This document shows, piece after piece, positions 1 to 64,000 of a stretch of DNA of 64,000 nucleotides. The notes under the pieces are model-generated. The model was not told the DNA's origin, did not search any database, and saw only the letters and a list, made by a program, of their open reading frames with translations. Source of the DNA: a virus; the IMG/VR virus record IMGVR_UViG_3300019360_000002, positions 19,536 to 83,535 of that record. One strand, written 5' to 3'. The translations under genes were made by a program, and so were the position numbers. Numbering within the stretch: position 1 is the first letter of the stretch; each line of letters opens with the position of its first letter.

Positions 1-168
1 GGCGGCGAGGAGCTGGAGACCGAGAGTGTGACCGTGACCAAAGCTGGTCCGCTTCCAACCGCCGCTCTCGTCCAGAAGCCGGGCATGTCGAACAAGACCC
101 TGCTCATGATCGGCGGCGGTCTGGTGGCCGCCTACCTCCTGTTCGGCAAGAAGAAGAGGAGCAAGTAG
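1..168 (+). CDS. C-terminal end of a membrane-tailed protein (partial)
   Basis: Open from the window edge to TAG at 166-168; the start lies outside. The last 55 residues are a polar linker, a hydrophobic stretch of about 17 residues (LLMIGGGLVAAYLLF) and a basic tail ending GKKKRSK. This gives a single C-terminal membrane segment with a positively charged end. The next two genes have the same architecture and follow without gaps. Function unknown; the shared layout suggests virion or envelope-associated proteins. Confidence 0.7.
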   Translation, partial: GGEELETESVTVTKAGPLPTAALVQKPGMSNKTLLMIGGGLVAAYLLFGKKKRSK

Positions 169-417
169 ATGAGCTACGTTCTAAGAGGCGTAGGCGCCGG
201 CTTCGAGAAGGAAGGCGGAGGCGGCGCTCAGTCTGCGGTGCGCGGCGAGGGCCAATCGATCTCCGCTGGCCTTCAAGCGCTTGCCACCAAGATGTTCGGC
301 AACCAGCCCGGCCCGAGTGGTGGCGGTGGCGGTATGCTCAAGAGCCCGATCGTGCTCGGGGGCGGTGCCTTGGCCCTCTTCCTCTACCTGCGGTCGCGCA
401 AGAAGCGAGGCAGGTAA
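169..417 (+). CDS. Small protein with C-terminal membrane anchor
   Basis: 82 residues; ATG directly follows the upstream stop. The N-terminal 55 residues are Gly/Ser-rich and polar. Residues about 58-74 are hydrophobic (SPIVLGGGALALFLYL), followed by RSRKKRGR. The hydrophobic-plus-basic end resembles sortase-type C-terminal signals in shape only; no LPXTG or PEP motif is visible. GAGGAG at the end of the previous gene can act as ribosome binding site. Unknown function. Confidence 0.65.
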   Translation: MSYVLRGVGAGFEKEGGGGAQSAVRGEGQSISAGLQALATKMFGNQPGPSGGGGGMLKSPIVLGGGALALFLYLRSRKKRGR

Positions 418-777
418 ATGGGCTACATCAAGGATGGACGCCTGAGCGGTCTCGGCGCTGTCACCTTAGTGCGCGACCACAGGGCCGGCGCCAAGGCCAC
501 CGAGTACGTGCAGCGAGAAGGCGAGACGCGTGCCCAGGCGACGGCCAGGGCCTACGCCGATCCCGCTGCGGCGGCGGCCGAGGCTGCGCAATACAAGCCC
601 GGCTATAAGCCCCCAGCGGCGCCCAAGGGCGGCGAGAGCGGTAGCAGCGAAGGCGGCGGTGCACCGCTTGCGCCCCAGACCTCGTTCTTCGGCATCCCGG
701 GCACCTACCTCCTTCTCGGAGGCGCGGGTCTGCTCGCACTTCTACTTTTGCGTCGCAAGAAGTCGGCGGCGCAGTAA
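418..777 (+). CDS. Ala/Pro-rich protein with C-terminal membrane anchor
   Basis: 119 residues, ATG immediately after the preceding TAA. Residues 1-60 are charged and Ala-rich, 60-85 are a Pro/Gly/Ser linker, 93-111 form a strong hydrophobic segment (YLLLGGAGLLALLLL), and the tail is RRKKSAAQ. Third protein in a row with this layout, so the three are probably co-translated and sent to the same membrane. Unknown function. Confidence 0.65.
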   Translation: MGYIKDGRLSGLGAVTLVRDHRAGAKATEYVQREGETRAQATARAYADPAAAAAEAAQYKPGYKPPAAPKGGESGSSEGGGAPLAPQTSFFGIPGTYLLLGGAGLLALLLLRRKKSAAQ

Positions 778-802
778 CATAGCGGCAATCCTGGAGGAAA
801 TC

Positions 803-1264
803 ATGCCCAAGTCGCGAGCGTTCGATCCCGAGAAGGAAGAGCTGAATCTCATCGCCGGAGATGGCCTGGTACGGACACAAGGGTCGATGGAGAAAGGCAT
901 CGCGTCCACGACCCGTCTCACCCAGAACGCTTTCGCTCACCCGATGATCCGCTACTCGGGCCGGTACGGCGAGTTCGTGCTGGAGGGCGACCTCTACCAG
1001 ATGCCGGTTTCGGCTGGCAAGTCCGAGCTGATGCTGCACATCATCTGCCCGGTGTGCTCGACGCCGGAGAAGCCGCACGCGCTACGCATCGTGTCGTCGA
1101 GGAAGAAGATGGAGTACGACAACACGCGCGGCATCTCGGTCGAGACCTTCGGTTGTACCTGGGAGCTGCCCGAGGCTGGAAACACGCCCGGTGCCTTGAA
1201 GTTCGGCATGGGCCTGTGCAAATGGCGAGTCGCAATCGAGAACAATCGCGCTCACGACGCATAA
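803..1264 (+). CDS. Hypothetical protein with CPVC motif
   Basis: 153 residues. ATG at 803 has a GGAGGA ribosome binding site 7 bases upstream, which favours it over longer readings of the frame. A CPVC pair (about residue 79) and two later cysteines could bind metal, otherwise no family is recognised. It lies between the membrane-tailed proteins and the first fibre-like gene. A one-mismatch copy of the 13-bp palindrome lies at 1223-1235 near its 3' end. Confidence 0.6.
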   Translation: MPKSRAFDPEKEELNLIAGDGLVRTQGSMEKGIASTTRLTQNAFAHPMIRYSGRYGEFVLEGDLYQMPVSAGKSELMLHIICPVCSTPEKPHALRIVSSRKKMEYDNTRGISVETFGCTWELPEAGNTPGALKFGMGLCKWRVAIENNRAHDA

Positions 1265-1298
1265 CACGCCGTCCTAGGATGGCGAGGAGACCCGGCCT

Positions 1299-3746
1299 AT
1301 GGCCAACTTGTTCCTAGCCATCCCTGTACCCTCCGCCGACGGGCCTGGCGCGGCCGTCAACATCTCGGCGTTCGGCTGGGTCAAGTCGTTTTCGGTCGTC
1401 GGAAACCTCATCGGCAACATCACGCTTGAGATCTCGAACGACAACATCACCTGGAACCCGATCGCCACGCTGGTGGTCCCAGGCGACATCTGCACCTCGT
1501 TCGCGTCCATGTTCGTGCGCGCCAACGTCGCCGGCTACGTTTCTGGCGCAGCCATCATGGCAGTCGGCTCCGACGACGCAGGCACGCTCACCGCCGCCGT
1601 TTCAGTACCGCCCGGCAACGGCACGGGCGCACCTGTCAACATCTCGGCGTTCGGCCAGAAGAAGACCGTTCTCTACAGCGGCGGTACGATGTACACCGAC
1701 CTTACCGTCATCGTGGAAATCAGCGAAGACGGTGTGACGTTCTCGGAGCTGGCCTCCTTCTCCGGGCCGGTTCCGGCTGCACGCTCGTTCGAGTGCTCGC
1801 TCCAGTCTATCCGCACCACCGTTATCGGCTTTGTAAGCGGCGTGGTCACGGTGAGCGTATCGGCGGTGAACGATCCCGCATCGGGCTCGGACACGCTCCA
1901 GCAGGCATACGACGCCTCGACCGGGGTGCCTGTCGACATCCAGCTCTCCGTGGTCAACGGTGGTATTCGCATCCTGGGCGCTCCCGGCGTGCCGGACCCG
2001 CTATTCGCTGTCGTCGACAATGCCGGCAACATCGCACTCGCGGTGCAGAGCGCACCGGCCAGCGCCGTTGTGATTCGCAATCTCACGCTAAACGACGGCG
2101 GCACCGCCGCATTCCTCGAAGGCGACTCAGGTTCAACCGCGCCCGTGTCGGCCGCGTCAACCGGGCGTATCCGCTACAACGAGGTCGCCCAGAAGTGGCA
2201 GATCAGCGAGAACGGGGGCGCGTACTTCTCGCTCGACGGCATCACCACGCTGCAAGAGGCGTACGATGCCTCGGTTGGCACACCAGTCAACATCCAGCTC
2301 GCGGCAGTCAGAGGCGGCATCCGTATTCTCGATGTGGCCGCTCAGACCACGCCGTCATTCGAGGTGTCGTCCAGCGCATCCCCACAAGACTCAATCATGG
2401 TCACCCGCACATTTGCGGGCGGCGGCATCGGTATTGACGTATCGATGGCTGTCGGCACGACCGGCACCGGCATCAACATCAGCCACAGCGGCAGCGGTGC
2501 TCCGTTCGCCATCACGCACAGCGCGGGCGCGGCCACAAGTTGGGCATTGACACGCACCCCCGGCGTGGTGACTGCCGGCACCGGGATCAACATCGTGTAC
2601 GGCGCCAATACGACGGGGATAGTCGCTAATATCTCGCAGTCAGGCAGTGGCAACGTCATCCAAGTCACCAACACAGGCGCGGGCGCGATATTAAACTTGC
2701 TCGCGACGGGCGCGGGTCAGGTCGCTTCCTGGTCACACTCGGGTACCAACGCGACGCCGTTCTCGTGGAACAACAGCTCGAACACGGCCGGCGTCTCCAC
2801 CTCGTGGACACGACTTCCGACGGTGGCGACGGGCGGCACGATCTTCCGTCTCAGCTCTAACATCAACTTCACCGGCATCAGCCTTGAAATCATCTCCGGG
2901 GGCGCAGGCGGAACTGACACCGGCATCTTGATGATCATGCGCGGCAGTGGTGCCGGCGCGAGCTTTAGCGACCAGGCTCCCAACGCCCACACCGGCACGA
3001 TGCTGGCGCTTCAACACAACATCACCGGGTCAACCGGACTTCTGCTTTCCATGGCAAAGAACCCGGCGGCAGCTACCGCAGGCGACCTGTGCTCAATCAC
3101 AATGGGTGTTAACACGTCGGGCAACGTGTGGACAATTTCACAATCTGGTACGGGTCATGTGTTCAACGTCACCGAGACTGCGACAGGCACCGGCCGTCTC
3201 GTCAACACGAGTTGGCTGGGCACTGGTGAAATCTGGCGCTTTACCGGCACGGCCGGCGCCATCCTCAATGTCCGCACCGTAGACGGCCGCGAGGGCATCG
3301 GCGTCGTGCCGGCCACCAACGGTACCGGCGTATCACCGCTGCTTGCCTACAAGCGCCAGGGCGCCGGCTTCGCCAACTCCGAGGGCCAGATGGCTCACGG
3401 CACAGGAACGACGGTGGGGGCGGTGAGTTCGCAGATCATCACCCTCGCCTTGCTCGACAACACCACGTACATCCTGTGGGCCAAGGTCGCTGGGCGCGAC
3501 GCAGGCGGCGTGAACCGTGGCGCGTACATCCTCGCTGCCGGAGTGTTCCGGCAGGCTGCCGGCGTAGCAACCTTCATCGACGCGGCATCACCCTCGGTGG
3601 AGTTCGTTAGCCGAACCGTCGCCGGACTCACGGCGACGTTCGACGTGTCCGGCAACAACGTGCGCGTGACCGTTACCGGCATCGCCGCCCAGACCATCCA
3701 CTGGGCCGCCGACCTCTGGTACGAGCAGGTGACTACAAGTGCGTAA
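1299..3746 (+). CDS. Fibre-like protein, paralogue 1
   Basis: 815 residues. Two tandem copies of a roughly 95-residue beta-rich domain open the protein (residues 1-95 and 97-195, each with a PVP/PPxGxGxGAPV start and an EISxDxxxW/F core). The same pair opens the proteins at 5008 and 6956. Then come two copies of a TLQxAYDAS module (near 203 and 313), a long Gly/Ser/Thr beta-repeat stretch and a distinct C-terminal domain from about 695. Shared N-termini with divergent C-termini are typical of virion appendages that attach by one end and bind a receptor with the other. Start ATG has GGCGAGGAG upstream. Confidence 0.75.
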   Translation: MANLFLAIPVPSADGPGAAVNISAFGWVKSFSVVGNLIGNITLEISNDNITWNPIATLVVPGDICTSFASMFVRANVAGYVSGAAIMAVGSDDAGTLTAAVSVPPGNGTGAPVNISAFGQKKTVLYSGGTMYTDLTVIVEISEDGVTFSELASFSGPVPAARSFECSLQSIRTTVIGFVSGVVTVSVSAVNDPASGSDTLQQAYDASTGVPVDIQLSVVNGGIRILGAPGVPDPLFAVVDNAGNIALAVQSAPASAVVIRNLTLNDGGTAAFLEGDSGSTAPVSAASTGRIRYNEVAQKWQISENGGAYFSLDGITTLQEAYDASVGTPVNIQLAAVRGGIRILDVAAQTTPSFEVSSSASPQDSIMVTRTFAGGGIGIDVSMAVGTTGTGINISHSGSGAPFAITHSAGAATSWALTRTPGVVTAGTGINIVYGANTTGIVANISQSGSGNVIQVTNTGAGAILNLLATGAGQVASWSHSGTNATPFSWNNSSNTAGVSTSWTRLPTVATGGTIFRLSSNINFTGISLEIISGGAGGTDTGILMIMRGSGAGASFSDQAPNAHTGTMLALQHNITGSTGLLLSMAKNPAAATAGDLCSITMGVNTSGNVWTISQSGTGHVFNVTETATGTGRLVNTSWLGTGEIWRFTGTAGAILNVRTVDGREGIGVVPATNGTGVSPLLAYKRQGAGFANSEGQMAHGTGTTVGAVSSQIITLALLDNTTYILWAKVAGRDAGGVNRGAYILAAGVFRQAAGVATFIDAASPSVEFVSRTVAGLTATFDVSGNNVRVTVTGIAAQTIHWAADLWYEQVTTSA

Positions 3747-3764
3747 GCCGCAGCGAGGTATATC

Positions 3765-4151
3765 ATGAGTCTCGGTCAGATCATCGCGGAATGGCGGGTC
3801 AACGCCGTCCTCACCGTCACGTCTATTGACAGTGCGTTCTTCCTGCCGACCGCCCCCAACAACTACCAGATCATCGAAGTCGGACTGTGGCGTCGCCTCG
3901 CCGGCCTCGCTGGGTCGACGGTCTTCGATCTCTTACAGGGTGCGGGTGGCGCCGCTGCCGCTACGCTCTACACGTCCCCCGCCAACCGGCCCACGGTCAC
4001 CGCCGCCTCGGGTAACAACCGCCTGGTGACTGCCATGTTGCCGGACATCGTAGTGGTACCTGCCGGCACCCGACTTGAGGTCAGCATCGCCGCTGTCGAG
4101 ACCGGCACCCCAACCGACGCGACCTTACGCGTGCTGATGAAGCGGCTATAG
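3765..4151 (+). CDS. Small virion-like hypothetical protein
   Basis: 128 residues, predicted all-beta from composition (Val/Thr/Ala-rich, few charges), 18 bases after the fibre-like gene. ATG is preceded by GCGAGG. No family recognised. Its position between fibre paralogues suggests a fibre accessory or attachment protein, by context only. Confidence 0.55.
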   Translation: MSLGQIIAEWRVNAVLTVTSIDSAFFLPTAPNNYQIIEVGLWRRLAGLAGSTVFDLLQGAGGAAAATLYTSPANRPTVTAASGNNRLVTAMLPDIVVVPAGTRLEVSIAAVETGTPTDATLRVLMKRL

Positions 4152-4154
4152 CTC

Positions 4155-4379
4155 ATGGCGAGCAACCTACCACTCACGCCGTTAAGCGCCGCCTCTATGT
4201 CGCTGACATCGGATGGACTGACGTTCGCCGATGTCATCGCCATCGCCCCAGTCGCGGGCAGCCTTGGCATCGTCGTCCGCAACATCCCATCCGGCATCCG
4301 TGGTGCTCCTGATTCCTACGATCCCGCCGACGTGCTGGCGTTCTTGGAGGGCTCGAAGCAGGCCATCCGGCTATTGTGA
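4155..4379 (+). CDS. Small hypothetical protein
   Basis: 74 residues, starting three bases after the previous stop, with no clear ribosome binding site, which suggests translational coupling. Sequence is Ser/Ala/Leu-rich at the N-terminus and ends ALAFLEGSKQAIRLL-like (amphipathic). No family recognised. Confidence 0.5.
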   Translation: MASNLPLTPLSAASMSLTSDGLTFADVIAIAPVAGSLGIVVRNIPSGIRGAPDSYDPADVLAFLEGSKQAIRLL

Positions 4380-4402
4380 TAGGCTTGCGCTGAGGAGAAA
4401 TC

Positions 4403-4696
4403 ATGGACTACAACAAAATTGAAAACTCTGCTCCCGCAATCCCGGCAACCGGCGCGCTTCCAGCGCAGGCGCCTCTCGTTCCGCCTGCGCCGCCCGAGGC
4501 TTTCTTGGTGGCCCGAGAAGACGTGCTCACCATCTTGCTCCAGCACGAACAGGAGCAGAGGCTCGCCGCTCAGACAGCGGCGCTCAAGACGGAGCAGACC
4601 CTACTGCGCCTCCAGCTGTCTCAGAAGTACGGGGTTGACTTCACCCAGTACACGATCGACACGCTAAACAACGTAGCGAAAAGGAACCCCAAATGA
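4403..4696 (+). CDS. Coiled-coil hypothetical protein
   Basis: 97 residues with GAGGAG upstream of ATG. Residues 10-35 are Pro/Ala-rich; residues 40-80 are Gln/Glu/Leu-rich with heptad-like spacing, consistent with a coiled coil. Its stop overlaps the next start (ATGA), so the pair is translationally coupled. Fibre trimerisation or chaperone roles are possible but unsupported. Confidence 0.55.
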   Translation: MDYNKIENSAPAIPATGALPAQAPLVPPAPPEAFLVAREDVLTILLQHEQEQRLAAQTAALKTEQTLLRLQLSQKYGVDFTQYTIDTLNNVAKRNPK

Positions 4697-4983
4697 ATGT
4701 CGATGTCGATTACGACACCCCGGAAAAACAGCCGGATGTGACCAAGTGCGTGCTCGTCATCAGTGGCGTCGACCCCCAGGCGCTCACCGTATCCGGCGTA
4801 TGCTTGCAGCAAGACGGGAGTGGCGTTACCCGGGGTTCGCCGATCCCGTTTATCAATCTGCCCGTAGGGATGGTTGGGCTCACAGCGCTCGCTGATGACA
4901 CGGTGGCGGCCCTTCAGACCGAGATAAACCCGTCCACCGGCAAGCCGTACTTGCCGAAAGGCAAGATCGTCGTCACGCCGTAG
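4693..4983 (+). CDS. Hypothetical protein in fibre region
   Basis: 96 residues; start overlaps the upstream stop by four bases. Acidic N-terminus then alternating hydrophobic/polar residues suggesting beta structure, ending KGKIVVTP. No known family. Just after its stop lies a two-mismatch version of the 13-bp palindrome (4984-4996), which abuts the AAGGAG ribosome binding site of the next gene. Confidence 0.55.
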   Translation: MNVDVDYDTPEKQPDVTKCVLVISGVDPQALTVSGVCLQQDGSGVTRGSPIPFINLPVGMVGLTALADDTVAALQTEINPSTGKPYLPKGKIVVTP

Positions 4984-5007
4984 TCGCGACTCACAAGGAG
5001 CTAGCAA

Positions 5008-6921
5008 ATGGCTAACGTGTTTCTCGACATCATCGTTCCGACCTCCAACGGCCCTGGCCCAGCGGTCAACATCGCGGCTTTGGGCTACCTCAAGCGGTTC
5101 TCGATGACGGGCGTGTTCGAAGGCACCGTCAACATCGAGATCTCAAACGATGGTGTCTTGTGGTCTCCGCTCACCACCTTCGTGGCCCCCGGCGACATCA
5201 AGAAGTCGTTCGCGGCGGGCTTCGTTCGCGCCAACGTGGTCGGCTACGTGTCCGGCGCCGCCGATCTGTCGGTCGGTTCGGACAACCCGGGCTCGGTGAT
5301 CGCGCTTCTGCCGGTGCCGGCTGGCAACGGTGTCGGAGCGCCCGTGATCGTCTCGGCGATGGGTCAGAACAAGACCTTCATCTACGACGGCGGCATGGAA
5401 GCCTCCATCATCATCGAGGTGAGCCAAGACGGTGTGACCTTCTCGCAGGCGGCAGCGTTTTCCGGCATGACGCCGGCCAACGTCAACGTCTGCGGCGCCA
5501 TCCAACAGGTGCGTATCCGTGTCGCCGGCTTCGTCATCGGCACGGCCGCTGTGTCGATGTGCGCCATCGTCGACTCCAGCGGTGGCGGCGGTGGCAGCGC
5601 CGGAGCCTTCGTTCCGATGGCCGGGCCGTTCCTCATTGGAGCCGGCACGCCCACGCGCTCTGGCGTCGGCATCTACGTGAACCCGATCGATCCGACGGCT
5701 GCCGACGACGGTAACCCGAGCACGCCCAAGCTCACCATCCAGGGCGCGCTCGACTCGATGACGCCGCAGGCCGGCGACGCGATCGAGGCGCAGAAGAGCT
5801 ACACCATCTTCGTCGCGCCCGGCTGCTATGACGCCGACATCAGCATCCCCAACAGCGTGTTCGCCTGGGCGATCAAGGTGACCCTCGTCGCACTCGGGCA
5901 CGTCACCATCGGCGACGGTGTGAACCCTGACGGCTCGTCCACGGTGCCGCGTAACGTGTTCTGGTCCACCGTGGGTACCGGCGAGTTCGGCTCCGAATCG
6001 TACGTCTCGTTCACCGCCCTCGATCCAGACGTGGCCTTCGGCGGCCCTCCCCCCGTACCGACTTGCTGGCGCGTCTCGGGCGACATCGTAGTTTCAGCCG
6101 TGGCCTTCGGAGGTGATCCGCCTGCGCCTGGTGGCCCGGCTGGTCCCCACACGCTGTGGCTCCATTCGATGCGCGTCGACGGCGGCATGAACACAACCAC
6201 CGACTCGCCGACCATCCGCTTCGTCTTCAGCGATGTGATCATCGTGGGCGACGCGATCTGCTTCACCGGTCCGCTTCTCCAAGCAGAACACGTATCCTTC
6301 TTCGGCGCCGCCCACTTCGCTGGTTGCGGCCTCGTCGAGAACAGCAACTTCCTTGGCGCGCTCACCAACTTCGAGGGCGGCTCTGTTCTCGCGGGTAGCG
6401 GAATGTTCGGGTGTCAAATCACCCTGAACCTCACCATCGCAGGCGGCGGTGTCATCTTCGTCGACGCCGTTACCAACAAGAATCTCGTCACCAACGGCGT
6501 GGTCGTAGTCGGCGGCGGCATGAAACTTCCAGCGCACGACGACCAAACGGTGATGTTCTGGGGCAACACCGATGTCGGCGCGGCTGCGGACACTCGCTTC
6601 CTCACACCCGGTTACGATACGGGGACTGCCAGTCTCACCAACGACAAGGAACTCGGTAACGGCGGCACCAAGACCGCGTACTGTCTCGAAGGCCGGCACA
6701 ACAACCCGGACGCTTCGGGCTTCAACGTCGTCTACACCCTGGTCGTGGACGGGGTTCCGTCCCTGCTCACGCTCACGCTGCCGGCCGGGGCGCCAGCGGG
6801 CAACAGCGCGCTTGTGAACGTCGATCTCGCCAGCGCCACCAAAATCTCCCTCCAAGCTGTGAAGACCGGCGCGCTCGTCGACGGTCTCCTCGGCGCGACC
6901 ATCACCCTGCGCGGCTACTAG
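5008..6921 (+). CDS. Fibre-like protein, paralogue 2, with beta-helix-like region
   Basis: 637 residues with AAGGAG upstream. Residues 1-95 and 97-190 repeat the double domain of the 1299 gene. A Gly/Ser hinge near 192-200 leads into a region (about 210-540) with parallel-beta-helix character, including a YVNPIDPTAADDGNPSTP-type entry motif seen in pectate-lyase-like fibre and tailspike folds. The last 70 residues form a separate beta-rich tip. An enzymatic tailspike is possible, but no catalytic residues can be assigned by eye. Confidence 0.75.
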   Translation: MANVFLDIIVPTSNGPGPAVNIAALGYLKRFSMTGVFEGTVNIEISNDGVLWSPLTTFVAPGDIKKSFAAGFVRANVVGYVSGAADLSVGSDNPGSVIALLPVPAGNGVGAPVIVSAMGQNKTFIYDGGMEASIIIEVSQDGVTFSQAAAFSGMTPANVNVCGAIQQVRIRVAGFVIGTAAVSMCAIVDSSGGGGGSAGAFVPMAGPFLIGAGTPTRSGVGIYVNPIDPTAADDGNPSTPKLTIQGALDSMTPQAGDAIEAQKSYTIFVAPGCYDADISIPNSVFAWAIKVTLVALGHVTIGDGVNPDGSSTVPRNVFWSTVGTGEFGSESYVSFTALDPDVAFGGPPPVPTCWRVSGDIVVSAVAFGGDPPAPGGPAGPHTLWLHSMRVDGGMNTTTDSPTIRFVFSDVIIVGDAICFTGPLLQAEHVSFFGAAHFAGCGLVENSNFLGALTNFEGGSVLAGSGMFGCQITLNLTIAGGGVIFVDAVTNKNLVTNGVVVVGGGMKLPAHDDQTVMFWGNTDVGAAADTRFLTPGYDTGTASLTNDKELGNGGTKTAYCLEGRHNNPDASGFNVVYTLVVDGVPSLLTLTLPAGAPAGNSALVNVDLASATKISLQAVKTGALVDGLLGATITLRGY

Positions 6922-6955
6922 TTGCGAGTCACAACGTACTGAAAGGAGATTCTCG

Positions 6956-8323
6956 ATGGCAAACGCGTTTCTGAACATTCCAGTCCCTGCCGGCAACGGC
7001 GCAGGCGCACCCGTCGACACCTCGGCGCTGGGCTACGACAAGCTGTTCTCGCTGGTGGGGGCGTTCGAAGCGACGATCAACATCGAGATCTCAAACGACG
7101 GCGTGAACTGGGTCCAGCTCACCACGCTCACTGTCGCGAACGACATCCGAAAGCCGTTCGCGGCGCTGTTCATCCGCGCCGTTGTCTCAGGCTACCAATC
7201 AGGCGCCCCTGTTCTCTCCGTCGGTTCGGCCGATAGCACGGCCTCCAACATGGCCGCGCTGCCGGTACCCGTGGTTGACGGCGTGGGCGCCCCTGTAGAC
7301 GTGTCCATCTTCGGGCAACAGAAGACCATCCTCTACGCCGGGCTCGTGGCCTCGGTCACCATCGAGATCAGTCAAGACGGCGTGACCTTCTCGCAGGCGG
7401 CCTCGTTCTCCGGTCCGGTGCCGGCGAGCGTGAACTACTCGGGCGCGATCCGCTTCATGCGTGTGCGCGTAATGGGCCTGGTGAGTGGCACGGGCGTGGT
7501 GTCGGTGTGCGCGACCAAGGACGTGGGCGCGGCGGCAGCCTCCTCCATCCTGTGGGCTCCTGGCGGGGGAGGCGACGCCACGACCTGGGCCGAAGTCATG
7601 GGCTTCGTCGACGCTGCGAACGCGCCCATCACCATCTACGTGAACGCCAGCGCAACGATCCCGGTTGGCACCTACGAGCTTCACGGCTCCACGCTGGCCG
7701 CCGATCCGTCTTTCTCGGCCAGGGTAGTCACGTTCGCCGACGGCGCAGTGTTGAACAACCTGGGGCAGCTCTCTGGTCAACTCATCCTGGAAGGCACACA
7801 AACAGGCGGTCCGTGTCTTACCTTTGACGCGGCACCGCCAGGCACACCGAATTGTCTAATCCTTCATTTCACTCCCACCCTACGCAACAGTGGTATGGGA
7901 CCGATGATCGAAGTGCCGGCTGGCGGGTTCTTCATCTTCGCGTGTCTTTTCAACGGCACGTACGAATCAGGACCCGGCCAACCGCTCGCCAATCTGGGAG
8001 CAGGCGGCGTGTTTCTCATCGGCGCGTTCGGGTCGAGCCCGTTCGCCAACGACTTCCTCACCGGTCCAGTAGGATCGACACTGCTCTACCAGAACTTCGG
8101 TGGTATGCAATCTCCGCTACCGACGAACGCAGGCTTTCTCGGCACCACGCTCCAGAACATCCTATTCGGCGCGTCGTGCGTGAATGTAGCTGCGCGGCCG
8201 GTGAACCCATTTGGCGCGCTCAACGTCGGGACATCGGTCTTCGACCAGAGCCTCGGTGTCACCGGCCAGCCCATCTGGTGGGACGGCACGCAGTGGGTCG
8301 ACGCGACCGGAGCCCCGGCGTAG
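6956..8323 (+). CDS. Fibre-like protein, paralogue 3
   Basis: 455 residues, AAAGGAG upstream. It carries the same N-terminal double domain (residues 1-95 and 97-185) as the two genes above, then a shorter divergent beta-rich part (about 200-455). A one-mismatch copy of the 13-bp palindrome (6922-6934) lies between the previous stop and this ribosome binding site. The three paralogues probably assemble at the same virion site with different tips. Confidence 0.72.
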   Translation: MANAFLNIPVPAGNGAGAPVDTSALGYDKLFSLVGAFEATINIEISNDGVNWVQLTTLTVANDIRKPFAALFIRAVVSGYQSGAPVLSVGSADSTASNMAALPVPVVDGVGAPVDVSIFGQQKTILYAGLVASVTIEISQDGVTFSQAASFSGPVPASVNYSGAIRFMRVRVMGLVSGTGVVSVCATKDVGAAAASSILWAPGGGGDATTWAEVMGFVDAANAPITIYVNASATIPVGTYELHGSTLAADPSFSARVVTFADGAVLNNLGQLSGQLILEGTQTGGPCLTFDAAPPGTPNCLILHFTPTLRNSGMGPMIEVPAGGFFIFACLFNGTYESGPGQPLANLGAGGVFLIGAFGSSPFANDFLTGPVGSTLLYQNFGGMQSPLPTNAGFLGTTLQNILFGASCVNVAARPVNPFGALNVGTSVFDQSLGVTGQPIWWDGTQWVDATGAPA

Positions 8324-8332
8324 AATAGGAGA

Positions 8333-8345
8333 TTGCGATGCGCAA
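8333..8345. repeat. 13-bp palindrome with start codon in the loop
   Basis: TTGCG-ATG-CGCAA. The three-base loop is the ATG of the following gene, and GGAG lies just upstream. If folded in RNA the start codon would sit in the hairpin loop; if bound as DNA, a protein would cover the start. The same layout recurs at 46986 on the other strand. Confidence 0.85.
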
Positions 8346-8628
8346 TAACAGCTCGCCTGAAGAACACGCGCGCCGCGCCACCGAGGCAGAACGCAAGCTG
8401 GCAATCGAGGCCAGCTACTTCGACTCCTCGCGCATGGCGTACGCCGGCCTCACCCACTACGAGCTGTTTTGTCTGGAGCTGGGCGTGCTCGACGAGTGTT
8501 TGCGTTCAACAGGCAGCGTTACCGCCGTTGACGAAGCTCGCCTCGCCAGGTGGAACAAGGTCCGCGAAGTGATGCACATGAAGCTGAGACAAGCGCTCGG
8601 AAACAACGTCATGCCGGGACAGCGCTGA
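8338..8628 (+). CDS. Helical hypothetical protein
   Basis: 96 residues; ATG lies inside a 13-bp palindrome, with AGGAG five bases before. Composition is charged and helical throughout, with an internal LTHYELFCLELGVLDE stretch. The stop overlaps the next start (TGATG). No family recognised; follows the third fibre gene. Confidence 0.6.
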   Translation: MRNNSSPEEHARRATEAERKLAIEASYFDSSRMAYAGLTHYELFCLELGVLDECLRSTGSVTAVDEARLARWNKVREVMHMKLRQALGNNVMPGQR

Positions 8629-8864
8629 TGCCCCGCCCGATCATCAGCTACGCGCCCCCGTCCCACCACGGCGTCACCACCCTCATGGCGGTAGGCAAGG
8701 ACGACGCACCCGAAGGAGACGCCATCTACTTCGACGCGGGCCGCGCCGTCAAGTACGCCGTCATCGGCGGCGCCGTGGGTGCGGTACGCGGCGGCCGGCG
8801 CACGACGAGCTACGCCCTCGTGGCCGCCGGTCTATCCCTCCTCGCCAACGCCTTCGGCAAATAA
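8628..8864 (+). CDS. Small protein with two C-terminal hydrophobic segments
   Basis: 78 residues, starting in TGATG overlap. Residues about 44-55 (YAVIGGAVGAV) and 63-75 (YALVAAGLSLLANAF) are hydrophobic and separated by RGGRRTTS, giving a short membrane hairpin. The first 35 residues are polar. Could be a membrane-associated virion protein or a holin-like protein; no homology recognised. Confidence 0.55.
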   Translation: MPRPIISYAPPSHHGVTTLMAVGKDDAPEGDAIYFDAGRAVKYAVIGGAVGAVRGGRRTTSYALVAAGLSLLANAFGK

Positions 8865-8867
8865 TAG

Positions 8868-8896
8868 TTGACACGTCCCTGCCGCCCTGGCAGGCT
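8868..8896 (+). promoter_or_regulatory. Putative promoter TTGACA-N17-CAGGCT
   Basis: Consensus -35 TTGACA at 8868-8873, 17-base spacer, -10 CAGGCT at 8891-8896, matching the TANNCT-type -10 of other promoters here. Transcription would start near 8903, leaving a roughly 85-base leader before ATG 8989. The leader contains a strong hairpin, GCACC-TTCG-GGTGC (8941-8954). Confidence 0.5.
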
Positions 8897-8988
8897 CTCC
8901 TCTGCCGGGTCGTTGGCTCTGGGTTATCTCCGTAAAGAATGCACCTTCGGGTGCTCTCCCAGACCGCTTTTATCCGGCACCCTTTCTC

Positions 8989-9579
8989 ATGGGCTACGAA
9001 GCGACGCCACTACTCCGACCTCCTGCGATCGTTCGCGCCTTCGTGCCCGCTCTGCCTGGTAGCCTCTGGTCGCGCCTCGCCGTCGACTACGTGCGGGCTT
9101 TGCCGGACGTGATCCCGACGATGCTTCTCTCCCACCACTTGACGCCGCTGGCGATGCCGCCGTGGGACGAGTTCGCGCACCTGTTCTTCGGCACGGTGGG
9201 ATCGTGGTACGTGAACGTGGTTTTCGACGATCGCGACAAGCAGACCTTCGTCGAGCCCAGGATGATGCCGCCGCCCGAAGAGACCGAGTTCGCCATGGCG
9301 GAGGGCAGCGTGACCGCGCCGTGGCTGCCAGAGACCACACGCCCTCCGCTCTGCAAGTTCTGGACGGCTGGCGTCCCCAATATCCTCATCACCCGACCGC
9401 AGGGCAGGCCGCTCTCCACCGACGAGAAGACCATGATCGGCAAGTACGCGGCCGTGGTCACCGATATCGAAGCCGCCGTCGCCTCGATGGAGAAGGCGCT
9501 CGACCGACGCGTCTACACCTCACTGAACGTAGTCATAGAAGCCGAATTGCGATCCGCAACCGCCGGGGGTGCTCCGTGA
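8989..9579 (+). CDS. Hypothetical protein
   Basis: 196 residues. Behind the promoter at 8868, with no clear ribosome binding site next to ATG 8989. The middle contains a Trp/Phe-rich stretch (WDEFAHLFFGTVGSW) and the C-terminal third is helical. No family recognised. A perfect 13-bp palindrome (9547-9559) overlaps its last codons. Confidence 0.55.
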   Translation: MGYEATPLLRPPAIVRAFVPALPGSLWSRLAVDYVRALPDVIPTMLLSHHLTPLAMPPWDEFAHLFFGTVGSWYVNVVFDDRDKQTFVEPRMMPPPEETEFAMAEGSVTAPWLPETTRPPLCKFWTAGVPNILITRPQGRPLSTDEKTMIGKYAAVVTDIEAAVASMEKALDRRVYTSLNVVIEAELRSATAGGAP

Positions 9580-9753
9580 GTCTGGAAAAACTTCAAGACC
9601 GCCACGTCACCGTCTTCTTCAAGGACTGCTCACGAGGGCGTCCTGCGCAAGCTCGCTCACCACGATCGTGCCTGGTGCGTCGAGGTGGAGAAGGACGGCA
9701 AGCTGTATCAGGTGCAGTTCCTCGACTGGGTTCCCTTAAACATCGTCGGCTAG
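9576..9753 (+). pseudogene. Small gene with apparent frameshift
   Basis: GTG at 9576 overlaps the upstream stop (GTGA) and reads VSLEKLQDRHVTVFFK. From about 9624 sensible coding continues one base out of frame as TAHEGVLRKL to KLYQVQFLDW and a stop at 9751-9753. Removing one G in AAGGACT (9621-9627) would give one intact protein of 58 residues. Either a base-call indel, a decayed gene, or +1 frameshifting. The next gene starts at 9763 with its own ribosome binding site. Confidence 0.5.
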
Positions 9754-9762
9754 GAGACCGCC

Positions 9763-10065
9763 ATGAGCAACCAGCACCCCATGCACGTTCTCTTCGAGAA
9801 GCTTCTGGCCGGCGCCCCCGAGGTCACTGGCGTCGACGGCAAGAAGGTCAAGGCGTTCACCGCCCAGGTGGCCTTCATCGGCAACACCGTGGCCGGCGCC
9901 ATCGCCGCCGGGCCGGCGGAGGGGACCTACATGATCCTCACCACCGGCAGGGACGAGCGCACCGGCATGGACATCGTGCTCGGTCGCATGTTCACCCCCG
10001 AGAACGTGCTCTACCTGGATGTGATGATCGGCGAAGGCCCCCGGGTCAAGCTCGCCGGCTCGTAG
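9763..10065 (+). CDS. Hypothetical protein
   Basis: 100 residues; TAGGAGA upstream of ATG. Compact alpha/beta-looking sequence with Gly/Ala-rich centre (NTVAGAIAAGPAEG). No known family. Sits in a run of small co-directional genes. Confidence 0.55.
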   Translation: MSNQHPMHVLFEKLLAGAPEVTGVDGKKVKAFTAQVAFIGNTVAGAIAAGPAEGTYMILTTGRDERTGMDIVLGRMFTPENVLYLDVMIGEGPRVKLAGS

Positions 10066-10099
10066 TCTGGTGTTCGCGTTTGCAGAAAGGAGGTAGACC

Positions 10100-10357
10100 A
10101 TGCGCCCAAGTACGTGCCGAAACGTCCTCTACCACAGCCACGACTTCAACGGAGAGTCGTTCGCGGCGATGATCACCGAAGTCAACCCGATCAAGGGATC
10201 GCAAGTCGACGAATCAGACGAACGAGGCTACCTCGTTGGTCTCCACGTAATGCCGCCGCCAAAAGGCGGCGTGGTCAGTGGCGCCTTCGACAAGGGATCT
10301 GTGCCGTTCTCGGCCGAAGTCAAGCCCGGCCACTGGTCCTGGCCGCCGCGCGTCTGA
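10100..10357 (+). CDS. Hypothetical protein
   Basis: 85 residues with an excellent AAAGGAGG ribosome binding site. Basic N-terminus, Pro/Gly-rich middle (MPPPKGGVV) and WSWPP near the end. The stop overlaps the next ATG (TGATG), coupling it to the glycosyltransferase-like gene. Function unknown. Confidence 0.55.
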   Translation: MRPSTCRNVLYHSHDFNGESFAAMITEVNPIKGSQVDESDERGYLVGLHVMPPPKGGVVSGAFDKGSVPFSAEVKPGHWSWPPRV

Positions 10358-11025
10358 TGCAGCGCATCGCTTTCGGCGGCCCCTGGTACCACTCCCAGGT
10401 CGACACCCGCCTCCTCATCTCCGTCGTCCAGCTCACGGGCACAGGCCCGCAGGTCGGTCTTCTACCCACGGTGCTATTGCCGGGCGACGGCATGCTCGAC
10501 CTCAGTCGTAACGTGCTCTTGGCCCAGGCGCTCGGCACCGACTGCGACTGGTACGTGTCGTTCGACGCCGACTGCTCCTTCATCGGCCAGATCGCTGCGC
10601 TTGCTACTACACTTGCGGAGCACAACCAGCCTAACGTGGCGTTGGTAGCGGCACCCGTACGGCTCGGGCAGAACTCGGTCTATAACGTTGTCCTCGACGA
10701 TCAGTGGCCGAGCTACACAGCCGAGATGGAGCGGCCAACGCTCGTGCAGGACGTGGCGCGCATCGGCTTCGCCTTCGTCGCGTTCCGTTTACAGTGGTAC
10801 CGCGAGAAGTGGCCCCGGATTGATGGCGGCACACCGCTCGACTACCAGACGTTCTTCCAGACCACGGTCGTGCCCGACGGGCATGGCAGCTTCAAGAGCA
10901 ACACCGAGGACTACTTCCACTGCGTCAAGGTCCACAACTTGGACGGGCGCATGGTGTGCGATCCGCGCCTCCGGGTCAAGCACCACATCGCAAGAGCCGG
11001 CTCGCCGGAGGCGGAGACAGAATAG
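10357..11025 (+). CDS. Glycosyltransferase-like protein (GT-A type)
   Basis: 222 residues, starting in TGATG overlap. Residues about 50-75 carry LSRNVLLAQAL followed by WYVSFDADC, a DxD-type motif preceded by beta-strand residues, as in family 2 glycosyltransferases that bind nucleotide sugar through a metal. Later SNTEDYFHC provides acidic residues like the GT-A catalytic ED. Phages use such enzymes to modify DNA, their own virion or host surface glycans; which applies here is not visible. Confidence 0.6.
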   Translation: MQRIAFGGPWYHSQVDTRLLISVVQLTGTGPQVGLLPTVLLPGDGMLDLSRNVLLAQALGTDCDWYVSFDADCSFIGQIAALATTLAEHNQPNVALVAAPVRLGQNSVYNVVLDDQWPSYTAEMERPTLVQDVARIGFAFVAFRLQWYREKWPRIDGGTPLDYQTFFQTTVVPDGHGSFKSNTEDYFHCVKVHNLDGRMVCDPRLRVKHHIARAGSPEAETE

Positions 11026-11108
11026 ATTTTGGGGAGCCGCGCGTCCCCCCTTGAGCCACGAACGACTCGAATAGACCGGCAACGCGCATTTTTCCTAGGA
11101 GGGCTCCC

Positions 11109-11348
11109 GTGGTCGACTGCGAGTACAACGCCGATACCCGCCAGTTCACCATATTCGCGGGTCACAAGATACCGATGCCATGCGAGTGTCGCGTGTTTGG
11201 TGAACGCGTGACCGTCGTCCAGCACATCGCTTCGCCCGATCACGTCATGTCAGGCGCGGATGTCTTCGAGTGCTCTGCGTGCCGCGTCCGCGTCAGTTCC
11301 TCGATCATCGGGCCAATTTTATACCCGAACAACCGGGTGGTCTACTGA
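11109..11348 (+). CDS. Small cysteine-containing protein
   Basis: 79 residues, GTG start with AGGAGGG six bases upstream. Contains CEC and CSAC motifs (about 27-29 and 57-60), possibly one zinc site. No family recognised. Confidence 0.5.
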   Translation: MVDCEYNADTRQFTIFAGHKIPMPCECRVFGERVTVVQHIASPDHVMSGADVFECSACRVRVSSSIIGPILYPNNRVVY

Positions 11349-11354
11349 TGAGGC

Positions 11355-11383
11355 TTGACACACAACAAATTTTTGTTTAGCCT
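11355..11383 (+). promoter_or_regulatory. Promoter with operator in spacer, leaderless output
   Basis: TTGACA (11355-11360), 17-base spacer, TAGCCT (11378-11383). The spacer holds the palindrome-like AACAAATTTTTGTT (11364-11377). The ATG at 11391 lies 7 bases after the -10, where transcription should start, so the mRNA is predicted leaderless. The operator resembles that in front of the HTH gene at 42978. Confidence 0.65.
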
Positions 11384-11390
11384 GCTCCCC

Positions 11391-11651
11391 ATGCCGTGGA
11401 GCAGGATCGTCAAGACCGAGGCGCTGTCCATCGACCTCGCCATGCACCAACTACGCGGAAAGCTTAGGGAAATGCGCAACGAGGCCGAAGCGGGCGTCCG
11501 TGGGGACGACGGCCTTACTGATTACAACCACGACTTCCCCCGCCGCTTCATCGCGCGCCTCATGCGCGTCGAGTTCGGCATCGACCTGGGCGACCCGCAC
11601 GACGAGAGTCGCTACCCGGTTTGGGTGTGGGAGATCACGGGCTGCCAGTAA
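11391..11651 (+). CDS. Small hypothetical protein, leaderless
   Basis: 86 residues from ATG 11391; earlier in-frame codons overlap the promoter and are unlikely starts. Sequence is helical and charged, ending YPVWVWEITGCQ. No ribosome binding site precedes it, in keeping with a leaderless transcript. No family recognised. Confidence 0.55.
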   Translation: MPWSRIVKTEALSIDLAMHQLRGKLREMRNEAEAGVRGDDGLTDYNHDFPRRFIARLMRVEFGIDLGDPHDESRYPVWVWEITGCQ

Positions 11652-11664
11652 TTGCGAACCGCAA
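11652..11664. repeat. 13-bp palindrome upstream of RBS
   Basis: TTGCG-AAC-CGCAA directly after the TAA of the preceding gene and immediately before GGGGAGGACGAC, the ribosome binding region of the gene at 11682. Typical placement for the junction class of this repeat. Confidence 0.85.
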
Positions 11665-11681
11665 GGGGAGGACGACAGGAC

Positions 11682-11969
11682 ATGTTCATCTGCGACGAGT
11701 GCGAGAGACCGAGCCAGCCGTGCGAGACGATGGTGAAGAGAACCATCATCGTCAAGACCGTCTACCATCCCGAGCACACCTACAAGGACAAGCACAAGCG
11801 CACGATTCACGATCCCGGCGGCCAAGGCACGCAAATCGTCAAGGAGGGCAAGCTCTGCCAGAGCTGCGCCTACGGCGGCTCCGTTGACAAGCTCAAGGCG
11901 AAGTTCAACGCGCCCATCGACGAGGTGCGCCCGGCCAAGATGCCGACCTCGCAGCCGGTGCTCGCGTGA
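11682..11969 (+). CDS. Zinc-ribbon-like protein
   Basis: 95 residues; ATG chosen because GGAGG lies just upstream. CDEC (4-7) and CQSC (about 65-68) give a classic two-knuckle zinc site separated by a basic, Lys/His-rich stretch. Probably binds nucleic acid or protein; role unknown. Its stop overlaps the GTG of the dCTP deaminase gene (GTGA). Confidence 0.55.
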   Translation: MFICDECERPSQPCETMVKRTIIVKTVYHPEHTYKDKHKRTIHDPGGQGTQIVKEGKLCQSCAYGGSVDKLKAKFNAPIDEVRPAKMPTSQPVLA

Positions 11970-12517
11970 CCGCCCTGGTCGACAAGACTATTCTGGACTG
12001 CATCGACTCCGGCGACATCGTTATTCGTCCGTTCGACCGAGAGCGCCTCGGAACCAACAGCTACGATGTGACCCTCGGCTCGGTGTTGCGTGTCTACACT
12101 CCGTCTGACCAGCCGCTCAGTGTGCGAGAAGCGAGGTCCACTCTCGATATCCAGATCCCGGACACCGGTTTCGTGCTTGAACCCGGAGAGCTGTACCTGG
12201 CCTCCACTCTGGAATACACGGAGTCCAACAAGCACCTACCAGTGCTAAACGGTAAGTCGAGCTTGGGCAGGTTGGGTCTGAGTATACACATCACGGCTGG
12301 TACCGGAGATGTTTTATATAAAGGCCACTGGACATTGGAGATGACAGTGGTAAAGTCGCTCCGCGTGTATGCCGGAATGCCCGTCGGTCAGCTTTTGTGG
12401 TTCGAGGTCAGCGACACGCCGACCGTTGACTACGCGCGTAAGCCGTCAGCCAAGTACCGAGACGCAGCGGACCCCCTTCCGCAGGCGTCCAGAATGTGGC
12501 GAAACTTTGATAAGTAG
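11966..12517 (+). CDS. dcd: dCTP deaminase
   Basis: 183 residues from GTG overlapping the previous stop. Family features: N-terminal SGDIVIRPF and GTNSYDVTLG, central NGKSSLGRLGL nucleotide-binding segment, and SIHITAGTGDVLYKG leading to LEM. Converts dCTP to dUTP (and to dUMP in bifunctional forms), feeding thymidylate synthesis. It fits with the ThyX and dTMP kinase genes further right. Length is typical of the family. Confidence 0.85.
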   Translation: MTALVDKTILDCIDSGDIVIRPFDRERLGTNSYDVTLGSVLRVYTPSDQPLSVREARSTLDIQIPDTGFVLEPGELYLASTLEYTESNKHLPVLNGKSSLGRLGLSIHITAGTGDVLYKGHWTLEMTVVKSLRVYAGMPVGQLLWFEVSDTPTVDYARKPSAKYRDAADPLPQASRMWRNFDK

Positions 12518-13139
12518 AGGTAACCGCGCAGTCGATCTTCGAGGAAGACGCTTCGGGCGTCTGCTCGCGATCAAAGAAACAAACAAACGCATGAATGGGC
12601 GAATCGCGTGGTTGTGCTTGTGCGACTGCGGGAAGAAAAAACTGGTCAGATCTTCCCACCTGATCGGCGGCCAAGTGCTTTCGTGCAAATGCCTGAGCCG
12701 AGAAATCGCATCCGCAGTCAACACCACGCACGGGCGTTCTAAGAGTCGGCTGTACGCGGTCTGGAACACGATGTGTGGACGCTGCCGCAACGCCGACAAC
12801 AAAAGCTACGGCGGGCGAGGAATTGCGGTTTGCAAGCGTTGGAGAGGTAGAGGCGGTTTCGTTAGCTTCGTAGCCGACATGGGCGAACCGCCGGCCGGTA
12901 TGACAATCGAACGCAAAGACAACGCCAAGGGTTACTCTCCTCCCAACTGCCGCTGGGCCACACCAAAAGAACAAGCCAGGAACAAGAGAACTACGCGCTA
13001 CGTCACGTTTCGTGGACAAACCAAGCCATTAATCGAATGGGCAGAAGAGCTTGGCCTGAACTACCAGAACACTCATCGCAGACTTTACGCGCGGGGCTGG
13101 TCGGTAGAACGCGCTTTTTCGAAAAAGGAGATGCCATGA
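12507..13139 (+). CDS. HNH endonuclease with N-terminal DNA-binding module
   Basis: About 210 residues. The first 60 carry a GRRFGRLLAI...CDCGKKK...LSCKCL module common in phage homing nucleases; the middle has a cysteine pair (CGRC), GGRGI and an ERKDNAKGYSPPNCRWAT core typical of HNH homing enzymes of the HNH/AP2-associated type. A C-terminal helix-turn-helix-like part follows. The start is uncertain: TTG 12507 is the only plausible start codon before the conserved region, overlapping dcd. Probably a free-standing mobile nuclease. Confidence 0.7.
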   Translation: MISRGNRAVDLRGRRFGRLLAIKETNKRMNGRIAWLCLCDCGKKKLVRSSHLIGGQVLSCKCLSREIASAVNTTHGRSKSRLYAVWNTMCGRCRNADNKSYGGRGIAVCKRWRGRGGFVSFVADMGEPPAGMTIERKDNAKGYSPPNCRWATPKEQARNKRTTRYVTFRGQTKPLIEWAEELGLNYQNTHRRLYARGWSVERAFSKKEMP

Positions 13140-13411
13140 CCGCTCTCGCCAAGGACCCGACCGTCTTCCTGAGCGCCCTTCGTCAGAAGGTCAGGTCACT
13201 GGGCAGGCTTCGTGAAGAGCGGCAGAAGTACGAGAACGACGTGGTGAACGGCGCCGTCACCGAGGCGGCCAAGACGGGCCTGCGAACCGTGCTTCCCAAG
13301 ATCCGTGACTTGGCGGTCGAGATCGTCGACGCCTACGAGGAGCTGGACGAGTGGCTGGAGGGTGGCGGCGACGCGCCCAGCCAGTGGATCGAGGAGAAGA
13401 AGGAGTTCTAG
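13136..13411 (+). CDS. Coiled-coil hypothetical protein
   Basis: 91 residues; ATG overlaps the HNH stop (ATGA) with AAAAAGGAG upstream. Largely helical and charged, ending acidic. No family recognised. Confidence 0.55.
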   Translation: MTALAKDPTVFLSALRQKVRSLGRLREERQKYENDVVNGAVTEAAKTGLRTVLPKIRDLAVEIVDAYEELDEWLEGGGDAPSQWIEEKKEF

Positions 13412-13648
13412 GTGCGAGTGCGCCTCACGCACACCGAAGCGTCCCTTCTCTTGTCTGCCTTCGCGGTAAGAGAGCCCTTTTGCTGCGCTCGCGAATCAGA
13501 TGATACTGCTAGTCGCAACCTGCTCAACTTCAAAAGGCCGCTACGTCGCGTCATCGAGAGGATGGTGTACGATCACGCAGGTTGCGATCCCACGGCTGGC
13601 GAATGGATTATGGAGCGCTGGATCTCTAAACTTGCTTGGGTTCTGTAA
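13412..13648 (+). CDS. Small hypothetical protein
   Basis: 78 residues, GTG start immediately after the previous stop with AAGGAG upstream. Leu/Arg-rich and helical. No family recognised. Confidence 0.5.
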   Translation: MRVRLTHTEASLLLSAFAVREPFCCARESDDTASRNLLNFKRPLRRVIERMVYDHAGCDPTAGEWIMERWISKLAWVL

Positions 13649-13669
13649 AAAGGACTACAAGGAGACGCT

Positions 13670-13921
13670 GTGCCCAGGTTATACGCTCAACACATGGTGA
13701 AGCTGGAAGTGCTTCGCTTCGACTCGGCCTGGTTTATCTCGTACGAGGGTTTGCCGCTCAACGCCCTTGACGAGGTGGTGGCCACGGCCGTCGCCGACCC
13801 GAACGTAAGAGGCGTGCGGGTGTACCACCGAAAAGTGCACGAAGACGAGACGCCGCCCGAGTGGAAACTTCTCCACCTCATCGACATGTCCTGGAAGAAG
13901 AACTGGGAGAAGCTCTCATGA
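13670..13921 (+). CDS. Small hypothetical protein
   Basis: 83 residues; GTG start with AAGGAG seven bases upstream. Alpha/beta composition with VRFDSAWF-like strands and a Trp/Lys-rich C-terminus. Stop overlaps the next ATG. No family recognised. Confidence 0.5.
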   Translation: MPRLYAQHMVKLEVLRFDSAWFISYEGLPLNALDEVVATAVADPNVRGVRVYHRKVHEDETPPEWKLLHLIDMSWKKNWEKLS

Positions 13922-14415
13922 TGAGCGAAGAGGCGATAGCAATCTACCAATCCATCGACAGGCTCACGGCCACCATGAAGGAGCTGGTCGTGCTGGTGGC
14001 CAAGCACGCCGAGGCGGCAGCGGCAGCCCCCACCGACAGCCCCGAGATGAAGGAGCTGCTCAAGATGGACGCACCGCCCACGGCGCCAGCCGTACCCGAG
14101 AAGCCGCCCACGGCGGCGCCGCCCAAGACGACCTTGACCTCGGTGCCGCCGCTCGACTCCCTGTGCCGCTGCATGCACCAGAGTCGCGAGCATGTCGACG
14201 GCGTGGGCGCGTGTTCGCGCACGAGCTGCACCTGTCAGAAGTTCGCCTACATGGTGGCGCCGCAGCCTACGCCTGGCGCGTGCGCGAACTGCGGCTGCGC
14301 GCCGTCGCAGGTGAAGATGATCGAGGGCGTGGTGCCGCCCATCTGCGAGAGCTGCCACAACATGGCGAACCTGCTCAAGCCGAAGGCGCCCACGCCGGAG
14401 CCCCCCAAGGTCTAG
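13918..14415 (+). CDS. Proline-rich protein with zinc-binding cysteine clusters
   Basis: 165 residues from ATG 13918 (ATGATGA overlap). Residues 1-45 are helical, 46-82 a Pro/Ala/Thr linker, and the rest holds CRCMH, CSRTSCTC, CANCGC and CESCH clusters, enough for two zinc sites. Role unknown; possibly a scaffold or nucleic-acid-binding protein. Confidence 0.5.
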   Translation: MMSEEAIAIYQSIDRLTATMKELVVLVAKHAEAAAAAPTDSPEMKELLKMDAPPTAPAVPEKPPTAAPPKTTLTSVPPLDSLCRCMHQSREHVDGVGACSRTSCTCQKFAYMVAPQPTPGACANCGCAPSQVKMIEGVVPPICESCHNMANLLKPKAPTPEPPKV

Positions 14416-14418
14416 CTC

Positions 14419-15165
14419 GTGATCGAACACCTGGCCATGCGGTGGTGGCACCTCGACCAGCTCTCGGTCTCCGACCCCGAGATGCTGTGGTCGAACGTCC
14501 ACGAAGACGACAAGATTGCGGTTCGCAACCGCGTCTATTCGCTTCTGAATGGAGAGATCCTCCACAAGGACATGTCGCCGGCCGACAAGCTGGTGGCCAT
14601 CGGCAGAAAGCGTTGTGACGAAGACCTCGACGAGTTCGCGCGCAAGATCGACGACATGCTGCGCGGCGAGCCCGGCTGGGACGAGAGCATCAACCGAGTC
14701 ACGCGCTGGAGCAACTGGTGGGACAGCCTGTATGGGCAAAGCTGTAAAACCGTGTATCCACCACAGCCTCAGATCCAACAGTGCACGCGCCTGTTCGGCA
14801 ACACCAACATCGGCAACCTCGTTATCTGCAACCTTCAGGTCGCTGGACAACTTTGCTGTGATCAGGCGGCCTACCTTCGCTACTGGTACGTCGACACCAC
14901 GGTCTCTGAAGCCAATGCTGATGAGCTGGAAGAGGCGCTGCACAACAGCGTAGCCACGCTCATTATCGGCAACCGTCTTGCGGCACAACTCCCCTTGTCG
15001 GACCTCTTTTATAGCGTCCATCCGATCGACGAGATCTTGCCGACCAGGCAGAACTTTGCTGTCGAGATCTCGTGCTTCGGCCGAGCCAACGACATTCTGA
15101 ATAGCGCACTTCACAGTCCCCTGCGCGTCCACCTCGAAGGCGCCCACAAGCTCACGGTCTACTGA
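14419..15165 (+). CDS. Hypothetical protein
   Basis: 248 residues, GTG start four bases after the upstream stop. N-terminal half is helical and Trp-rich (RWWHLDQL, WSNWWDSLYG); the C-terminal half looks alpha/beta. A perfect 13-bp palindrome (14516-14528) lies inside, in a normal coding stretch. Stop overlaps the next ATG (TGATG). No family recognised. Confidence 0.5.
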   Translation: MIEHLAMRWWHLDQLSVSDPEMLWSNVHEDDKIAVRNRVYSLLNGEILHKDMSPADKLVAIGRKRCDEDLDEFARKIDDMLRGEPGWDESINRVTRWSNWWDSLYGQSCKTVYPPQPQIQQCTRLFGNTNIGNLVICNLQVAGQLCCDQAAYLRYWYVDTTVSEANADELEEALHNSVATLIIGNRLAAQLPLSDLFYSVHPIDEILPTRQNFAVEISCFGRANDILNSALHSPLRVHLEGAHKLTVY

Positions 15166-15332
15166 TGAACACGTCCAAGGTCTTGCCAAAGTTGCCGATT
15201 CCCTACGCTGGCATCGAGAAGTTCCACCTGCATCTCGACAAGTGCCAGCAGTGCCGTGAGCATCCGTTCGCCCTGTGCCTAGAGGGCTCCAAGCTCCTGC
15301 ACGACACGATGAAGCCGGCGTCCGCTCCCTGA
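15165..15332 (+). CDS. Small CxxC protein
   Basis: 55 residues, ATG in TGATG overlap with the upstream gene. Contains DKCQQCREHPFALC, a three-cysteine plus histidine arrangement that could bind one metal ion. Its TGA lies next to the operator of the following promoter. Confidence 0.5.
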   Translation: MNTSKVLPKLPIPYAGIEKFHLHLDKCQQCREHPFALCLEGSKLLHDTMKPASAP

Positions 15333-15372
15333 CAAATTTTTGTTGTCACCTGCCTCCGGCCTGTGGTAGGCT
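15332..15372 (+). promoter_or_regulatory. Promoter with ACAAATTTTTGT operator, leaderless output
   Basis: Operator ACAAATTTTTGT at 15332-15343, embedded in a wider GACAA...TTGTC symmetry, overlaps the -35 TTGTCA (15343-15348). An 18-base spacer leads to TAGGCT (15367-15372). ATG 15380 is 7 bases past the -10, so the transcript should begin at or next to the start codon. Confidence 0.6.
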
Positions 15373-15379
15373 CTCTGCC

Positions 15380-16297
15380 ATGACCGTACGCAAGCCCAAC
15401 GAGTCCGACATCGCCTACGCCCTGCGCGCCGCGCGTGAATTCGCGAGCGGCTTGTCGCAGTACGACGGCGTGGTGCTTCCGCAGGCTGCCTTCCGTCAGG
15501 CGCGCGACGTGATCGGCATCATCGGAGAGGCGGAGGGCTGGCACACCAACCACAAGGCCGAGAAGGCGCGCGAGGTCGAGGAGGCCCGTAGGGCGGGCTT
15601 TCACTGCGCCACGCCTACGCTGTGTGGATCGTGTGGCCCGGACTGCGGGGGTCGAAAGAAGGTCGTCAACCTCACCCACGCCGGCCAGCTCGCGGGCGTC
15701 CTGCCGCCCGACCCTGACCACGCAAAGGACTGCCGCTGCGTCGTGTGCACGGGCAACGCGCGGCCGTTCCAAGGCGCTTGGGGCAAGCTGGCACCGCCGA
15801 TCGCGGTGCCGAAGCGACCCGAGTCGACGCTCAACTACGGCAAGGAGCTTGCGAGTCGCGAGTTCAGAACGATCGAAGAGCTGCACGAGTGTTTGACTGC
15901 AAACGCGCAACGTTTGCAAGATCCGATGATCCACTTCTTCACCAGGGGGGAGCAGACTGCCAGCGGACTGTGGCAAAGGGTAGCCGACAACTACCCCAAG
16001 GCGAAGCTCCTCGGCGTCACGATCGTCGGGTTCGGTCTTCAGGTCAGACCCCACGATGTCGACGGCACGTTTCAGGTGCTTCACCGCATGGGAGAAACAC
16101 TCGTCCCGATCCTGGACATGCCTTCGTCGTACGGTGCGGCGGCGTTGTCTGTGCCGATCCACATCGACGCGGAGAAGGGCGCGGACAAGTTCGTCTGTCG
16201 TTTCACGCGTCGTGCGCACCCAGAAAAGAGCCCGGACATCGTGCCCACGTTTATTCGAGCCACGGCCAAGCTGGAGTGCCACTACAGCCAGGAGTAG
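15380..16297 (+). CDS. Hypothetical protein, leaderless
   Basis: 305 residues from ATG 15380, which is placed by the promoter geometry. Residues 70-125 contain a cysteine-rich block (CGSCGPDCGG, CRCVVC) suggesting a zinc site; the rest looks alpha/beta without known motifs. It starts a new transcription unit that continues through the two small membrane proteins and an HNH gene. Confidence 0.55.
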   Translation: MTVRKPNESDIAYALRAAREFASGLSQYDGVVLPQAAFRQARDVIGIIGEAEGWHTNHKAEKAREVEEARRAGFHCATPTLCGSCGPDCGGRKKVVNLTHAGQLAGVLPPDPDHAKDCRCVVCTGNARPFQGAWGKLAPPIAVPKRPESTLNYGKELASREFRTIEELHECLTANAQRLQDPMIHFFTRGEQTASGLWQRVADNYPKAKLLGVTIVGFGLQVRPHDVDGTFQVLHRMGETLVPILDMPSSYGAAALSVPIHIDAEKGADKFVCRFTRRAHPEKSPDIVPTFIRATAKLECHYSQE

Positions 16298-16300
16298 CCC

Positions 16301-16504
16301 GTGACCAACGTCATCATCTTCGCGGTCTGGTCCTTGTTCGTCGGCTGGGTTGCCGCACTCTGGGGCTTCCGGCGCGGCTACAGGTACTCCCATCAGGAGC
16401 TTCAACTCAAGGCGGCCCTGGAGAAGTCGGCTGAGTTTCGCCCGCTGAATGAGCAGGAGAAGAAGTTCTTGGCCTCGTTCGCCGACAAGAGCGTGCGGCT
16501 ATGA
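16301..16504 (+). CDS. Small N-terminal membrane protein
   Basis: 67 residues, GTG start with CAGGAG upstream. Residues 4-23 form one membrane segment (IIFAVWSLFVGWVAALWGF), then a basic RRGYRYSH and an amphipathic helical tail. Size and shape would suit a spanin or membrane scaffold, but no specific match. Confidence 0.5.
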   Translation: MTNVIIFAVWSLFVGWVAALWGFRRGYRYSHQELQLKAALEKSAEFRPLNEQEKKFLASFADKSVRL

Positions 16505-16800
16505 CGACGCCATCGAGACGCAGGCGCGTGTCGCGTAAGGGACCGGAGAAGGAACGGCGTTCGACCACGGTCAAGCTGGAGCGGCGCAAGAAGCCTCGTC
16601 CGCCCAGGCCGGAGCCGCTGCCGCAGTTGCCGCCAGGAGCCGACATCGACGGCGTGTTCACGGGCGAAGGCGACCTCGAACTCGCGCTGGCCGTGCGGCC
16701 TCGTCTGCGCATGGTCTTCCACGGCATGCCGACGTTCGAAGACATCGCCATCGTGCTCGCGACCGCAGCCTTGCTGGTCGCAAGAAGGAGTCTTGCGTGA
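16501..16800 (+). CDS. Basic protein with C-terminal hydrophobic segment
   Basis: 99 residues, ATGA overlap. The first 40 residues are strongly basic (Arg/Lys), followed by a Pro-rich stretch and a C-terminal hydrophobic run (IAIVLATAALLVA). Could bind nucleic acid or acidic lipid at a membrane. No family recognised. Confidence 0.45.
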   Translation: MTTPSRRRRVSRKGPEKERRSTTVKLERRKKPRPPRPEPLPQLPPGADIDGVFTGEGDLELALAVRPRLRMVFHGMPTFEDIAIVLATAALLVARRSLA

Positions 16801-17459
16801 GGTGGTGTTCGGTCTGCATGCAAGAGATCCCGGGCGAAGCGAAGCCTTTGCGCGTCGTGCGTCTGGTCGGCCGATATGCCTACACTCTGTGCGTGTGCTG
16901 CGGTCAGAAACCACGAGACCACAAGCGCGTTCATTATCGCAGCCGTTTCCGAAGATGGGTGAAGACCCATCTGATCACCGTAGAGGAGCCGCCCAAGCAG
17001 AGGCGCAGGGACTCGGTGTGCTGCACAGGTGCCTGCGGAACCGGCACGCCGGTCGGAGAACAATGCAAAGCCTGTCACGCACTCCGACGTGTCGCCGTTG
17101 ACAAGACGAGTAGGTTGTACCAACCGATTGTTCGTGCGCAAAAAGCGGGGCTGCCGGCCACTTTGACCATCGAAGAATGGGACCTAACTCTTGATCGTTT
17201 CGATCGGTCTTGCGCGTACTGCGGTGCGCCCTGGGTGGTGCTCGAACACGCACAACCCATTGCGCTGGGCGGCGGTACCACGGCCGACAACTGCTTGCCG
17301 GCGTGCCGAGTCTGCAACACCCGCAAACGCGACACGGCCTTGACCGCTCTTGCGACTCTCAAGCACTACCCTGGGACCAAGGTGCCGGTAGACAGGGTGC
17401 GCGTGAAGGCCGCCCTGGTGTGGCTGAAAGCCTGCCAACGCCTTGCTGTGGGCAGGTAG
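16797..17459 (+). CDS. HNH endonuclease
   Basis: 220 residues. GTG start with AAGGAG six bases upstream. A one-mismatch palindrome (16771-16783) precedes it. The C-terminal half has CAYCG...EHAQPIALGGGTTADNCLPACRVCNTRK, the canonical HNH core with four zinc cysteines. The N-terminal half has additional CxxC pairs. Likely a homing or recombination-type nuclease. Confidence 0.75.
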   Translation: MRWCSVCMQEIPGEAKPLRVVRLVGRYAYTLCVCCGQKPRDHKRVHYRSRFRRWVKTHLITVEEPPKQRRRDSVCCTGACGTGTPVGEQCKACHALRRVAVDKTSRLYQPIVRAQKAGLPATLTIEEWDLTLDRFDRSCAYCGAPWVVLEHAQPIALGGGTTADNCLPACRVCNTRKRDTALTALATLKHYPGTKVPVDRVRVKAALVWLKACQRLAVGR

Positions 17460-17641
17460 TACGGTCTGCTGCTGCTTTCGGCCGCCGATCGCTCCTAGGG
17501 CAGCTAATGCGCTAAGTAGCGGAACCACATAAAAAACACCTAACTTATTTATATCGTTCATTGTTTCTGAAAGGAGTTTATTGTTGATAATGGCTATTAA
17601 AAGCCAAAACGGACGTGGTAAGTAGTTGATCTGGAGGACGC
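17460..17641. other. AT-rich gap with possible 11-residue leader ORF
   Basis: The stretch 17515-17605 is unusually AT-rich. AAAGGAG (17570-17576) precedes an ORF of ATG 17590 to TAG 17625 encoding MAIKSQNGRGK. Inside it TGGCT-N6-AGCCA can form a small hairpin. GGAGGACGC then leads the gene at 17642. A leader peptide, a promoter region or remnant of an insertion are all possible. Confidence 0.3.
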
Positions 17642-18133
17642 ATGAAAAACGACCAAGGCCGCGAGGGATCAGCCGCGCCGGCCGACATACAAGGCGCTGC
17701 GACTAAAACCAGGACATTCTCGCACGGCTCGGCGCGCGTGGTGATCGACGAGTACGGCCTGCAATTCGCGGTGGGCGCTAGCGAGCTACCCGACCTGCTC
17801 GAAGTCGAGGCGCACGATCTACGAAGGGTGCTCACCATGGCGCTCGACGCCATCGCCCGAGACCACGGGCACACGCTCGCCGAGGCCGATAGCTTCTTAC
17901 GTAGCCAGCGCCTCGTCTGCGGTGCCGGTACGTGCTGCCGGCCTCGCGGACACGCCGGCCAGCATGATCAGTTCGATGGTCAACGTTCGCCTGACAGCTT
18001 GGACATCTTCGCGCTCGCTGCGGGGTGCGTGCTGTGCGGGGCTCAACCGCCCGAGTCGAAGCTCATGCTAGTGGTGACCGATGTCGTCGAAGCTGTTTGC
18101 GACGACTGCAATCGACCACGAAGGGGAAGGTGA
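17642..18133 (+). CDS. Cysteine-containing hypothetical protein
   Basis: 163 residues, GGAGGACGC upstream. N-terminal half Ala-rich and helical; C-terminal half has CGAGTCC, CVLC and CDDC clusters, suggesting one or two zinc sites. It begins the run leading to the integrase. No family recognised. Confidence 0.5.
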   Translation: MKNDQGREGSAAPADIQGAATKTRTFSHGSARVVIDEYGLQFAVGASELPDLLEVEAHDLRRVLTMALDAIARDHGHTLAEADSFLRSQRLVCGAGTCCRPRGHAGQHDQFDGQRSPDSLDIFALAAGCVLCGAQPPESKLMLVVTDVVEAVCDDCNRPRRGR

Positions 18134-18137
18134 TGCG

Positions 18138-18389
18138 ATGAGCGCGCCCCAGATCGAGTGCTTCATGTGCGGCTGCCCCGACAACCTGCGCGAGGTCAAT
18201 AACCAAGGCAACGTGTACGCATGCAAGGACGCTCGCGGCTGTATGGAACGGCAAGCCGTGATCGACAACGCCATGGCGACGCCAATCCAGCCGGCGCCTG
18301 CGCTCACGTCCGCGCCGCCCACCGCTGTGGTCACCTTCGTCTACGTGAACTGGCGCGCCAAGCGCCGCGTGATCGAGCGACTCGTGTAA
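18138..18389 (+). CDS. Small zinc-finger-like protein
   Basis: 83 residues. CFMCGCP (8-14) with CKDARGC (29-35) forms a plausible zinc knuckle; the rest is Ala/Pro-rich and ends basic. Upstream GAAGGGG can serve as ribosome binding site. Unknown role. Confidence 0.45.
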   Translation: MSAPQIECFMCGCPDNLREVNNQGNVYACKDARGCMERQAVIDNAMATPIQPAPALTSAPPTAVVTFVYVNWRAKRRVIERLV

Positions 18390-18398
18390 CGCTGGCCG

Positions 18399-19361
18399 AT
18401 GACCAAGAAGAAGCCCACAGCGCTGGTACCGGCCGCACCTGCCCCACTTGCGCCTCGCAATCTCTTCCGCGCGGACAAGCGCACGCCCGAGGAGAAGCTC
18501 GAAGACGCACTTGCGTCCCTGTGGCAGACCCTTGGTGAGAGCGCCGACACCGCCCGTGCGTACAAGTACGACTGGGGCGTGTGGACCAAGTGGCTCGCCG
18601 AGCACGGCGGTACACCGCTCGAAGCCCGTGCGGTCCACGTGCAGATGTTCTTAAACCACATGCGCGAGCGGGGCTTAGCCAAGTCGACGCGGGCGCGCAT
18701 GCTCTCGGTGCTGAAGCAAGTGTACGCCGCCTTGGTGGTCGGCGAGGCCCTCGACATGAACCCAGCGCGCGAGGCGAAGAACCTGCGCGTGGACTCGACG
18801 CCGAAGGCGCCGTGGCTCGTCGACACCGAGCTGGCCAAGCTCCTCGCCTACCCGAACCGCTCAACGTGGATTGACCGGCGCGACTGGCTCGTGCTCTGCG
18901 TCCTCATCGGCACGGGTTTGCGGCGCAAAAACGTCGCCACCTTGGCCGTCGAACAGCTCGTGCCCGCGCCCGGCGGCGGTATGGCCGCGAACGTCAAGGC
19001 CAAGGGCGGCAAGCAGGCGTCGATTCGCGTGCCGAGCTGGCTCGCCGAAGAGCTGCTTGCCTGGATTGCGGACCGCAAGATCGAGTCTGGTTCGCTATTC
19101 GACATCTCGCCGGGCACAGTCTACAACATCGTCAAGCGCACAGCGGCGCGGGTGGGGGTCTCGGTCGAGCGTTCGACGCCACACGCGATGCGTAGGTCGT
19201 TCACCACCGAGACTGGTAACCGAGGCGTGTCACTTGAGTCGCGGCAGGCGGCGCTTCTTCACTCAAACCGCGCTACCACCGAGATCTACGACAAGGCCGA
19301 CCGGGCATCGAGCCAGGCTCCTGGAGAGGTGCTCGCTAACCTCGTGGGGAAAAGAAAATGA
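18399..19361 (+). CDS. Tyrosine recombinase / integrase
   Basis: 320 residues. N-terminal SAM-like core-binding domain (about 40-125) precedes the catalytic domain. Visible catalytic set: Arg in TGLRRKN (~171), Lys in KAKGGKQ (~203), HAMRRSF (~264-270), His in LLHSN and Tyr in TEIYDKA (~299). All are present, so the enzyme should be active in integration, excision or resolution of genome multimers. Two perfect 13-bp palindromes lie in the gene (18448, 19076). No attachment site was identified. Confidence 0.88.
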   Translation: MTKKKPTALVPAAPAPLAPRNLFRADKRTPEEKLEDALASLWQTLGESADTARAYKYDWGVWTKWLAEHGGTPLEARAVHVQMFLNHMRERGLAKSTRARMLSVLKQVYAALVVGEALDMNPAREAKNLRVDSTPKAPWLVDTELAKLLAYPNRSTWIDRRDWLVLCVLIGTGLRRKNVATLAVEQLVPAPGGGMAANVKAKGGKQASIRVPSWLAEELLAWIADRKIESGSLFDISPGTVYNIVKRTAARVGVSVERSTPHAMRRSFTTETGNRGVSLESRQAALLHSNRATTEIYDKADRASSQAPGEVLANLVGKRK

Positions 19362-19618
19362 CTGTTGAAGAAGAGATGCGCTACTGCCTTGAAGTCGCTG
19401 CCGCCGTGTTCAACCGGTACAAGAGCAAGCTCAATCACGACAGCCGGCTGCAAAACGACCTGGAAGACGCCATCGCCAAGGCGCTTTTCAGGGAGCGCAG
19501 GCTGGCGCGCATCGAAGCCTACGGCAACGTCGTTCACGAGATACAAGGCACGCGCGCCGACTGGGACTACGGACTAGTCGACGACCTCCAGAAGCTCATC
19601 ACTGCGGAGAAACTGTGA
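19358..19618 (+). CDS. Helical hypothetical protein
   Basis: 86 residues; ATG overlaps the integrase stop. Almost entirely helical and charged. Coupling to the integrase could mean a directionality factor or accessory protein, but there is no HTH signature, so this is speculation. Confidence 0.45.
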   Translation: MTVEEEMRYCLEVAAAVFNRYKSKLNHDSRLQNDLEDAIAKALFRERRLARIEAYGNVVHEIQGTRADWDYGLVDDLQKLITAEKL

Positions 19619-19830
19619 GGGTCGGCGACGTGTTTGGCAGGCTCACCGTGTTGTCGCTCGGCGGCAACGACTCTCGTTTGTGCAAGTGCGCTTGCGGCCG
19701 TCTCGTCAACGCACACGCTCCGAACCTGGCAAACGGCACGCTCCGCTCCTGCGGCTGCGACAGCCGACCCAAGACCAGGCCAGTCGGCAGAAAGCAGTTC
19801 TCGTGGCAGGGCACGAAGGGGGCGAAGTGA
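19615..19830 (+). CDS. Stand-alone DNA-binding module of HNH-associated type
   Basis: 71 residues, GTG start overlapping the previous stop. Contains GDVFGRLTVLS, CKCACGR and LRSCGC, the same cysteine module found at the N-terminus of the HNH protein at 12507 and in the 20314 gene. Probably zinc- and DNA-binding, without a nuclease part. Confidence 0.55.
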   Translation: MRVGDVFGRLTVLSLGGNDSRLCKCACGRLVNAHAPNLANGTLRSCGCDSRPKTRPVGRKQFSWQGTKGAK

Positions 19831-20057
19831 GCAACAAGCTCACCCGCGTCGGACTCTTCGCTGGCGTCGGTGCCACGGGGGCCATCACGCCTATCTCGAT
19901 GCGGTCCAAGGACCAGTGCATGCGCGAATTGGAGCACAAAGGCATCGACCTCGGCCCGTGGGAGATGGGCGCGTGGGTAGGCTGCTTCGTTCCGCCTGAC
20001 GCAGAACGGTGGCTTATCGACTCTGCTGACTACGCCTGGGTGCCCGAGGATTCATGA
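19827..20057 (+). CDS. Small hypothetical protein
   Basis: 76 residues, GTG in GTGA overlap. LFAGVGATG near the N-terminus is a glycine-rich turn, echoed by LFSGVGAG in the next protein, so the two may be related. No ribosome binding site is needed if coupled. Function unknown. Confidence 0.4.
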   Translation: MSNKLTRVGLFAGVGATGAITPISMRSKDQCMRELEHKGIDLGPWEMGAWVGCFVPPDAERWLIDSADYAWVPEDS

Positions 20058-20317
20058 GCCACATCAGTCTCTTCTCTGGCGTCGGCGCCGGACTCGTGGG
20101 TGAAGCCCTTTGTGCCGCCGGACGCCGAGAGCCGTATCACATACCGTGGCCGGTCTCTATGTGCGCGCCACACAAGCCCCTCTGTCCTCTCGCAGAGGCT
20201 TTCTGGTGGACGGGCATCGCTATCGGTCTTGACCTTCGTTTGCCAGATAACGGGAAAGGCACGGCCAACGAAATTTTTGTGGCGTGTCTTGGCGCCGTAC
20301 ACGACATGCACTCATGA
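20054..20317 (+). CDS. Small hypothetical protein
   Basis: 87 residues, ATGA overlap. N-terminal ISLFSGVGAGLVGEAL resembles motif I of C5-cytosine methyltransferases, but the catalytic PC and ENV motifs are absent and the protein is far too short, so at most it is a fragment of such an enzyme. Function unknown. Confidence 0.4.
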   Translation: MSHISLFSGVGAGLVGEALCAAGRREPYHIPWPVSMCAPHKPLCPLAEAFWWTGIAIGLDLRLPDNGKGTANEIFVACLGAVHDMHS

Positions 20318-20706
20318 TCCAGCACCTCCTCCACGGTCCTCTCGGCAAGCGTACCTGTCGACGCTGCGGCTGGTCCGAGCGGCATACGCCCGAGCCCTGC
20401 CGACGCCCGCGTGTCGAGCCGGGCATGGTGTTCGGCAAGCTTGTCGTGAAGCGACTCGCGGGCGCCGAGGAATGGGGCAAGTACAAGACCGGCCGGCAGA
20501 AGGGCCAGCCCAAGATGGGCTCGAAGATCTGGGCCTGCGTCTGCTCGTGCGGCAACGCGACAACGGTCCCCACGCACCGGCTCACCACGGGCGTGACGCG
20601 CTCCTGCGGCTGCATGCGCAAGAAGTCGGCGATGGGCAAGCGAGGCACCCAGTACGACAGGAGGCAGAGGAAATGGCGACACGCGAAATCTGGAAATACC
20701 ACATAA
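20314..20706 (+). CDS. DNA-binding module protein (HNH-associated type)
   Basis: 130 residues from ATG 20314 overlapping the upstream stop. An N-terminal CRRCGW knuckle precedes GMVFGKLVVKRL, WACVCSCG and TRSCGC, the module shared with the 12507 and 19615 genes. The tail is basic. No HNH core, so probably DNA-binding only. The next gene starts inside its 3' end. Confidence 0.5.
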   Translation: MIQHLLHGPLGKRTCRRCGWSERHTPEPCRRPRVEPGMVFGKLVVKRLAGAEEWGKYKTGRQKGQPKMGSKIWACVCSCGNATTVPTHRLTTGVTRSCGCMRKKSAMGKRGTQYDRRQRKWRHAKSGNTT

Positions 20707-20972
20707 CGCTAGACGATCCGGCACGCCTTGAGCTGCCAGATGGCGCTGAGGTTCGCATTGAGATGCCGGTCGGCGCCGAGGTTTTGTGTGTTCAGACACA
20801 AAGGGGGCAACCGACTATTTGGGCCATGGTCAACCCGGAAGAAGGTCGCACAGGTTTTCACTTTCGTGTGATCGCCACCGGGCAGGCTTTTAACGCAGAC
20901 CGTCTGGGTCGTTACATTGGGACCTACCAGCTTAGCAACGGGCTATTGGTGTATCACCTGTTCGAGGCGTAG
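20673..20972 (+). CDS. DUF7352-like phage protein
   Basis: 99 residues; ATG 20673 preceded by GAGGAA. Pattern IWKYHI, LPDGAEV, IWAMVNPEE, FRVIATGQAF, YIGTYQ and VYHLFEA matches a small beta-rich family found in many phages (DUF7352 as recalled). Function of the family is unknown. The gene overlaps the previous one by 34 bases in another frame. Confidence 0.65.
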   Translation: MATREIWKYHITLDDPARLELPDGAEVRIEMPVGAEVLCVQTQRGQPTIWAMVNPEEGRTGFHFRVIATGQAFNADRLGRYIGTYQLSNGLLVYHLFEA

Positions 20973-20981
20973 GCTAAAGGC

Positions 20982-21221
20982 ATGGCCAAGCCGAAACGCA
21001 GGGTGCTATCCATCCACGTCGGTGCGCAGGTAACGCTCGACTTGGTATGGCAAGACGACGTGTGCCTGGTGGTGTTTGCCGAGCGCGGTGCGCTTCAGAG
21101 ACGAACCATCGCGCCACTTCATCCCGATCAAGCCATGGAGGCGGCGCGGTTTTTAGCGCAAGTCAGTCCCCTGCCAACTACCGCTCCACCCCAAGACGAA
21201 GAGGAAGAAACCAAACCATGA
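20982..21221 (+). CDS. Small hypothetical protein
   Basis: 79 residues with AAAGG upstream of ATG. Basic N-terminus, beta-rich middle and acidic tail ending EEEETKP. Stop overlaps the next ATG. No family recognised. Confidence 0.45.
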   Translation: MAKPKRRVLSIHVGAQVTLDLVWQDDVCLVVFAERGALQRRTIAPLHPDQAMEAARFLAQVSPLPTTAPPQDEEEETKP

Positions 21222-21421
21222 GTCCACGAGGCGGGCATCTTCATCAGTGGTCGGCGCCAGGCACCAAAGCCGCCAAGTTCCGTGGCGGCGGCTTCAAGCG
21301 GGTGGCCGGTAACTACCCACCTGTCAGAACGCTGGCCGACATGAGCGAAGATGAGATCCAGGCCATCGAAAAGCGGTACAACATGCCGGTCATCCGGCCA
21401 ACAAGAAGAGTCGCGTTATGA
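21218..21421 (+). CDS. Small basic protein
   Basis: 67 residues, ATGA overlap. Gly/Lys-rich first half (KAAKFRGGGFKRVAG), then a short acidic helix (MSEDEIQAIEKRY). Unknown function. Confidence 0.4.
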   Translation: MSPRGGHLHQWSAPGTKAAKFRGGGFKRVAGNYPPVRTLADMSEDEIQAIEKRYNMPVIRPTRRVAL

Positions 21422-21609
21422 GCACCAAGAAGAAAGCGGCTCGCGACGGGTTCTCTGGAAGCGGTAGGTTTAGGTCCGAGGATCACTACTACTCGGGCAC
21501 CAAACTCGATGAAGTCCTAGAGGACTTCATCGAGTTCACCGTCGATGAGCGCCAAGAGCTGGGCCGTTTCTCCGGCATTCGATCGACACGACGCGGCAAC
21601 ACGCGATAG
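21418..21609 (+). CDS. Small charged protein
   Basis: 63 residues, ATGA overlap. Basic N-terminus, acidic centre (LDEVLEDFIEFTVDE), basic end. Unknown function. The palindrome at 21612 follows its stop by two bases. Confidence 0.4.
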   Translation: MSTKKKAARDGFSGSGRFRSEDHYYSGTKLDEVLEDFIEFTVDERQELGRFSGIRSTRRGNTR

Positions 21610-21611
21610 AC

Positions 21612-21624
21612 TTGCGGCTCGCAA
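21612..21624. repeat. 13-bp palindrome upstream of RBS
   Basis: TTGCG-GCT-CGCAA, two bases after a stop codon and directly followed by GTGGAGGACAG, the ribosome binding region of the 21638 gene. Confidence 0.85.
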
Positions 21625-21637
21625 GTGGAGGACAGCT

Positions 21638-21784
21638 ATGGCAACCCTTGGAGAGATCAGGTGGTCGTGCGACGGCTGCAAGTACAAGATCGTCATCATC
21701 GACGCTCGCGGCCGTGAGGTGAAAAAAGTGCCCAGGACGTGCCCGTCCTGCGGTCGACCGACGAAGAAACCTGAGCCGAAATGA
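21638..21784 (+). CDS. Mini zinc-ribbon protein
   Basis: 48 residues with GGAGGACAG upstream. CDGC (11-14) and CPSC (35-38) are spaced like a rubredoxin-type zinc ribbon. Such proteins often bind nucleic acid or bridge partners. Its stop overlaps the next ATG. Confidence 0.55.
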   Translation: MATLGEIRWSCDGCKYKIVIIDARGREVKKVPRTCPSCGRPTKKPEPK

Positions 21785-21948
21785 CCGACCATCGCAAGCT
21801 ACAGCTCTATGCCACAGCCACGCGCCTGTCCAACATCTATGTGGATGCCGATCATGCAGGCAACAAGGCGCTGGCGGATCGCGCGCACCGCATCAAGTGG
21901 AAGATCTGGAATCGTGTGTCTCAGTGGCCTTCTGGCAACAAAAAATAA
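21781..21948 (+). CDS. Small hypothetical protein
   Basis: 55 residues from ATG in ATGA overlap to TAA at 21946-21948. Basic, helical, with HRIKWKIWNRV near the end. Unknown function. The next promoter begins immediately after its stop. Confidence 0.45.
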   Translation: MTDHRKLQLYATATRLSNIYVDADHAGNKALADRAHRIKWKIWNRVSQWPSGNKK

Positions 21949-21977
21949 TTGACAAGCCTTACGAGTCTCGGTACGCT
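21949..21977 (+). promoter_or_regulatory. Promoter TTGACA-N17-TACGCT
   Basis: -35 TTGACA at 21949-21954 directly after a TAA, 17-base spacer, -10 TACGCT at 21972-21977. Expected start near 21984, then GGAGG ahead of ATG 22000. Unlike the leaderless promoters it lacks an ACAAA operator, so it is probably under different control. Confidence 0.6.
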
Positions 21978-21999
21978 CCTTTCACACTTGGAGGACCCC

Positions 22000-22320
22000 A
22001 TGCAACTGAACGTGGACGATCAGAAGGTCATCGCCTTCCGCGAGCTGGAGAAGCGTGTCGCCGACATCGAGACGCGCAAGCAAGTGGCCGAGAAGAAGCA
22101 GCGCGAGGCGCACGAGACCTACCAGAACGCCAAGGCGGGCGCCGTGCGCGGCATGAACTCGTGGGACGCGCTCGGGCCGCTGCACGTGGCCGCCATGCAG
22201 GCGACCTACGAGATGGAGAAGCTCCAGGCCGAGGCGTCGACGGCGGCCACCGAGCTGCAAGCCGCCAAGCCGGTCATGGTCGAGGAAGTCCTCCGCGCCG
22301 CGCGCATCACGGTCAAGTAG
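22000..22320 (+). CDS. Coiled-coil protein
   Basis: 106 residues with GGAGG six bases before ATG. Residues 10-45 and 65-95 are strongly heptad-like (Lys/Glu/Ala/Gln). First gene of the transcription unit from the 21949 promoter. No family recognised. Confidence 0.55.
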   Translation: MQLNVDDQKVIAFRELEKRVADIETRKQVAEKKQREAHETYQNAKAGAVRGMNSWDALGPLHVAAMQATYEMEKLQAEASTAATELQAAKPVMVEEVLRAARITVK

Positions 22321-22322
22321 CC

Positions 22323-22598
22323 GTGGCCGAGTTCCCTCTCCAGCCCAAGTCGCCGCTCGAACAAGAACTCCAGAAGCTTCTCACCTCACTCCGACGCGAC
22401 TGCGACCTCGACATGGGCCACGAGGTCTCGCGCTATCTGGCAAGCGACACCTGGCGGTCCCCGTTCAAGGACACGCGCGAGTTCCTGGACCGCCTGTACG
22501 TAGCACACACCACCGCTGCTGCCACCATCGACGCCTACTTGGTGAAGCACGCGCTCAGGGAACCGGACGAACCGGCGAAGGAGCCGACCGATGGCTGA
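22323..22598 (+). CDS. Helical hypothetical protein
   Basis: 91 residues, GTG start two bases after the upstream stop. Helical with Leu/Arg-rich segments and an acidic C-terminus. Overlaps the next start by eight bases. Unknown function. Confidence 0.45.
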   Translation: MAEFPLQPKSPLEQELQKLLTSLRRDCDLDMGHEVSRYLASDTWRSPFKDTREFLDRLYVAHTTAAATIDAYLVKHALREPDEPAKEPTDG

Positions 22599-22836
22599 TC
22601 CAATCTACCAAGCGTGCTGCGTGTGCGGCGAGCAAACCAAGCACAGCTACGACTACCGGCCGCTCTGTCGCGACGCACGCTGCCGCGAGATCGCACTCGG
22701 CAAGGAGCGAGCTGCCGCCGACACGCACAGGTACCTCACCGAGCCGGCGCCTGTCGAACCTGCGACACCGCGCATCCCGTGGACGGGCGCGAACCGAGAC
22801 CCGATCACTGGCGCACCAGGGAGGGGAAAGCAATGA
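22591..22836 (+). CDS. Small cysteine-containing protein
   Basis: 81 residues. CCVCG (9-13) and CRDARC (26-31) could form one zinc knuckle; Pro-rich C-terminus. GAAGGAG lies upstream of ATG 22591 within the preceding gene. Stop overlaps the next ATG. Confidence 0.45.
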   Translation: MADPIYQACCVCGEQTKHSYDYRPLCRDARCREIALGKERAAADTHRYLTEPAPVEPATPRIPWTGANRDPITGAPGRGKQ

Positions 22837-23408
22837 ACGCGACCCAGCGGAAGCAAGCCCGCAAGCAGAAGCGCCTCATCAATCTCGGTCGCGATGCGGC
22901 CGTCCACATCGCGGCGGCCGAGGCCGGCGCACAGCACGCCCTCGATCTGCTCGCGAACCGGGACGCGGTGCTGTCCGCGACCCTGGGCAAGGCCAAGACC
23001 CTCGAAGAAGCGGTCATGCTCGCGCGCGTGGAGGCGACCAAGGTCCAGGCCGCTCGCGACGAGGAAACCCGGCAGCACCGAGTGGAGCTGGCGGCCCTGG
23101 AGGACGCGCACAAGCTCACCATGGCCACCACGGTGTTCGAGATGGAACAAAAGCACGAGCGCAAGAGGTTCGAGATAAACGGGCACTGGATCGCGGACCA
23201 ATGCCAATACGAAACAACAATCCAAAACCTCCGGCTGAGAATGGACGAGCTGGAGGAAAAAGCCGAAGAGCCGGCCAAGCTGCGCAGGCGCCTGGCCGAG
23301 AAGCAGAAGCACATCGAAGAGCTTCAGACCGAGGTCTCGCAGCTCAAGTTGCGAGTCGCACCCGAGTCCGTACACGTGCCCTTCATCAACAGGAGGAAGG
23401 CCCAATGA
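22833..23408 (+). CDS. Long coiled-coil protein
   Basis: 191 residues, ATG in ATGA overlap, GGAGGGG upstream. Basic first 20 residues, then helical throughout, with clear heptads in 60-120 and 130-175 (Glu/Lys/Leu/Gln). Likely a structural or scaffold protein. A one-mismatch palindrome lies at 23349-23361. Confidence 0.55.
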   Translation: MNATQRKQARKQKRLINLGRDAAVHIAAAEAGAQHALDLLANRDAVLSATLGKAKTLEEAVMLARVEATKVQAARDEETRQHRVELAALEDAHKLTMATTVFEMEQKHERKRFEINGHWIADQCQYETTIQNLRLRMDELEEKAEEPAKLRRRLAEKQKHIEELQTEVSQLKLRVAPESVHVPFINRRKAQ

Positions 23409-23680
23409 ATTTCGGACAAGCGATCGAAGAGGCCAAGGCGGGCAAGCGGATCCAACGCGCTGGCTGGAACGGCAAAAACATGTGGGTGGCGCTGGTGCCA
23501 GGAGCAGACCTCCGAAAACACCAGTGGGTGTACGAGCACTGCGACGGCTTCAACAGCCCGAGTCCCGACACCAAGGTGTTGCCGTTCTTCGTGATGTACA
23601 CGGCCCAGGGCGCGATCCTGCCGGGCTGGTTGGCGTCGCAGACCGACATGACCGCGGAGGATTGGGAGGTGGTGCTGTGA
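23405..23680 (+). CDS. Tad2-like (DUF2829) protein, candidate Thoeris inhibitor
   Basis: 91 residues with GGAGG upstream. The pattern MNFGQAIEEAKAGK, RAGWNGKNMWVALVPG, LPFFVMYTAQG and SQTDMTAEDWEVV matches the DUF2829 family almost along its length. Family members called Tad2 bind the cyclic ADP-ribose signal of Thoeris and block abortive defence. Binding residues cannot be verified here, and not all DUF2829 proteins are proven inhibitors. Located in a run of small accessory genes, as expected for an early counter-defence gene. Confidence 0.78.
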   Translation: MNFGQAIEEAKAGKRIQRAGWNGKNMWVALVPGADLRKHQWVYEHCDGFNSPSPDTKVLPFFVMYTAQGAILPGWLASQTDMTAEDWEVVL

Positions 23681-24366
23681 ACAAGAACGACGAGAAGCGG
23701 GTGCGCGAGATCGTGCGCGACATCATCACGGAGGAGCTGCCGGAGGCGATCGAGAAGGCACTCAAGGCGTTCAAGAAGGAACAGGCTACCGCGCTCGCGC
23801 GAAGGCCGGCGCCACCATCCGAGAGCGGCTTCACCGACTCCCCGCCCAGGCCGAAGACCCTGCCCATCGACGACATGGTGGACGCGCTCGAAGAGCAGGC
23901 GTTCGCCCCCGTCGCCCAGGAGTACCATAAGCGGCGCGAGGTGGGCATGTCCAAGGCGCTGGCGGAGGTCATGGCCAAGCTGGAGCAGGGCATGGACCTC
24001 ACGCCGATGGGCTTCGGCATGCCGGCCCACAGCTACTTCGGTAGGGACGAGCGCGAGGTGTCACCGACCGGCATGGGCGCCACGAACATCGTCGTGGGCG
24101 GCGTGGCGGGCTTCCGCGAGCACTTCATCCAGCTCGTCAGGGACGGCGCCAACGACCTCCACGCGGCCTACGAGGCGACGTGCCAGAAGTTCGGCGTGCC
24201 GTCACTCAAGAAGGCGGGGCTGTATGTAGGTGTGTTCGCCGAGCTGCCCGACACGGCAGGAGGCGGGTTCGCGCTGGGTCGTGGTCAAGCGGAAGAGAGA
24301 GTGGGCGGAAACAGGCAGCTCGGTCCGTTCGATGACGAGCCGACCGAAGATGAGGACGATCTCTAG
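23677..24366 (+). CDS. Hypothetical protein, last gene of rightward block
   Basis: 229 residues, GTG in GTGA overlap. N-terminal 40 residues basic and helical, Pro-rich linker, then an alpha/beta C-terminal half with a glycine-rich region and acidic end. Its TAG shares CTAG with the stop of the convergent gene at 24363, so the two units end face to face with no gap. Confidence 0.5.
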   Translation: MNKNDEKRVREIVRDIITEELPEAIEKALKAFKKEQATALARRPAPPSESGFTDSPPRPKTLPIDDMVDALEEQAFAPVAQEYHKRREVGMSKALAEVMAKLEQGMDLTPMGFGMPAHSYFGRDEREVSPTGMGATNIVVGGVAGFREHFIQLVRDGANDLHAAYEATCQKFGVPSLKKAGLYVGVFAELPDTAGGGFALGRGQAEERVGGNRQLGPFDDEPTEDEDDL

Positions 24367-25091
24367 TTCGTGAACACCCCGTCGTATAGCCCACGCAGAC
24401 TCTCGTTCTCCTCCAAGATCTCACGCACCTCTTCCACGTCGTCCGAGAGCGGCTCGCTGGCGTCCTCGGGCGACACCTCGTCCGAGACCTGCGATGACTC
24501 CGACCGCACCTCGTTCGCCTCGTCGCGGTCCTCGCGCTCTTCATCCATGGCGCGCTCGGACTCCAGCTCGCCGGGGCTCACGTAGCGGATGCCATTCGAC
24601 ACGCCGCGCCTGCGGCCGTTCTTGCCGTTCCGATAGCCGCTCAGGCCCGTCTTTCCGCCGGCCACGCTCGGCGCAGTCATCACAGGCTGGCCGTCGATGA
24701 GGCCGACGAGACCAGGCAGGTAGGTCTGGAGGAGCGATTGAAAAAGCGCAATGGCGGAGCCGATGAGGATGGGCTCCTGGTACTTGCGAGCCTTCTCCCA
24801 CTTGTTGGCGGCGTACCAGAGGCCGATGAGGGTCGCCAGGCTGCCGAGGGGGCCGAAGTGCCGGGCGAACCGACCACCGGCAAGGCGCTGGCCGAGGAGC
24901 ACCCGGCCGAACTTGCCGCCCAGGCGGGTGACGGCGTAGCCGCCGATGCCGGGGCCGACCATCATCGCCATGCCCGTGGCCATGTCCATGGCCTGGGACG
25001 CCGGGTTCTTGCGATGCGCAACCGGCTGTCTGCGCGCGTTACGGAACGACGCCAGCTTGCTTCGCGAGGCCGCAGACTTTTTCTTGGACAT
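24363..25091 (-). CDS. Multi-pass membrane protein
   Basis: 242 residues starting at ATG 25091 (MSKKKSAAS), chosen over longer readings because GGGGAGAA lies just upstream and a promoter fits at 25151-25180. Basic first 30 residues, then hydrophobic segments near 36-55, 77-95 and 103-130, and a long acidic C-terminal tail. Terminal gene of the leftward unit. A perfect palindrome with ATG loop (25009-25021) lies in its 5' part. Function unknown; could be a virion or host-membrane protein. Confidence 0.6.
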   Translation of the reverse strand: MSKKKSAASRSKLASFRNARRQPVAHRKNPASQAMDMATGMAMMVGPGIGGYAVTRLGGKFGRVLLGQRLAGGRFARHFGPLGSLATLIGLWYAANKWEKARKYQEPILIGSAIALFQSLLQTYLPGLVGLIDGQPVMTAPSVAGGKTGLSGYRNGKNGRRRGVSNGIRYVSPGELESERAMDEEREDRDEANEVRSESSQVSDEVSPEDASEPLSDDVEEVREILEENESLRGLYDGVFTN

Positions 25092-25150
25092 AAGCGGTTC
25101 TCCCCATCGTGGCCCCAGCGCCCGGAGAGACGCACGGGGGATACGGGCTG

Positions 25151-25180
25151 AGTCTACGCGGGGTTGGGGTCGGAGGTCAA
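25151..25180 (-). promoter_or_regulatory. Putative leftward promoter TTGACC-N18-TAGACT
   Basis: On the minus strand TTGACC (25180-25175) and TAGACT (25156-25151) are 18 bases apart, upstream of the membrane protein gene. A hairpin ACCGCC-GGCGGT type repeat (25180-25193) sits just before it and may end the preceding transcript. Confidence 0.45.
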
Positions 25181-25198
25181 CCGCCTTGGCGGTGTCCA

Positions 25199-25387
25199 TT
25201 ACTTGCGACTGGCAAGGCTCTTGGCAAACAGGTCTTGGCACACAACACAGGCGGCCAAGACATCCCCAAAATTAGCGTGGGAGCAGTGATCGCAGAGCCA
25301 CTTGGAGATGATCTTGTAGCCGTCGCCGTAGATGTGATGCTCGGTGGCTTGGCGATCAAAACATCGCTGGCACCTGCGATAGCCCAT
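25199..25387 (-). CDS. Small zinc-finger protein
   Basis: 62 residues. CQRC (6-9), CDHC (32-35) and CVVC (47-50) with nearby histidines suggest one or two zinc sites. A one-mismatch palindrome (25203-25215) overlaps its last codons. Unknown function, possibly a small HNH-like or regulatory zinc protein. Confidence 0.5.
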   Translation of the reverse strand: MGYRRCQRCFDRQATEHHIYGDGYKIISKWLCDHCSHANFGDVLAACVVCQDLFAKSLASRK

Positions 25388-25398
25388 CCGTGCGGGTG

Positions 25399-26146
25399 CT
25401 AGTTCTCCAGGTGGCGGAGGTAGCTCTCGTAGCCGGGGACCTGGAGAAGCACGTGCAGGGCCAGCATCTCCTCAGCCGCCGGCACGGTGTAGTCGTGCAC
25501 GCAGAGCGGGATGCCCTCGTCGAGGTCGAAGAGGCTCCGGTGGTACTCGGCGAGCGAGTCCTTGGCGTGGCGGCTGGTCACAGCGGTGGCCGGTCGACGC
25601 GCCCTGGGTCACGAAGCGGTTGTGCCGGCGGAAGTCCTCCATCTGCTCGGGGCTCAGGAACGCCTCCAGGACGCCGCGCGCCTTGATCTCCGCCTTCACG
25701 AAGTCGGGCGCGGGGCAACCGCGCGTGGGAGCGGCGACGGCCGTGGCGCCGGTTATCGCCTTGGCGGGGGCGTCCTTGATGCCATCCGGCTCCGGCGGCT
25801 CCTTGGCCTCGCGGACCTCCTCCATCGACCCGTCGGTGAAGCGGACGGCGGTCACGACGGTGCGGCCAGGCTTGAGCAGCTTCACCAGGCTCTTCTGGAG
25901 CTTGATGAGTGGCACGCTCAGGACGTGCTCGCCAGCCTCCATCACGAACGCCTTCTCGCCCTTGGTGCGCGCCGCGTCGAACCAGCCCTTCTTCAAGGCC
26001 ATCTCCGACAGCTTGGCCAGGGCAATCTTCTCGCTCGCGGACAGCTTCTCGGCGATGAGCACGGTCTTGTCGTCGTCGTGCTTGTGCGGCTCCAGCCGGA
26101 TGTCGCCGTAGAACGAGGGCACGTACAGAACAGGAATTCTCAGCAT
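25399..26146 (-). pseudogene. Hypothetical protein split by a frameshift
   Basis: Translation from ATG 26146 (GGAGG upstream) runs to TGHRC near 25582, then leaves the coding frame. The continuation VTSRHAKDSLAEYHRSLFDL to YESYLRHLEN lies in another frame, ending at 25399. Joining them gives about 250 residues with a charged N-terminal part, a variable linker and a conserved-looking end. Loss of two bases or gain of one at about 25577-25585 explains it. Both sides look like good coding, so a sequencing indel or very recent mutation is likely. Function unknown. Confidence 0.6.
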
Positions 26147-26148
26147 GG

Positions 26149-26820
26149 TCATCCTCCGCTTCCGATAGTAGCAGGTTCCGTTAAAAGCGGCGGCGAATCC
26201 GGCGCCTTCTCTTCCGATGGCGGGTCGAGGTAGTCGTCGACAGACACGCGCGGGACGAAGACGCTCGTCTGGCCCACGGGCGCGGTGATCGCCTGGGCGG
26301 CCAGCTCCTTGATGCGCGGCGTGAGCTTCTCGGACTCCTCGACGAGGCCCGCGTGCTTGAGCTGGCGGCGCATGTGTATCAGCTCGTCGAGCTGGGCGGC
26401 GACGCTCGGCGGCGGAGGCGTCTTCTCCGTGGTCTTCTGAAGCATCATCATCGACTCACGAAGGATCTGCGCCATGTCGCCCATGCCGCCTTGGAGAACG
26501 CCACCGAGGTTGACGGGTTGGCCGATGTCATCCTCGTCGAGCGCCATCTCCTCGTTGTTGGGGTAGCCGTTCATGTAGGCGCCGCCGATGAGCGGCCTGA
26601 AACCATCGCCGTCGGGCTCGGGCTTGGCGAAGTCCCCCACCCGAGTCGCATACCGCTGCCGGATGGACTTGGTGATGCGCGCGAGCGACTCGATGCGCCC
26701 GTAGCGGGCCACGTCCGACGACGCCAGCTCCACGGCCATGAGCTTGTCGAGGGCGGTGACGACCTCTTGACCGGCGTCGGTGACTTCCTTGGTGATCATC
26801 TGTCCGGGTCTCGGCCTCAT
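26149..26820 (-). CDS. Hypothetical protein
   Basis: 223 residues, ATG 26820 preceded by GAAAGG and by a perfect 13-bp palindrome. Helical first 60 residues, Met-rich centre (ESMMMLQK), a coiled region near 140-170, and a Pro/Glu-rich tail. Could be a structural or scaffold-type protein; no family recognised. Confidence 0.5.
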   Translation of the reverse strand: MRPRPGQMITKEVTDAGQEVVTALDKLMAVELASSDVARYGRIESLARITKSIRQRYATRVGDFAKPEPDGDGFRPLIGGAYMNGYPNNEEMALDEDDIGQPVNLGGVLQGGMGDMAQILRESMMMLQKTTEKTPPPPSVAAQLDELIHMRRQLKHAGLVEESEKLTPRIKELAAQAITAPVGQTSVFVPRVSVDDYLDPPSEEKAPDSPPLLTEPATIGSGG

Positions 26821-27464
26821 GGCTTACCTTTCAGCTTGCGAACCGCAAGCGGTGTCGAATCGAGGATGGTGAGCGTGCCGACGCTACGCGGCTCGTCCGT
26901 CCGCCACACCATCCAAGCATACGCGCAGTTGTCGGTCCTGCCGTTTACGAACTGCGGCCGGTTGGGCAGGACGAAGATGTCGGGGGTGTGCGCCTTGACC
27001 CACTCCACGCGCTCATCGCTCTCCAGAAACCCGACGCGCAGGAGCATGATGACGAACCTCGCCATCTGAAAGCTCCGCTCGATCACCTCCATCGCGATGC
27101 TGTACGGCGGGTTCGAGATGATCACGTCCCACCTGTCACGAGACATGCCGGGGTCGAAGGCGCCGCTAGTCACCTCCAGGAAGTCACCAATCACGATCTC
27201 TGACGGGTCTACGACCTCGGTGAGCGCGGGCAGGGCAAGCACGCGTAGCTCGATGGCCGACCACTCGGGCGCGTCGCAGTCGTTGTCGAGGCACGTGTCG
27301 TTGATGGTCTGGATGATGGCGCCGTCGCCAGCGCACGGCTCTAGCCACTTGCCGCCGAGGGGGATGTCGGCGGGAAGCTTTTCGAGAAAACGCACCACGG
27401 GCCAGGACGGCGTGGGGTAGTTGTCGTCCTTCTCGCGCTCTCCGCCTCGGTTAGTGGCGCTCAC
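26817..27464 (-). CDS. DNA adenine methyltransferase-like protein
   Basis: 215 residues from GTG 27464, which overlaps the upstream stop. NYPTPSW at the start, WLEPCAGDGAII (motif I, S-adenosylmethionine binding) and IISNPPYS (NPPY catalytic motif IV) identify an N6-adenine type class I methyltransferase without a target-recognition domain of usual size. Substrate sequence cannot be read from here. Likely protects phage DNA from restriction or marks it. Ends over the palindrome at 26836. Confidence 0.8.
   Translation of the reverse strand: MSATNRGGEREKDDNYPTPSWPVVRFLEKLPADIPLGGKWLEPCAGDGAIIQTINDTCLDNDCDAPEWSAIELRVLALPALTEVVDPSEIVIGDFLEVTSGAFDPGMSRDRWDVIISNPPYSIAMEVIERSFQMARFVIMLLRVGFLESDERVEWVKAHTPDIFVLPNRPQFVNGRTDNCAYAWMVWRTDEPRSVGTLTILDSTPLAVRKLKGKP
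26836..26848. repeat. 13-bp palindrome at a gene junction
   Basis: TTGCG-AAC-CGCAA within the last codons of the methyltransferase gene and about 15 bases before the ATG of the next leftward gene, just upstream of its GAAAGG ribosome binding site. Confidence 0.85.
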
Positions 27465-27694
27465 GCGGATCTCCAATTGGAGATGTCCTTCATGGCGAAC
27501 GTACACGTTGTCTTCTCGTCAACGTCGAAGGCTAGAAGCAACCACTGCTCTTCGGAATAATGCACAGACGTGCCGAAGCCGAGTGTCCCTGGAACCACGT
27601 GCCGCTCGGACACCTCTCCCTTCCAGTTCTTGTACGTGAATCGGACGTGTGTTCCTTCCACCTTCGTCAGGTCCCCTCCAACCAAACGCGGCAT
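27461..27694 (-). CDS. Small hypothetical protein
   Basis: 77 residues; TGA overlaps the methyltransferase GTG. Beta-rich with aromatic residues (VRFTYKNWKG, YSEEQWLLLAF). ATG lies two bases from the thyX stop, so it is coupled. Unknown function. Confidence 0.5.
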   Translation of the reverse strand: MPRLVGGDLTKVEGTHVRFTYKNWKGEVSERHVVPGTLGFGTSVHYSEEQWLLLAFDVDEKTTCTFAMKDISNWRSA

Positions 27695-27696
27695 GT

Positions 27697-28605
27697 TTAC
27701 CCCTTGGCCAGGAGCTTCTTGATCTTGGCCACGAACTCCTCCCCCTCGCGCTTGGTCGGCCAGTCGACCATGAACGGGGTCACAGACGGATCGCCGATCA
27801 GCACGCGCAGCGCCTCCAGCTCGACGGCCGAGAACGTCATGGCGTTGAGCTTGAAGTCCTCGAACGCTTCCCAGGCGAGGGGACAGCGCGCCTTGACGAA
27901 TGAAGCCATCGCCTCGGCGAACACGCGAATCTCGTACTGCGCGTGCTTGTCGAGGCGCAGCCCGAGGAAGTGGAGCAGGTTGTGGAGGTCGATCTTCCAG
28001 TACCAGCGGGTATACGCCGAGAGCGGCAGGTTGATGCGCGCCAGCTCACGCGCGAGGCCGCCGCCCTGGGAGAGTTCGTAGGTGTCGTTCGGGTGCAGGG
28101 CACGCTCGGTCTCCTGCTCATCCGGCTGCGTCTTCGGGACCTGTTGGCCGAGGTATTCGTGGTAGTGAAGGAACGCCGTCTTGGCATCATCGAGCATGGC
28201 CTCGGCGATCTTAATCGCGATCGCTTGCGGGATTGGCTCGGCGCTCCCTTGCTTGTTGGTCTTCGATTGGAAGCCCATCTCCTTCGGCAACGGCGTGTAG
28301 AAGATGTCCGGCAACATCGAGTACCGAGCACTCACCTCGTTCACGCTCGCGGTGCGGTGCCTGATCCACTGCCGAGCCACGAAGATTGGCATCTGGCAGT
28401 GGAACTTGAACTCACACATTTCGAACGGGGTTGTGTGCCGGTTCCGGTAGAGGTACCGGATGAGCGCCCGATCCTTGGCCTCGTCCGGCTCTTGCTTGTC
28501 CCGCTGGTAGCTCACGCGCGCCGCCTGGAGGATGGCCTGGTCGTCGCCCATCACATCGACGAGTTCGACAAAGCCGTGGTCCAGACACTTGATCGGGTCG
28601 CTCAT
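27697..28605 (-). CDS. thyX: Flavin-dependent thymidylate synthase
   Basis: 302 residues. The signature RHRTASVNEVSARY (about residues 82-95) is the ThyX motif that binds FAD and dUMP; SAYTRWYWKIDLHNLLHFLGLR supplies the conserved H-N-LxxFLxLR segment. Makes dTMP from dUMP using methylene-tetrahydrofolate and NADPH. It works with dcd (12 kb) and dTMP kinase (30 kb). Somewhat longer than bacterial ThyX, as is common in phages. Confidence 0.92.
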   Translation of the reverse strand: MSDPIKCLDHGFVELVDVMGDDQAILQAARVSYQRDKQEPDEAKDRALIRYLYRNRHTTPFEMCEFKFHCQMPIFVARQWIRHRTASVNEVSARYSMLPDIFYTPLPKEMGFQSKTNKQGSAEPIPQAIAIKIAEAMLDDAKTAFLHYHEYLGQQVPKTQPDEQETERALHPNDTYELSQGGGLARELARINLPLSAYTRWYWKIDLHNLLHFLGLRLDKHAQYEIRVFAEAMASFVKARCPLAWEAFEDFKLNAMTFSAVELEALRVLIGDPSVTPFMVDWPTKREGEEFVAKIKKLLAKG

Positions 28606-28645
28606 CGAAGCGCCTTACTGATTTCGTAGCCTGAGTCGTCACTCA

Positions 28646-28951
28646 TCAGTCGTCCTCCCTTACGAGTTTGCCTCTGGGCCGGCGTATACCACTCAGCTCT
28701 TCGAGGCCCTGCGCTACTTTCTCGACATCTTCCGGGGTCGGCGCGGCGCGCAAATTAACGAGTAACTGACGAACCTCGTAGCCCTCGCGGGGCGTCATTC
28801 GTTTGCCATCAAGCAACAGCATCTCAATCCAGAGCTTTGCGTCTTCCTCGTAGGGAAAGATGGCGACGGGGGCGTACGTCGGCGGGTCACCGCAGCCAAC
28901 GACGAACACGGCGAAGTAGAGACTAGCCGGACTCTTGATCGGGTCGCTCAT
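28646..28951 (-). CDS. Hypothetical protein
   Basis: 101 residues; ATG 28951 preceded by GGGAGGACGA and the palindrome at 28964. It opens MSDPIK exactly like ThyX, and 17 bases around the two starts are identical, suggesting a duplicated start region. Remaining sequence is unrelated to ThyX. Function unknown. Confidence 0.55.
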   Translation of the reverse strand: MSDPIKSPASLYFAVFVVGCGDPPTYAPVAIFPYEEDAKLWIEMLLLDGKRMTPREGYEVRQLLVNLRAAPTPEDVEKVAQGLEELSGIRRPRGKLVREDD

Positions 28952-28963
28952 TTTCGTCCTCCC

Positions 28964-28976
28964 TTGCGAGTCGCAA
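28964..28976. repeat. 13-bp palindrome upstream of RBS
   Basis: TTGCG-AGT-CGCAA between the Nudix stop (28992) and the GGGAGGACGA ribosome binding site of the 28951 gene on the minus strand. Confidence 0.85.
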
Positions 28977-28991
28977 GTTGTTATTTCGGTG

Positions 28992-29480
28992 TTACCCCGG
29001 GGCGCGCTCGATACGCTCGTCTTCTTCGAGACCCCTAACCACGCCCGACAGGATGAGCGGATCGAAGAGCGGCTCGGGCAACTTGTCGACATCGAACCAG
29101 CGCCACTCCTTGCACTTGTCCGGCTCCATCACCCTCGGTGTGCCGACCCACTCGTCGATGACGAAGAACAGCGTGAGCGACTGCACGCCGCTCTTGAAGA
29201 TGGTGTTGGTGTACGGGATGCGGTACTGCCGAACGGAGTAGACGCCCCGGACCACACCAACCACGAGATCGGTCTCCTCAGCGATCTCGCGCACGACGGC
29301 CTCCTCGGGCGTCTCGCCGTGCTCCATCCAACCACCGGGCAGACTCCAGGTTCCAGGACCGTGCTTGCCGCAGCGCTGACCCATGAGGATCTGGGTCAGA
29401 TCGCGGACACGTCGCGTGATGATGCCGGCGGTGCCGACATGCACGCGAACGCACGGCAGCGGCGAGTGCTCGATGCCCAC
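28992..29480 (-). CDS. Nudix hydrolase
   Basis: 162 residues, GTG start sharing TAGTG with the upstream stop. A full Nudix box is visible: GGWMEHGETPEEAVVREIAEETDL (G-x5-E-x7-REUxEE) at about 50-72. Members cleave nucleoside diphosphate linkages; in a dNTP-metabolism cluster a pool-sanitising or nucleotide-trimming role is likely. Substrate not predictable. Confidence 0.88.
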   Translation of the reverse strand: MGIEHSPLPCVRVHVGTAGIITRRVRDLTQILMGQRCGKHGPGTWSLPGGWMEHGETPEEAVVREIAEETDLVVGVVRGVYSVRQYRIPYTNTIFKSGVQSLTLFFVIDEWVGTPRVMEPDKCKEWRWFDVDKLPEPLFDPLILSGVVRGLEEDERIERAPG

Positions 29481-29962
29481 TACCCGTCCGCCCGCACGCT
29501 GTGGAACTCGACCACCTCATCGAGCGTGGTGCAGACCTGGGTCACGGCGTTGTCGTCCTCGGGGCCGTCGCCGTCGTTCTCGGTCAGGTACATCAGCTCG
29601 GCCGTGATCGGCTCGCCGGGCGGCAGGTAGATGGACACCGGCTTGCCCTTGCCGATCGCCCAGCCGGCCTCGATGTGCGCGGATCGGCCAGAAGGCAGGA
29701 TCAGGCAGAACTCGTCGGCCCACTTCATGGCACCGAAGTCGGAGTTGAAACCGGCCTGCGCGAGCGGATGCTGGAGGGCCTTCTTGTACTGCTCGGCCGT
29801 CCAGCTCTGCCAGTTCGGGTCGATCTCCGACCACGCGAACCCCTTGAGGCCGTGCGGCGGGTTTCGGAAATCGTATACCTCCAAGCCTGCCTTGCGCAGT
29901 GCCTCGACGACGCCGGGGTAGTAGGTGTTCTTCCACGACGACGCCACGTAGATCTTGCTCAT
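29480..29962 (-). CDS. Nucleoside 2-deoxyribosyltransferase-like protein
   Basis: 160 residues from ATG 29962 (MSKIYVASSW). Rossmann-like start IYVASSWKN, then DFGAMKWADEFCLILPSGRSAHIEAGWAIGKGKPVSIYL, which matches the catalytic Asp/Glu region of the deoxyribosyltransferase family (HIEAG with the nucleophilic Glu). Such enzymes swap bases on deoxynucleosides or hydrolyse dNMPs. AAGAAAGGA upstream is inside the dTMP kinase frame, separated by a run of eight C. Confidence 0.7.
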   Translation of the reverse strand: MSKIYVASSWKNTYYPGVVEALRKAGLEVYDFRNPPHGLKGFAWSEIDPNWQSWTAEQYKKALQHPLAQAGFNSDFGAMKWADEFCLILPSGRSAHIEAGWAIGKGKPVSIYLPPGEPITAELMYLTENDGDGPEDDNAVTQVCTTLDEVVEFHSVRADG

Positions 29963-30602
29963 GAGATGGGGGGGGTCCTTTCTTCTTGTGAATCGCAAGC
30001 ACCTTCTCGGCCATGTGCTTGACGTTTCTCTCGATGGACATTTCGCCATCGATGAGTTCGAGGAAGGGCGATCGCTTCGCCATGCCTCGGTAGCGGGCGC
30101 GCTTGTCGGCGAGGTTCTTCTCGTAGATCTCGTTCTTCGCCTCGCCGTTCTTGCCCGAACGCGCGGCGATGCGCGCCTCGGCGACGTGAATGCCTACGTC
30201 GACGATGAAGCCGATGTCGGGGCGGATGAACTGGTCGAGCTGGATGATCTCGGCCACCGCCTGCTCGTTACGGCTCTCGTCGACGTTGTAGGCGAACGCG
30301 GTGATGGGCGTGTACCGGTCGCAGATCACGATTTGCCCCTTGTCGAGGGCGACACGAAGATCGATCTGCGAGTCGAGCGCGTCGGCGACAAAGAGGTAGA
30401 GCATCGACTCCAGCCGACACAGCTTCGGATCGGTGAACACTTGGCGGATGAGCTGGCCGGGCGCGGTGGTCTTGGTCGGGAAGCGAAAGAGAAAGGGCGA
30501 GTTGACGGCCGTGGCGAGCTTCTCCGCCAAGGTCGACTTGCCACCGCCGTCGATACCGTCGAGAATCACGAGCGTACCGGGGTCGGAGATCACGTTGATC
30601 AT
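29517..30602 (-). CDS. tmk: dTMP kinase, frame reads through at a C8 run
   Basis: P-loop LDGIDGGGKSTLAEKL (about 14-29), DRY motif in VICDRYTPI (~96) and an Arg-rich lid near 150-170 identify thymidylate kinase, dTMP to dTDP. The enzyme part ends near residue 210 at a run of eight C on the minus strand (about 29968-29975). As written the frame continues out of phase over the next gene to 29517, adding 150 unlikely residues. One extra C would give a stop overlapping the next ATG (ATGA); one fewer would fuse the two proteins. Confidence 0.82.
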   Translation of the reverse strand: MINVISDPGTLVILDGIDGGGKSTLAEKLATAVNSPFLFRFPTKTTAPGQLIRQVFTDPKLCRLESMLYLFVADALDSQIDLRVALDKGQIVICDRYTPITAFAYNVDESRNEQAVAEIIQLDQFIRPDIGFIVDVGIHVAEARIAARSGKNGEAKNEIYEKNLADKRARYRGMAKRSPFLELIDGEMSIERNVKHMAEKVLAIHKKKGPPPSHEQDLRGVVVEEHLLPRRRRGTAQGRLGGIRFPKPAARPQGVRVVGDRPELAELDGRAVQEGPPASARAGRFQLRLRCHEVGRRVLPDPAFWPIRAHRGRLGDRQGQAGVHLPAARRADHGRADVPDRERRRRPRGRQRRDPGLHHAR

Positions 30603-30952
30603 CGCCTCTTCCTTCCGTTGTCGGGCTTGAGCGCTCTAATCTCGAACTTGGATAGCCGCCCGGTGGGTGGTCTCGGGCCAACGAACACCGAGCCTTTGCC
30701 GTCGCAGCCCGTGCACTTTGTCCCGCGACTGTACCCGCGTCCAGCACAACCGTGGCACTTGTGCCAGCCCCGCTTCTTCGCCTTGGGCGGGTCGACTGGC
30801 CTTGCCACCACCCGGCCAGGGTCTACCTTGGGCTTACGCCCACGCCGCTTCTCTGCGATCTCGTGGACGAGATGCACGCCCGCGATGTCGCAGCGATCGT
30901 CTCGACAGATGGCAGCTAGGTCGCTCAAGGAGTCGGGCTTCTTCGTGGTCAC
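30599..30952 (-). CDS. DnaJ-type zinc-knuckle protein
   Basis: 117 residues, GTG start in GTGA overlap. CHGCAGRGYSRGTKCTGCDGKG carries two CxxCxGxG repeats, the unit of the DnaJ cysteine-rich domain, here without a J domain. Basic ends. Possibly a chaperone-like or nucleic-acid-binding protein. Its stop overlaps the dTMP kinase start. Confidence 0.6.
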   Translation of the reverse strand: MTTKKPDSLSDLAAICRDDRCDIAGVHLVHEIAEKRRGRKPKVDPGRVVARPVDPPKAKKRGWHKCHGCAGRGYSRGTKCTGCDGKGSVFVGPRPPTGRLSKFEIRALKPDNGRKRR

Positions 30953-31533
30953 TGTTCGTCGTCAGTGAGTTCGAGCTTCATGACGAAACGGCGAAGGAGG
31001 TACCGACAGACGTAGTCGACCGGCGACTTGGCCATCCGAATGCCGGGCGTGTTGGTCCGCCCCGACGGCTCGAAGCTCGTACCGATGAGGCGCCTGCACA
31101 GGTCTTCGAGCGGGTGGCCGAGCTGGAGCAGGATTGAAGAGGCGATGGCCCACTGGTCGGCGAAGCCCGAGGCGACCGAGCCTTGTTTTGCGAGGCGCAA
31201 GAAGAACTCGCCCACTTCGCCGTTTGGATAGAAGCTCACCGTCACGTAGCCGTCCTCGTCGCCTTCAGCCGAGTGGATGGTGAACTTGTGGGTGAGTGAC
31301 TGGCGTTCGGCCGGTAGTTTGACGCGGCGCGGCAAAGAGGTTGCGGCCGACAGGTCGGCGAGCTTGACCCCCAGCTCGTCCCTGGCGGCCACAGCCGCCT
31401 TCAGATGGGCCTGGGAGCGCGCCAGGTCGCTCGTGAGCTGCCCGACCTGGGTGGTTGCTTGTTCCAGCTCGGCCCGGGTTTCGGCGAGCTGGGCTCGGCA
31501 GGTGTCTAGGTGAGTGGTCGTGAACTTGGGCAC
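30949..31533 (-). CDS. TSCPD-domain protein with N-terminal coiled coil
   Basis: 194 residues from GTG 31533. Residues 10-65 are a coiled coil. Residues 80-190 (YVTVSFYPNGEVGEFFLRL, ADQWAIASSILLQLGHPLEDLCRRLIGTSFEP) match the TSCPD domain found at the end of some ribonucleotide reductases and as a free-standing phage protein. Role of the free form is unclear. Predicted leaderless from the promoter at 31540-31568, and it opens the leftward metabolic operon. Confidence 0.65.
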   Translation of the reverse strand: MPKFTTTHLDTCRAQLAETRAELEQATTQVGQLTSDLARSQAHLKAAVAARDELGVKLADLSAATSLPRRVKLPAERQSLTHKFTIHSAEGDEDGYVTVSFYPNGEVGEFFLRLAKQGSVASGFADQWAIASSILLQLGHPLEDLCRRLIGTSFEPSGRTNTPGIRMAKSPVDYVCRYLLRRFVMKLELTDDEQ

Positions 31534-31539
31534 GGCGAA

Positions 31540-31581
31540 ACAGTGCCAAATGCGGGTGGGGCGGTCAACAAATATTTGTTG
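31540..31581 (-). promoter_or_regulatory. Leftward promoter with CAACAAATATTTGTTG operator
   Basis: Minus-strand TTGACC (31568-31563), 17-base spacer, CACTGT (31545-31540), then six bases to GTG 31533, so a leaderless transcript is predicted. A perfect 16-bp palindrome CAACAAATATTTGTTG (31566-31581) overlaps the -35. This is the most symmetric version of the ACAAA/TTTGT operator in the window. Confidence 0.6.
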
Positions 31582-31638
31582 TAAAAGGATTTATTTTTTA
31601 GAGAGGTCGCAACCCTACACACGACAGAGGCAACGCTA

Positions 31639-31814
31639 CACCAATTGTAATGGCGCCTAGAGTTTTGACCGTTTTTTGATGAAAACATTTGAATTTCTCA
31701 AGTGGTCATACCACTAATTGATCAGGCGCCAAATGCGTCCGATCAATTAGTGGTCAGACCACTAACTTAAATAGCGACAAAAGTCGGTTTCTCTAGCCGA
31801 CATTACAATTGGTG
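31639..31814. other. Nested inverted repeats, candidate replication origin
   Basis: Outer arms 31639-31662 and 31791-31814 are 24 bases long with two mismatches (core CACCAATTGTAATG / CATTACAATTGGTG). Inner arms 31701-31723 and 31741-31763 are 23 bases with two mismatches around a 17-base centre; each inner arm is itself palindromic (AGTGGT-N3-ACCACT). The surrounding 31534-32189 has no credible gene, is AT-rich, and separates leftward from rightward transcription next to the primase-helicase. AATTGATC recurs at 31951. Confidence 0.6.
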
Positions 31815-32094
31815 CCGGGTTGTCTGGTTTTTGCGCGGGGTTGACGCCCGCCGTTTTGCCCAGGTGTTTCGCCTGTTTAAGTCCGTGCGTAGGGTTTTGG
31901 GGTGTTTTTAACTATATGCGAGAAATATGCGTTAATTGGAAAACGACGGAAATTGATCGGCTACCCGAAATTAGCGTTTTTTGGGGGTATTTCATTTCTC
32001 GCGCGCCTTGAATTAAAGTGAAATATTTGTATGAGTTTAGAAGGCCCCTTAACCCTGCACAGCGATTACCTTACCTGGCAAAAAATCGAATTTC

Positions 32095-32124
32095 TTGACC
32101 TCTGACTACAGCATGGCGTAGATC
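32095..32124 (+). promoter_or_regulatory. Putative promoter for replication genes
   Basis: TTGACC (32095-32100), 18-base spacer and TAGATC (32119-32124) lead to ATG 32190 of the primase-helicase gene, with a leader of about 60 bases and GGGAG before the ATG. Moderate match only. Confidence 0.4.
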
Positions 32125-32189
32125 ATCAGCCCTCGGGTAGTTTGACCATCAGACGACCTCTGGCGTGGGGGTCGCGAAAGGGAGCGGGG

Positions 32190-34973
32190 ATGCTCGATGA
32201 GGCGCGCAGCTTCTTCAAGCTGCTATGGCCAGACACGTCGCTCGTGGACCACCTTCGCGTCACGCTGTGGCGGCTACCCGATCGAGCCAGCCTCCACGTC
32301 CCGCCGTCGAGCGTCCTGGATGCCCTCCAGGGCTTCGCCACCCTGCCGGTGGCCACCGGGACGTTCGACAAGCCCTACGAGCCCGCCAGCGGGCCGCCAG
32401 GCACGCACGCGATGTATTACGGGGTCGGGCTGCGCCGGCCTGATCTACCGCCGACCAGCCGAGGTCTCGACGACGATGTGACGGCCTGGCCGGGAGTCTG
32501 GGTCGACCTCGACTACGGCACAGAGGGGCACGCAGGTGAAAACTACCCGCCTACCGATAGGGAAGCGCTGGAAATTGCAGATAAATTTCCTGCGCCTCCA
32601 ACACTGACCGTGCAGTCAGGTCACGGTTTTCACTTGTACTGGTTGTTCGACAAGCCGCTGGTCGGGGACAGCAAGAAGTTTTCTAGTCTTATTAAAGGGT
32701 TACAGAAGAAGTTTCGGGAGCTTGCTGCGCCCTTTTCAGTCGACAAGACGGACGACGTAGGCCGTGTGCTCGGCATCCCTGGCCTTTGGAACTGCAAGAA
32801 GCTGGTCCCGCCCGTGCGAGTCGCAATTTTGCTTGACGACGGACCGCGCTACAAGATAACAGACCTGGAAGCTTTTCGCGGACGCCCCGGACGCCCGCTC
32901 AAATCCCCGCCGCCCGCCGCCACCGGTCAAGCCGTTCAAGGGCCGCCACCCTTAGACAGCGGAATTAAGACCGGTGGCGGTGCCGGCTCTTCTGCAAAAC
33001 GTGGCCGCCCCGCCAACGTCGACAAGTGGCCGGCGTGGGTGCTGGGCGTGCGTCGCCGCGTCAAGAACACGACCGACGCCGAGAAGAAGCGCCGAGCTGA
33101 GCTACTCATCGATGGCGAGCCGTTCGCCGAGTCGGGCGAGCGGAATAACACTTGCAACAGCATGGTGGGGCTGCTCACGAACTACGTGTTCAAGGAGAAG
33201 CCGCAAGCGACAGCCGAGGAGGTCTACGACACCTTCTTCTCCGCCGCCATCATCAAGATGGCGCTTCTAGAAGACGACCCGTCGAACCCGGCTCTGCAAA
33301 AGGACGAGGTGCTCGGCCAGATCTCACGCATGTGGGAACTCGTGCTCGAAGAGGACGCGCGTGCCAAGGAGCAGGCCAAGCGGTTCGCCGACGCGCTTCG
33401 GCGTGGCGCGCTTCGGCGCAAGGGCGGAGGCGGAGGAGGCAACGGAAGTAACGGTCACGCGAACGGCAACGGTCACGCGAACGGTCACGGTGAACCGGAA
33501 CCGGGCGGTAGTTCCACCCAGGCGCTTGTGGTGCGCGAATCCGAGCCTGAGATAGGCGAGTACGACACGCCTGATGGGTTGCCGCCCGTGCCTCCGCCGC
33601 AGAGCCACGACGCGTTCGGCGAAGATCCGCTGGAGCTGCTCATCATCCAGTACGAGGATGCCTACTTTGTCTGGCGCGATGAGCAATACAAGGCTCCGGT
33701 GTCGAGTAAAGCCCTGGAGACGAGCCTACGTCGTGACCTCGCCTACGCAGACGGCGTGACGTGGTACTACGAGAACGACAAGGGGGTCGAGAAGCGAAAG
33801 ACCCTCCAGCAGTTCAAGAACGACTACTGCACAGTGGCGCGGCACCTCGTCTTCGATCTCACCAATCCGAACACCGAGTACGACCCGGACTCGGAGACGC
33901 TGTTCGTGGCCGCAGCGCCACTGCGTGACCTGGAGCCGACGTTCAACGAGCACATCCACGAGTGGCTCACGCTCTTCGGGGGAGACGGCGCCGATCGCCT
34001 GATCGATTGGATTGCCACCATCACGGATCTCTCCTATCAAAGCTGCGCTCTTTACGCCTCCGGGCACTCGCGTACGGGTAAGTCGCTCCTCGCCCAAGGG
34101 CTTGCCAAGCTGTGGAGCGCACACGGAGAGCCGACCGCGCTCAAAAATGTGTTGGAGAACTTCAATGCGGACCTGCTTCGCTGCCCGCTCATCCACGCCG
34201 ACGAAGCGCTTCCGTACGGAACCCACACCACCGACTTGCGCGAGATGATTGGCTCGTCGAGCCGTACCGTCACGCAGAAGTATTTGCCGAATGCCACTTT
34301 GCGGGGCGCAATTCGCATGGTGCTCACTGCCAATAACCACGACATGCTGGCGACCGGCGACGAGCATCGAGGCCCGCAGGACGTAGAAGCGGTCGCGGAG
34401 CGGTTTTTACACATCACGCCGCCCGCGTCGGCAGGGAAATTTTTGGCCGAGCTGGGCGGCAAGGCAGGTAAGACAAAAGACTGGGTGGATGGGGACCTAA
34501 TCGCCCGTCACGCGCTCTGGTTGCGGGACCACAAGCGGATCGGGTTTGTCCCCGGCACACGTTTCATCGTGGAGGGCACCAAGACCGAGGTGCACCGCGC
34601 ACTCGTCATGTCTGGTCCCGTGTCGTCGCTGGTCCTTGAGTGGCTCGCCAAGTTTTTGAACAAGCCGCTCGCGGGAGTCATCAAGCAAGGGCTCGTGCTC
34701 TGGGGTAACGGTGAGCTGCTCGTCAACACCTCGGCCATCACCGACCACTGGGAGCACTTCATCAATTCTCACCCGGTGTACTCGACCACGCGCATCGGCA
34801 CCGCTCTCCGCTCCATCGCACGCGGGCTGAGGCGAGGGGACGGTCCGCACCGGAACAAAAACTTCTGGATCGTCGACCCGATGTACGTGATCGACTGGGC
34901 GCAGCAGAACAACATCGGCGACGTGGACGCGATGTGGACCAGCATCAACACCGCCAAGCCGGTTCTCAACTGA
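32190..34973 (+). CDS. Primase-helicase (primase-like N-terminus, SF3 helicase)
   Basis: 927 residues from ATG 32190, chosen for AAAGGGAGCGGGG upstream. N-terminal part has VWVDLDYG (~103) and SGHGFHLYWLFDKP (~142), typical of RepB-like/archaeo-eukaryotic primase-polymerase domains. A low-complexity Gly/Asn/His linker spans about 414-445. The C-terminal part is a D5/SF3 helicase: Walker A GHSRTGKSLLAQ (~625), Walker B region LIHADEAL (~666) and LTANNHDM (~710). Combines primer synthesis and unwinding at the fork, downstream of the candidate origin. Confidence 0.87.
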   Translation: MLDEARSFFKLLWPDTSLVDHLRVTLWRLPDRASLHVPPSSVLDALQGFATLPVATGTFDKPYEPASGPPGTHAMYYGVGLRRPDLPPTSRGLDDDVTAWPGVWVDLDYGTEGHAGENYPPTDREALEIADKFPAPPTLTVQSGHGFHLYWLFDKPLVGDSKKFSSLIKGLQKKFRELAAPFSVDKTDDVGRVLGIPGLWNCKKLVPPVRVAILLDDGPRYKITDLEAFRGRPGRPLKSPPPAATGQAVQGPPPLDSGIKTGGGAGSSAKRGRPANVDKWPAWVLGVRRRVKNTTDAEKKRRAELLIDGEPFAESGERNNTCNSMVGLLTNYVFKEKPQATAEEVYDTFFSAAIIKMALLEDDPSNPALQKDEVLGQISRMWELVLEEDARAKEQAKRFADALRRGALRRKGGGGGGNGSNGHANGNGHANGHGEPEPGGSSTQALVVRESEPEIGEYDTPDGLPPVPPPQSHDAFGEDPLELLIIQYEDAYFVWRDEQYKAPVSSKALETSLRRDLAYADGVTWYYENDKGVEKRKTLQQFKNDYCTVARHLVFDLTNPNTEYDPDSETLFVAAAPLRDLEPTFNEHIHEWLTLFGGDGADRLIDWIATITDLSYQSCALYASGHSRTGKSLLAQGLAKLWSAHGEPTALKNVLENFNADLLRCPLIHADEALPYGTHTTDLREMIGSSSRTVTQKYLPNATLRGAIRMVLTANNHDMLATGDEHRGPQDVEAVAERFLHITPPASAGKFLAELGGKAGKTKDWVDGDLIARHALWLRDHKRIGFVPGTRFIVEGTKTEVHRALVMSGPVSSLVLEWLAKFLNKPLAGVIKQGLVLWGNGELLVNTSAITDHWEHFINSHPVYSTTRIGTALRSIARGLRRGDGPHRNKNFWIVDPMYVIDWAQQNNIGDVDAMWTSINTAKPVLN

Positions 34974-34983
34974 AAAATTTTTG

Positions 34984-35015
34984 TTGACAATGCTGCTTGG
35001 CATACGGCTAAATAA
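34984..35015 (+). promoter_or_regulatory. Promoter with ATTTTTGTT element
   Basis: TTGACA (34984-34989) directly after AAAAATTTTTGTT and a TAAAT-type -10 about 18-19 bases on (near 35008-35013). It starts just after the primase-helicase stop and would drive the RecB-like gene. No strong ribosome binding site before ATG 35034, so the leader is short. Confidence 0.45.
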
Positions 35016-35033
35016 CCCACTGCGTGTGAGATA

Positions 35034-36566
35034 ATGGCGATTCTTAAAACGTCGGCTTCGCAGGTCGAAGCTTTCATCCGCTGCAACCGTTATTGGTACA
35101 ACAAAAGCGTGTTGAAGTTGCCAGAGCCTTTTTCGCCGGCCGCCGCCAAGGGCTCGCGCGTGCACAGCATAAGCGAATACTGGTTAAAGTCCGGCCTTCT
35201 CTCACAACCGCCAGGCGCTACTGACGAGGACACGGAGATCGCGCAGGCAGCTATTGCCACCATGCCCGCGCGTGGGCCGGAGCTGCTTATCGAACACGAG
35301 TTCGAGATTCCGACGTACGAAGGTGGCCCAATGTGGCTAGGCTACATCGACCTTGTTGATCCTCGTGGCGATCTGGTTCACGTGCTTGACCACAAGACGC
35401 GTAGTGATTTTCGCTACTGCCTTAAGCCCGAAGACCTTTTGAAATCGATTCAAATGATTTCATACGCCAAGTGGGCAATGGATTATTTCGTTAAAGAGGC
35501 GGTGTTGATTGGCCACAAATACGTGTGCACCAAACGAACTGCCAAACCGCCTTACTACAAAACGATGCTTGTGACAGCGGTTGCGAATCGCAAACAGGTG
35601 GACAAGGTGTGGGCGAATCTCATGCCGGTCATTCGTGAAATGATGGCTTGGCGTGAGAGAAACCCCAAGACCGCAGACGATCTTTCGCCCAATACGGCAG
35701 CGTGTGGCATGTACGGAGGGTGCGCGTACAGGCCGCAGTGTGGATTCTCACCGGCACTCGGCACGTTCTCCATTCGAAAGACGAAGACCATGAGCGACAC
35801 GCCCACTGCGCCCGTGAATGGAACCACCCCGCGTCCGATGTCCCTCTCCGAGAAGCTCGCCGCCAAGAAGGCGGCAGCCGCCGCAGCCGCGCCGCCGGCT
35901 ACCACGGCCCCGGCCGCAGGAGCGCCCGCTGTCGGCCTCGTGCCGCCGGACGCGCCGCCCAACCTGCCGGCAGGCCAGCCGCCCGAGGACGCCAAGCCCG
36001 AGGAGAAGAAGACCAAGGCGAAGAAGGGCTCGGCCGCGCGTGACGCGATTTTGGCGGCGGCCGGCGGCGAGCCCGAGAGCGGGACCCTGCCGGGCGTGTC
36101 GACGACGCCGCCTCCGGCGAAGCCGGATCTGGGGCGTGTGGCCGAGGAGAGCACGGCCTCGCAGTTCAAGGGAGTGAAGGAGGAGGCAGAGCGCAAGGCG
36201 CTCGTCGCCGAGAACGCCGCCGCGCCTGGCGCCGAGACGGCTCCGTCCGCCCCCGTCAAGGCCGTCGCGACCAAGAAGCGCCTCTCCATTTTTGTCGATT
36301 GCCTACCTGTGAAAGGAGGCGGCAGCTTCACCTTGTTCGAGGACTGGGCCGCGCCGCTCTTCGCCCACGTGGCCGAGGGCCTCGGCCTCTCCGACTACCG
36401 CCTGGCGCAGTTCGCCTCGTGGAAGCCTCACTTCGCCAACGCCGTGCGCGAGAGCCTAGACACGCTGCCGGAGGTGCTGGTGATGTCGAGCTACGGCCCC
36501 GGCGTGCAGGAGGCCCTCGACGCGCTCACGCCCCACGCCACCTTGATCGTCAAGAAGCTGGGGTAG
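35034..36566 (+). CDS. RecB/Cas4-like nuclease fused to a C-terminal domain
   Basis: 510 residues. Residues 1-240 are a PD-(D/E)XK nuclease: SQVEAFIRC, GSRVHSISEYW, IEHEF, LGYIDLVD...VLDHKTR (D and DxK catalytic set) and a terminal CGMYGGCAYRPQCGF iron-sulfur-type cysteine cluster with the first Cys near residue 12-20. Residues 245-400 are a low-complexity Ala/Pro/Lys linker. The last 110 form a separate folded domain of unknown type (LSIFVDCLPVKGG to LIVKKLG). Acts in DNA end processing or recombination beside the polymerase and helicases. Confidence 0.75.
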   Translation: MAILKTSASQVEAFIRCNRYWYNKSVLKLPEPFSPAAAKGSRVHSISEYWLKSGLLSQPPGATDEDTEIAQAAIATMPARGPELLIEHEFEIPTYEGGPMWLGYIDLVDPRGDLVHVLDHKTRSDFRYCLKPEDLLKSIQMISYAKWAMDYFVKEAVLIGHKYVCTKRTAKPPYYKTMLVTAVANRKQVDKVWANLMPVIREMMAWRERNPKTADDLSPNTAACGMYGGCAYRPQCGFSPALGTFSIRKTKTMSDTPTAPVNGTTPRPMSLSEKLAAKKAAAAAAAPPATTAPAAGAPAVGLVPPDAPPNLPAGQPPEDAKPEEKKTKAKKGSAARDAILAAAGGEPESGTLPGVSTTPPPAKPDLGRVAEESTASQFKGVKEEAERKALVAENAAAPGAETAPSAPVKAVATKKRLSIFVDCLPVKGGGSFTLFEDWAAPLFAHVAEGLGLSDYRLAQFASWKPHFANAVRESLDTLPEVLVMSSYGPGVQEALDALTPHATLIVKKLG

Positions 36567-36569
36567 GTC

Positions 36570-37286
36570 GTGTTGAAGATCGTAAAGCGCGGGCTAGCGG
36601 TCATCTGCGAGTTGCTTCAGATTGGGGTGTTCCTCATTCTGTTACCGATCGACTATGCTGGTATCAAGCTTCGTCGTGTAGCTGCCCGGCTTACGCGACA
36701 CCCGTACTACTGGTTGGTTCAGTCCAAGCGCTTGCTCCGTGGGGAGCCGACTTGGCAGGAACACGATTGGAAGATCGGCATTCCACCGCCAGGGTGGAAG
36801 CCGGTGCCGTGTGATATTCGCGAGTTCGCACAAAAGGCCAGGGGCGAGGTAGTCGAGGAGAAGGAGGAGAAAATGGACGCGTCGGATAATCCGATGAAGC
36901 CTCGCTTCTGCGCCAATTGCGGCGAGATCGTGTCGTGGAACTACCCGTCGGGCGACGAGACGTGTGCCGAGGTCGCGTGCCAGCACTGCGGCGCCGGCTA
37001 CGACATCTGCTTCGACGGGTGCAGTGTGCGAGCAGGCCGACAGCGGGACGAGAAGGACGCCAAGCTAGGTCGCGAGCTGGTGGCGCTCCTCTCCGAGGTC
37101 GTCGGCGACAGCGGTGTGTCGGAGGGAGCTGTCGATTGCCTGAAGCGGCAAATTGCGGATCGCAAGGCGTTCGCTTTGGCACTCAGGGAAGTAGATCAAT
37201 TCATGTTCGCCGCATGCATGCTCTGCCATCGCAAGCACGCTCAGGATTGTCCGTTTCACAGAGCAATGGCGATCTACATCCGGTAA
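36570..37286 (+). CDS. Membrane-anchored zinc protein
   Basis: 238 residues, GTG start after GGGGTAGG. Residues 8-30 are hydrophobic (AVICELLQIGVFLILLPIDYAG), then basic; the second half has CANCG, CQHCG and a C-terminal CMLCHRKHAQDCPFH cluster. A second start at ATG 36873 with AAGGAGGAG could produce the soluble zinc part alone. A perfect palindrome lies at 37153-37165. Function unknown. Confidence 0.5.
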   Translation: MLKIVKRGLAVICELLQIGVFLILLPIDYAGIKLRRVAARLTRHPYYWLVQSKRLLRGEPTWQEHDWKIGIPPPGWKPVPCDIREFAQKARGEVVEEKEEKMDASDNPMKPRFCANCGEIVSWNYPSGDETCAEVACQHCGAGYDICFDGCSVRAGRQRDEKDAKLGRELVALLSEVVGDSGVSEGAVDCLKRQIADRKAFALALREVDQFMFAACMLCHRKHAQDCPFHRAMAIYIR

Positions 37287-39124
37287 TGCCCACGCTGTCT
37301 GAAAAGCTGATGGCCAAGTTCGGCCTGCCGCACCCACGGTCGAGCGCCGGATTGGCACTTGCGCAGGGTGGTGTATGTCTTTCGCCTGAGCTGGCGCGCA
37401 TCCTGGCGCTGCCCAGGCGACCGGCGGAAGGCTCTGCGCCTGATCTCACCGAGCTTTACTCAAGGGGTGTGGCGAACTGCGGCGTCGCACACTGCCGAGT
37501 GTGCGTGGCCGGCGAGCCAAGGCTTCGGCCCATCCAGTCCCAGATGCTCTGGGAGGGCGACCGTCGGCAAGGGCTCCTCGGCATGGCCAAGATCGGCTCG
37601 GGTAAGACGCTCGCCTCCCTGCTCATGCATGACGCGATGAACGCCACCCGCACCGTGCTGCTCGTCAAGTCGAGTCTGCGTGATCAGCTCATTAACATCG
37701 ACATCCCAGCCTACGGCCGCCACTTCAAGCTGCCCCCGGTTTGGTCCGCCAAGAACACCAGAAACTACGAGCGCTCGGGCGTGTACGTGCTCTTCTATCA
37801 CGAACTGTCGGATTCGCACAAAGGCCATTGGCTTGAGCGCATTGCGCCCGACCTAGTGGTTGCTGACGAGGCGCAGGTTTTCCGTAACGTGCATTCGGCT
37901 CGGTCCAAAAAGTTCTACCGCTACATGGACGAGCACCCGGAGTGTCGGTATTGTCCGCTATCCGGGTCGATTGCCAAGCGGTCAATCCGCGATGTAGGAC
38001 CGCCGAGCGAACTTGCGCTTCGCAAGGACAGCCCGCTGCCCAAGGGACGGGCGCTCTTCGAGTGGTCGTGTGCGCTCGATCGCGACGTGGAAAAGCCACT
38101 TGGCCCCGGCAAGCTCATGCTGTTTTGCGGCCCCGGCGAGGACCATCACGACGGTTTCCGTCGGAGACTTCGCGAGACCGAAGGTGTGGTGGCGTCGGAG
38201 AAAGACACTATCGACACGGCGCTTGAGGTCTTGCCGCATAGTCCACCGCTCTCGCCGGTCATTAGCGCCGCCTTGGCTGAGCTGGCCAGGCTGTGGCGCT
38301 GGAACGAAGACGAGATTTCCGACGCGCTCCACTATGCGCGTCTCGCCAAGCAGATCGCCCAGGGCTTCTACCTCAAGTGGGATTGGCCCGGCGGTGTGCT
38401 CGATGAGGAATGGCTCACAGCGCGGTCAGCCTGGCACAAGGAGGTGCGCGAGTACCTTCGCTACCACTCAGTTCCAGGAATGGACTCCACGCTCCAGCTC
38501 GCCAATGCCGCACGCCACGGGCACTGGCTGTCTGAGGCGTGGCCCGCCTGGAATGTGGTCAAGGACCGACCCGAGCCGCCCACCGAGGCAGTGTGGCTAG
38601 ACACCGCGTACATGCCGGGTGTGGTGGCCAACCTCGTCGAGGAACTGAACGCGTCCGACGAACCGCTCGGGAAAAAGAACGCTTCGGGCGCGACGCGAGG
38701 TCTCATTATATGGTATGAAAACATATCAATGGGCGACCTCTTGGAGAAGACGTACCCGAGATTCGGTCCAGGCGATCGAGCGGCTGCGCAATTGGCAAAG
38801 ATGCACCCGAAGGACCACCCGGTCATTGTGTGCTCTCGGGCATCGCACGGTGAGGGGAAGAACCTTCAGGACTACACCGATGCGTTCTTCATCACGCCGC
38901 CGGCCAACTCCCTTGATTGGAATCAGACAGTCGGTCGTGAGCTGAGGCCCGGCCAACTGGCAGATACGGTACGGGTGAAATGGCTGGCGAACACCATCGA
39001 CCTTCAGAAGGCGTTCGTGAACGCGGTCAAGAACGCCGAGACCTTGCAGAAAAACACGGGTGAGGAGCAAGTGCTCCTGATCGCCGACGGAGCGGCCCTA
39101 GCAGAGACGGCGAAGGCCGCGTGA
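37286..39124 (+). CDS. DEAD/SNF2-type helicase
   Basis: 612 residues from ATG in TAATG overlap. RPIQSQMLWEGDRR acts as a Q-motif-like entry, Walker A is AKIGSGKTLASLL (~100-112), Walker B is VVADEAQVFRN (~190), and SGSIAKRS fits motif III. The C-terminal half has VIVCSRASHGEGKNLQDY and NQTVGRELRPGQ, resembling motifs V and VI of superfamily 2. Probably a branch-migration or replication-restart helicase working with the neighbouring polymerase. Confidence 0.82.
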   Translation: MPTLSEKLMAKFGLPHPRSSAGLALAQGGVCLSPELARILALPRRPAEGSAPDLTELYSRGVANCGVAHCRVCVAGEPRLRPIQSQMLWEGDRRQGLLGMAKIGSGKTLASLLMHDAMNATRTVLLVKSSLRDQLINIDIPAYGRHFKLPPVWSAKNTRNYERSGVYVLFYHELSDSHKGHWLERIAPDLVVADEAQVFRNVHSARSKKFYRYMDEHPECRYCPLSGSIAKRSIRDVGPPSELALRKDSPLPKGRALFEWSCALDRDVEKPLGPGKLMLFCGPGEDHHDGFRRRLRETEGVVASEKDTIDTALEVLPHSPPLSPVISAALAELARLWRWNEDEISDALHYARLAKQIAQGFYLKWDWPGGVLDEEWLTARSAWHKEVREYLRYHSVPGMDSTLQLANAARHGHWLSEAWPAWNVVKDRPEPPTEAVWLDTAYMPGVVANLVEELNASDEPLGKKNASGATRGLIIWYENISMGDLLEKTYPRFGPGDRAAAQLAKMHPKDHPVIVCSRASHGEGKNLQDYTDAFFITPPANSLDWNQTVGRELRPGQLADTVRVKWLANTIDLQKAFVNAVKNAETLQKNTGEEQVLLIADGAALAETAKAA

Positions 39125-39159
39125 GGATGGCTGTACGTGGCGGCACAAGCCGCTGCGAT

Positions 39160-39172
39160 TTGCGGCTCGCAA
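39160..39172. repeat. 13-bp palindrome upstream of RBS
   Basis: TTGCG-GCT-CGCAA in the 73-base gap between the helicase and the 39198 gene, 15 bases before GGAGAGG. Confidence 0.85.
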
Positions 39173-39197
39173 GAGCCGATAGATGGAGAGGTGACCG

Positions 39198-39686
39198 ATG
39201 GGGAGATTTTCTGGTATCAAGGATGCGAAGTGGAATCCGGGCGGTGTGTACTTTGAGCCGGGACAGTTCTTGGTTCGGGTGGACACGGTGAAGGTGATCG
39301 AGAGCCGCAAGAAGGAGGAGATGTTCATCGTCGAGAACACCCTGCTCGACAGCGATCATCCCAAGCTCAAGCGCGGGTCGTCGGTGTCCTGGGTGGTGCT
39401 CAGCTCTTGGGACACGTACCTTGGATCGATCAAGCACTTCGTCTCCGTCGCTCAGGAGATCGAGATGGATGATGTCGACGAGTCCGGCATCGAGATGGTG
39501 GTGTCCGAGGACAACCCGTGTTCGGGTACCATCCTCAAGGTCGAGGCCAAAAACGTCCGAAAAAAGGACGGCGGCGACTTCACCAAGTGCGTGTGGTCGT
39601 GGCCCGAGCCCGAGGACTTCGCCAAGATCGGGCTCAAGCCCGACGGCACCAAGCTCGACAAGCCGGTCGAGCAGAAGACGGCGTAG
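39198..39686 (+). CDS. Replication-associated hypothetical protein
   Basis: 162 residues with GGAGAGG upstream. Beta-rich with a conserved-looking start (GGVYFEPGQFLVRVDTVKV) and acidic stretches; ends in a lysine-rich tail. The context between helicase and polymerase and the OB-like strand pattern suggest a single-stranded-DNA-binding or polymerase accessory protein, by inference only. Confidence 0.5.
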   Translation: MGRFSGIKDAKWNPGGVYFEPGQFLVRVDTVKVIESRKKEEMFIVENTLLDSDHPKLKRGSSVSWVVLSSWDTYLGSIKHFVSVAQEIEMDDVDESGIEMVVSEDNPCSGTILKVEAKNVRKKDGGDFTKCVWSWPEPEDFAKIGLKPDGTKLDKPVEQKTA

Positions 39687-39792
39687 CAAGTTCTGGTCAT
39701 CGGCGGGGGCGGTGTCCGGGGAATGAGCCCTTCGTGCACCGCCCCCGTCGGCGGCCTTCTACCGTTTTGACTCGCAATTCTGGAGGGCGCGG

Positions 39793-41853
39793 ATGTACGA
39801 CCTTGTTCCGGTTCAACCCGAAGAGCCGTACCTCTGTGCGTTCGACACCGAGACCTTCCTCATCCGGCAGGGTCTCCTAATCCCCAAGCTCGTATGTCTC
39901 AGCTACGACGACGGGAAAGCCTCTCTACTCTACGCACGTGAGGATGGTCTTGACTGGCTAGAAGAGCGTCTGCGCGATCCGAACACCGTCTTGACCACGC
40001 ACAACGGCCCGTTCGACCTCGCGGTGTGTGTGGCTCGAAGGCCGCGCCTTTTGCCACTCGTGTTCGACGCCTACCAGACCGGTCGCATTCGCGACACGCG
40101 CATCAGGCAGAAGCTCATCGACATCGCGAACGGCGAGCACAAGTTTCACTTCGACCAGCGCAAGGCCGATGCCGGCGAGCCTGGCCGGCAGAAGTCCAGA
40201 TACGGCCTCGACAACCTCGTGTGGCGTCACCACGGCGTGGTCTTGGATAAGGCCAACACCTTCCGCCTGCGCTTCGCCGAGCTGGACGGCGTGCCGGTCT
40301 CGGAGTACCCCGAGGCCGCCAAAGTCTACGCGATGGACGACTCCCGGTGGACGCGCCTTGTGCACGTCTCCCAGGACAAGGCGATGGAGTACGACGCGGC
40401 TGAGACCGTGCCGTTTTTCCCCAACGAGCTACCGCAGACGTGCGCCGCCTGGGCGCTCCATCTGATGAGCGCCTGGGGGCTGAGGACCAACAAAGAAGCC
40501 GCTTACAAGCTCCGGGACAAGTATAAGGGCCTCGTCGACGCTGCTTGGAAGAAGCTCAAGGTGTGGGGGATGGTGCGTGGCGACGGCACCAAGAACATGG
40601 CTGCCATCCGCGAGGCCATCGCTCAGTGCTACACGTCGCGCGGTGTCCAAGTCCCACTCACGGCCGGTGGGGACGGCTCGACCGACGCCGACACCCTCGC
40701 CGAGATCGTCATGCACGAAGACGAATTCGAGGCGCTGGAGAAGAGTGACTTGCCGCTTCCAGAGTGGCCGCCCGAGGCGCGCGTCACCGTGCTCGACAAC
40801 GTAGGTGAGGCCGAGCACGCCTTGACCGCGTTCGTGCCCATCGTCTTGGCCGGTGTCGACTCGCCCATCAACCCGGGCTTCAACGCGCTCGTCGAGACCG
40901 GTCGAACCTCGTGCGAGAAGCCCAATCTACATAACCCGCCTCGCAAGGGCGGAGTCAGGGAGACATTCGAAGCCAGGCCGGGCTTCGCCTATGTGGGTGC
41001 GGACTACTCGACGCTAGAGCTTCGTACGCTGGCTCAGTGCTGCTTAGAAATCGTGGGCCAGAGCGAAATGGCCGAGGCCATCAAGCGCGGTGAGGATCTG
41101 CACGCGTCCTTCGGCGCCGAACTCATGGGTTTGTCCTACGAGGAGTTCGATAGGTTGATCAAGGACGGAGACAAGGCTGCCGAGGACATGCGCCAGCTCT
41201 CCAAACCCGCCAACTTCGGCTTCCCCGGGGGCATGGGGGGAACCGCGTTTGCGGCGTATGCACGCGGTTACGGTGTGAACATCGACACCAAGCGCGGCAA
41301 GGAGCTTCAGAAGGACTGGCTCAAGAAGTGGCCGGAGATGCCGCCTTACTTCCGCCACATCACTGCTATTACGTCGCGTGGAGAAGGGACGGTTATTCAG
41401 CTTCTATCTGAGCGCGTGCGTGGCGGACTGAGCTACACGAAAGCGGCCAACACCTACTTTCAGGGCCGCGCCGCCGACCTCGCCAAGGACGCGCTCTGCC
41501 ACGTGACGCGCGAGTGCCACCTCGGGGTCAAGCCCGACGGCACACCGAGCCCATTGGCTGGCTGTCGTCCGGTAATCTTCCTTCATGACGAGATCATCCT
41601 GGAGGCCCCGTACGACAAGGCGCGGCCCGAACTCGCCTCCGGCGCTGCCAAGCGCTTGAAGGAAGTCATGGAGGAACGCGGCAACTACTGGTGCCCAGAT
41701 GTGCCCATCGAGGCTGGCGCCGTCATGATGAAAAATTGGTGGAAGGGAACCAAAGCGGTGTACGACGACAAGGGCAACATGTTGCCGTCGCGTCCTGAGA
41801 AGGTAAAAGGATCAGACGGCAAGGAGAAAACCAAGTGGGTTGCCGTCAATTAG
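39793..41853 (+). CDS. DNA polymerase, family A
   Basis: 686 residues with GGAGGGCG upstream. 3'-5' exonuclease: FDTETF (~17), LTTHNGPFDLAV (~66). Polymerase: motif A YVGADYSTLELR (~398), motif B region KPANFGFPGGMGG (~466), motif C IFLHDEIILEAP (~593). No 5'-3' exonuclease domain, as in T7-like replicative enzymes. All key acidic residues are visible, so it should be an active replicative polymerase. Confidence 0.93.
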   Translation: MYDLVPVQPEEPYLCAFDTETFLIRQGLLIPKLVCLSYDDGKASLLYAREDGLDWLEERLRDPNTVLTTHNGPFDLAVCVARRPRLLPLVFDAYQTGRIRDTRIRQKLIDIANGEHKFHFDQRKADAGEPGRQKSRYGLDNLVWRHHGVVLDKANTFRLRFAELDGVPVSEYPEAAKVYAMDDSRWTRLVHVSQDKAMEYDAAETVPFFPNELPQTCAAWALHLMSAWGLRTNKEAAYKLRDKYKGLVDAAWKKLKVWGMVRGDGTKNMAAIREAIAQCYTSRGVQVPLTAGGDGSTDADTLAEIVMHEDEFEALEKSDLPLPEWPPEARVTVLDNVGEAEHALTAFVPIVLAGVDSPINPGFNALVETGRTSCEKPNLHNPPRKGGVRETFEARPGFAYVGADYSTLELRTLAQCCLEIVGQSEMAEAIKRGEDLHASFGAELMGLSYEEFDRLIKDGDKAAEDMRQLSKPANFGFPGGMGGTAFAAYARGYGVNIDTKRGKELQKDWLKKWPEMPPYFRHITAITSRGEGTVIQLLSERVRGGLSYTKAANTYFQGRAADLAKDALCHVTRECHLGVKPDGTPSPLAGCRPVIFLHDEIILEAPYDKARPELASGAAKRLKEVMEERGNYWCPDVPIEAGAVMMKNWWKGTKAVYDDKGNMLPSRPEKVKGSDGKEKTKWVAVN

Positions 41854-41938
41854 GCACGTTATTGCGATTCGCACATCAAGTTGTTCCGGTGCTGAATTAG
41901 CGGCCCGTTACAGAGTCAGCCGCGCCGTAATCAGTAGC

Positions 41939-41984
41939 GTTTTACTTCGTAAAACCTGGAAGCACGTGCCTTAGTTCACGTGCT
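41939..41984. terminator. Hairpins between convergent genes
   Basis: GTTTTAC-TTC-GTAAAAC (41939-41955) and AGCACGTG-N8-CACGTGCT (41961-41984) lie between the polymerase stop and the resolvase stop; the second overlaps the resolvase stop codon. Suited to ending transcription from both sides, although U-tracts are weak. The gap 41854-41970 also holds a one-mismatch palindrome (41862-41874). Confidence 0.5.
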
Positions 41985-42519
41985 TGTCGGACAGCCGATC
42001 CATCGACCGCTCCGGGCTTGCGCTTCGCAATTTATGACGGTGCAGGTACCATAGCCCGATGCCGATGGCGTCGAAGATGTTCTCGTTCTGCTTGGCGCTC
42101 TGCACCAGCATCACGTTGTCCATCTCCCTCGGCTTCAGATCCGCCAGGCAGCGGTTCTTGGTCACGATCTTCTTGACCTGGCCCTTCCACTCGGCGGGCA
42201 GGATGAACAGCTTTTCCTTCACCGGAGCCAAGGAGGCGTAGCGCTCCATGATGGCCCCGGCCACCGCCGCCACCGCGATGAGGTCGTTCGGGTCGCCTTT
42301 GGACTTGTCGACGCCGTACACCTGCGGTAGTTCTATGACCACGGCCGCGTACTCGTAGCCGCCTATGAACGCCGCGCAAGAAACATCGACCACCGACTGG
42401 GCCAAGTTCTTCTCGGTGTTCTTGACGAGATGGGCGCGACGCAGGTAGTAGCGGTTCTGGTGGTGGTCCCACACCGCTACCCCCGTGAACCGCACGCCCG
42501 GGTCGATGGTGACGATCAC
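41971..42519 (-). CDS. RuvC-like Holliday junction resolvase
   Basis: 182 residues. RNase H-fold acidic residues are visible: TIDPGVRFTG (Asp, ~6), AVVIELPQVYG (Glu, ~62) and NENIFDAIGIGLW (Asp, ~150). Lysine-rich region 95-125 would contact DNA. It resolves recombination or replication junctions before packaging. Perfect palindrome (42018-42030) near the 3' end. Confidence 0.82.
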   Translation of the reverse strand: MIVTIDPGVRFTGVAVWDHHQNRYYLRRAHLVKNTEKNLAQSVVDVSCAAFIGGYEYAAVVIELPQVYGVDKSKGDPNDLIAVAAVAGAIMERYASLAPVKEKLFILPAEWKGQVKKIVTKNRCLADLKPREMDNVMLVQSAKQNENIFDAIGIGLWYLHRHKLRSASPERSMDRLSDKHVN

Positions 42520-42746
42520 TTGACCGGCCTCCGCACGAGCACCGTGCGTTCAGTGGTGCGTGTGCGACCCTCTGTAAGTTCGATGACCTCTTGGGCGTAA
42601 CCGGCGCGCTTGTAGCTGGCAGCCGATTCTTGAAGGTATTTTGCAATAACCTCCATTTTCTTCTCGTCTTTGATTACAAGATCCCCCTCTTGCGTATCTC
42701 CGGGGGCGATGAAGCGGTACTCGACTACGCCGTGAAGTTTCAGCAT
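42516..42746 (-). CDS. Small hypothetical protein
   Basis: 76 residues, ATG near the preceding stop and stop overlapping the resolvase ATG, so co-translated with both neighbours. Charged, helical centre (KKMEVIAKYLQESAASYKR). Unknown function. Confidence 0.5.
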   Translation of the reverse strand: MLKLHGVVEYRFIAPGDTQEGDLVIKDEKKMEVIAKYLQESAASYKRAGYAQEVIELTEGRTRTTERTVLVRRPVK

Positions 42747-42747
42747 G

Positions 42748-42978
42748 TCACGCCGCCGTCTTCCACGGCTTGATCTTCTTCTTCACCACCTTCCAGTCCG
42801 GCCACGACTGAAGGGAAACCTTGCCGTCGGTCCATACCTCGATCACCGCCGCCAGGTGCAGGCTCGGGGTGCAGCTCTTGGCCACGAGCATGTGAACGTA
42901 CGCCTTGGTCTTGCCGAGAGCCTTGGCGGCGGTCTCGGCGTCGATCTCGTTTTCTTTGAGGAAACCCTCGAAGTCCAT
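42748..42978 (-). CDS. Small HTH (Cro/YdaS-like) regulator, leaderless
   Basis: 76 residues. MDFEGFLKENEIDAETAAKALGKTKAYVHMLVAKSCTPSLHLAAVIE fits a Cro-type helix-turn-helix (about 14-40), followed by a basic Trp/Lys tail. First gene of a three-gene leftward unit, transcribed from a promoter whose spacer holds an AACAA...TTGTT palindrome, so autoregulation is likely. Best candidate to bind the ACAAATTTTTGT sites elsewhere. Confidence 0.65.
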   Translation of the reverse strand: MDFEGFLKENEIDAETAAKALGKTKAYVHMLVAKSCTPSLHLAAVIEVWTDGKVSLQSWPDWKVVKKKIKPWKTAA

Positions 42979-42984
42979 GCTTAT

Positions 42985-43013
42985 GAGGTAAACAATTTTT
43001 TGTTGCTTGTCAA
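42985..43013 (-). promoter_or_regulatory. Autoregulated leaderless promoter of the HTH gene
   Basis: Minus-strand TTGACA (43013-43008), 17-base spacer, TACCTC (42990-42985), then six bases to ATG 42978. The spacer contains AACAATTTTTTGTT (42991-43004, plus strand). Same geometry as the 11355 promoter. Confidence 0.65.
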
Positions 43014-43036
43014 ATAAGTCGAACCCCGAAAAAGGC

Positions 43037-43070
43037 GACCCCCGCGCCTTGGATCAGAAGGCCGGGGGTC
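43037..43070 (-). terminator. Strong hairpin with T-run on minus strand
   Basis: GACCCCCG / CGGGGGTC with inner GCCTT / AAGGC forms about 13 base pairs. On the minus strand it is followed by GCCTTTTTC, a fair intrinsic terminator. It sits upstream of the HTH promoter and would stop leftward read-through into it. The gap 43014-43217 otherwise holds only a one-mismatch palindrome (43171-43183). Confidence 0.6.
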
Positions 43071-43217
43071 TTGAGCGCGATGGCCGGGTTAGGCGTGTGG
43101 AGGACGACTTCCGGGAGGCGCTAGGAAAAGAGTAGCAAGTGCCCAGGGTTTGGTCAATGCGAAAGCGGACTTGCGAAGCACAAGTGGAAGCCTTTAGACT
43201 ACGAGCCGGAGGGACCC

Positions 43218-43427
43218 ATGCCTGCCAAGCAAACCTACTTGATACGTCGCCTCGCAGACGGGACGCAGCGGACGGTGCAAGCCTTCTCTGGGCGCGGCGC
43301 GATGCAGGTGTTCGTCGCCGGGTACGGACCTCCGGTCGGCGAGGACTTCGCCGTCAAGGTTCGTGGCGAAGACGGGTGGGAGCACTTCCGCGTCACGTCT
43401 GGCGGCATCCGCAAGCTTGCCGGTTAA
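43218..43427 (+). CDS. Small hypothetical protein
   Basis: 69 residues, GGAGGGA upstream of ATG. Basic, beta-rich (YLIRRLADGTQRTVQAFS, FAVKVRGEDGWEHFRV). Unknown function. Confidence 0.5.
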   Translation: MPAKQTYLIRRLADGTQRTVQAFSGRGAMQVFVAGYGPPVGEDFAVKVRGEDGWEHFRVTSGGIRKLAG

Positions 43428-43439
43428 CCAGGAGCAATC

Positions 43440-43709
43440 ATGTCCGAAGATAACTTCGAGATCATCAAGGAGTTCCGGTCGGTGGATGGCGTGGTTGCGA
43501 CTATCACAGCGCGTCTGCGAAATGGGAGAAGGAATTATACTTACTCCCTGAAGAAAGAGTTCGACAAGGAGGGCGGCGTCGCCCAGACACCGTGGCTCCA
43601 GAAGCAACACCTCAAGGCGGCAAGGGCGCTGCTCGATCAGGTCGAGGAGTTCATTCAGCAGGCCGAGGATGTTGACCGCGCCGCCTACCGAGACCGCTTG
43701 GCAAAGTAG
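43440..43709 (+). CDS. Small hypothetical protein
   Basis: 89 residues with AGGAG upstream. N-terminal beta part (VDGVVATITARLRNGRRNYTYS) and C-terminal helix. Unknown function. Confidence 0.5.
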   Translation: MSEDNFEIIKEFRSVDGVVATITARLRNGRRNYTYSLKKEFDKEGGVAQTPWLQKQHLKAARALLDQVEEFIQQAEDVDRAAYRDRLAK

Positions 43710-43726
43710 ACCGAGCGCCTTATGAT
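43698..43726 (+). promoter_or_regulatory. Promoter TTGGCA-N17-TATGAT, leaderless output
   Basis: TTGGCA (43698-43703), 17-base spacer, TATGAT (43721-43726), then eight bases to ATG 43735. Overlaps the end of the upstream gene. Confidence 0.55.
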
Positions 43727-43734
43727 AGGGCCTC

Positions 43735-44229
43735 ATGTGGTGGCTGCTGCTCGTGCTGGTTACCGTCTTGGCCCCGTGGGTGCTGTTTGCGTGCACCCTC
43801 CGGCCGACGGTGGGCGAGTGGCAGCTCTGTGACAGGGCTGAGGCCCAATGCCGTAGCGTAGACCCTGAGCTGGAACGGGAACGGCTCTTCCGGCCGCCCG
43901 ACACCTGGGACCATACCGGGCCGGGGCGAGCCCGGCGAAAGCGAGGCGGCGCCGGCAGACCGAGGTGGAAACAGGGCGAAAGCTCCCACCACGTCTGTCG
44001 GGCCGCCTCGTCTGCTTTTCGGGACCCAGTTGCCGTTGTCGTCGACGTTGGCAATGAGCCAGCACGCCGCCGCAATCAGAGGCAGGGTAACCCCCGCAAT
44101 TACCAGTACAGTCCACATGGGACGCGCAGTATAATCAGGCCATGGCCACGGAGAAGCGAAAAGTGCTCGACGCTCAAGGCCGCTCCATTGGTGCCGAGTG
44201 GCAGCTCGACACCGCGCACGGCACCGTGA
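43735..44229 (+). CDS. Putative membrane protein, overlapping ORFs
   Basis: 164 residues from ATG 43735, supported by promoter geometry rather than a ribosome binding site. Residues 2-20 form one membrane segment (WWLLLVLVTVLAPWVLFA). The distal part overlaps the next gene by 88 bases and is unlike normal coding. On the other strand 43720-44118 is also open and begins with a membrane-like segment (MWTVLVIAGVTLPLIAA), so which strand is translated is unresolved. Confidence 0.35.
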   Translation: MWWLLLVLVTVLAPWVLFACTLRPTVGEWQLCDRAEAQCRSVDPELERERLFRPPDTWDHTGPGRARRKRGGAGRPRWKQGESSHHVCRAASSAFRDPVAVVVDVGNEPARRRNQRQGNPRNYQYSPHGTRSIIRPWPRRSEKCSTLKAAPLVPSGSSTPRTAP

Positions 44230-44936
44230 TGGTGTTCCAGCCCGAGGGCTACTCCAGCTCGGATGGATCGGTCCTCTACGTTCATGGCTACTTCGACACC
44301 GTGCTCACGGCCTGGAAGAAGCACCGGCTGCCCGAGCAGTTCTACGTGAGTGGGGTCAAGGCCCTGTTCATCGCCCCCGAGGCACCCAAGTCGAGCGGGG
44401 ACTCGGTGAAGTGGGCTAGTCTATCGTCACTCCTCGACACGGTGGCGATGATGACAGGTGTCCGCCCCGGCGACCCAGTGGTTGCGATCGGCCACTCGGC
44501 CGCGTTCGAGACGCTCAACAAGTGGCTCCCCGAGCCAAGGCTCGTCCATATCACCTTGCTCGACGCCTTGTACGGCTTCGCAGCCGCCTTCCGTGATTGG
44601 GGAAACCAGGCCGGACACACCATGACCCTGCTCGTCACCAAGAGCGGGGCGCCCAGGACCAACTCGGAGAAGATCCTGCCCACGCTGTTCTCGACCGTGA
44701 AGTGGGCCGGCGTGCCGCCCGTCTACGACGACTTCTCCCAGGCGGCCAAGGACGCCAAGACCCTCTACATCGTGGCCAACGAGAGCCACATGCAGCTCGT
44801 CGAGGGCCGCCCCGGCAAGCCCATCGGCTCGTGGGTCATCCCGATTTTGCTTCGCAAGACGCCGCTAGGAGGGGGGTCGCTCGGCCTTTTTTTGCTCCTG
44901 GGGGCGGCGCTCCTCGGGGCCGCCGTACTTCGCTAG
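44142..44936 (+). CDS. Alpha/beta-hydrolase-like protein with C-terminal membrane anchor
   Basis: 264 residues, leaderless: TATAAT at 44130-44135 is followed by six bases and the ATG. LYVHGYFDTV, VVAIGHSAAFETL (nucleophile elbow with Ser, although GHSAA rather than GxSxG), LLDALYG and NESHMQLV (His) outline an esterase-type fold. The end GGGSLGLFLLLGAALLGAAVLR is a membrane segment. Next to the M15 endolysin, so a lysis esterase is plausible. Confidence 0.6.
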   Translation: MATEKRKVLDAQGRSIGAEWQLDTAHGTVMVFQPEGYSSSDGSVLYVHGYFDTVLTAWKKHRLPEQFYVSGVKALFIAPEAPKSSGDSVKWASLSSLLDTVAMMTGVRPGDPVVAIGHSAAFETLNKWLPEPRLVHITLLDALYGFAAAFRDWGNQAGHTMTLLVTKSGAPRTNSEKILPTLFSTVKWAGVPPVYDDFSQAAKDAKTLYIVANESHMQLVEGRPGKPIGSWVIPILLRKTPLGGGSLGLFLLLGAALLGAAVLR

Positions 44937-44947
44937 GAGGCAAGCCT

Positions 44948-45382
44948 GTGCCGAAAGTCACCCTGCACTTCGCCGTAGACGAGTTCGCTCGTAAGGCTCG
45001 CCCAGACGCCGGCTTCCCCAAGGCCGCCCCTTACCCGCCCGGATGGGTCGAAAGCCGTCTACGGCCCCTGTGCGAGGCCCTGGAGGTCATCAGGGAGGCC
45101 CTGGGCGGCAAGAGCATCAAGGTCGGCTCCGGCTACCGTGACCCCTCCTACAACACCGCCATCGGCGGCGCCAAGGCCAGCCAGCACATGGCCGGTCGTG
45201 CGGCCGACATCACCGTGGTGGGCGTGCCGGCGACGGTGCTCCACAGACAGATTCTCACGCTGTGTGAGGAGGGCATGTTGCCGATGGTGCACGGGCTAGG
45301 GCAATATCCGAATTTCGTCCATGTCGATGTGAGACCGGGGAAGAAGCTCGTGCGCTGGTCGGGTAGCCGCAAGGATAACTAG
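44948..45382 (+). CDS. M15-type peptidase, endolysin candidate
   Basis: 144 residues, GTG start with TAGGAGGC upstream. IKVGSGYRDPSYN, SQHMAGRAADITV (zinc His and Asp) and NFVHVDVRPGKK (catalytic/zinc His-x-Asp) match the D-Ala-D-Ala/L-Ala-D-Glu peptidase family M15. Cuts peptidoglycan stem peptides. Lacks a membrane segment or signal peptide, so a holin or esterase partner would be needed for release. Confidence 0.85.
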   Translation: MPKVTLHFAVDEFARKARPDAGFPKAAPYPPGWVESRLRPLCEALEVIREALGGKSIKVGSGYRDPSYNTAIGGAKASQHMAGRAADITVVGVPATVLHRQILTLCEEGMLPMVHGLGQYPNFVHVDVRPGKKLVRWSGSRKDN

Positions 45383-45383
45383 C

Positions 45384-45584
45384 ATGTGCTGCGAGAACTG
45401 CGGCAGAACCGAGCCAGCAACGCGTTCGGCGCGTGGGCTACCTCTTGCCCGGCCTACGTGGCACAAAAACACCAAGGGTCGTATCGCGTGCAGTGCGTAC
45501 TGCGCTGGCGCTTTGGACCAGAAGAGCGGCCTGCGTTGGGACGCGCCGTCAACTTGGAAGGAATTCACGCCGCCGGCAAGTTAG
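45384..45584 (+). CDS. Small zinc-binding protein
   Basis: 66 residues; follows the endolysin by one base. MCCENCGRTEP with CSAYCAG later suggests a single zinc site. Stop overlaps the convergent gene's stop at 45581. Unknown function. Confidence 0.5.
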   Translation: MCCENCGRTEPATRSARGLPLARPTWHKNTKGRIACSAYCAGALDQKSGLRWDAPSTWKEFTPPAS

Positions 45585-46993
45585 GGTGTCCAGGGCGAGT
45601 CAAAGCCGAGCGGCCGGTCGTTGTCGCTGTTGCGGCGGCGCCTTGGGTTTTCGCGCTCACCGCCGGCAGCGCCGAAGATCTCCTCCAGCATCTTGTCCTG
45701 CTTGACTTGATCGGGTGTCTTCAGGCGCTTCGCTGCGTACGTCGCTTCGAGAGCCGGGCGAATGTCACCAACTTCCCACGGGTCGACTTCCAGGAAGGCG
45801 AGAAACTCAAGCGCCTTGAGCACCTCGTCTTTTTTCATGGCGTCGTATCCGCCAACCTTAACCTTGTCTCGGTCCCAGCCTGGCAGTCGGTCGCCCTTGC
45901 CCTTTATCTGGCGAACACGCTCTACGTCTTGGTTGTGCATCTGCGCTTCGATGGTGAAGAGCGGCTTGCCAGACGGCCGGCGCAGGGAGAAGATCTTGGT
46001 ATCGCCTCGCTTGACCGCGCCCGCGTAGCCGTACTGCGTGTCGCCGACGCAGATGCCGAGCGCCGAGCCCTCGGCCTTCAGCTCCGACGAAAGTAGATCG
46101 ACCACGTAGAAGCCGTCCTTGAAGCGGTAGACGATTCGCTCCTCCGGCGGTGTCGCAGCCTCCTCGATGAGTTCCTCGCCGAGGGTTTCACGCGCCGCCG
46201 CCTCCACCTTGTCCCAGTTCACATCGGCCACGAAGTAGTAGCCGATGTCTCCGTAGTCGATTTGAAACTCGTACTTGGGGAACAGGTCGTCGAATTTGAT
46301 GCGGAGGTACGTATTATTGTTGATCTGCTTGACCGCTTCTTCGATCTCGTCCGCGAACATAGGATCGGTAAGGTTCGCCAGGTCCCTTTTGTCGAAGTAG
46401 ATGCCGCCGTGGTCGGAGACGCTTTCCCTGAAGATCCCCTCGCGGCTGTATTCGTTGCCGCTAATGTGGAAATCGTAGTTGTCGGCATCGCGAAGCGCTT
46501 CGTTGATGGCGCCTCGAACCTCGTCTGGAGACGGCGACTCGCCACCCTCGGGCATGAGCTTGTCGGTGAGCTGCTCGACTTCTTCTTGGATGCCTCGGTG
46601 ATCGATGATCTCGTCTTGTTCGCCGAGCCATTGGGCGAAGTAATCGGAGCCACTCTCGATCCACTGCTGTTTGGTGATTTCGTCCGGTTCGAGCAACCGC
46701 TTCTCGCGCTCGACAAAAGCGTCGACCAGCTCCTTCACTCGGGCCAGGCTTTCTGGGTCGTTTTCCAGGATGCATTCCTGGTCGTCGGCGTCGAGAGAGT
46801 TCCACTCCTCCTCGTTGAAGGCGTCGCGAGGCAGAGCCCGAACTTGTGCTCTGCTCATCCCCTCCACGTAGGCACCGCCCACGACCAGGGGTCCCGACCG
46901 CACCGCCGTCATCTTGGGCTTGCCCTCTTCGTCGCGCTCGAACAAGTCCGGGTGCTCACCGATCTTGGGGTTCACGCACTTGTTCTTGCGCAT
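45581..46993 (-). CDS. Large acidic hypothetical protein
   Basis: 470 residues from ATG 46993, which is the loop of a 13-bp palindrome and has AGAGG upstream; this start is preferred over longer readings through the 18-bp repeats. Mostly helical and acidic to residue 280; a segment near 345-390 (ALGICVGDTQYG...IFSLRRPSGKPLFTIEA) resembles the PcfJ-type repeat of plasmid and phage proteins. Basic C-terminal tail. Function unknown. Confidence 0.55.
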   Translation of the reverse strand: MRKNKCVNPKIGEHPDLFERDEEGKPKMTAVRSGPLVVGGAYVEGMSRAQVRALPRDAFNEEEWNSLDADDQECILENDPESLARVKELVDAFVEREKRLLEPDEITKQQWIESGSDYFAQWLGEQDEIIDHRGIQEEVEQLTDKLMPEGGESPSPDEVRGAINEALRDADNYDFHISGNEYSREGIFRESVSDHGGIYFDKRDLANLTDPMFADEIEEAVKQINNNTYLRIKFDDLFPKYEFQIDYGDIGYYFVADVNWDKVEAAARETLGEELIEEAATPPEERIVYRFKDGFYVVDLLSSELKAEGSALGICVGDTQYGYAGAVKRGDTKIFSLRRPSGKPLFTIEAQMHNQDVERVRQIKGKGDRLPGWDRDKVKVGGYDAMKKDEVLKALEFLAFLEVDPWEVGDIRPALEATYAAKRLKTPDQVKQDKMLEEIFGAAGGERENPRRRRNSDNDRPLGFDSPWTP

Positions 46994-46998
46994 CGCAA
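46986..46998. repeat. 13-bp palindrome with start codon in the loop
   Basis: Plus strand TTGCG-CAT-CGCAA; on the minus strand the loop is the ATG of the 46993 gene. Second case after 8333. Confidence 0.85.
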
Positions 46999-47001
46999 TT
47001 C

Positions 47002-47049
47002 CTCTCTGAAGGCAAGCAGCTCTCTGAAGGCAAGCAGCTCTCTGAAGGC
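47002..47049. repeat. 18-bp tandem repeat, 2.7 copies
   Basis: Units at 47002-47019, 47020-47037 and a 12-base partial at 47038-47049 (CTCTCTGAAGGCAAGCAG). Lies directly upstream of the 46993 start, so on the minus strand it forms the 5' leader with repeated AGAGAG elements next to the ribosome binding site. Confidence 0.85.
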
Positions 47050-47054
47050 CGATC

Positions 47055-47381
47055 CTACCGCTTCTTGGTGAGCGCTCGGTAGGCCAAGATGCCGCCCAGG
47101 ACCAAGGCCACCTTGCCGAGCGGCGACCTGACGAATTTCTTGATGTCGGCTTCCATGCCGGTGCTGGATCCACCGCTCCCGGAGTAGTTGGCTCCCAACG
47201 CCATGCGCCTCACGACGCTGGCGCCGGCCCGACGGGCGAGGCACGGGTTGTCGTAGGTGCGGCCGTCCGAGGCGAGCACCGGGTCGAAGCCGGTGCACGG
47301 GTCGGCGACCACGAACACGTCGGGCGACGGGTAGTTGTACCAGGGACCGCCGCCGTACCAGGGGCCTCCGCCTCCCCGCAA
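47055..47381 (-). CDS. Kazal-like protein with C-terminal membrane anchor
   Basis: Residues about 27-57 read DPCTGFDPVLASDGRTY then DNPCLARRAGASVV, close to the Kazal protease-inhibitor signature (C..Y.PVC..DG.TY.N.C.A..AG), with some cysteines missing. The end KVALVLGGILAYRALTKKR is a membrane segment plus basic tail. The frame starts at TTG 47381, but a strong AAGGAG-ATG at 47428 reads MPHTVTTVTDIHGGGG in a different frame; one extra base in the G-rich stretch near 47385 would join them. Confidence 0.55.
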   Translation of the reverse strand: MRGGGGPWYGGGPWYNYPSPDVFVVADPCTGFDPVLASDGRTYDNPCLARRAGASVVRRMALGANYSGSGGSSTGMEADIKKFVRSPLGKVALVLGGILAYRALTKKR

Positions 47382-47443
47382 CCGCCTCCGCCATGGATGT
47401 CCGTGACCGTGGTGACCGTGTGGGGCATGGTGATCTCCTTTAT

Positions 47444-47755
47444 TTACACAGGCCCGTAGGCGTCAGGGCCGCTGCCAGGTTCTGTGAAGAACCAGTAAAA
47501 CCGGTTTTGGTCCTCGAACAGAAAGTCGTCTTCGTATCCGACACCCTGTTCTTGCGCACGCTTAAGCGCGTGCCTGTCGTTCGCAACCGCGTATACAGGA
47601 AGAAACTCTTCGATGTGAATGATGGCGTAGCTGTCTTGTTCAGACAGGCTGATTTCATGGCCCCCGTTTGCGCCGAGGTGGGCTAGCAGCTCTCCGAGCG
47701 CGATGAACGCGGCTCCTGAACCGCGTACCTCTTTTTTGTATAGACTGATATCCAT
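47444..47755 (-). CDS. Hypothetical protein
   Basis: 103 residues, AAAGGATG upstream of ATG. Alpha/beta composition, ends in an acidic, aromatic stretch (FLFEDQNRFYWFF). Position between the Kazal-like and M23 genes suggests a virion or lysis role, by context only. Confidence 0.5.
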   Translation of the reverse strand: MDISLYKKEVRGSGAAFIALGELLAHLGANGGHEISLSEQDSYAIIHIEEFLPVYAVANDRHALKRAQEQGVGYEDDFLFEDQNRFYWFFTEPGSGPDAYGPV

Positions 47756-47759
47756 GATT

Positions 47760-48356
47760 TCATCCTTTCAAGACGTAGTAGAGCCCGCCCAGGATGAGGG
47801 CGTAGCCTACGACGCCGATGCCAGTTTCTGTGAAGATGGGGATGTTGTTCTGTACGGCGCGCTCACGCACACCAGGCCGCCACTGGTCAACAGGCACGAG
47901 TGGTTCGGCCGGGATAGGGATGAAGCCGAACTGCTTCGACGGGAAGCCGCCGACCGGAATGCCGAAGCGGCCGGTGTACTCGGAGAGCCTGTCGGGCTTG
48001 ATCTTGAGGTCGAAGTGCAGGTGCGCTGCTGACTGCTTGATACCCGAGGCGCCAGACTCGGCGATCTGCTGGCCGGCGCGCACGATGTCCCCTACCTTCA
48101 CCTGGCGAACCGACAGGTGGAGGTAGCGCGACAAGATGCCGTTATCGTGTTGGATCGCGATGATGTCGCCCGCCGGATCGGGCAGGGCATTCTTCGAGGT
48201 GACGACCTTGCCATCGCCGACGGCGAAAATAGGTGTGCCGACGCTGGCGCGAAAGTCTAGACCTTCGTGTTTCTCACCTTCGCCACGATACGGGCGAGGG
48301 TCCCCCCACCCGCTCGCCACGAAACTCGGTCTCGGAACCGGGCTGACGAACGTCAT
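47760..48356 (-). CDS. M23 metallopeptidase with C-terminal membrane anchor
   Basis: 198 residues. HEGLDFRASVGTPIFAVGDG (zinc His and Asp, ~30) and AHLHFDLK (~112) are the lysostaphin-type M23 signatures; a glycine-glycine or stem-peptide cross-link is the expected target. The end GVVGYALILGGLYYVLKG is a membrane segment, unusual for a secreted hydrolase and consistent with a membrane- or virion-bound wall-penetrating enzyme. Confidence 0.82.
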   Translation of the reverse strand: MTFVSPVPRPSFVASGWGDPRPYRGEGEKHEGLDFRASVGTPIFAVGDGKVVTSKNALPDPAGDIIAIQHDNGILSRYLHLSVRQVKVGDIVRAGQQIAESGASGIKQSAAHLHFDLKIKPDRLSEYTGRFGIPVGGFPSKQFGFIPIPAEPLVPVDQWRPGVRERAVQNNIPIFTETGIGVVGYALILGGLYYVLKG

Positions 48357-48579
48357 GGTGCACCTTGGTCGCAGCGAAGGCTGCCGTAAGTACGAGGACG
48401 AGGAGGATCAGCACTGCGGTTGCGAGGCGCAAGGCGGTCCTGTCCGGCGGCCGGTAGGTGGTGGGTGCACCGTCGAGCCAGGTGGTCTCGGACATGTGGA
48501 AAGCGAGCGTCCGCGAGAGGATCTGCTCGCGGGTCTTCTTGGATGCCTTGCGTTCCTCGTACGACAGGTTTTCGGACAT
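48274..48579 (-). CDS. Single-pass membrane protein, holin/spanin candidate
   Basis: 101 residues with GGAGGGCAATC upstream. Charged first 45 residues, membrane segment 52-71 (LRLATAVLILLVLVLTAAFAA), then a short polar end. It overlaps the M23 gene by 83 bases in another frame, an arrangement seen in lysis cassettes. Holin, inner spanin or other role cannot be told apart. Confidence 0.5.
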   Translation of the reverse strand: MSENLSYEERKASKKTREQILSRTLAFHMSETTWLDGAPTTYRPPDRTALRLATAVLILLVLVLTAAFAATKVHHDVRQPGSETEFRGERVGGPSPVSWRR

Positions 48580-48624
48580 GATTGCCCTCCAGATTGGTGG
48601 TGCGGTGTTGATTATGCAGCACGG

Positions 48625-49371
48625 TTATCCCTCGTCCCGGACTTCCATGCGGTAGAACACGCCGGGCGGTGCACTCGGCCCGGTGAGAAACAGGAGCAGT
48701 ACGTCGAAGCTGTCGTCGAACGGGCGGTTGAACACGAAGGAGCTGGCCGCCGCTACTGCGACCACACCCGGGGTCAGGTCGGTATCCTTCGGCCCAGATC
48801 CGCCTGCGATGTTGAGCGAACGGCCAACCACGCGCACGCCGATCGCCGCCGCCCCTGGGTTCGCCACGTTGACGAACAGCGTCTTGCGCCCGTAGCAGTA
48901 GATGAAGGCGATGAGGCTTTCGCCGGCCGGTACGCCGATATTGTCCTGGGCGAACTTCGGCACGCGCCGAGTCGCTCTTGTCACATGTGGCTTGAGCGCA
49001 AACCAGATGTCGACGAACGGCGCAGGGTCGGCAGGGGCGCCCAGAAGAGCGGTGGTGTCGATCGGCCTGCCGCCTTGGATGATGAGGCGCGTAGGCTGGC
49101 CGTTCGGCGGCGGCAGTCGGAAGGTGATGGGCGCCCAAGGCGCGAGCTGGGCGCTGTTCAGCTCCAGCGTGGAGACAACAGGCGTAGGCCAGCTCACACT
49201 GAACAGATCCAGGTCGGACATGCCGCCGACCATGATGCCGGCCACACCGCTCGGCAATTCGAAGAGCGCAGGGAAGCGCACGTCGTCGATGTCGCCCGTG
49301 AGGCGATACACATCGTCGCCGCGCTGGATGGCCTGGCTGATTGAATCACCGTTGTTCGGGTTGATACCCAT
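48625..49371 (-). CDS. Virion-like hypothetical protein
   Basis: 248 residues, GAGGTGAC upstream of ATG. Beta-rich, Pro/Gly/Val-rich with few helices, similar in texture to capsid or fibre accessory proteins. Contains two to three repeats of a VxxP/TPVVSTLEL-like strand pattern. Followed by another protein of the same texture. No specific family recognised. Confidence 0.5.
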   Translation of the reverse strand: MGINPNNGDSISQAIQRGDDVYRLTGDIDDVRFPALFELPSGVAGIMVGGMSDLDLFSVSWPTPVVSTLELNSAQLAPWAPITFRLPPPNGQPTRLIIQGGRPIDTTALLGAPADPAPFVDIWFALKPHVTRATRRVPKFAQDNIGVPAGESLIAFIYCYGRKTLFVNVANPGAAAIGVRVVGRSLNIAGGSGPKDTDLTPGVVAVAAASSFVFNRPFDDSFDVLLLFLTGPSAPPGVFYRMEVRDEG

Positions 49372-49374
49372 GGG

Positions 49375-49794
49375 TCACCTCCGCCCCAAAACACGAGCAA
49401 GCATGGAGGAGATTGTCGGCGCCACGGCCCTCACCCCGTTTAGGATCTCCAGGAGCCACGGGTACGGCTCGACCTGGACCGACACCCGCTGAAGCGAGTC
49501 GGATGCGATGTAGAGACGCGTGAGCGGCACCATGACGATCTTCACATCTTCGTCCGCCGGCAGGAGGCGGCCCTTGCCGCTGCCCACTGGCATCAGCTCT
49601 TCCTGGTTGCCGACAGAGACCGGCCCCGGGCTTTCGAGTCGCAAGGTGATGAGCGACCAGTTGGGCAAGGACAGGAGCAGATCGGTCTGTCCTGGCGTGG
49701 TGAACACCGTGTAGATGTTGGTGGCGATACCGGTGTACAGATCGGGGCCGGTCGTGCCTGGCTGAATCGGAGTCTTCGTCGGAATCGGACCCAT
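49375..49794 (-). CDS. Virion-like hypothetical protein
   Basis: 139 residues, beta-rich with Pro/Thr-rich start (GPIPTKTPIQPGTTGP) and a helical end. Three bases separate it from the 49371 gene, so they are co-translated. A one-mismatch palindrome (49632-49644) lies inside. Unknown function. Confidence 0.5.
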   Translation of the reverse strand: MGPIPTKTPIQPGTTGPDLYTGIATNIYTVFTTPGQTDLLLSLPNWSLITLRLESPGPVSVGNQEELMPVGSGKGRLLPADEDVKIVMVPLTRLYIASDSLQRVSVQVEPYPWLLEILNGVRAVAPTISSMLARVLGRR

Positions 49795-49796
49795 AG

Positions 49797-50465
49797 CTAC
49801 CTCCAGATGAGGAGCGCCAGGCCGGCTGCGGCGATGAGGCCGAATCCGAAGCCTGGCGAGCGCGGCAGCACCACGCCCTTGGGGAGCGCGTAGGTGATGC
49901 CGGCTGGGGCCGGTACCATGACCGGCACCCCTACGGTTGGGAAGGCGATCTGAGCGCCTTCATTCCACAAGGTTTCCACAGAGGTAGTGCGAGCCAGGAC
50001 TTTGCCAGCAGGATAACCGGACACGGTGACGTTCGGGTGTGCCTTTACGTACGCAAGCAGGGTTGGAAAGTGCGCCGAGCCGACGAGTGCTACCAGCTTG
50101 GTGACGGCGCCGATGCCGAGCGCGAATACGAGCCGCGCCATCTTCCACTGCTCGGGTGAGCCAGGCACAATGACCGGATAGCGAACCGCAATTCTGGCTG
50201 CCTCGATGTTGTACTCCAGGCCGGCGAGAAAGATGTTGCCCTCTGGGTCCTTGCGGACCTCGGGGTTTACGCCTACGGTGCGCGGGAAGCTTTCTGTAAT
50301 TTGGTAGTAACCAGCCTCTCCTAGACGAGGATCACCAGTGACCATGCGACCAGAGGATTCGTGGTCGGCAATGGCCGCAAAAAAGCCGACTGGCATGCCG
50401 CCACGATAGCGGTCAAGCTCGACACGATGCTGATCGTAGAACTTCTTGGCGCCAGAAACCGACAC
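49797..50465 (-). CDS. Lytic transglycosylase with C-terminal membrane anchor
   Basis: 222 residues, GTG start. AAIADHESSGRMVTGDPRLGEAGYYQITESFP carries the catalytic Glu (in HESSG) and the GYYQI motif of SLT-type transglycosylases. The tail GFGFGLIAAAGLALLIWR is a membrane segment. A membrane-anchored wall-cutting enzyme of this design occurs in internal-membrane phages such as PRD1 (P7), making entry through the wall a likely task. Confidence 0.8.
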   Translation of the reverse strand: MSVSGAKKFYDQHRVELDRYRGGMPVGFFAAIADHESSGRMVTGDPRLGEAGYYQITESFPRTVGVNPEVRKDPEGNIFLAGLEYNIEAARIAVRYPVIVPGSPEQWKMARLVFALGIGAVTKLVALVGSAHFPTLLAYVKAHPNVTVSGYPAGKVLARTTSVETLWNEGAQIAFPTVGVPVMVPAPAGITYALPKGVVLPRSPGFGFGLIAAAGLALLIWR

Positions 50466-50497
50466 GCACGTTCGCTTCTACCGGGGAGAAGCCCAGT

Positions 50498-51088
50498 TTA
50501 GGCCTTCGGCTTGCACCTTGCAAGCAGCACGTCGCGGGCGGCATTCAAGCGCTTCATCGACTCTGTGGAGCCGCCCTTGTCCGAGTGGTAGATCTGGGCG
50601 AGCTGTTTGTAGCGTGCCTTGACCAGCTCCACGGTGAGCTTGGTGGCCGGTTCGAAGCCCAGGACCACCATGGGGTCCTCCACGGGCACCCGGCGAGGCG
50701 GAGGCGGCCCAGGAGGTACCTGGGGCCGCTTGGGCGGGACACCCTTTCGAGCGGCGTTCGCCTTCTCGGCGGCGGCCCTGGTACGGTCCCAGGCCTCTTT
50801 CACGGCCTCCCTGCGCTCGCCAGGGGCCTTGGGCGTCGATACCCGGTCCACGAGGTGGGCGAAGCCGTCTACGAAGCCCACAACGCGACCAAGCGCGCCT
50901 TGGACCCTGGGGTTATCGAACACGTCGTCGAGGAACTCGTCGACGATCTCGGCGCCCTCGGAGACCTCATCCTCCTCATCGCCATAGACCTCAGCCTCGT
51001 GCTCCTCGCAGAGCGGTGGGTTGCCTTCACCGACGCGGGTGCACTGACGACCGCGAACGAGAAAGGTGCACTTGCGCGAATTGGGCAT
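50498..51088 (-). CDS. DnaJ-domain protein with altered HPD motif
   Basis: 196 residues. N-terminal CTFLVRGRQC...CEEH zinc-like part, acidic and basic middle with a Pro-rich stretch, and a C-terminal J domain: LVKARYKQLAQIYHSDKGGSTESMKRLNAARDVLLAR. The HPD tripeptide that activates DnaK reads HSD here, so full Hsp70 stimulation is doubtful. A symmetric TTGCA-N3-TGCAA variant of the palindrome lies at 50511-50523. Confidence 0.7.
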   Translation of the reverse strand: MPNSRKCTFLVRGRQCTRVGEGNPPLCEEHEAEVYGDEEDEVSEGAEIVDEFLDDVFDNPRVQGALGRVVGFVDGFAHLVDRVSTPKAPGERREAVKEAWDRTRAAAEKANAARKGVPPKRPQVPPGPPPPRRVPVEDPMVVLGFEPATKLTVELVKARYKQLAQIYHSDKGGSTESMKRLNAARDVLLARCKPKA

Positions 51089-51089
51089 G

Positions 51090-51467
51090 CTACGGAGCCG
51101 GCGGTAGGGTAGGAGGACGAGGCGTTACGTGGTTCTCTCGCTTCTTGTTCACCTTGGCGTCCGTCTTGTGACTCACAACCTCCCTCGGCCAGTTCTGCCG
51201 GATGCCAGCTCTGTCCACGCGGTCCATGGCGTAGTCGGTGGCGATCTCGTGCTTCTTCTCGGCCGAGTGCGGCGCCTTGCCCAGCTTGATGAGCACGCGC
51301 GCCTTCTCTTCTGCGAGCGCTACGCCGTCCTCCACCCTGAGGACCGAGCCGATCACCACCGTCATCGTGTTGGGCGGTTCGATAGAGCTGCCGCCGTCAG
51401 CGAAGGCAAGCGCCGTCCAGACCATGAGCACGCCGACGAACAGGCACAAGGACAAGACCCATTTCAT
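51090..51467 (-). CDS. Secreted or periplasmic small protein
   Basis: 125 residues from ATG 51467. A signal peptide is clear: MKW then VLSLCLFVGVLMVWTALAFA with a likely cut at AFA-DG. The mature part is charged and helical, ending Pro-rich. Exported phage protein of unknown function. TTGTG-ACT-CACAA (51167-51179), a compensated variant of the palindrome, is internal. Confidence 0.6.
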   Translation of the reverse strand: MKWVLSLCLFVGVLMVWTALAFADGGSSIEPPNTMTVVIGSVLRVEDGVALAEEKARVLIKLGKAPHSAEKKHEIATDYAMDRVDRAGIRQNWPREVVSHKTDAKVNKKRENHVTPRPPTLPPAP

Positions 51468-51531
51468 GAGAGAACCCTCGCTACCGGATAGCCAGAGGAT
51501 ATCACAGGTCACCGGTAGGGCGCCTTGATCG

Positions 51532-52125
51532 GTCGGTTTCGTCCCTTTCCGCTGGGGTCAACATCCTCGCCCCGGGCTATGCGCTCGATGATGTCGGAAC
51601 TTCTTCCCCGTTCCGCTGGGGTTGTCACCTGCTTGTTGGGACGCATGCGAATCCTCCCGTCTGCGTGTCGGAACTTCTTCCCCGTTCCGCGGTGGTTGTC
51701 ACGCGGCCAAGCAGCCTCATGCGCTTCCGGTCCACGTAGTCGGAACTTCTTCCCCGTTCCGCGGGGGTTGTCACGGCGCCGATGTTTGCCACGGCTGTCG
51801 GAACCTCTTCCCCGTTCCGCGGGGGTTGTCATCCGCTGCCTGCCACGAGTCACCTCTACAGCTTGACGGTCGGAACTTCTTCCCCGTTCCGCGGGGGTTG
51901 TCACCCGGTTGTCGTTGATGTAGATCTGGCACTTCAAGATCAGGTCGGAACTTATTCCCCGTTCCGCTGGGGTTGTCACAGGACTGTCCGTCATCATTGA
52001 TGGATGGTTTCCGTCGTCGGAACTTCTTCCCCGTTCCGCGGGGGTTGTCACCTGCGAACCCTTGCTCGCGTGGGCGTGCTACCGACCGAGTCGGAACTTC
52101 TTCCCCGTTCCGCGGGGGTTGTCAC
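51532..52125 (-). CRISPR. Type V CRISPR array, 8 repeats plus degenerate end
   Basis: Eight 36-base repeats at 51593, 51667, 51739, 51797, 51869, 51944, 52016 and 52090 (starts), with a decayed ninth at 51532-51564. Spacers are 36-39 bases except one of 22 (51775-51796). Read on the minus strand each repeat starts GTGACAACC and ends GGAAGAAGTTCCGAC. GGAA/TTCC forms a 3' hairpin, and the two substitutions there (copies at 51797 and 51944) fall in its loop, so the stem is preserved, as expected for a crRNA handle. The decayed repeat lies farthest from the cas gene, indicating transcription from the cas side. No cas1 or cas2. Confidence 0.95.
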
Positions 52126-53717
52126 GGCGCATCCTGATTCGCCTTGGCGGGTGCGGAGTTAATGCGGCGCTTGCGAGCGCCATCGCGCATCCGCTCCTGC
52201 CGCGCCGATAAGCCTGCGGATCCATTACCGGCGTCCGGGTCCAGCACGTGCGCGCTCGCGCTCGCTAGCAAGTTCGTGCCTGCCTGTTCGTCCTGGTCGG
52301 TCGCGACGCCGCAGCTCTGGCAGGTGAGCATGAGCTGGCGGCGCTCATCGTCCTTCCAGTCGTTTACATGCCCGCACTGGCAGCAGCGCAGTGTGGTGTC
52401 GGCGGCGGGGGCGTCGAGCACGATACAGCCGTGCGTGGCCTGGCGCAGCGTGGACACCAGCTCGCCGGGCGCGGCCCAGCGCTGGAGGATGCGCTCGTGG
52501 TGACGAGACGGCGCCTCGCCGTCGCGCTTCTCTCCGAACGTCGTCAGGCCGCTGTCATCCTCGACGGCGATCACCTCGTAGCGCCGTGTCCAGGTTGCGG
52601 CGAGTTGCCGGAATTGCTCCTGACGGATGTGCTGTGCGCGCCTTCGGTGCTCGGCCGCCTGGCGCACCGCCGAGCGCCACATGAGCGCGGCGGCAGGGGC
52701 AGTGCCCTCCGTCTTGAGTCTTGCAACCAGCGAAAGGAGGCGCTCTCGCTTGCGAGGCCACGCTATCTCGGGGTGATCGGCGCGCAGCGCGTTCTGGAGG
52801 TCATCGGCTTCGCCGTCGAGCCCAGCGGCGCGGGTGTAGAGCGTTTCGACGCGCGGATCGAGCCGCACCTCCTCCTGTCGTCCCGCCGAGTCGACGAGGT
52901 AGGCGAGGCGTACGCCGCCGTCGGGAAGCCTGCGCCAGCCCACGTCGAGGCCGGCACGGTCGCGCGATCCAGTTGACGCCCGATCCAGTCCCCGATCCGC
53001 TGGGGTCTCGCACACAAACTGCACGGTCCAGCGCACGAGTGGACCAACGGGCACACGCTTCGCCACCACCCACTTCACTACCGCGCCCTCGGCGATCGGC
53101 CGGTGGTAGCGGATCTGGAAGCGCGCGAAGATGGGTTCGCGGCCTTCAGACCCGATACGCAGGAGGGCGTCGGCCAAACAGCGACCTGCGCCACCGCCAT
53201 ACTTCTTGTCGCTGACCGCGAGGCGTACGCGCGTGTCTTCTCCGAGCAACTCCGTTACGGAGGCCCCGTTCTGGAGCTGGACGGCGATCAGGCCGCTGCG
53301 GTCCCAGCGACGAAAGGACGGACGCGGGCTCCGGCTCGCCTGCTCAGCCGCCTTTTCGACTTGGAGGTACGTTCCCCAGTACACACCACACACGGCACGC
53401 GCTCGCCGGATGATGTCTCGGTAGCGTTCGTTGATGGTCATGAGCACACTCTTCGCCGGTCCCGCTGCGGCGCGCTTTCGCGCTTCACGAACCATCTTCC
53501 AGGCGGCGTCTTTGTCGGCATGAGGCGCGTCGGGCGGGAGACTGAGCGCCGTGGCCCGTTCGTCGACGCTGTGCTCATCGAGAGTGTTAGAGACGGCACC
53601 GAAGCGAGCGCGCGCCATCTCCACGAGGAGGTTGTAGTAGCGGTGCGCCCGCCACAACTGGTCCTCGACATCACGCTCGTGATCCATGAGCCGCGCGCCG
53701 TACTTGTACACGATCAT
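52122..53717 (-). CDS. Compact Cas12 nuclease (Cas12m-like, type V)
   Basis: 531 residues. RuvC-I Asp258 in AGLDVGWR, RuvC-II Glu386 in IAVEDDSGL, RuvC-III Asp476 in DQDEQAGTNLL, and a zinc ribbon with Cys445/448 and Cys466/469 just before it. N-terminal half is the helical/wedge region; WDRSGLIAVQLQNG (138-151) closely resembles Cas12m. Size suits a V-U1/Cas12m effector, whose characterised members bind target DNA without cutting because a RuvC acid is lost; here all three acids remain. The stop codon lies in the first CRISPR repeat. A TnpB transposase is less likely given the array and N-terminal match. Confidence 0.88.
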   Translation of the reverse strand: MIVYKYGARLMDHERDVEDQLWRAHRYYNLLVEMARARFGAVSNTLDEHSVDERATALSLPPDAPHADKDAAWKMVREARKRAAAGPAKSVLMTINERYRDIIRRARAVCGVYWGTYLQVEKAAEQASRSPRPSFRRWDRSGLIAVQLQNGASVTELLGEDTRVRLAVSDKKYGGGAGRCLADALLRIGSEGREPIFARFQIRYHRPIAEGAVVKWVVAKRVPVGPLVRWTVQFVCETPADRGLDRASTGSRDRAGLDVGWRRLPDGGVRLAYLVDSAGRQEEVRLDPRVETLYTRAAGLDGEADDLQNALRADHPEIAWPRKRERLLSLVARLKTEGTAPAAALMWRSAVRQAAEHRRRAQHIRQEQFRQLAATWTRRYEVIAVEDDSGLTTFGEKRDGEAPSRHHERILQRWAAPGELVSTLRQATHGCIVLDAPAADTTLRCCQCGHVNDWKDDERRQLMLTCQSCGVATDQDEQAGTNLLASASAHVLDPDAGNGSAGLSARQERMRDGARKRRINSAPAKANQDAP

Positions 53718-53765
53718 CGCTACACCTCGTCCTTCCGAAAGGATTGCAGCACAGTACGGGCCTTT

Positions 53766-53855
53766 CTAGGAACGCGTTTTCGCATCCAGTAGTTGTTCGC
53801 AGTAAAAGCACGCCAGCAGATCGTGTTCGGCAGCCTTCTTTACACGCTCACGCAT
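53766..53855 (-). CDS. Possible 29-residue ORF upstream of cas12
   Basis: ATG at 53855 overlaps the end of the 53848 gene by eight bases and reads to TAG at 53766. MRERVKKAAEHDLLACFYCEQLL contains a CFYC pair. It lies 48 bases upstream of the Cas12 start. Could be a real small protein or chance; coding character is not testable at this length. Confidence 0.3.
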   Translation of the reverse strand: MRERVKKAAEHDLLACFYCEQLLDAKTRS

Positions 53856-54198
53856 CCGCGATCTTCTTACCCGCGATCAGCTTCATCCACGGGTTCTCCT
53901 CCGAGGCGTCGATGAGGGCGTCGAGGCAGCGGTTGAAGGTATCCTCGGGCACGTCGAGCTGGGTCATGAGGTAGTGGGCGAGGAAGGCCACGATGACCGT
54001 ACGCTCGAACACGTCGCCGGTTGCGAGCGACAAGCGGGCGACCAGCTCATCGAAAAACGGGCCGTGTTCCTCGATGATGGCCGTCATCTGCTTGCGAAGC
54101 TCGGTCTGCGCGGCGTGGAACGCCTCGTGCTCCTCTTCGGTGTGGTACCCGCCGCAGTCTTCGCACGCGGGTGGGATCTTGGTGGTCGGATCAGGCAT
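53848..54198 (-). CDS. Hypothetical protein
   Basis: 116 residues from ATG 54198 with AAGGAGAAGAA upstream. CEDCGGYHTEEEHEAFH near the start is a possible zinc site; the rest is helical and ends NPWMKLIAGKKIADA. It precedes the Cas12 gene in the same orientation and may share its transcript. No Cas family resemblance seen. Confidence 0.5.
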   Translation of the reverse strand: MPDPTTKIPPACEDCGGYHTEEEHEAFHAAQTELRKQMTAIIEEHGPFFDELVARLSLATGDVFERTVIVAFLAHYLMTQLDVPEDTFNRCLDALIDASEENPWMKLIAGKKIADA

Positions 54199-54346
54199 CA
54201 CTTCTTCTCCTTGTAGTTGGGACAGCCAGCCTTGGCGCCGGCCGCGACGGCTTGGGAACGAAACCGTTCTCGTCTTCCTGCTCGGTGTCGGTGATGCAGT
54301 GCGGGCAAACCACGTCGCCGCCGTTGGCGTAGCAAATCACGCTCAT
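54191..54346 (-). CDS. Mini zinc-knuckle protein
   Basis: 51 residues, ATGA overlap with the upstream gene. CYANGGDVVCPHC near the start may bind zinc; C-terminal half basic and Pro-rich. It overlaps the next gene's start by eight bases. Unknown function. Confidence 0.45.
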   Translation of the reverse strand: MSVICYANGGDVVCPHCITDTEQEDENGFVPKPSRPAPRLAVPTTRRRSDA

Positions 54347-54729
54347 GTTTGTGTCTCCTCTCCTAGATCCTTCCACAGTTTCTTGCCCAGCCGAAATGCT
54401 GCCGTGTTGCCGTTCGCGCACGCCTCGTCGCCGTCGAAGCCTTGCAGGTACGAGATCACCCAGTCGAGGTCTACGCCGAGCGCCTCGGCGACCATCTCTT
54501 CGAGAAGGAACTCGCTCGTGAGCACGGCGGTGGATTCCTTCTCGGAGAGCAGGCACGCACACACCGGGCACACCTTCGGCGTCTTGGCCATCTTGCCGGC
54601 GGTCTTGGTGCAGCCGTCGTAGGTGCCGCAGGCGCCCTGGCACAGGCGCTTGCCCTGCTTGCCGACCTTCTTGATTGCGGCTCGCAAGTAATTGTCGGCG
54701 GCGAGGTCGGAGTAGCTCGCTTCGCTCAC
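54343..54729 (-). CDS. Cysteine-rich hypothetical protein
   Basis: 128 residues, GTG in GTGA overlap. CQGACGTYDGC and CPVCAC form a likely zinc module in residues 30-60, followed by a helical acidic half. A perfect palindrome (54675-54687) lies near its 5' end. Unknown function. Confidence 0.5.
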   Translation of the reverse strand: MSEASYSDLAADNYLRAAIKKVGKQGKRLCQGACGTYDGCTKTAGKMAKTPKVCPVCACLLSEKESTAVLTSEFLLEEMVAEALGVDLDWVISYLQGFDGDEACANGNTAAFRLGKKLWKDLGEETQT

Positions 54730-55007
54730 GGCAACCTGAGCTTGTGCTTGTTTGCGAACCGGCCCCAGCGGCGCGTGTTGAACAGCTCGTCGAGCCGTTG
54801 CTGGGCCTTGGCTTCTTTGGCTTTGCTCACTTTGGAGCCCGGCGAGCGCTCCATGAGGTCGTAGAGGGCCTTGGCCGCGTCCAAGGCGCCGCTGTTCACG
54901 GCGCGACCGTGGGCAGAACCCGGTTCCACCGTCGGTTCAGGCGCGATGTTGTAGGCCCCGAAGAGAGGGTCTTCGAACGTCCTCCGCTTGGGCAGGTTGA
55001 TTTTCAT
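54726..55007 (-). CDS. Hypothetical protein
   Basis: 93 residues, ATG in ATGA overlap. Basic start (MKINLPKRRTFED), helical lysine-rich C-terminal half. Coupled to both neighbours. Unknown function. Confidence 0.5.
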   Translation of the reverse strand: MKINLPKRRTFEDPLFGAYNIAPEPTVEPGSAHGRAVNSGALDAAKALYDLMERSPGSKVSKAKEAKAQQRLDELFNTRRWGRFANKHKLRLP

Positions 55008-55339
55008 GCCCCGTTCAGCGCCAGCGACGCCGCCTCCAGGAGCATGCGCTGGGCCTGTCCAGCGGACCGACACACCGTGTCGTTCCACTCGACGGTGTCG
55101 AGGCCGGCACCGTTTCCACCCATATCCGTGACCACCACGGCGTCGGTGATCAGCAAGCACCTGCCGGTGCGCGATCCGATCTTGCTGGCTTGATCGGGAG
55201 ACTCGTCGCACGCCATGCGAATTACGAACGAGACGCAGTGACGCCCTTTCCCGTCAGTCCCGACGTTTCGGCACCAGCCGGTTGCCGACAGGATTGTGGC
55301 TGCCTTGTCGAGCAGCCGTGCTTCCATTTTTTTCTTCAT
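55004..55339 (-). CDS. Hypothetical protein
   Basis: 111 residues, ATG 55339 with GGAGGACGACG upstream. Contains WCRNVGTDGKGRHCVSFVIR and GRCLLITDAVVVTDMGG, an alpha/beta-looking pattern without known family. First gene of the unit leading towards the Cas12 locus. Confidence 0.5.
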   Translation of the reverse strand: MKKKMEARLLDKAATILSATGWCRNVGTDGKGRHCVSFVIRMACDESPDQASKIGSRTGRCLLITDAVVVTDMGGNGAGLDTVEWNDTVCRSAGQAQRMLLEAASLALNGA

Positions 55340-55363
55340 CGTCGTCCTCCAGATGCCCAGAAC

Positions 55364-55399
55364 GCCAAAGGGGGCCGGCACTTGTGCGCCGACCCCCTT
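55364..55399 (-). terminator. Hairpin after the ParB-like gene
   Basis: On the minus strand CCAAGGGGG pairs with CCCCCTTTGG around an inner CGGC-GCCG stem. The following T-run is short. It lies in the 131-base gap between the ParB-like stop and the 55339 gene, so it probably ends or attenuates the ParB unit. Confidence 0.5.
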
Positions 55400-55470
55400 G
55401 GACGATCACAGTACGGGTGTTGTGCTCGCGTGAGCATAGCCTGCGCTCGCTCCGCTCGCGTGGGCCACGC

Positions 55471-56457
55471 CTACTCGGCGGCCTTCTTGCCCTTCTTGCC
55501 CTTCTTGCCGCCCTCGCCGGCCGCCCACTCCTTCGCCTTGGCCGCCGCCTCCTTCGCCTTCTCCTTGGCGTTGGCCTCGGCCGCCTTCACGAAGTCCTTC
55601 CAGTCCGAGCCCATGCGGCCGAGCGCGATGGAGCCCTGGGCGAAGCGCAGGGTGTCGAACACGCCCTGCACGTAGTCGGTGCGCTTGACCTCCTTCTCGT
55701 CGGTCTCGTCGACGATCTGGACCATGGCCTTCAGGATCTTCGTCCCCGGGCGGTCCGACTTGCCCGCCTTCGCCTTGGCGGCCTTGCGTGCCTTCGACTT
55801 GCCCGACCGGCCGCCCGAAGCGATCGCCTTGAGCGCCTCGTCGACGCCCTCCTCCTGCGTGTCGAAGTCGTACTTGCCGGGCTTGTCGTCCTCGCCCTCG
55901 ACCCACTTGGCGGTCTTGGCCAGGGTTTCCACCGTGTCATCGGCGAGCTTGCCCGACTTCCACGCCTTCTTGAGCGCCGGGCCGCACTTCTCCAGGGCGT
56001 CGAGCTTGCGCGACACCCAGGTCTCCGACTTGTGGAGCGCCTTGGCGATGGTCTTCTGGTTGTCGCCCATGAGCTTCAGCTCGGCGCACTGCACCGCGAT
56101 CTCGTACGAGGAGAGCGCGTCGCGCAGGATGTTGTCGGCGAGGGCGTTGTAGCGCGCGTCCTTGAGCGTGTCGCCGGAGACGAAGTGGCACGGCACGCCC
56201 TGGGAGAAGCCGTTGGCGCGGCCTTCCTCGATGAGCAGGGTGATCGCGGCCTCGCGGCGGAAGCCGCCCACGAGCACCATGATCTCCTCGCCGTCCTTCT
56301 GCGTCTTCCACACCTGGAGCGGGTTCAGAAGCCCCCGCGCCTCGATGTCGTCGGCGAGGTTCTTGATGTCCTCCAGCTTCTCGCGCGGGTTCTTGAAGCC
56401 GACCTCCTCGCCAGGGGTCAGCTCGTCGAGCTTGATGGTGTCGTAGTTTGAATCCAT
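55471..56457 (-). CDS. ParB/KorB-like DNA-binding protein
   Basis: 328 residues from ATG 56457 with GGAGGACG upstream. ParB-type nucleotide-binding part: RGLLNPLQVW (41-50), VLVGGFRREAA (61-71), ADNILRDALSSYEIA (107-121, cf. EN.xR..L...E.A), then an HTH at about 132-155. The lysine- and alanine-rich C-terminus differs from chromosomal ParB. KorB-type proteins bind 13-bp palindromes scattered over a replicon and both segregate DNA and silence genes; a 13-bp palindrome lies just upstream of this start. Candidate reader of the TTGCG-N3-CGCAA sites. Confidence 0.8.
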   Translation of the reverse strand: MDSNYDTIKLDELTPGEEVGFKNPREKLEDIKNLADDIEARGLLNPLQVWKTQKDGEEIMVLVGGFRREAAITLLIEEGRANGFSQGVPCHFVSGDTLKDARYNALADNILRDALSSYEIAVQCAELKLMGDNQKTIAKALHKSETWVSRKLDALEKCGPALKKAWKSGKLADDTVETLAKTAKWVEGEDDKPGKYDFDTQEEGVDEALKAIASGGRSGKSKARKAAKAKAGKSDRPGTKILKAMVQIVDETDEKEVKRTDYVQGVFDTLRFAQGSIALGRMGSDWKDFVKAAEANAKEKAKEAAAKAKEWAAGEGGKKGKKGKKAAE

Positions 56458-56474
56458 GTCACGTCCTCCGTTGG

Positions 56475-56487
56475 TTGCGGTTCGCAA
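56475..56487. repeat. 13-bp palindrome in the parB-like leader
   Basis: TTGCG-GTT-CGCAA, 17 bases before the ATG of the ParB-like gene and just ahead of its ribosome binding site; suits autoregulation. Confidence 0.85.
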
Positions 56488-56492
56488 TCGGG

Positions 56493-56801
56493 CTAGCTCG
56501 GCAGAAGCGCCAGCTTGCCCACATCGATCCAGTCGAAGCGGAACCTCTCCGATCCGGCCTGCACCTTGATGATCTCGTCCAGCTTGTCGAACACCGTCTC
56601 CATGTCCTTCTTCGCGAGGGCCTTCCACTCCGCTTCGGTCTTGCCCTGCACGGTGACAGGGACGCCCAGCTCCTTGCCGGCGCGGAAAAAGGCGGCGAGC
56701 GGGGTGGTGTCGCTCCGCTTGTAGTAGGAGCGGGTGAGCTTCACGTACCTCTTGGCGACATCAGACACGGCGGCACCCTTGGGTGCCCTGGCAGTTTTCA
56801 T
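56493..56801 (-). CDS. Hypothetical protein
   Basis: 102 residues from ATG 56801, GGAGGACGACG upstream. Lysine-rich helical protein with FDWIDVGKLALLPS at the end. Directly precedes the ParB-like gene and may be its partner, though no ParA-type ATPase motif is present. Confidence 0.5.
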   Translation of the reverse strand: MKTARAPKGAAVSDVAKRYVKLTRSYYKRSDTTPLAAFFRAGKELGVPVTVQGKTEAEWKALAKKDMETVFDKLDEIIKVQAGSERFRFDWIDVGKLALLPS

Positions 56802-56816
56802 CTCGTCGTCCTCCAC

Positions 56817-57143
56817 TCACGGGTGTACCTGAGAGACTTGCGGCTTGCAACTCTTTTTTGCCTTGTTCTTGAAGATTCTGATGCGTGTGTGCCCCCTGGC
56901 CGTTTTGCCTTGTGCAAGGTTTCTTTCGCGACGTTTCTTGTGGTTAGTGCGGCTGTTTCGTGCCTTGGCGACGAGGTACGCCTCGTAGTCCATGGTGCCT
57001 ACCTGGCTCGAAAGCGTCCGACACTGAAAGCGTTTCCCTTCGGGGGCGCTGGCATCGAACCTGATGCCGAGATTCCCGCAGGAGGCGAAGATCATGTCCC
57101 CGACGGAGAACACCCTCAGGTCGTCGAGCGCGGCGGCCAGCAC
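56817..57143 (-). CDS. Hypothetical protein with basic tail
   Basis: 108 residues, GTG sharing TAGTG with the upstream stop. N-terminal half alpha/beta (VFSVGDMIFASCGNLGIRFD); C-terminal half very basic (Arg/Lys), possibly nucleic-acid binding. A one-mismatch palindrome (56838-56850) overlaps the last codons. Confidence 0.5.
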   Translation of the reverse strand: MLAAALDDLRVFSVGDMIFASCGNLGIRFDASAPEGKRFQCRTLSSQVGTMDYEAYLVAKARNSRTNHKKRRERNLAQGKTARGHTRIRIFKNKAKKSCKPQVSQVHP

Positions 57144-57298
57144 TACTTGCTCTCGACCTTGGTGGTGATGCGTGCGAGCATCCCCGCCGCTTCCTTGTGC
57201 TTGGGGACATCGGTCCAGCACCCGGCAGGCACAAGCCCACGCCACCTGGGCAGACCGGTGACCTTGCTCTTTGGGAGTTTTTGTCTCTTGCCCATGTC
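57143..57298 (-). CDS. Small basic protein
   Basis: 51 residues with a perfect GGAGGACGAC ribosome binding site. Starts MGKRQKLPKSK and ends KVESK; a central PRWRGLVPAGCWTDV motif. First gene after the structured gap 57299-57443. Unknown function. Confidence 0.5.
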   Translation of the reverse strand, partial: DMGKRQKLPKSKVTGLPRWRGLVPAGCWTDVPKHKEAAGMLARITTKVESK

Positions 57299-57310
57299 GT
57301 CCTCCAGTGA

Positions 57311-57431
57311 TGGCCGAGCACCCCGCGCTGTCTGTCTTGAGCATCACCGCCCGAGAGTTGCTCCGAGTCGCTGTGCTCGGAGTGCGGCGATTCCACTTGC
57401 GGCGAAGAAGACAGACAGCGCGCGGCACTCG
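57311..57431. other. Long-range stem structure, possible ncRNA or attenuator
   Basis: Perfect 15-base arms 57324-57338 and 57408-57422 (CGCGCTGTCTGTCTT and its complement), flanked by CCGAG/CTCGG, enclose a second hairpin CTCCGAG-N8-CTCGGAG (57361-57367, 57376-57382). The whole non-coding gap is one folded unit. No T-run follows on the minus strand, so a plain terminator is less likely than a processed RNA, attenuator or binding structure. Confidence 0.6.
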
Positions 57432-57443
57432 GCCGCCGTACCG

Positions 57444-58517
57444 CTACGCCGCCTTCTTGGTCACGTCGTAGGCGACGGACATCATGTCGAAGCGCTTGTC
57501 GGCGTCCGACTCCTTGCCGGCCAGCCAGGTGAGCGCGTTCGCCATGCGCCACATAGAGTTGCCCGGCGGCAGGTTCTCCACGTCGGCACCGTTATAGCAA
57601 TCGATCACCTCCTTGGCCTTGCCGGCGCCGAGCTGCTTCTTCAGGAATTCCTGCATCGACTTCGGCTCCACCTCCTTGTCGTGCGCCGCCTTGATGAGGT
57701 TCATGCGCTCCTGGATCTTGTGGGGCGAGAGGTACCCCTTGATGGCGTCGTGAACCATGCTCGCGCTCCGGTCGGTGTCGAGCTTGTAGGTCCTTGACGA
57801 CCAGATCTCCTCGTCCTCCAGGCGACCGCCCAGGTGGACCTGGCGAAGCGTCTCCTCGCCGGTCATGCCGTTCGCGCACTTGACGCGCAGGATGTACTCC
57901 TTGAGCGTGTGCGCGCCGTTGCCGAAGTCGGAGTTCTGCCACGAGTACCCCAGGCACATGAACTCGCCGGGGATCGGCTCGTAGATGGTGGGCAGGAGGA
58001 TCTGGATCGACACCCGGGTGTCGTTGAAGATGCCGTCCGTCGGCAAGGCGCCGACCGCCTGGCACGCCTTGGCGATGTTGTCCACGATGGGCCGCGAGTC
58101 GAGTCGGCGGAACTTGTTCGAGAGCAGCGCCCGCATCTCGCTCGCGTACGAGCGCGTGAGGTACTTGGTGGTCTTCTGGTGCGCGAACACCGTCCGCAGG
58201 TTGTGGGCGAGCAGCTCGTTGCCCCAGGCGTCATCCGGTTGGTTGCGAGTCGCCAGCTCCCTGGCGTACTCGCCGGGGATGCCGGCGCGCTCCATCACCT
58301 GGCCCCAGGCGTTTCGGTGGAGCCGCTCGCGCTCCACCGACTCCGGGACGCGGAAGAAGATGCCGCTCTCGTCGGCCTCGAAGTTCAGAGCGGTCGCCTT
58401 GACGATTCGGTCCTGGGGAACCTCGTTCTGGATCTTCTCCATCACCAAGATGGCGTTCTTGCGCCCCCTGTCGATGATGCGCTGCAACACTGCTTTCATT
58501 TCGGCCTTGGTGCTCAT
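57444..58517 (-). CDS. DUF932-like phage/plasmid protein
   Basis: 357 residues, GGAGGACGAC upstream of ATG. Pattern of the DUF932 family is recognisable: LLAHNLRTVFA, LTRSYASEMRALLSNKFRRLDSRPIV and FMCLGYSWQNSDFGNGAHTLKEYILRVKCANGMTG. Widely found on phages and plasmids, of unproven function. A one-mismatch palindrome lies at 58243-58255. Confidence 0.75.
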   Translation of the reverse strand: MSTKAEMKAVLQRIIDRGRKNAILVMEKIQNEVPQDRIVKATALNFEADESGIFFRVPESVERERLHRNAWGQVMERAGIPGEYARELATRNQPDDAWGNELLAHNLRTVFAHQKTTKYLTRSYASEMRALLSNKFRRLDSRPIVDNIAKACQAVGALPTDGIFNDTRVSIQILLPTIYEPIPGEFMCLGYSWQNSDFGNGAHTLKEYILRVKCANGMTGEETLRQVHLGGRLEDEEIWSSRTYKLDTDRSASMVHDAIKGYLSPHKIQERMNLIKAAHDKEVEPKSMQEFLKKQLGAGKAKEVIDCYNGADVENLPPGNSMWRMANALTWLAGKESDADKRFDMMSVAYDVTKKAA

Positions 58518-58592
58518 GTCGTCCTCCTGGTTGGTGCCTGATCCGTTGTTGATACTACTTGCGAGTCACAAGCTAGGCAAGAAAAATTTGTT

Positions 58593-58627
58593 GGCCGCGT
58601 GTCGATCATCGCTTCGAGGTGGCACTG
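58593..58627. repeat. 35-bp direct repeat, left copy
   Basis: Identical over 35 bases to 59642-59676, starting GGCCGCGTGTCGATC. It lies in the gap 58518-58648, which also holds a one-mismatch palindrome (58559-58571). The right copy is coding (end of the lipoprotein gene), so this copy is a duplicated fragment. Confidence 0.8.
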
Positions 58628-58648
58628 CCAAGGTAAATAATGTCGTGC

Positions 58649-59584
58649 TCATGTTGCCTCGCCGTACACCCAGTCAACGTCATCGCCGAACCGGTCCATC
58701 GCCCACTTCTCGATCCAGTCGGCGGCGATGCGCGCCATCGCGTGGTTGGCGGGCGTGTAGCCCGGGCGGATGGCGAGGAACCATCGCTCGGCGAGACGAT
58801 CTGGCCGCTTCGGCAGCCCGCTGAGATCGACGGTGGCGCAACCTCGCGCCTTCGACAGCGTGCCGACTAGGCAGGCGCACTCGCCGTCGTAGACGGAGCC
58901 GTCGACTTTTCCTTCGTGCAGCGCGGCGAGCAGGGCCGGCGCCTCGTCGGGCGCGAGGTCGAGCACCTGCCACAGATCCTCGCGGACGCCCTCCAGGTTC
59001 GCGCCCTCCAGGTTCGCGCCCTCCAGGTTCGCGCCCTCCAGGTTCGCGCCCTCCAGGTGCGCGCCCTCCAGGTTCGCGCCCTCCAGGTGCGCGCCCTCCA
59101 GGTTCGCGCCCTCCAGGTGCGCGCCCTCCAGGTTCGCGCCCCGCAGGTTCGCGCCCAGCAGGTCCGCGCCCCGCAGGTTCGCGCCCCACAGGTTCACGTC
59201 CTGCAGGTCCGCGCCCGACAGGTTCACGTCCTGCAGGTCCGCGCCCGACAGGTTCGCGCCCTCCAGGTTCGCGCCCTCCAGGTTCGCGCCCGACAGGTTC
59301 GCGCCCGACAGGTTCGCGCCCGACAGGTTCGCGTCCTGCAGGTCCGCGCCCGACAGGTCCGCGCCCGACAGGTCCGCGCCCGACAGGTTCGCGCCCGACA
59401 GGTCCGCGCCCGACAGGTTCGCGCCCCGCAGGTTCGCGCCCCACAGGTCCGCGCCCGACAGGTTCGCGCCCTTCCCGCGCGCTTTCTCGACGGCGCTGCG
59501 CAGCGGATTCGGGTCGTCGTCGGCGGCCTCGTAGGAGTAGAGGCACGCGTTGTCCCAGAGCCGGCGAATCTTAATCTTGGCCAT
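58649..59584 (-). CDS. Pentapeptide-repeat protein
   Basis: 311 residues, GGAGGACAAC upstream of ATG 59584. Residues about 38-205 consist of over 30 A(N/D)LxG pentapeptides (GANLSGADL, GANLEGAHL), giving a right-handed beta-helix of the MfpA/Qnr type. A 105-residue C-terminal domain (from EDLWQVLDL) with CACLVGT and a Trp-rich end follows. Some such proteins mimic DNA and block gyrase or other DNA-binding enzymes; that is possible but unproven here. The 15-base DNA periodicity makes copy-number changes likely. Confidence 0.85.
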   Translation of the reverse strand: MAKIKIRRLWDNACLYSYEAADDDPNPLRSAVEKARGKGANLSGADLWGANLRGANLSGADLSGANLSGADLSGADLSGADLQDANLSGANLSGANLSGANLEGANLEGANLSGADLQDVNLSGADLQDVNLWGANLRGADLLGANLRGANLEGAHLEGANLEGAHLEGANLEGAHLEGANLEGANLEGANLEGANLEGVREDLWQVLDLAPDEAPALLAALHEGKVDGSVYDGECACLVGTLSKARGCATVDLSGLPKRPDRLAERWFLAIRPGYTPANHAMARIAADWIEKWAMDRFGDDVDWVYGEAT

Positions 59585-59616
59585 GTTGTCCTCCTGGTTG
59601 GTGTTTGATCCGTTGC

Positions 59617-59823
59617 TTAGGGCGTGAAACACATCCACTGGGGCCGCGTGTCGATCATCGCTTCGAGGTGGCACTGGGCGGGCGCCTCGCACGTCCGCTT
59701 GGGCAGGCACAACGAGGCGTCCGCTTCGCATCCCGATAGGCAGCACGGAGCACCCGGCACGCCGCACACCTCGGCGTCGTCACCGCAGCCGATCAAGAAA
59801 ATGGCGAGGAACAAAAAACGCAT
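59617..59823 (-). CDS. Small cysteine-rich lipoprotein
   Basis: 68 residues from ATG 59823. Signal peptide MRFLFLAIFLIGC with lipobox LIGC (Cys13 lipid-modified), then eight or more cysteines in pairs (VCGVPGAPCCLSGCE, CLPKRTC). Would sit on the inner or outer membrane; superinfection exclusion or outer-spanin roles are options. A fragment of its 3' end is duplicated at 58593. Confidence 0.7.
   Translation of the reverse strand: MRFLFLAIFLIGCGDDAEVCGVPGAPCCLSGCEADASLCLPKRTCEAPAQCHLEAMIDTRPQWMCFTP
59642..59676. repeat. 35-bp direct repeat, right copy
   Basis: Second copy of the repeat at 58593-58627; here it encodes the last third of the lipoprotein. The two copies bracket the pentapeptide gene. 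Confidence 0.8.
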
Positions 59824-59827
59824 GAGA

Positions 59828-60094
59828 TTACTTCTTTCCGGGGCGCACTTGGCGCTCCCCGTTGAACTTTGTCTCGGGGGCGAATGAATCGCCTGCCTTT
59901 TTCTCGCACTTGTCGAGTGCTCGCTTGAGCGCCTCGTAGAGCGAGTTTCCCGAGCCCACGTAGTGGCCGAGGTCTTGACGGCTGTCGAGGGAGATCGTCC
60001 ACAGATTGCCGGTCGCAACTGCCGTCATCATGAGACCGTGCTTGGTGAGGAGCTTGTCGAGATCCTCGATGCGACTTTCGGGCGTGAGAAACAT
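59828..60094 (-). CDS. Hypothetical protein
   Basis: 88 residues from ATG 60094. Helical and charged with a WTISLDSRQDLGHYVGSG stretch. Starts close to the upstream stop at 60097. Unknown function. Confidence 0.5.
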   Translation of the reverse strand: MFLTPESRIEDLDKLLTKHGLMMTAVATGNLWTISLDSRQDLGHYVGSGNSLYEALKRALDKCEKKAGDSFAPETKFNGERQVRPGKK

Positions 60095-60096
60095 GT

Positions 60097-60345
60097 TCAC
60101 CCTCCCAGGCCAGGCATAGGGCCGCTGATCTCCATGTAGTGTACTGAACCGGTACGAGACAGGCCATCGCGAAGAAGCGCCACGGCGCGCGAGTCCCCCA
60201 CCACCGTGAGAACAGCCAGCTCGCCCGTGAGCACGAACGAGATGTCGATGGGCGACGGAAAGATCGAGCTTCCCATCAAGATGTCGAGGGTGTGGGTGTA
60301 GATGATGCGCGTCCCTTTTGCGACCAGACGAAGTGTCCCGGTCAC
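60097..60345 (-). CDS. Hypothetical protein
   Basis: 82 residues, GTG in GTGA overlap. Beta-rich N-terminal half (TRIIYTHTLDILMGSSIF) and glycine-rich end. Unknown function. Confidence 0.45.
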   Translation of the reverse strand: MTGTLRLVAKGTRIIYTHTLDILMGSSIFPSPIDISFVLTGELAVLTVVGDSRAVALLRDGLSRTGSVHYMEISGPMPGLGG

Positions 60346-60554
60346 GGCCGCACCTGGAAGGTCGTGGCCTTGGAGACCTCGGCCGAGACCTCCTTTTTGA
60401 GAGCCTCGGCCGCGTACTCGACCAGCTTGAGTAGCGGGTCCTCCAGGATGTCGGCCACGGTCTGCTCGTAGTCCTCCTGGGCTGTCTCGTCCATCTTGGC
60501 GTACTCGGACTCCTCCAGGTACACCGAGATCTCGACCTTGTACATGAGGCGCAT
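60342..60554 (-). CDS. Small helical protein
   Basis: 70 residues; ATG 60554 adjacent to the upstream stop. A second ATG at 60545 is possible. Acidic helices in the centre (ADILEDPLLKLVEYAAEALKKE). Unknown function. Confidence 0.45.
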   Translation of the reverse strand: MRLMYKVEISVYLEESEYAKMDETAQEDYEQTVADILEDPLLKLVEYAAEALKKEVSAEVSKATTFQVRP

Positions 60555-60764
60555 CTAGCGGTGGCCTCCCTGTCCGCCACCACGACCCCGCCAGTACGAG
60601 GCGTGCATGGTGATCGAACGGCTCGTACCGGCCGCCCCGGCGCACTTGGCGCTCCGGCACCGGTAGGTGCGATAGGTGCAGCTATCGCACTCCTGCACGT
60701 CCATCTTGGACACGAGGAAGTAGTGCTTGCAGCACGCGCACCGTGCGTGTTTGGTCTGGCTCAC
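60555..60764 (-). CDS. Small zinc-finger protein
   Basis: 69 residues. CACC, CDSC and CRSAKC cysteines plus a His suggest one or two zinc sites; glycine/arginine-rich end (YWRGRGGGQGG) may bind nucleic acid. Unknown function. Confidence 0.5.
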   Translation of the reverse strand: MSQTKHARCACCKHYFLVSKMDVQECDSCTYRTYRCRSAKCAGAAGTSRSITMHASYWRGRGGGQGGHR

Positions 60765-60770
60765 GGGTCG

Positions 60771-61265
60771 TTACTCCTTTTTCAGGTTCGTAGAAATAAG
60801 TGGCTTCTCGGCAGCAACACTTCGCTCCAGTTGTGTCGCCAGCGACTCTTGCTCGGCGATCCAGCGAGCCAAAACCTCGGGGAGGGCGCGCACCACGTCG
60901 CGCAGCGTCAGGGCAGGGCAGGTGCGCCGACCGAACCCGTGCGCGTTGGAGGCGTAGTGATTGTTGCTTCCGCACCAATCGCGGTGCTCTTGCTCGCTTG
61001 GCGCGAGGAGCATACCGTCAATCGTCGTGCGGTTGGTCTCGACGCGGCGCGGATAGGCCCCGTTGCCCCACTGCGATACCTCGCAGTTGAGCTTGTCGCG
61101 GATTACGAGGACGTGGCCAGCGACCCTCAGCTCCGTACCGGCGGGTACTTCGCGCAGAGTCTCGCAGAGGTGATCTGCCAGCGCCTCTCGTGCGTCACGG
61201 ATGCGCCCGAGTGCCATCTTGATGGTTTCGCTCACAGTCTCGGTCGAGGTTTTCACTTTTGACAT
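60771..61265 (-). CDS. Hypothetical protein
   Basis: 164 residues from ATG 61265 (GGGAAGTGAC upstream). N-terminal helix, middle beta part (GTELRVAGHVLVIRDKLNCEVSQW), C-terminal helices. No family recognised. Confidence 0.5.
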   Translation of the reverse strand: MSKVKTSTETVSETIKMALGRIRDAREALADHLCETLREVPAGTELRVAGHVLVIRDKLNCEVSQWGNGAYPRRVETNRTTIDGMLLAPSEQEHRDWCGSNNHYASNAHGFGRRTCPALTLRDVVRALPEVLARWIAEQESLATQLERSVAAEKPLISTNLKKE

Positions 61266-61266
61266 G

Positions 61267-61560
61267 TCACTTCCCCTCTTTCTTCTCGCCCTTGCAGTGC
61301 TTGATATGCTGATGCACGCCTTGTGGCCGGAAGAAGACTCGGCCGCACTTGTGGCACGACGCCTTGACCTCCCGGGTCTTCGGCGTCTTCTTCGCCTTCT
61401 TCTTCGGCTTGCGAGTCGCAAGCCCCGGGGAATTCAGGATGGTGTCGAGCGAAACCCCGGCTTGCGCCTCGAAGATTCCCGGACCGCGCATGATCGTAAG
61501 CTGCGAAACGGCCGCGATGATCACCGCGCCGCCGACCTTGTACATGTACGTTTTCATCAT
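61267..61560 (-). CDS. Membrane-anchored C2H2-type zinc-finger protein
   Basis: 97 residues, GGAGGACGC upstream. Residues 4-22 are hydrophobic (YKVGGAVIIAAVSQLTI), then a lysine-rich linker and a single finger CHKCGRVFFRPQGVHQHIKHC with C2H2/C2HC spacing. Such fingers are rare in phages. Could hold nucleic acid or a host protein at a membrane. A perfect palindrome (61409-61421) lies inside. Confidence 0.55.
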   Translation of the reverse strand: MMKTYMYKVGGAVIIAAVSQLTIMRGPGIFEAQAGVSLDTILNSPGLATRKPKKKAKKTPKTREVKASCHKCGRVFFRPQGVHQHIKHCKGEKKEGK

Positions 61561-61582
61561 TTGCGTCCTCCAGGACTGCGAA

Positions 61583-61610
61583 AGTCTACCAGGCAACAAA
61601 AATTTGTCTA
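61583..61610 (-). promoter_or_regulatory. Promoter with ACAAATTTTTGT operator
   Basis: Minus strand TAGACA (61610-61605) with 16 bases to TAGACT (61588-61583). The spacer begins AATTTTTGTTGCC, so the ACAAATTTTTGT operator covers the -35 and spacer. The -35 overlaps the stop of the upstream gene. Drives the zinc-finger gene at 61560, which has a normal ribosome binding site. Confidence 0.5.
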
Positions 61611-62096
61611 GCGCGAGTAGTTTTCGTACAGGCGCTCGGCGCTCGTATCCCCATAGACAGCCGGCTGGTCCTTGATCCAGTGCAAATGGCCAATGACCAC
61701 GCCGCGAACGCTCGTTGGAATCGACAAGCAGAACTCCTTGACCGAGTTGAAGTGGAAGTAACCCACTCCGTTTATAGTGTTACGAATCGCCTCGGCTGCC
61801 GCGCGCCACGTCGTCTTGGGCAAAACGACGTATTCGTACGGGCGATTGCCCTTGCGCGGCACCAGACGCAACTCGTGCCTGTCAAACAGGATCTCCGACA
61901 CATGAAGTACGGCGTCGTACCACTTGTGAAACAGTTCATCGCGAGCCTCGTCCTGAGCCTTGTTCTGCTCATCTTCGCCCTCGACGCCCCTAGCGGACTC
62001 CAAGTAGTAATCGACGTTATAGTCGTCAAGCTTATCCCATGAGATGAGCCTGAACATCTCGGCTAGCTCGTCGATGTTTATCTTGTGAGTCGCCAT
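61608..62096 (-). CDS. Hypothetical protein
   Basis: 162 residues. Acidic helical N-terminus (YYLESARGVEGEDEQNKAQDEARDEL), then an alpha/beta part with VGYFHFNSVKEF and GHLHWIKDQPAVYG. Start ATG 62096 just after the stop of the 62099 gene. Unknown function. Confidence 0.5.
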   Translation of the reverse strand: MATHKINIDELAEMFRLISWDKLDDYNVDYYLESARGVEGEDEQNKAQDEARDELFHKWYDAVLHVSEILFDRHELRLVPRKGNRPYEYVVLPKTTWRAAAEAIRNTINGVGYFHFNSVKEFCLSIPTSVRGVVIGHLHWIKDQPAVYGDTSAERLYENYSR

Positions 62097-62098
62097 CT

Positions 62099-62233
62099 TC
62101 AGACCTCTCGCGTGACGCGATAGTTTCCCTCGTAGTCAGTGCTCCACTCGGCCACAAGACCTGAGACGAGGTTTTTGCCTCGAAGCGTTGTGCGCGTACC
62201 AACGGTTGCGACTGATTCTTTGAGGGAGTTCAT
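62099..62233 (-). CDS. Small hypothetical protein
   Basis: 44 residues, ATG 62233 with a strong AGGAGGCAACC ribosome binding site, TGA at 62099-62101. Beta-rich; ends YEGNYRVTREV. The ribosome binding site and lack of other coding in the gap support it. Confidence 0.55.
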   Translation of the reverse strand: MNSLKESVATVGTRTTLRGKNLVSGLVAEWSTDYEGNYRVTREV

Positions 62234-62242
62234 GGTTGCCTC

Positions 62243-62959
62243 CTACGTGTGGATCGACCAGTCCGGCTTCTCATCCGACCCGTGATTGATGACGCCGCCG
62301 TTCATGCTTCGTATACCTTTCGGCGTGCGAATGTCGAAGTAGTAGCCGGCCGAATCACGGTGTAGGTTGACCACGGCCGACTCCCACACGTTGAACGTGG
62401 TGTTGCGTGCGATACGCTTGAGCTGGTCCAGCTTGTCACGGAGCCCTTGGTCGGTAGCGGCTCGCGTGAGCGCGTCGGTGCCGTGCGGGTCTACGTTCAC
62501 GCAACCCTTGGCTTGTCCGTAGCGTTCGAGTAGGCGCCGCCACGTCCGCTTGGGGATCTCGACCTCGTGCTCCGTCCCCTTGGGGGCACGATCCAAGTGC
62601 TTGAAGTGCCACCTTGCGAGTCGCAAGATGATCTTCTGTACCTGATACGGCATCGAGACAACCCGGAAAGGGATGTCGGCGCGTCCCGTCGTGGCTTGGG
62701 GCATCTCCCAGTCGAAGAAGGTCCACTGTTCGCCGTCGTGCTTGCACAGGTGGTAGCCGTCTACCGACATCGCTTGCTTGCCCGCGACCACGTGTTTGAA
62801 CTCGGCGCGCGTCCAGTAGAAGTACACCGACGCCATCGGCACTGGCGGACGCGGGTCATCGCGGGGGAGGTTGTACTCTGGGGTGTGCGCCCGCAGGATC
62901 ACGTAGTCGGCGCCATCCGCCTTGCGGAAGGTGAAAATGACGGTCTCGAAGTCGAGCAC
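62243..62959 (-). CDS. Hypothetical protein
   Basis: 238 residues, GTG start. Alpha/beta with several aromatic motifs (VYFYWTRAEFKHVV, WTFFDWEMPQ) and helical C-terminal third. A perfect palindrome (62614-62626) is internal. No family recognised. Confidence 0.5.
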   Translation of the reverse strand: MLDFETVIFTFRKADGADYVILRAHTPEYNLPRDDPRPPVPMASVYFYWTRAEFKHVVAGKQAMSVDGYHLCKHDGEQWTFFDWEMPQATTGRADIPFRVVSMPYQVQKIILRLARWHFKHLDRAPKGTEHEVEIPKRTWRRLLERYGQAKGCVNVDPHGTDALTRAATDQGLRDKLDQLKRIARNTTFNVWESAVVNLHRDSAGYYFDIRTPKGIRSMNGGVINHGSDEKPDWSIHT

Positions 62960-62961
62960 GA

Positions 62962-63246
62962 CTACACGAGCCCCGCGCGACGAAGAAGGTCAAGCGCCTT
63001 CGCAGCACTTGCCGGACGCTCCAGCGCCAGCTGGTCTTCGCGAGGCGCGTCTTTGATCGCGTCTCCACAAGCGTTGCTGATAGCCCACCAACGCCTGGCG
63101 GCGATCTTGGTGCCGTCTGCCCACGACGGTGGAGGACCCATCGCTGCGTACGCCACGCATGTGTTACGGTTGTGATAGTCGAGGACTTCGGCTTCTGCAT
63201 CCGATAGCACCCGCGACAGCTCTTCGTCGGTTAGCTTCGTCTCCAT
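62962..63246 (-). CDS. Hypothetical protein
   Basis: 94 residues from ATG 63246 with GGAGGCGTGACG upstream. Helical, with a CVAYAAMGPPPSW centre. Unknown function. Confidence 0.45.
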   Translation of the reverse strand: METKLTDEELSRVLSDAEAEVLDYHNRNTCVAYAAMGPPPSWADGTKIAARRWWAISNACGDAIKDAPREDQLALERPASAAKALDLLRRAGLV

Positions 63247-63248
63247 CG

Positions 63249-63734
63249 TCACGCCTCCTTGTAGAGCCGCTTCGCGTTGAACTGATCGCGCGTGCCCAGG
63301 TTCCACTTTTGGATCGTGCGCCCGTAGTTGTTCACGCCCAGCTCGTAGTCGTACTCGGTGCGCCGACCCCAGTCGGCCTTGCGCATGTACATCGTGCCAA
63401 CCGTCTCCATCGGGCGAGTGAACACGTCTGCGGACACGTGCAGCTTGTCGAGCACGTCGTTCACCACGTTGTGGAACGCCACCCAGTCGTCCCACTCCAA
63501 AAAACGCGTCGTGCGCTTCTTGCGCCCGTTCAGTTCGCACGGGCCGGGGTGCTGGCCGCAGTACGGCTTGGGCGTGACGAGGCGCACCGAACGCACCTCA
63601 ATGAGCTTGCCGCAGTTGGTCAAGTCGCAAGTGAAGCGACCGTCCTTGCGAATCGCAAGCGCAAGCGCATCGAAGACGCACTCACACAGCGAGCCGATCG
63701 CCGCGTGCGGCGCAGGTTTGATGGTGTAGGGCAT
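63249..63734 (-). CDS. Cysteine-containing hypothetical protein
   Basis: 161 residues, GAGTAGCCC upstream. N-terminal part has CECV, CDLTNC and CGQHPGPC, a probable zinc module; the rest is alpha/beta. A perfect palindrome (63646-63658) is internal. Unknown function. Confidence 0.5.
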   Translation of the reverse strand: MPYTIKPAPHAAIGSLCECVFDALALAIRKDGRFTCDLTNCGKLIEVRSVRLVTPKPYCGQHPGPCELNGRKKRTTRFLEWDDWVAFHNVVNDVLDKLHVSADVFTRPMETVGTMYMRKADWGRRTEYDYELGVNNYGRTIQKWNLGTRDQFNAKRLYKEA

Positions 63735-63737
63735 GGG

Positions 63738-63989
63738 CTACTCCTTTTTCTCCCGAGGCAGACCGATGGCGTCCCACACCGCGTCGGGAATGAACGCGAC
63801 GCGTTTGTGACAAACATCCTCTACTGTTTCGCCCGCGTTGAGCATTCGACGCACCGCCTCTTCTCTGAGAACGCACCACCCTCCGGTGCGGTAAGGGTTC
63901 TCGGAGGGGGTTTCGTCCTTGACGGAGATGAAGATGATGCCTGCTTCCATGTGCGCAGCGCACTCGTCGCACGGCTTCTTGTCGAACAC
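63738..63989 (-). CDS. Small hypothetical protein (start near window edge)
   Basis: 83 residues from GTG 63989; an upstream start beyond the window cannot be excluded. CDECAAHMEAGIIFISVKD suggests a zinc knuckle at the N-terminus; RRMLNAGETVEDVCHKRVAFIPDAVW follows. Unknown function. Confidence 0.45.
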   Translation of the reverse strand: MFDKKPCDECAAHMEAGIIFISVKDETPSENPYRTGGWCVLREEAVRRMLNAGETVEDVCHKRVAFIPDAVWDAIGLPREKKE

Positions 63990-64000
63990 AGCCGCGCGAG

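Follow-up and report, generated by a model that had tools for sequence, protein, structure and literature searches.

A 13-bp interrupted palindrome, TTGCG-N3-CGCAA, is scattered over the genome of the phage studied here, and these palindromes are probably genome-wide operator and clamp-loading sites for the phage's own self-regulating ParB/KorB-like protein. The window analyzed, a 64-kb stretch of DNA, is part of an 83,535-bp (83.5-kb) phage record that is closed by a 123-bp terminal repeat. Comparison with related viruses indicates a ParB/KorB-type protein encoded by the phage itself as the reader of the sites.

Abundance and distribution of the palindrome

The window contains 24 perfect copies spanning positions 8333 to 63658 (Table 1), exactly as counted in a preliminary description of this DNA, compared to 0.20 +/- 0.45 in dinucleotide shuffles; the expectation of about 0.06 given in that description was too low, and the strong enrichment stands. 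With up to one mismatch, 44 copies are found versus 3.9 expected, 20 of these with one mismatch, slightly more than the approximately 18 originally reported. The whole record includes 31 perfect copies, with a single occurrence of a reversed-pattern control, and the total rises to 59 near-perfect sites when one mismatch is allowed. TTGCG-N3-CGCAA shows the strongest enrichment in the window of all interrupted palindromes having arms of 4-6 bp and gaps of 0-11. The second, CGGAAC-N9-GTTCCG, is a tandem CRISPR-like repeat and is not dispersed.

The genome is high in G+C, and the encoded proteins are rich in arginine and alanine, as would be expected if the motif were an artefact of composition or codon usage, or else were imposed by the host via restriction-modification or a nucleoid protein. 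Codon-preserving shuffles, in which synonymous codons were permuted within genes and letters were permuted within intergenic stretches, yielded a mean of 0.85 copies and a maximum of 4 across 300 replicates, contradicting an artefact; given that these values are far below the 31 real copies, the motif stands clear of codon-matched random sequence, the comparison proposed in the preliminary description. Restriction would deplete the motif rather than enrich it, and among relatives, the letters change while a site is retained at the parB-like gene of the phage itself. An artefactual or host-imposed origin is scarcely credible.

The sites are about 1-3 thousand letters apart across the whole genome and are found both within genes, where the majority lie, and at junctions. 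In agreement with the earlier observation that different frames are involved, the wholly intragenic copies occupy two of the three frames (13 and 6 copies, with 0 in the third). In that third frame, TTGCG-N3-CGCAA would force a Cys codon.

The bases between the arms, which the preliminary description considered free, are constrained: among 62 half-sites, position 6 holds A in 36, C in 13, G in 13, and never T, and a dyad-symmetric A.N.T center is preferred in this phage and fixed in its relatives. C occupies the flanking position in 30 of the 62 half-sites, and extension of the consensus by the central and flanking preferences gives cTTGCGaNtCGCAAg. Selection had been attributed to either DNA or RNA, and indeed, TTGCG-NNN-CGCAA could fold as a stem with a triloop, so that the copies would be 5-bp stem-loops in mRNA, involved, for example, in processing or attenuation. 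An RNA role is not favored, however, because the center is no free loop: its A.N.T has dyad symmetry of its own and is fixed in relatives. Furthermore, the arm letters are fixed, without covariation inside one genome, and both strands of genes carry copies. No RNA family of Rfam was matched. We consider RNA hairpins very improbable.

Table 1. Features in the window
Feature	Position	Strand	Context or evidence
ParB/KorB-like protein, 328 aa, proposed site reader	55471..56457	-	PHROG 1033, Pfam KorB, AF2 model
Perfect site TTGCGGTTCGCAA	56475..56487		18 nt upstream of parB-like start, putative autoregulatory operator
Perfect site	8333..8345
Perfect site	9547..9559
Perfect site	11652..11664		start codon 17 nt downstream
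Perfect site	14516..14528		intragenic
Perfect site	18448..18460		within integrase gene
Perfect site	19066..19078		within integrase gene
Perfect site	21612..21624		start codon 13 nt downstream
Perfect site	25009..25021		intragenic
Perfect site	26836..26848		gene 77 end / upstream of gene 76
Perfect site	28964..28976		intergenic, start codon 12 nt downstream
Perfect site	31188..31200		intragenic
Perfect site	34299..34311		within primase/helicase-like gene
Perfect site	35581..35593		within PD-(D/E)XK nuclease gene
Perfect site	37153..37165		intragenic
Perfect site	38013..38025		within helicase-like gene
Perfect site	39160..39172		intergenic, start codon 25 nt downstream
Perfect site	42018..42030		intragenic
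Perfect site	46986..46998		overlaps gene 98 start
Perfect site	48420..48432		intergenic
Perfect site	54675..54687		intragenic
Perfect site	61409..61421		intragenic
Perfect site	62614..62626		intragenic
Perfect site	63646..63658		intragenic
One-mismatch site	1223..1235
One-mismatch site	2068..2080
One-mismatch site	6922..6934
One-mismatch site	10613..10625
One-mismatch site	12823..12835
One-mismatch site	15849..15861
One-mismatch site	16771..16783
One-mismatch site	17350..17362
One-mismatch site	23349..23361
One-mismatch site	25203..25215
One-mismatch site	29986..29998
One-mismatch site	32814..32826
One-mismatch site	41862..41874
One-mismatch site	43171..43183
One-mismatch site	49632..49644
One-mismatch site	50179..50191
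One-mismatch site	56838..56850
One-mismatch site	58243..58255
One-mismatch site	58559..58571
One-mismatch site	60006..60018

The ParB/KorB-like protein and the site at its gene

The candidate reader matches PHROG 1033, 'ParB-like partition protein' (E=3e-18, residues 23-318), and Spo0J in a phmmer search (E=7e-6), whereas its scores for Pfam KorB (E=2.6e-4) and Pfam ParB_N fall just below the curated cut-offs. The AF2 model adopts a predicted ParB/KorB fold: in a Foldseek search, the highest-ranking PDB structures are exclusively Spo0J, Noc, ParB and KorB, and the comparison with the KorB DNA-binding domain (1r71) gives a TMt of about 0.62. Sequence matches and predicted fold together assign the protein to the ParB/KorB superfamily. 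An NPR box and a GxRR motif are invariant in eight family proteins and are also present in the protein of a distant phage, G010; at the motif level, these suggest CTP use, which is uncertain because the N-terminal domain of the AF2 model is of low confidence. The recognition-helix motif is KSETWVSR in both the studied phage and G010 and RSExWxSK in the other genomes. The specificity classes are too few to support formal covariation. A second DNA-binding protein is conceivable, although less likely, as the reader of the sites. The window also encodes a small HTH protein (42748-42978) with a weak PHROG repressor match, a possible KorA-type partner by size only.

In 7 of the 7 genomes tested, the parB-like gene has a site in the 250 bp preceding it, the best result among 66 orthologue clusters, with a background of 3-8% of genes (26% in the studied phage). 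This placement bears out the likeness to KorB operators pointed out in the preliminary description. A capsid-like gene also has a conserved upstream site in family genomes.

The spacing of the sites is more even than random, including when stratified by intergenic and coding DNA; in all five best-populated family genomes, the coefficient of variation is 0.50-0.63 versus about 0.95 for random placement (p from 0.02 to <0.001). Such evenness, along with the intragenic location of most sites, fits loading stations rather than promoter operators and would be accounted for by genome-organizing or centromere-like sites, where loading mainly coats, condenses or segregates the genome, as with ParB-parS and Noc, and repression is secondary. 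However, intergenic DNA shows a 2-4 fold enrichment for the sites, which also hold conserved positions upstream of the parB-like gene and a capsid-like gene; both features indicate regulation. Moreover, pattern searches detected no ParA-like P-loop gene (KGGxGKT-type) in any of these genomes and no ParA-binding motif, [LFI]G[KR]G[LFI], in any of the nine ParBs; with no phage-encoded ParA seen, classical ParABS partition is unlikely. A primarily organizing role is conceivable although doubtful.

Related viruses and other phages

Nine genomes of the same virus family were reached only through a capsid-like protein. Single-sequence searches of viral contigs with ParB, PolA and primase retrieved no relatives, and nucleotide searches of isolate phages, by megablast with a 25-kb part of the window and by blastn with a 4.4-kb part, produced no matches. 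One genome-collection scan identified capsid relatives in three proteobacterial MAGs; a family ParB query against one of the three gave no match.

The exact motif is represented by 0-1 copies in the family relatives, and its complete lack in the first of these to be searched looked like a refutation. Palindrome discovery performed genome by genome shows, however, that wherever a relative encodes the ParB-like protein, its genome carries a dispersed palindrome particular to it, again 13 bp long and alike in geometry but composed of other letters, which makes the relatives informative: conservation fails for the exact motif and holds for its genome-specific versions. The palindrome is TTGCCANTGGCAA in G004-G006 (14 copies each, 0.03-0.17 expected) and TTKCCANTGGMAA in G003 and G007 (15 and 13 copies, <0.5 expected); for G007, the site is TTTCCANTGGAAA. 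The G002 version, TTGAANNNTTCAA (8 copies versus 0.3 expected), is weak and was chosen after the fact, and the palindrome of G009 is likewise weak. The top palindrome of G002, CTCAAG-N9-CTTGAG, was rejected as a CRISPR-like array, and CGCCG-type palindromes, which rank high in G+C-rich relatives, were set aside as compositional and not 13 bp long.

Beyond the family, G010, which has a lower G+C content, contains ten dispersed TTTGC-N5-GCAAA sites, one of them where the presumed parB operon begins. The ParB-like protein is the only one that G010 has in common with the studied phage (blastp E<=1e-5), which strengthens the original suspicion that this protein is the reader. Suggestively, the distant isolate phage MT835558 carries four copies of GGTGTCC-N5-GGACACC, one of these at its ParB-like gene. 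No clear dispersed motif was apparent in two other isolate phages, each with a more distant ParB-like protein: an Edwardsiella phage and a Microcystis phage, the search of the latter covering 31 of 44.5 kb.

Comparison with known systems

The KorB/OB system of the IncP plasmid RK2 similarly combines a ParB-family protein containing a KorB-type DNA-binding domain with symmetric, dispersed dyad operators (31 here), including, in the phage, one 18 nt upstream of the regulator's own gene. Like the phage site, the OB core, TTTAGCSGCTAAA, spans 13 bp and has TT...AA ends; the phage motif, TTGCGNNNCGCAA, differs from it in the half-site letters. Unlike RK2, a conjugative plasmid, the phage shows no IncC/ParA by pattern search and no recognized KorA partner, and its protein differs in the C-terminal region and shows very low identity to KorB (about 19% in the structure match). 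The title of a reference listed in PMC5577506 gives 12 KorB operator sites for RK2, whereas the phage has up to 31 perfect or 59 near-perfect ones. KorB operators are located both near and far from promoters and mediate long-range repression (PMC11790492).

Chromosomal ParB-parS and Noc-NBS share with the phage system the fold and the GxRR and NPR motifs, and Noc also has dispersed dyad sites. In contrast to these systems, the phage sites are distributed at even intervals along the entire genome instead of clustering near an origin, have another sequence and include one at the proposed reader's own gene, and no ParA was seen by pattern search.

The preliminary description also likened the sites to phage stoperators. 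In a lysogeny system of this type, a phage repressor distinct from the ParB-like protein would bind the sites and block transcription elongation. The dispersal of many sites, both intragenic and intergenic, in an integrase-encoding phage fits this possibility, as does the drift of the consensus among relatives, which parallels Cluster A mycobacteriophages such as L5 and Bxb1 (PMC6550527). Stoperators, however, are asymmetric, mostly oriented with transcription and bound by an immunity repressor (PMC6550527, PMC9283540) that is unrelated to the proposed ParB-like reader, whereas the phage site is a dyad including its central bases, which weakens the likeness. Furthermore, the conserved upstream site belongs to the ParB-like gene, which also encodes the sole protein in common with G010. 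We therefore regard a stoperator-like system as quite improbable.

Proposed function and implications

Under the preferred explanation, operator and clamp-loading sites for the ParB/KorB-like protein, a dimer of this protein would recognize the 13-bp dyad cTTGCGaNtCGCAAg via its KorB-type helix-turn-helix, with TTGCGANTCGCAA as the predicted binding target. Binding to the copy upstream of the parB-like gene would allow the protein to control its own synthesis, and the approximately 30 other perfect, evenly spaced sites (59 with one mismatch) would load it across the whole genome. At promoter-proximal sites, the protein would repress transcription, and from intragenic sites, the clamp may slide away, resulting in repression at a distance. 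It is less likely, and we suggest it only tentatively, that a ParA-less ParB-family clamp loaded from evenly spaced stations covers the viral genome as silencing or shielding virus-specific chromatin, with spacing and geometry preserved among relatives and the site letters and protein diverging in concert.

If the preferred explanation is true, the phage possesses a counterpart of the KorB regulon, with one self-regulating ParB-family protein, dozens of evenly spaced genome-wide sites, and no ParA. The sister genomes, with half-sites TTGCG, TTGCC, TTTCC and TTGAA, would then be a natural series on the change of ParB/KorB DNA specificity, and the same series would bear on whether clamp sliding from many stations controls or covers a whole genome. 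For the many phage 'ParB-like partition proteins' that are annotated without ParA, this would amount to a concrete prediction.

Dispersed dyads with genome-specific letters

The first 123 bases of the 83,535-bp virus record, of which the window covers positions 19,536-83,535, are identical to its last 123, so the genome (G000) is probably complete and either circular or circularly permuted. Searches with parts of the window found no close nucleotide relative among isolate phages. Gene calls come from an in-house codon-model script, and start positions are approximate.

The window contains 24 copies of the interrupted palindrome TTGCG-N3-CGCAA, where shuffles have 0.20, and the whole genome contains 31, with a single copy of a reversed-pattern control; no other short interrupted palindrome is as enriched in the window. 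Near-matches (59 observed) compare with 4.9 in order-2 Markov sequences, and codon-preserving shuffles contain an average of 0.85 perfect matches, with a maximum of 4. These counts confirm the dispersed, genome-wide motif of the preliminary description and its excess over codon-matched chance. The three central bases, described there as free, are in part specified: position 6 prefers A and is T in none of 62 half-sites. With this preference and that for C just outside the site included, the consensus becomes a 15-bp dyad close to cTTGCGaNtCGCAAg. Intergenic DNA, 15% of the genome, contains about one third of the near-perfect sites.

Through a 209-aa capsid-like protein, nine further viral records of 23-86 kb were found, several with terminal repeats. 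The exact letters of the motif do not carry over to these relatives (at most one copy per record), but its geometry does: unbiased palindrome discovery, genome by genome, yielded dispersed 13-bp dyads with their own letters, many sharing the outer C...G. No dispersed dyad set was found in G001 and G008, incomplete fragments in which the ParB homologue was not detected.

Dispersed dyads of the relatives
Dyad	Genomes	Sites	Expected	Remark
TTGCCANTGGCAA	G004, G005, G006	14 in each (<=1 mismatch)	0.03-0.17	
TTKCCANTGGMAA	G003, G007	15, 13		
TTGAANNNTTCAA	G002	8	0.3	picked after inspection; caution needed
TTGCC-type	G009	14 (<=2 mismatches)	1.8	weaker set

A ParB-like protein as the predicted reader

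One ParB-like protein is common to all eight genomes with a dyad set plus G000. When 66 orthologue clusters, each present in at least five genomes, are ranked by how often a site occurs in the 250 bp upstream of the gene, the ParB-like gene comes first (7 of 7 genomes). These are fewer than seven independent events, since G004 and G005 are closely related; the site in G009 is a weak one. The gene of G002 has a perfect TTGCAACTTGCAA about 190 bp upstream. The background share of genes with an upstream site is 3-8% per genome, and 26% in G000. The predicted network extends to structural genes too, because the second-ranked cluster, a capsid-like gene, has a site about 20 bp upstream in 6 of 6 genomes.

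The strongest single argument for the ParB-like protein as predicted reader comes from G010, a 58-kb phage (G+C 52%) found with a profile of the ParB proteins and otherwise unrelated to the family, this being the only shared protein at blastp E<=1e-5. TTTGC-N5-GCAAA occurs there 10 times (0.03 expected), dispersed and mostly intergenic (L086/L084); nine copies have the longer form AGTTTGC-N5-GCAAACT, and one lies upstream of the gene that precedes the ParB-like gene in the same direction. The core TTGC-N5-GCAA is identical in G010 and G000, as is the recognition-helix motif KSETWVSR, which differs in the other ParB-like proteins of the set.

The G000 protein matches PHROG 1033 'ParB-like partition protein' (3e-18, residues 23-318) and, slightly under the cut-off, Pfam KorB (2.6e-4). 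Its AF2 model (mean pLDDT 62) is good over the DNA-binding part only; the best solved-structure matches are Spo0J, Noc, ParB and KorB. The two ParB boxes surrounding the nucleotide pocket, NPR and GxRR, do not vary among the ParB-like proteins. The second box is variant in RK2 KorB (GARRYR), which still hydrolyses CTP (PMC11790492). Phages are among the carriers of the ParB-CTPase fold in a survey that also notes atypical nucleotide use in some (PMC12704722). Near the ParB-like gene of G000 is a gene matching PHROG 1362 (table); in Edwardsiella phage ZHS, a DUF932 gene is likewise a close neighbour of parB.

Other features of the virus family

No terminase, portal or tail match was obtained among the proteins searched; the virus family, with genomes of about 80 kb, may be tailless. 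The GTCGGAACTTCTTCCCCGTTCCGCGGGGGTTGTCAC repeats and the gene directly beside them may form a compact type V CRISPR system encoded by the phage.

Features of G000 (w, window; L016, record outside the window) and G002 (L025)
Position	Feature
w55471-56457 (-)	ParB-like gene, 328 aa
w57444-58517 (-)	near ParB-like gene; PHROG 1362, E 6e-34 (function unknown in PHROG)
w51592-52130	eight ~36-nt CRISPR-like repeats (GTCGGAACTTCTTCCCCGTTCCGCGGGGGTTGTCAC), spacing mostly 72-75 nt
w52122-53717 (-)	Cas12f/TnpB-like gene, 531 aa (PF07282, E 7e-6)
L025:17074-18437	CRISPR-like array, different repeat (GTCTCAAGGCatggaGCCTTGAGCAT...)
L016:16466-17092 (209 aa); w48625-49371	capsid-like; AF2 model weakly like jelly-roll capsids, matches including P23-77 VP16/VP17, none below E 0.001
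L016:6616-8076	transglutaminase-like protein, apparently interrupted by intein with LAGLIDADG domain (weak matches)
L016:14244-15672	capsid-like gene apparently split around LAGLIDADG-like ORF (read from translations)
w14419-15165	unsplit paralogue of the split gene (read from translations)
L016:9057-19700; w169-777	run of small proteins, C-terminal hydrophobic stretch and basic tail (e.g. ...LLLIGGGLLAAYLLFGRKRA), like membrane-anchored virion proteins

Analogy with KorB and spacing of the sites

The likeness to KorB operators or phage stoperators suggested earlier holds for the former: the ParB-like protein belongs to the KorB superfamily, putative dyad operators are dispersed over the replicon, and a site lies at the putative regulator's own gene. 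Mycobacteriophage stoperators, unlike the G000 sites, are asymmetric and mostly oriented (PMC6550527). Membership of the RK2 KorB regulon was rejected, since the site letters differ and KorA and IncC were not found, and so was membership of ParABS, as pattern searches of all the genomes found neither a ParA-like P-loop gene nor a motif for ParA binding. Full-text searches, with most subscription papers outside them, gave no precedent for a KorB-like system in a phage or for ParB sites spread over a whole phage genome. The earlier interpretation is thus partly supported, in a sharpened form.

KorB binds CTP and, once closed as a clamp, slides away from its OB sites, silencing promoters near and far (PMC11790492). 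By this analogy, we propose that the ParB-like protein binds the sites, uses CTP and represses; as a clamp of this kind, it would silence other transcription units as well as the gene that encodes it, and could reach promoters from intragenic sites. The 59 sites of G000 are more evenly spaced than random (coefficient of variation 0.63 versus 1.00 in 3000 simulations that preserved the division between intergenic and coding sites, not one of which gave so low a value), as are those of G003, G004, G005 and G006 (p 0.001-0.02); G007 and G009 show a trend in this direction (p 0.07-0.08). This even spacing raises the possibility that whole-genome coverage is itself the purpose.

Follow-up and report, generated by a model that had tools for sequence, protein, structure and literature searches.

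Does the AT-rich gap between two diverging gene blocks of this phage serve as an origin of replication, as a control region for transcription, or as both? The window, which is the whole stretch of DNA analysed here (64 kb), comprises bases 19536-83535 of an 83,535-base contig of an uncultured virus of bacteria, and the intergenic gap proposed as an origin or control region occupies 656 bases of it (31534-32189). The first-pass annotation had described this gap as AT-rich, as the point where the direction of transcription reverses and as the neighbour of a primase-helicase gene, and all three descriptions held. The left gene (30949-31533) lies on the minus strand and the right gene (32190-34973) on the plus strand, the latter being the primase-helicase gene, which starts at 32190. 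The 656-base stretch of lowest GC content in the 83.5-kb contig (31505-32160, GC 0.457) overlaps the gap. One small correction is needed, as the AT-richness sits in the arm spacers and the flanks of the palindrome described below, whereas its centre (17 nt) is GC-rich and the palindrome contains no AT-rich core. The leftward gene, for which a match to the TSCPD domain was obtained, adjoins a nucleotide-metabolism block with genes for a thymidylate kinase (29517-30602) and ThyX (27697-28605).

Two nested pairs of inverted arms had been reported in the gap, and both were recovered. The outer arms (31639-31662 and 31791-31814) match at 22 of 24 positions and the inner arms (31701-31723 and 31741-31763) at 21 of 23, and each inner arm contains, as had been claimed, a dyad of the form AGTGGT-N3-ACCACT (AGTGGTCATACCACT at 31701-31715 and AGTGGTCAGACCACT at 31749-31763). 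Local alignment of the two halves of the region revealed that both pairs are parts of one imperfect gapped palindrome of about 230 nt (31604-31845, ends approximate). From the centre outward, each half is composed of AATTGATC, the 15-nt dyad, a spacer and a 24-nt box, CTCTAGNCGNCATTACAATTGGTG. The left inner arm (plus strand) consists of AGTGGTCATACCACT followed by AATTGATC, and the right inner arm (minus strand) of GATCAATT followed by AGTGGTCAGACCACT, which extends to a 19-nt dyad, TTAGTGGTCAGACCACTAA, at 31747-31765. The box is read leftward as CTCTAGGCGCCATTACAATTGGTG in the left outer arm (minus strand) and rightward as CTCTAGCCGACATTACAATTGGTG in the right outer arm (plus strand). Dyad and box are separated by 38 nt on the left and 27 nt on the right, a difference of 11 nt or about one helical turn. 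The contig contains no further copy of the dyad or of the outer-box core at up to 2 mismatches.

In 200 shuffles of the gap, no 23-nt pair with at least 21 matches was obtained (best shuffle 18), and the best repeat of the gap reached a z-score of 12.2 against shuffled sequences. Throughout the 64-kb window, the outer and inner arms were the sole pairs that matched at 20 or more of 22 positions within 250 nt. A large stem-loop is predicted for the gap, with single-strand folding z-scores of -8.9 (251 nt) and -10.4 (inner 75 nt); a hairpin match in Rfam scored far below the gathering score and was rejected. No close relative was found, and searches with the arm pattern and at the loci of relatives identified none that shares the arm sequence, as might be expected for a palindrome that arose by chance, has no function or is a remnant of the ends of a mobile element. 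However, its score lies far above that of shuffles, the exact 15-nt dyad recurs in other phages and no transposase is encoded inside the gap, and we consider such an explanation very improbable.

The two outer arms each harbor an outward TACAAT (31644-31649 on the left, 31804-31809 on the right), which resembles a -10 element. This raises the alternative of a symmetric divergent promoter-operator with no origin, in which a dimeric regulator on the dyads would repress or activate mirror-image promoters with their -10 elements in the outer arms. With TACAAT taken as a -10 element, the predicted transcription starts would place the dyad centres near -60 and -71, a distance of one helical turn, in line with the 11-nt difference between the spacers. 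At CRP-type promoters, class I activator sites are found at such positions. The promoter role of TACAAT is suggested by its sequence and orientation, but the accompanying -35 sequences are poor, and a consensus scan for sigma-70 promoters (-35 and -10 hexamers at 16-18 nt) yielded no site, with TACAAT standing alone as a -10-like motif. Against this alternative also stands that the leftward gene has a likely promoter of its own, at the phage-wide element CAACAAATATTTGTTGACC. Just upstream of that gene, at 31566-31581, lies the perfect 16-nt palindrome CAACAAATATTTGTTG, with TTGACC next to it in the leftward direction. It is a copy of the phage-wide repeat CAACAAAWWTTTGTTG, for which 10 sites with at most 3 mismatches were detected in the contig (1.3 expected), located at window positions 11363, 15330, 20266, 21936, 31566, 34971, 35099, 42990, 58578 and 61594. 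Most of them precede a gene start by 12-60 nt, and several run into TTGACA-like sequence, suggesting that CAACAAAWWTTTGTTG is possibly a promoter or operator of the phage; the copy at 31566-31581 probably serves the leftward gene.

Elsewhere in the window, a ParB/Spo0J-like protein is encoded at 55471-56457 on the minus strand (PDB 1vz0 at E 7e-6, weak KorB domain), and a search with the chromosomal parS consensus yielded no site in the window. A 531-aa TnpB-like protein with matches to phage transposase families and a Cas12f1-like TNB domain is encoded at 52122-53717, also on the minus strand.

Viral contigs were scanned for two copies of AGTGGT-N3-ACCACT, which led to G068 with six copies and G069 with five, nearly all of them with CAT in the middle like the left dyad of the window. 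These contigs are related to each other, and their proteins are linked to the window contig by very weak matches alone. The array of G068 lies inside its divergent gap and that of G069 one to two kb from the divergence point. No match to the primase family was obtained in G068 or G069, an empty search of this kind being weak evidence. Since the arrays occur there with no matched primase, the dyad is probably the operator of a regulator and not the private site of an initiator, and the inner arms are more likely to be regulator sites than private sites of the primase-helicase. The arrays at or near a divergence point speak for the promoter-operator alternative, as does the dyad core, which fits the consensus TKGT-N3-ACMA of FadR-subfamily operators (PMC4494728), but no GntR-family gene was detected in the window contig, G068 or G069. 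Possibly, though this seems unlikely to us, the inner arms are recognized by a regulator of the host, with the operator AGTGGTCATACCACT acquired independently by unrelated phages; origin firing or early transcription would then follow a host signal, to which the mirror design would couple both directions. The 15-mer dyad was not found in a literature search, and none of 195 genomes searched in the phylum to which G070 belongs contained the exact 17-nt dyad. Azospirillum plasmids match the dyad at an E-value of about 7; in the two annotated cases the match is intergenic and its location is identical, with a LysR gene on one side and a hypothetical gene on the other. That one exact dyad recurs in viral contigs which share no regulator gene suggests a regulator that merits identification. 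Arrays of 5-6 AAGTGGTCATACCACTT-like dyads in two related viral contigs were located at L226 624-880 and L227 1707-1880, the former adjoining AT-rich sequence in which CTACAATCAAA is repeated; Stenotrophomonas phages matched the L226 array at chance level, and these matches were dismissed.

The gene at the right edge of the gap (32190-34973, plus strand) encodes a protein of 927 aa in which an AEP primase is fused to an SF3-type helicase and which is proposed to be a self-loading initiator. Its N-terminal part matches PHROG DNA polymerase/primase families and contains a DxD motif, while the C-terminal helicase matches DUF5906. Residues 481-927 were modelled with 47 sequences at a pLDDT of 93; the full-length model was poor (pLDDT 53) and was left out. 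In Foldseek, the top match of the 481-927 model was the C-terminal region of NrS-1 polymerase (E 2e-13, TM 0.55-0.6), followed by poxvirus D5/E5, the SaPI5 primase-helicase (7ola, 7pds) and SV40 T antigen. The adjacency of the gap to an AEP primase-SF3 helicase gene argues for an origin at this locus, as such proteins are associated with origins close by, examples being the stem-loop of pRN1 (PMC4234260) and the iterons of SaPI and SCCmec (PMC7581432).

With such a neighbour, the inner arms might, one per strand, serve the AEP primase as paired sites of single-strand initiation, in the way that ssiA and ssiB serve RSF1010 RepB'. Each inner arm is predicted to fold alone into a 6-bp hairpin with AATTGATC as a conserved tail, and the two arms point inward, each on its own strand, reminiscent of the RSF1010 ssi sites and of the one site per strand of NrS-1. 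In addition, GTGG, which is used efficiently by NrSPol (PMC8718748), occurs in AGTGGT. However, GTGG comprises four bases only, the GTG motif of the pRN1 stem-loop is dispensable, and the dyads are also present in G068 and G069, where the primase was not found. We therefore regard paired initiation hairpins as improbable.

Relatives were collected with two alignments, one of the polymerase (57 viral loci) and one of the primase (53 viral loci plus a bacterial contig). Searches in which the primase or PolA served as a single query found nothing, and neither did DNA pattern searches with the outer arms. Known phages contained no relative of the region at the DNA level (one 74-base match at 82%), and PolA reached 28% at best. 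All relatives are distant, with 25-43% identity over the helicase half, and an AT-rich gap from which genes diverge is often retained in them, upstream of the primase gene or its operon. This divergence gap ahead of the primase operon was readable in 36 cases, including the window. In 47% of these 36 gaps the observed inverted repeat was reached by none of 40 shuffles, compared with 18% of 66 tandem gaps; other divergent gaps, of which there were five only, likewise scored high, so that divergence itself may matter. Within 14 longer records, eight strong inverted repeats were located in 10.3 kb of gap and nine in 90.7 kb of other intergenic DNA (p = 1e-4). The sequences of the gap repeats vary from lineage to lineage, and in the nearest clade members (L127, L090 and L093) a palindrome like that of the window was not seen; in L090 and L093 the gap lies 4-5 genes upstream. 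Two observations among the relatives again favour a promoter-operator. An XRE-type HTH gene lies at the gap in several of them, and their repeats may thus be operators, and in G047 the sole strong inverted repeat is positioned at the divergence point, 13 genes away from the primase. As separate observations, L139 carries a very long inverted repeat (5464-5726) with nearly perfectly complementary 104-nt arms in the tandem gap behind its primase gene, and a 486-aa gene of L005 (6616-8076, plus strand) shows weak LAGLIDADG and transglutaminase-core matches and possibly bears an intein.

Several relatives harbor iteron arrays in the divergent gap that heads the primase operon. The clearest array was found in G054, where GCTGTAA occurs 12 times, six in each direction round a core of 88% AT, which is the layout of an inverted-iteron origin. 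The gap of G049 contains CAGCACA 10 times and that of G053 CAGTACA seven times, and G055 and G008 have eight iterons each; all five counts exceed the maximum of 100 shuffles. The iteron TAACGCAG(C/T)ACAACA is common to G049 (61924-62960, 10 core copies) and G053 (37193-38125, 7 core copies), which are 95-96 kb phages of one clade with about 50% protein identity. In the window gap an iteron array was not detected, the top 7-mer being present in 4 copies and reaching up to 6 in shuffles, and opposed short iterons round an AT-rich core are likewise absent from it.

GC skew was measured at fourfold sites and corrected for gene strand. A skew change at the gap was detected in G049 (F 51.8, the best of 91 positions) and G053 (F 47.5, second-best), and the score of the gap was reached by none of 120 and none of 110 circular shifts, respectively. 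As both phages belong to one clade, they count as one independent case, and their iterons at the skew switch are strong origin candidates. In G055 the skew at the gap was of opposite sign. The window contig, for which the first-pass annotation had proposed this check, showed no switch at the gap (F 0.8), nor did 12 other relatives tested. Phage origins need not show skew, and the missing switch in the window hence lowers the probability of an origin but does not exclude one.

Taken together, the designation as probable origin stands in part. It is supported by position, given the divergent-gap location in relatives, their iterons and the skew switch of the G049/G053 clade, and by the NrS-1/SaPI5-type fold of the neighbour; a skew change, iterons and an AT-rich palindrome core are missing from the window itself. 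The arguments for an origin come from position, the neighbour's fold and the distant relatives, those for transcriptional control from the dyads and the outward TACAAT. A divergent promoter-operator with no origin, the chief alternative, leaves the skew switch and the iterons of the relatives unexplained, and we hold it to be a real possibility that falls short of probable. A composite region, in which an origin is combined with a symmetric divergent operator, accounts for most of the evidence, to which the window's own sequence adds symmetry and not skew or iterons; this is the reading we prefer, although we judge its chances to be evenly balanced.

From the anatomy and uniqueness of the palindrome, the predicted fold of the neighbour and the behaviour of the relatives, we infer the following steps of binding and initiation for the composite region. 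The gap would be the replication-control region of a module built round an NrS-1/SaPI-like AEP primase-SF3 helicase. As the neighbour's fold and the distant relatives suggest, the gap would act as origin, with the primase-helicase from the adjacent gene assembling on it, opening it and priming both strands. The two dyads would be operators bound by a dimeric regulator, which may control both of the gene blocks transcribed away from the gap; this regulator is probably not a GntR protein of the phage itself. The 24-nt outer boxes could be promoter elements that point outward (TACAAT) or sites bound by the initiator, and the mirror symmetry would provide the same set of sites for each direction. 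If the origin reading is true, AEP-SF3 phages would tend to keep their origin in the divergent gap that heads the replication operon, and the origin sites at this fixed location would differ between lineages.

The putative parts of this region resemble several known systems. The dyad core of the window, TGGT-N3-ACCA, is like the operators of the GntR/FadR subfamily (PMC4494728), although unlike in those systems the GntR gene is absent from the phage contig. The helicases of SaPI and SCCmec bind iterons that adjoin their genes on the downstream side (PMC7581432). The window resembles these self-loading helicases in the fold of its primase-helicase, and its relatives in the iterons beside the operon, whereas it has no iteron array of its own. 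pRN1, which encodes an AEP, SF3 and winged helix protein (ORF904), depends on a stem-loop adjacent to its rep gene, and phage BIP-1 has a stem-loop beside a similar gene (PMC4234260). A large stem-loop next to an AEP-SF3 gene is likewise predicted in the window, but those of pRN1 and BIP-1 lie downstream of the gene, whereas that of the window lies upstream, in the divergent gap, and comprises two dyads and two boxes. For NrS-1, the proposed origin consists of a pair of primase recognition sites, of which each strand carries one (PMC7102993). Unlike NrS-1, the window phage encodes a separate family A polymerase. The C-terminal helicase of the window is nevertheless nearest in the PDB to the fold of NrS-1 polymerase, an AEP prim-pol with a ring helicase, and it is by this fold and by an inverted pair of sites, for which the arms of the window are the putative counterparts, and not by TTTGGTTA, that the gap is likened to the NrS-1 origin.

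Follow-up and report, generated by a model that had tools for sequence, protein, structure and literature searches.

A palindromic operator at dispersed promoters of an uncultured virus and a putative autoregulated XRE/Cro-type repressor

The HTH gene and its operon

The DNA analysed here (the window) comprises bases 19536-83535 of an 83,535-bp IMG/VR virus record, which may be a fragment; the rest of this record is referred to as L008. Genes were called with a simple script based on codon usage, and gene starts are approximate. Three adjacent genes on the minus strand form a predicted operon. The first of these, gene 91 (42748-42978), encodes a 76-aa XRE/Cro-type helix-turn-helix (HTH) protein that is proposed to be a repressor. 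It is followed by gene 90 (42516-42746, minus strand), a gene call for a second 76-aa protein, and then by gene 89 (41971-42519, minus strand), which was identified by sequence match as a RuvC-like Holliday junction resolvase.

The assignment of gene 91 as an HTH protein, probably of a divergent XRE/Cro type, is well supported by a PHROG profile, an ortholog and structure prediction taken together. Gene 91 matched the transcriptional-repressor family phrog_35 weakly (E = 0.0011) and had no Pfam match itself, falling below the HTH_3 (PF01381) cut-off. A homolog was recovered (phmmer E = 2.4e-6, 36% identical) from L130, the locus with the closest PolA relative (42%), and this homolog passed HTH_3 (24.2 bits against a cut-off of 23). 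The gene order of HTH, small ORF and RuvC is common to L130 and this virus, and a tyrosine-recombinase-like ORF was recognised by eye on the L130 contig as well. An AF2 model of gene 91, built from a two-row alignment, contained helices at residues 3-9, 14-21, 25-33 and 40-49 plus a beta hairpin (core pLDDT ~70-80), which gives moderate support for a helical HTH bundle fold. Most top Foldseek neighbours of this model in the PDB and viral sets were XRE regulators, each a weak hit (E 0.1-1), and they included SinR, DdrO, the lambda and P22 repressors, N15 Cro and HigA.

Within its 76 residues gene 91 has no further domain, and the C-terminal dimerisation/autocleavage domain of the lambda CI type is absent. 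Peptide-pattern or tblastn searches of viral contigs, phages and GTDB genome contigs returned no close relatives of the HTH protein. Across the record, gene 110 (55471-56457, minus strand), a ParB/KorB-like protein with an HTH, was the only further repressor-type HTH protein recognised; no DNA-binding domain was recognised in gene 77, a 66-aa WYL-only protein.

A palindrome at promoters

The 12-mer ACAAANNTTTGT, allowing at most one mismatch, was found at 7 sites in the 64-kb window (0.69 expected), and none of the dinucleotide shuffles of the window reached 7. Copies of ACAAATTTTTGT or a one-mismatch variant lie at 11365, 15332, 31568, 34973, 42992, 58580 and 61596. When the flanks of these copies were considered across the whole record, the 12-mer lengthened into a 16-bp palindrome, CAACAAANNTTTGTTG. 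A full-genome motif search, which the initial annotation had put forward as a check, recovered CAACAAANNTTTGTTG at 12/14 or better 7 times in the 83.5-kb record against 0.05-0.15 expected under Markov models of order 1-4.

As the initial choice of motif had been made by eye, a de novo palindrome search was also run in the intergenic gaps only. Its top 14-mer family was AACAAATTTTTGTT, which occurred in 6 gaps, whereas the null reached at most 4; this margin is modest alone, and the placement test is stronger. For that test, a site counted if it lay in a gap and no more than 75 bp ahead of a gene start, as 4.8% of positions do. All of the 12-mers (7/7) were in gaps and preceded a gene read in the same direction by 13-62 bp (p ~6e-10). 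De novo palindrome clustering of the whole genome without composition correction returned GC-rich words only.

That the eye had singled out A/T-rich palindromes arisen by chance, in gaps that are A/T-richer than genes, is scarcely credible, since chance was refuted statistically by the dinucleotide shuffles, the Markov models, the gap-only shuffles and the placement test alike. Neither is the element common away from promoters: a single 12/14 match, CAACAAAAGCGTGTTG (35099-35114, no strand assigned), is intragenic. It lies inside gene 84, 128 bp past the 34971 site, and may be an auxiliary operator or a chance occurrence. Read from the sequence, the real element is a 16-bp palindrome at sigma-70-like promoters that either overlaps the -35 hexamer or fills a 17-bp spacer. 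The promoter elements are predictions from consensus sequences.

In two promoters the palindrome lies in the spacer. The operator CAACAAATTTTTGTTT (11363-11378, plus strand) occupies the 17-bp spacer of TTGACA(11355)-N17-TAGCCT and heads gene 45 (ATG 11391), while CAACAAAAAATTGTTT (42990-43005, minus strand) occupies that of TTGACA-N17-TACCTC, the promoter of the HTH gene itself, 13 bp before the HTH start. The two share one register (TTGACA-N17-TA, palindrome centre +15.5 from the -35 start), exactly as had been claimed from the first inspection. The 42990 promoter was absent from the automatic scan, its -10 TACCTC fitting the consensus at 2 positions only; its alignment with the 11363 promoter is exact.

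In three further promoters the -35 hexamer begins with the final TTG of the palindrome, whose centre lies 5.5 bp upstream of the hexamer start, near -41.5. These are TGACAAATTTTTGTTG (15330-15345, plus strand; TTGTCA-N18-TAGGCT), heading genes 53-62 with the integrase gene 58; the degenerate CAACAAAAAATAATTG (21936-21951, plus strand; TTGACA-N17-TACGCT), a weak site at 11/14, heading genes 67-72 with a Tad2 protein in gene 71; and CAACAAATTTTTCTTG (58578-58593, minus strand; TTGCCT-N17-TAGTAT), heading gene 114 and those that follow, including gene 110. Reading of the sequence also placed the centre near -41.5, with weak -10 elements, at TGAAAAATTTTTGTTG (34971-34986, plus strand; 11/14), which overlaps TTGACA and heads genes 84-88, and at the perfect copy CAACAAATATTTGTTG (31566-31581, minus strand; TTGACC), which lies at the edge of an AT-rich gap and heads the leftward block of genes 82-73. 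Lastly, AGACAAATTTTTGTTG (61594-61609, minus strand) lies across and covers the -35 of TAGACA-N16-TAGACT and heads genes 122-115.

The initial annotation had listed ACAAA/TTTGT elements in or next to promoters at 11355, 15332, 31540, 34984, 42985 and 61583. All six proved real, with coordinates shifted by up to 30 bp; the listed values are promoter positions, and the sites assigned to 31540 and 61583 are really at 31566 and 61594. The site at 58578 had been missed, and the degenerate site at 21936 was also found here.

At four of these promoters (11363, 15330, 31566 and 42990) the -10 element lies only 6-7 nt ahead of the start codon (starts at 11391, 15380, 31533 and 42978), and these promoters, that of the HTH gene included, are predicted to give leaderless mRNAs. 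The operator promoters have near-consensus -35 hexamers and spacers of 16-18 bp; therefore no activator should be needed, and a bound element would occlude polymerase. One point counts against repression throughout, namely that at up to five promoters the centre of the site falls near -41.5, which activators use as well. The HTH protein might thus be a dual regulator that activates promoters of this layout (15330, 21936, 58578 and, by reading, 34971 and 31566) and represses those with a filled spacer (11363 and 42990), its own among them. Lambda CI is both an activator and a repressor. Such a division is nevertheless distinctly unlikely here, as most promoters of the -41.5 type have good -35 hexamers and 17-18 bp spacers with no apparent activator dependence, and the TTG common to palindrome and -35 may be simple sequence economy.

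The element is A/T-rich and adjoins -35 boxes, so it was also considered as the operator of a host regulator or as an UP-like element setting promoter strength, rather than as part of a phage-specific regulon. This is very unlikely, given that it is palindromic and is also found inside spacers, a location in which UP elements do not function, and that promoter-like sequences elsewhere in the record (e.g., TTGACA-N17-CAGGCT at 8869) carry no good copy.

Gene content of the operator-headed blocks

Each block is probably one transcript, judging by strand and spacing, with internal promoters possible in some blocks, which hold long gaps. Genes 45-52 include a dCTP deaminase (PF22769), and genes 53-62 a tyrosine integrase (phrog_1, 1e-28). 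The block of genes 67-72 encodes a Tad2-like protein (window 23405-23680, plus strand; PF11195, 1.8e-25), a member of a family that inhibits Thoeris defence. The leftward block 82-73 contains a TSCPD protein (PF12637, 5.7e-6) and ThyX, together with matches to a nucleoside deoxyribosyltransferase, a Nudix hydrolase and a DNA methyltransferase (members scanned together; genes 81, 80 and 76 by eye). Genes 84-88 encode a PD-(D/E)XK/RecB-like nuclease (PF12705, 1.6e-13), a helicase and PolA; genes 91-89 the HTH protein and the RuvC-like resolvase; and the leftward block from gene 114 a phrog_1362 protein and the ParB/KorB-like gene 110. Block 122-115 has operator 61594 at its head. Separately, a pentapeptide-repeat protein (window 58649-59584, minus strand; 1e-64) shares 49% identity with another from the related locus L136.

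Two stretches, the initial 30.8 kb of the record and window 43.2-58.5 kb, were free of sites scoring 11/14 or higher; peptidases, endolysins and probable virion proteins are encoded in these blocks. The operators are confined to non-structural blocks. Since the sites head these blocks and none occurs in the virion/lysis blocks, the content of the regulon is early/metabolic and not mixed. One element thus recurs at several scattered promoters, that of the regulator gene included, and a dispersed-operator regulon with the HTH, TSCPD and PD-(D/E)XK/RecB-like nuclease genes among its members is strongly supported by the sequence. A small regulon with the TSCPD and RecB-like genes had been envisaged initially; both belong to it, and it is larger than envisaged, with about eight promoters and the integrase, PolA, RuvC, Tad2 and ParB/KorB-like blocks.

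Several other features of the record were observed. Five probable virion or lysis genes (9, 94, 97, 99 and 102; L008:8087-9046 and window 43.2-51.5 kb) encode proteins that by eye end in a short hydrophobic tail, which suggests membrane anchoring. Gene 8 (L008:6616-8076, plus strand) has an intein-containing look and gene 19 (L008:14456-15127, plus strand) is LAGLIDADG-like, both by eye, and HNH endonuclease matches were found in several other genes. A virus-encoded CRISPR array (window 51592-52130) has 8 copies of the 36-nt repeat GTCGGAACTTCTTCCCCGTTCCGCGGGGGTTGTCAC, mostly 72-75 nt apart. It is abutted by gene 105 (52122-53717, minus strand; 531 aa), which has a Cas12f1-like TNB domain (7e-6) and whose sole match in the phage collection was Virus Rctr197k (29.6% over 93%). 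Together, array and gene resemble a phage-borne compact type V CRISPR system.

A second palindrome, TTGCGANTCGCAA, has 44 copies within one mismatch in the whole record (0 expected), distributed over both genes and gaps (e.g., window 28964, 35581, 61409, 62614 and 63646). It was essentially absent from related viruses, and two Myxococcota genomes held no exact copy; its spread resembles that of the cyanobacterial highly iterated palindromes.

The operator was also sought in relatives. It was not enriched in 57 PolA-related viral loci and so looks private to this virus, as is expected because repressor specificities turn over fast. Two candidates were rejected. The first was an L130 operator, a palindrome (TAAGAAAATCTTA) 4 bp before the HTH start, which is not rare and has only one further partial site (11260). 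The second was a regulon in other contigs with the 11355 layout, for which there were three hits, two of them A/T-rich, with at most one good site per contig. The PolA-RuvC module has two relatives, L198 and L199, in a Myxococcaceae MAG and a Corallococcus praedator contig, which is a hint of Myxococcota as hosts of the virus clade and says nothing on this virus.

Proposed circuit and related systems

The gene 91 protein is probably an autoregulated XRE/Cro-type repressor of about eight dispersed promoters, acting through the palindrome. We infer that it binds the element, forms dimers and represses; a palindromic site suits a dimeric HTH protein. In the proposed mechanism, the protein would bind the 16-bp palindrome CAACAAANNTTTGTTG (duplex CAACAAATTTTTGTTG) as a dimer, cover the -35 or the -35/-10 spacer, and so block RNA polymerase at the roughly eight early/metabolic promoters. 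With the HTH promoter among the targets, negative feedback would set the level of the gene 91 protein. The repressor would be Cro/CI-like, except that its operators are spread across the genome and not gathered in a single immunity region.

Its role may be either that of a lysogeny/immunity repressor or that of a Cro-like factor shutting off early genes. Lysogeny is plausible because an integrase gene is present, and the coverage of nearly all non-structural blocks also favours a lysogeny repressor. The small size, the lack of a cleavable domain and the predicted co-transcription with a recombination gene favour a Cro-like factor.

The strongest rival binder is the gene 110 protein, an alternative candidate encoded within the regulon itself, downstream of operator 58578. 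It matches ParB-like phrog_1033 (3e-18) and, just under the cut-off, the KorB domain PF08535 (2.6e-4). Its rank as rival follows because KorB-type proteins are global repressors that act on many promoters from scattered palindromes (PMC11790492); gene 110 could then bind the palindrome like RK2 KorB, with the HTH protein otherwise employed. We consider this unlikely, since the operator sits in the HTH gene's own promoter and not immediately before gene 110, and a ParB-type site is available elsewhere. The AT-rich gap at window 31534-32189 (656 bp, 47% GC, nested inverted repeats), which adjoins the primase/polymerase-like gene 83 and is likely a replication origin, holds a palindrome pair, AGTGGTCNNACCACT (31701-31763, no strand assigned; copies at 31701 and 31749). 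These are its sole copies in the record, and the pair is a candidate origin or ParB/KorB site. The pair would be a more natural site for gene 110 than the operator palindrome. It is conceivable, at a low probability, that both proteins take part in a viral KorA/KorB-like silencing in which the operator-bound HTH protein would capture a sliding gene 110 clamp loaded at AGTGGTCNNACCACT near the putative origin and early genes would be silenced at long range.

Repression by the gene 91 protein from dispersed operators has several parallels. The repressor of Streptomyces phage phiC31 acts at dispersed, conserved inverted-repeat operators at early promoters; the dispersed inverted repeats are alike here, but repressor and sequence differ. 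Lambdoid Cro/CI and P2/186-type systems share a small XRE HTH protein, palindromic operators on the -35 or spacer, and the autoregulation proposed here. Their operators cluster in one switch region, however, whereas here they extend over ~50 kb and the protein has no cleavable C-terminal domain.

In the large temperate phage SPbeta of Bacillus subtilis, one phage repressor, MrpR, acts through a short element, SPBRE, in about ten scattered promoter regions (PMC10516654). The present virus likewise has a short repeated element at promoters scattered over the genome, but MrpR has a tyrosine-recombinase fold and SPBRE is a 15-bp motif, unlike the predicted HTH fold of this 76-aa XRE/Cro-type protein and its 16-bp palindrome. 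The immunity repressor of cluster A mycobacteriophages (L5/TipsytheTRex) has operators/stoperators dispersed genome-wide in promoter regions and gaps, as here (PMC9283540). Each such genome has more than 20 sites, asymmetric 13-mers oriented with transcription, and the repressor binds them as a 183-aa two-domain monomer (PMC9283540), whereas the present sites are palindromic, about eight in number and all at promoters. As repressor fold or site symmetry differs, the regulon belongs to neither the MrpR/SPBRE nor the cluster A system.

Plasmid RK2 has dispersed palindromic KorA/KorB operators at core promoter elements and a KorA-KorB interaction (PMC11790492). It resembles this virus in combining dispersed palindromic operators, a small HTH protein and a ParB/KorB-like protein in one genome; in RK2 the interaction and the sites are known, whereas here the likeness of gene 110 to ParB/KorB comes from its sequence. 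The proposed circuit is of a familiar kind with a new sequence.

Most genes of this divergent uncultured virus are without names, and these results provide a testable, sequence-based regulatory map for it in which one operator sequence marks the non-structural blocks and points to a likely master repressor. The ParB/KorB-like protein encoded alongside the regulon offers a way to test plasmid-style silencing in a virus. Few phage regulons with dispersed operators are known, and this palindromic, XRE-type case would join them.
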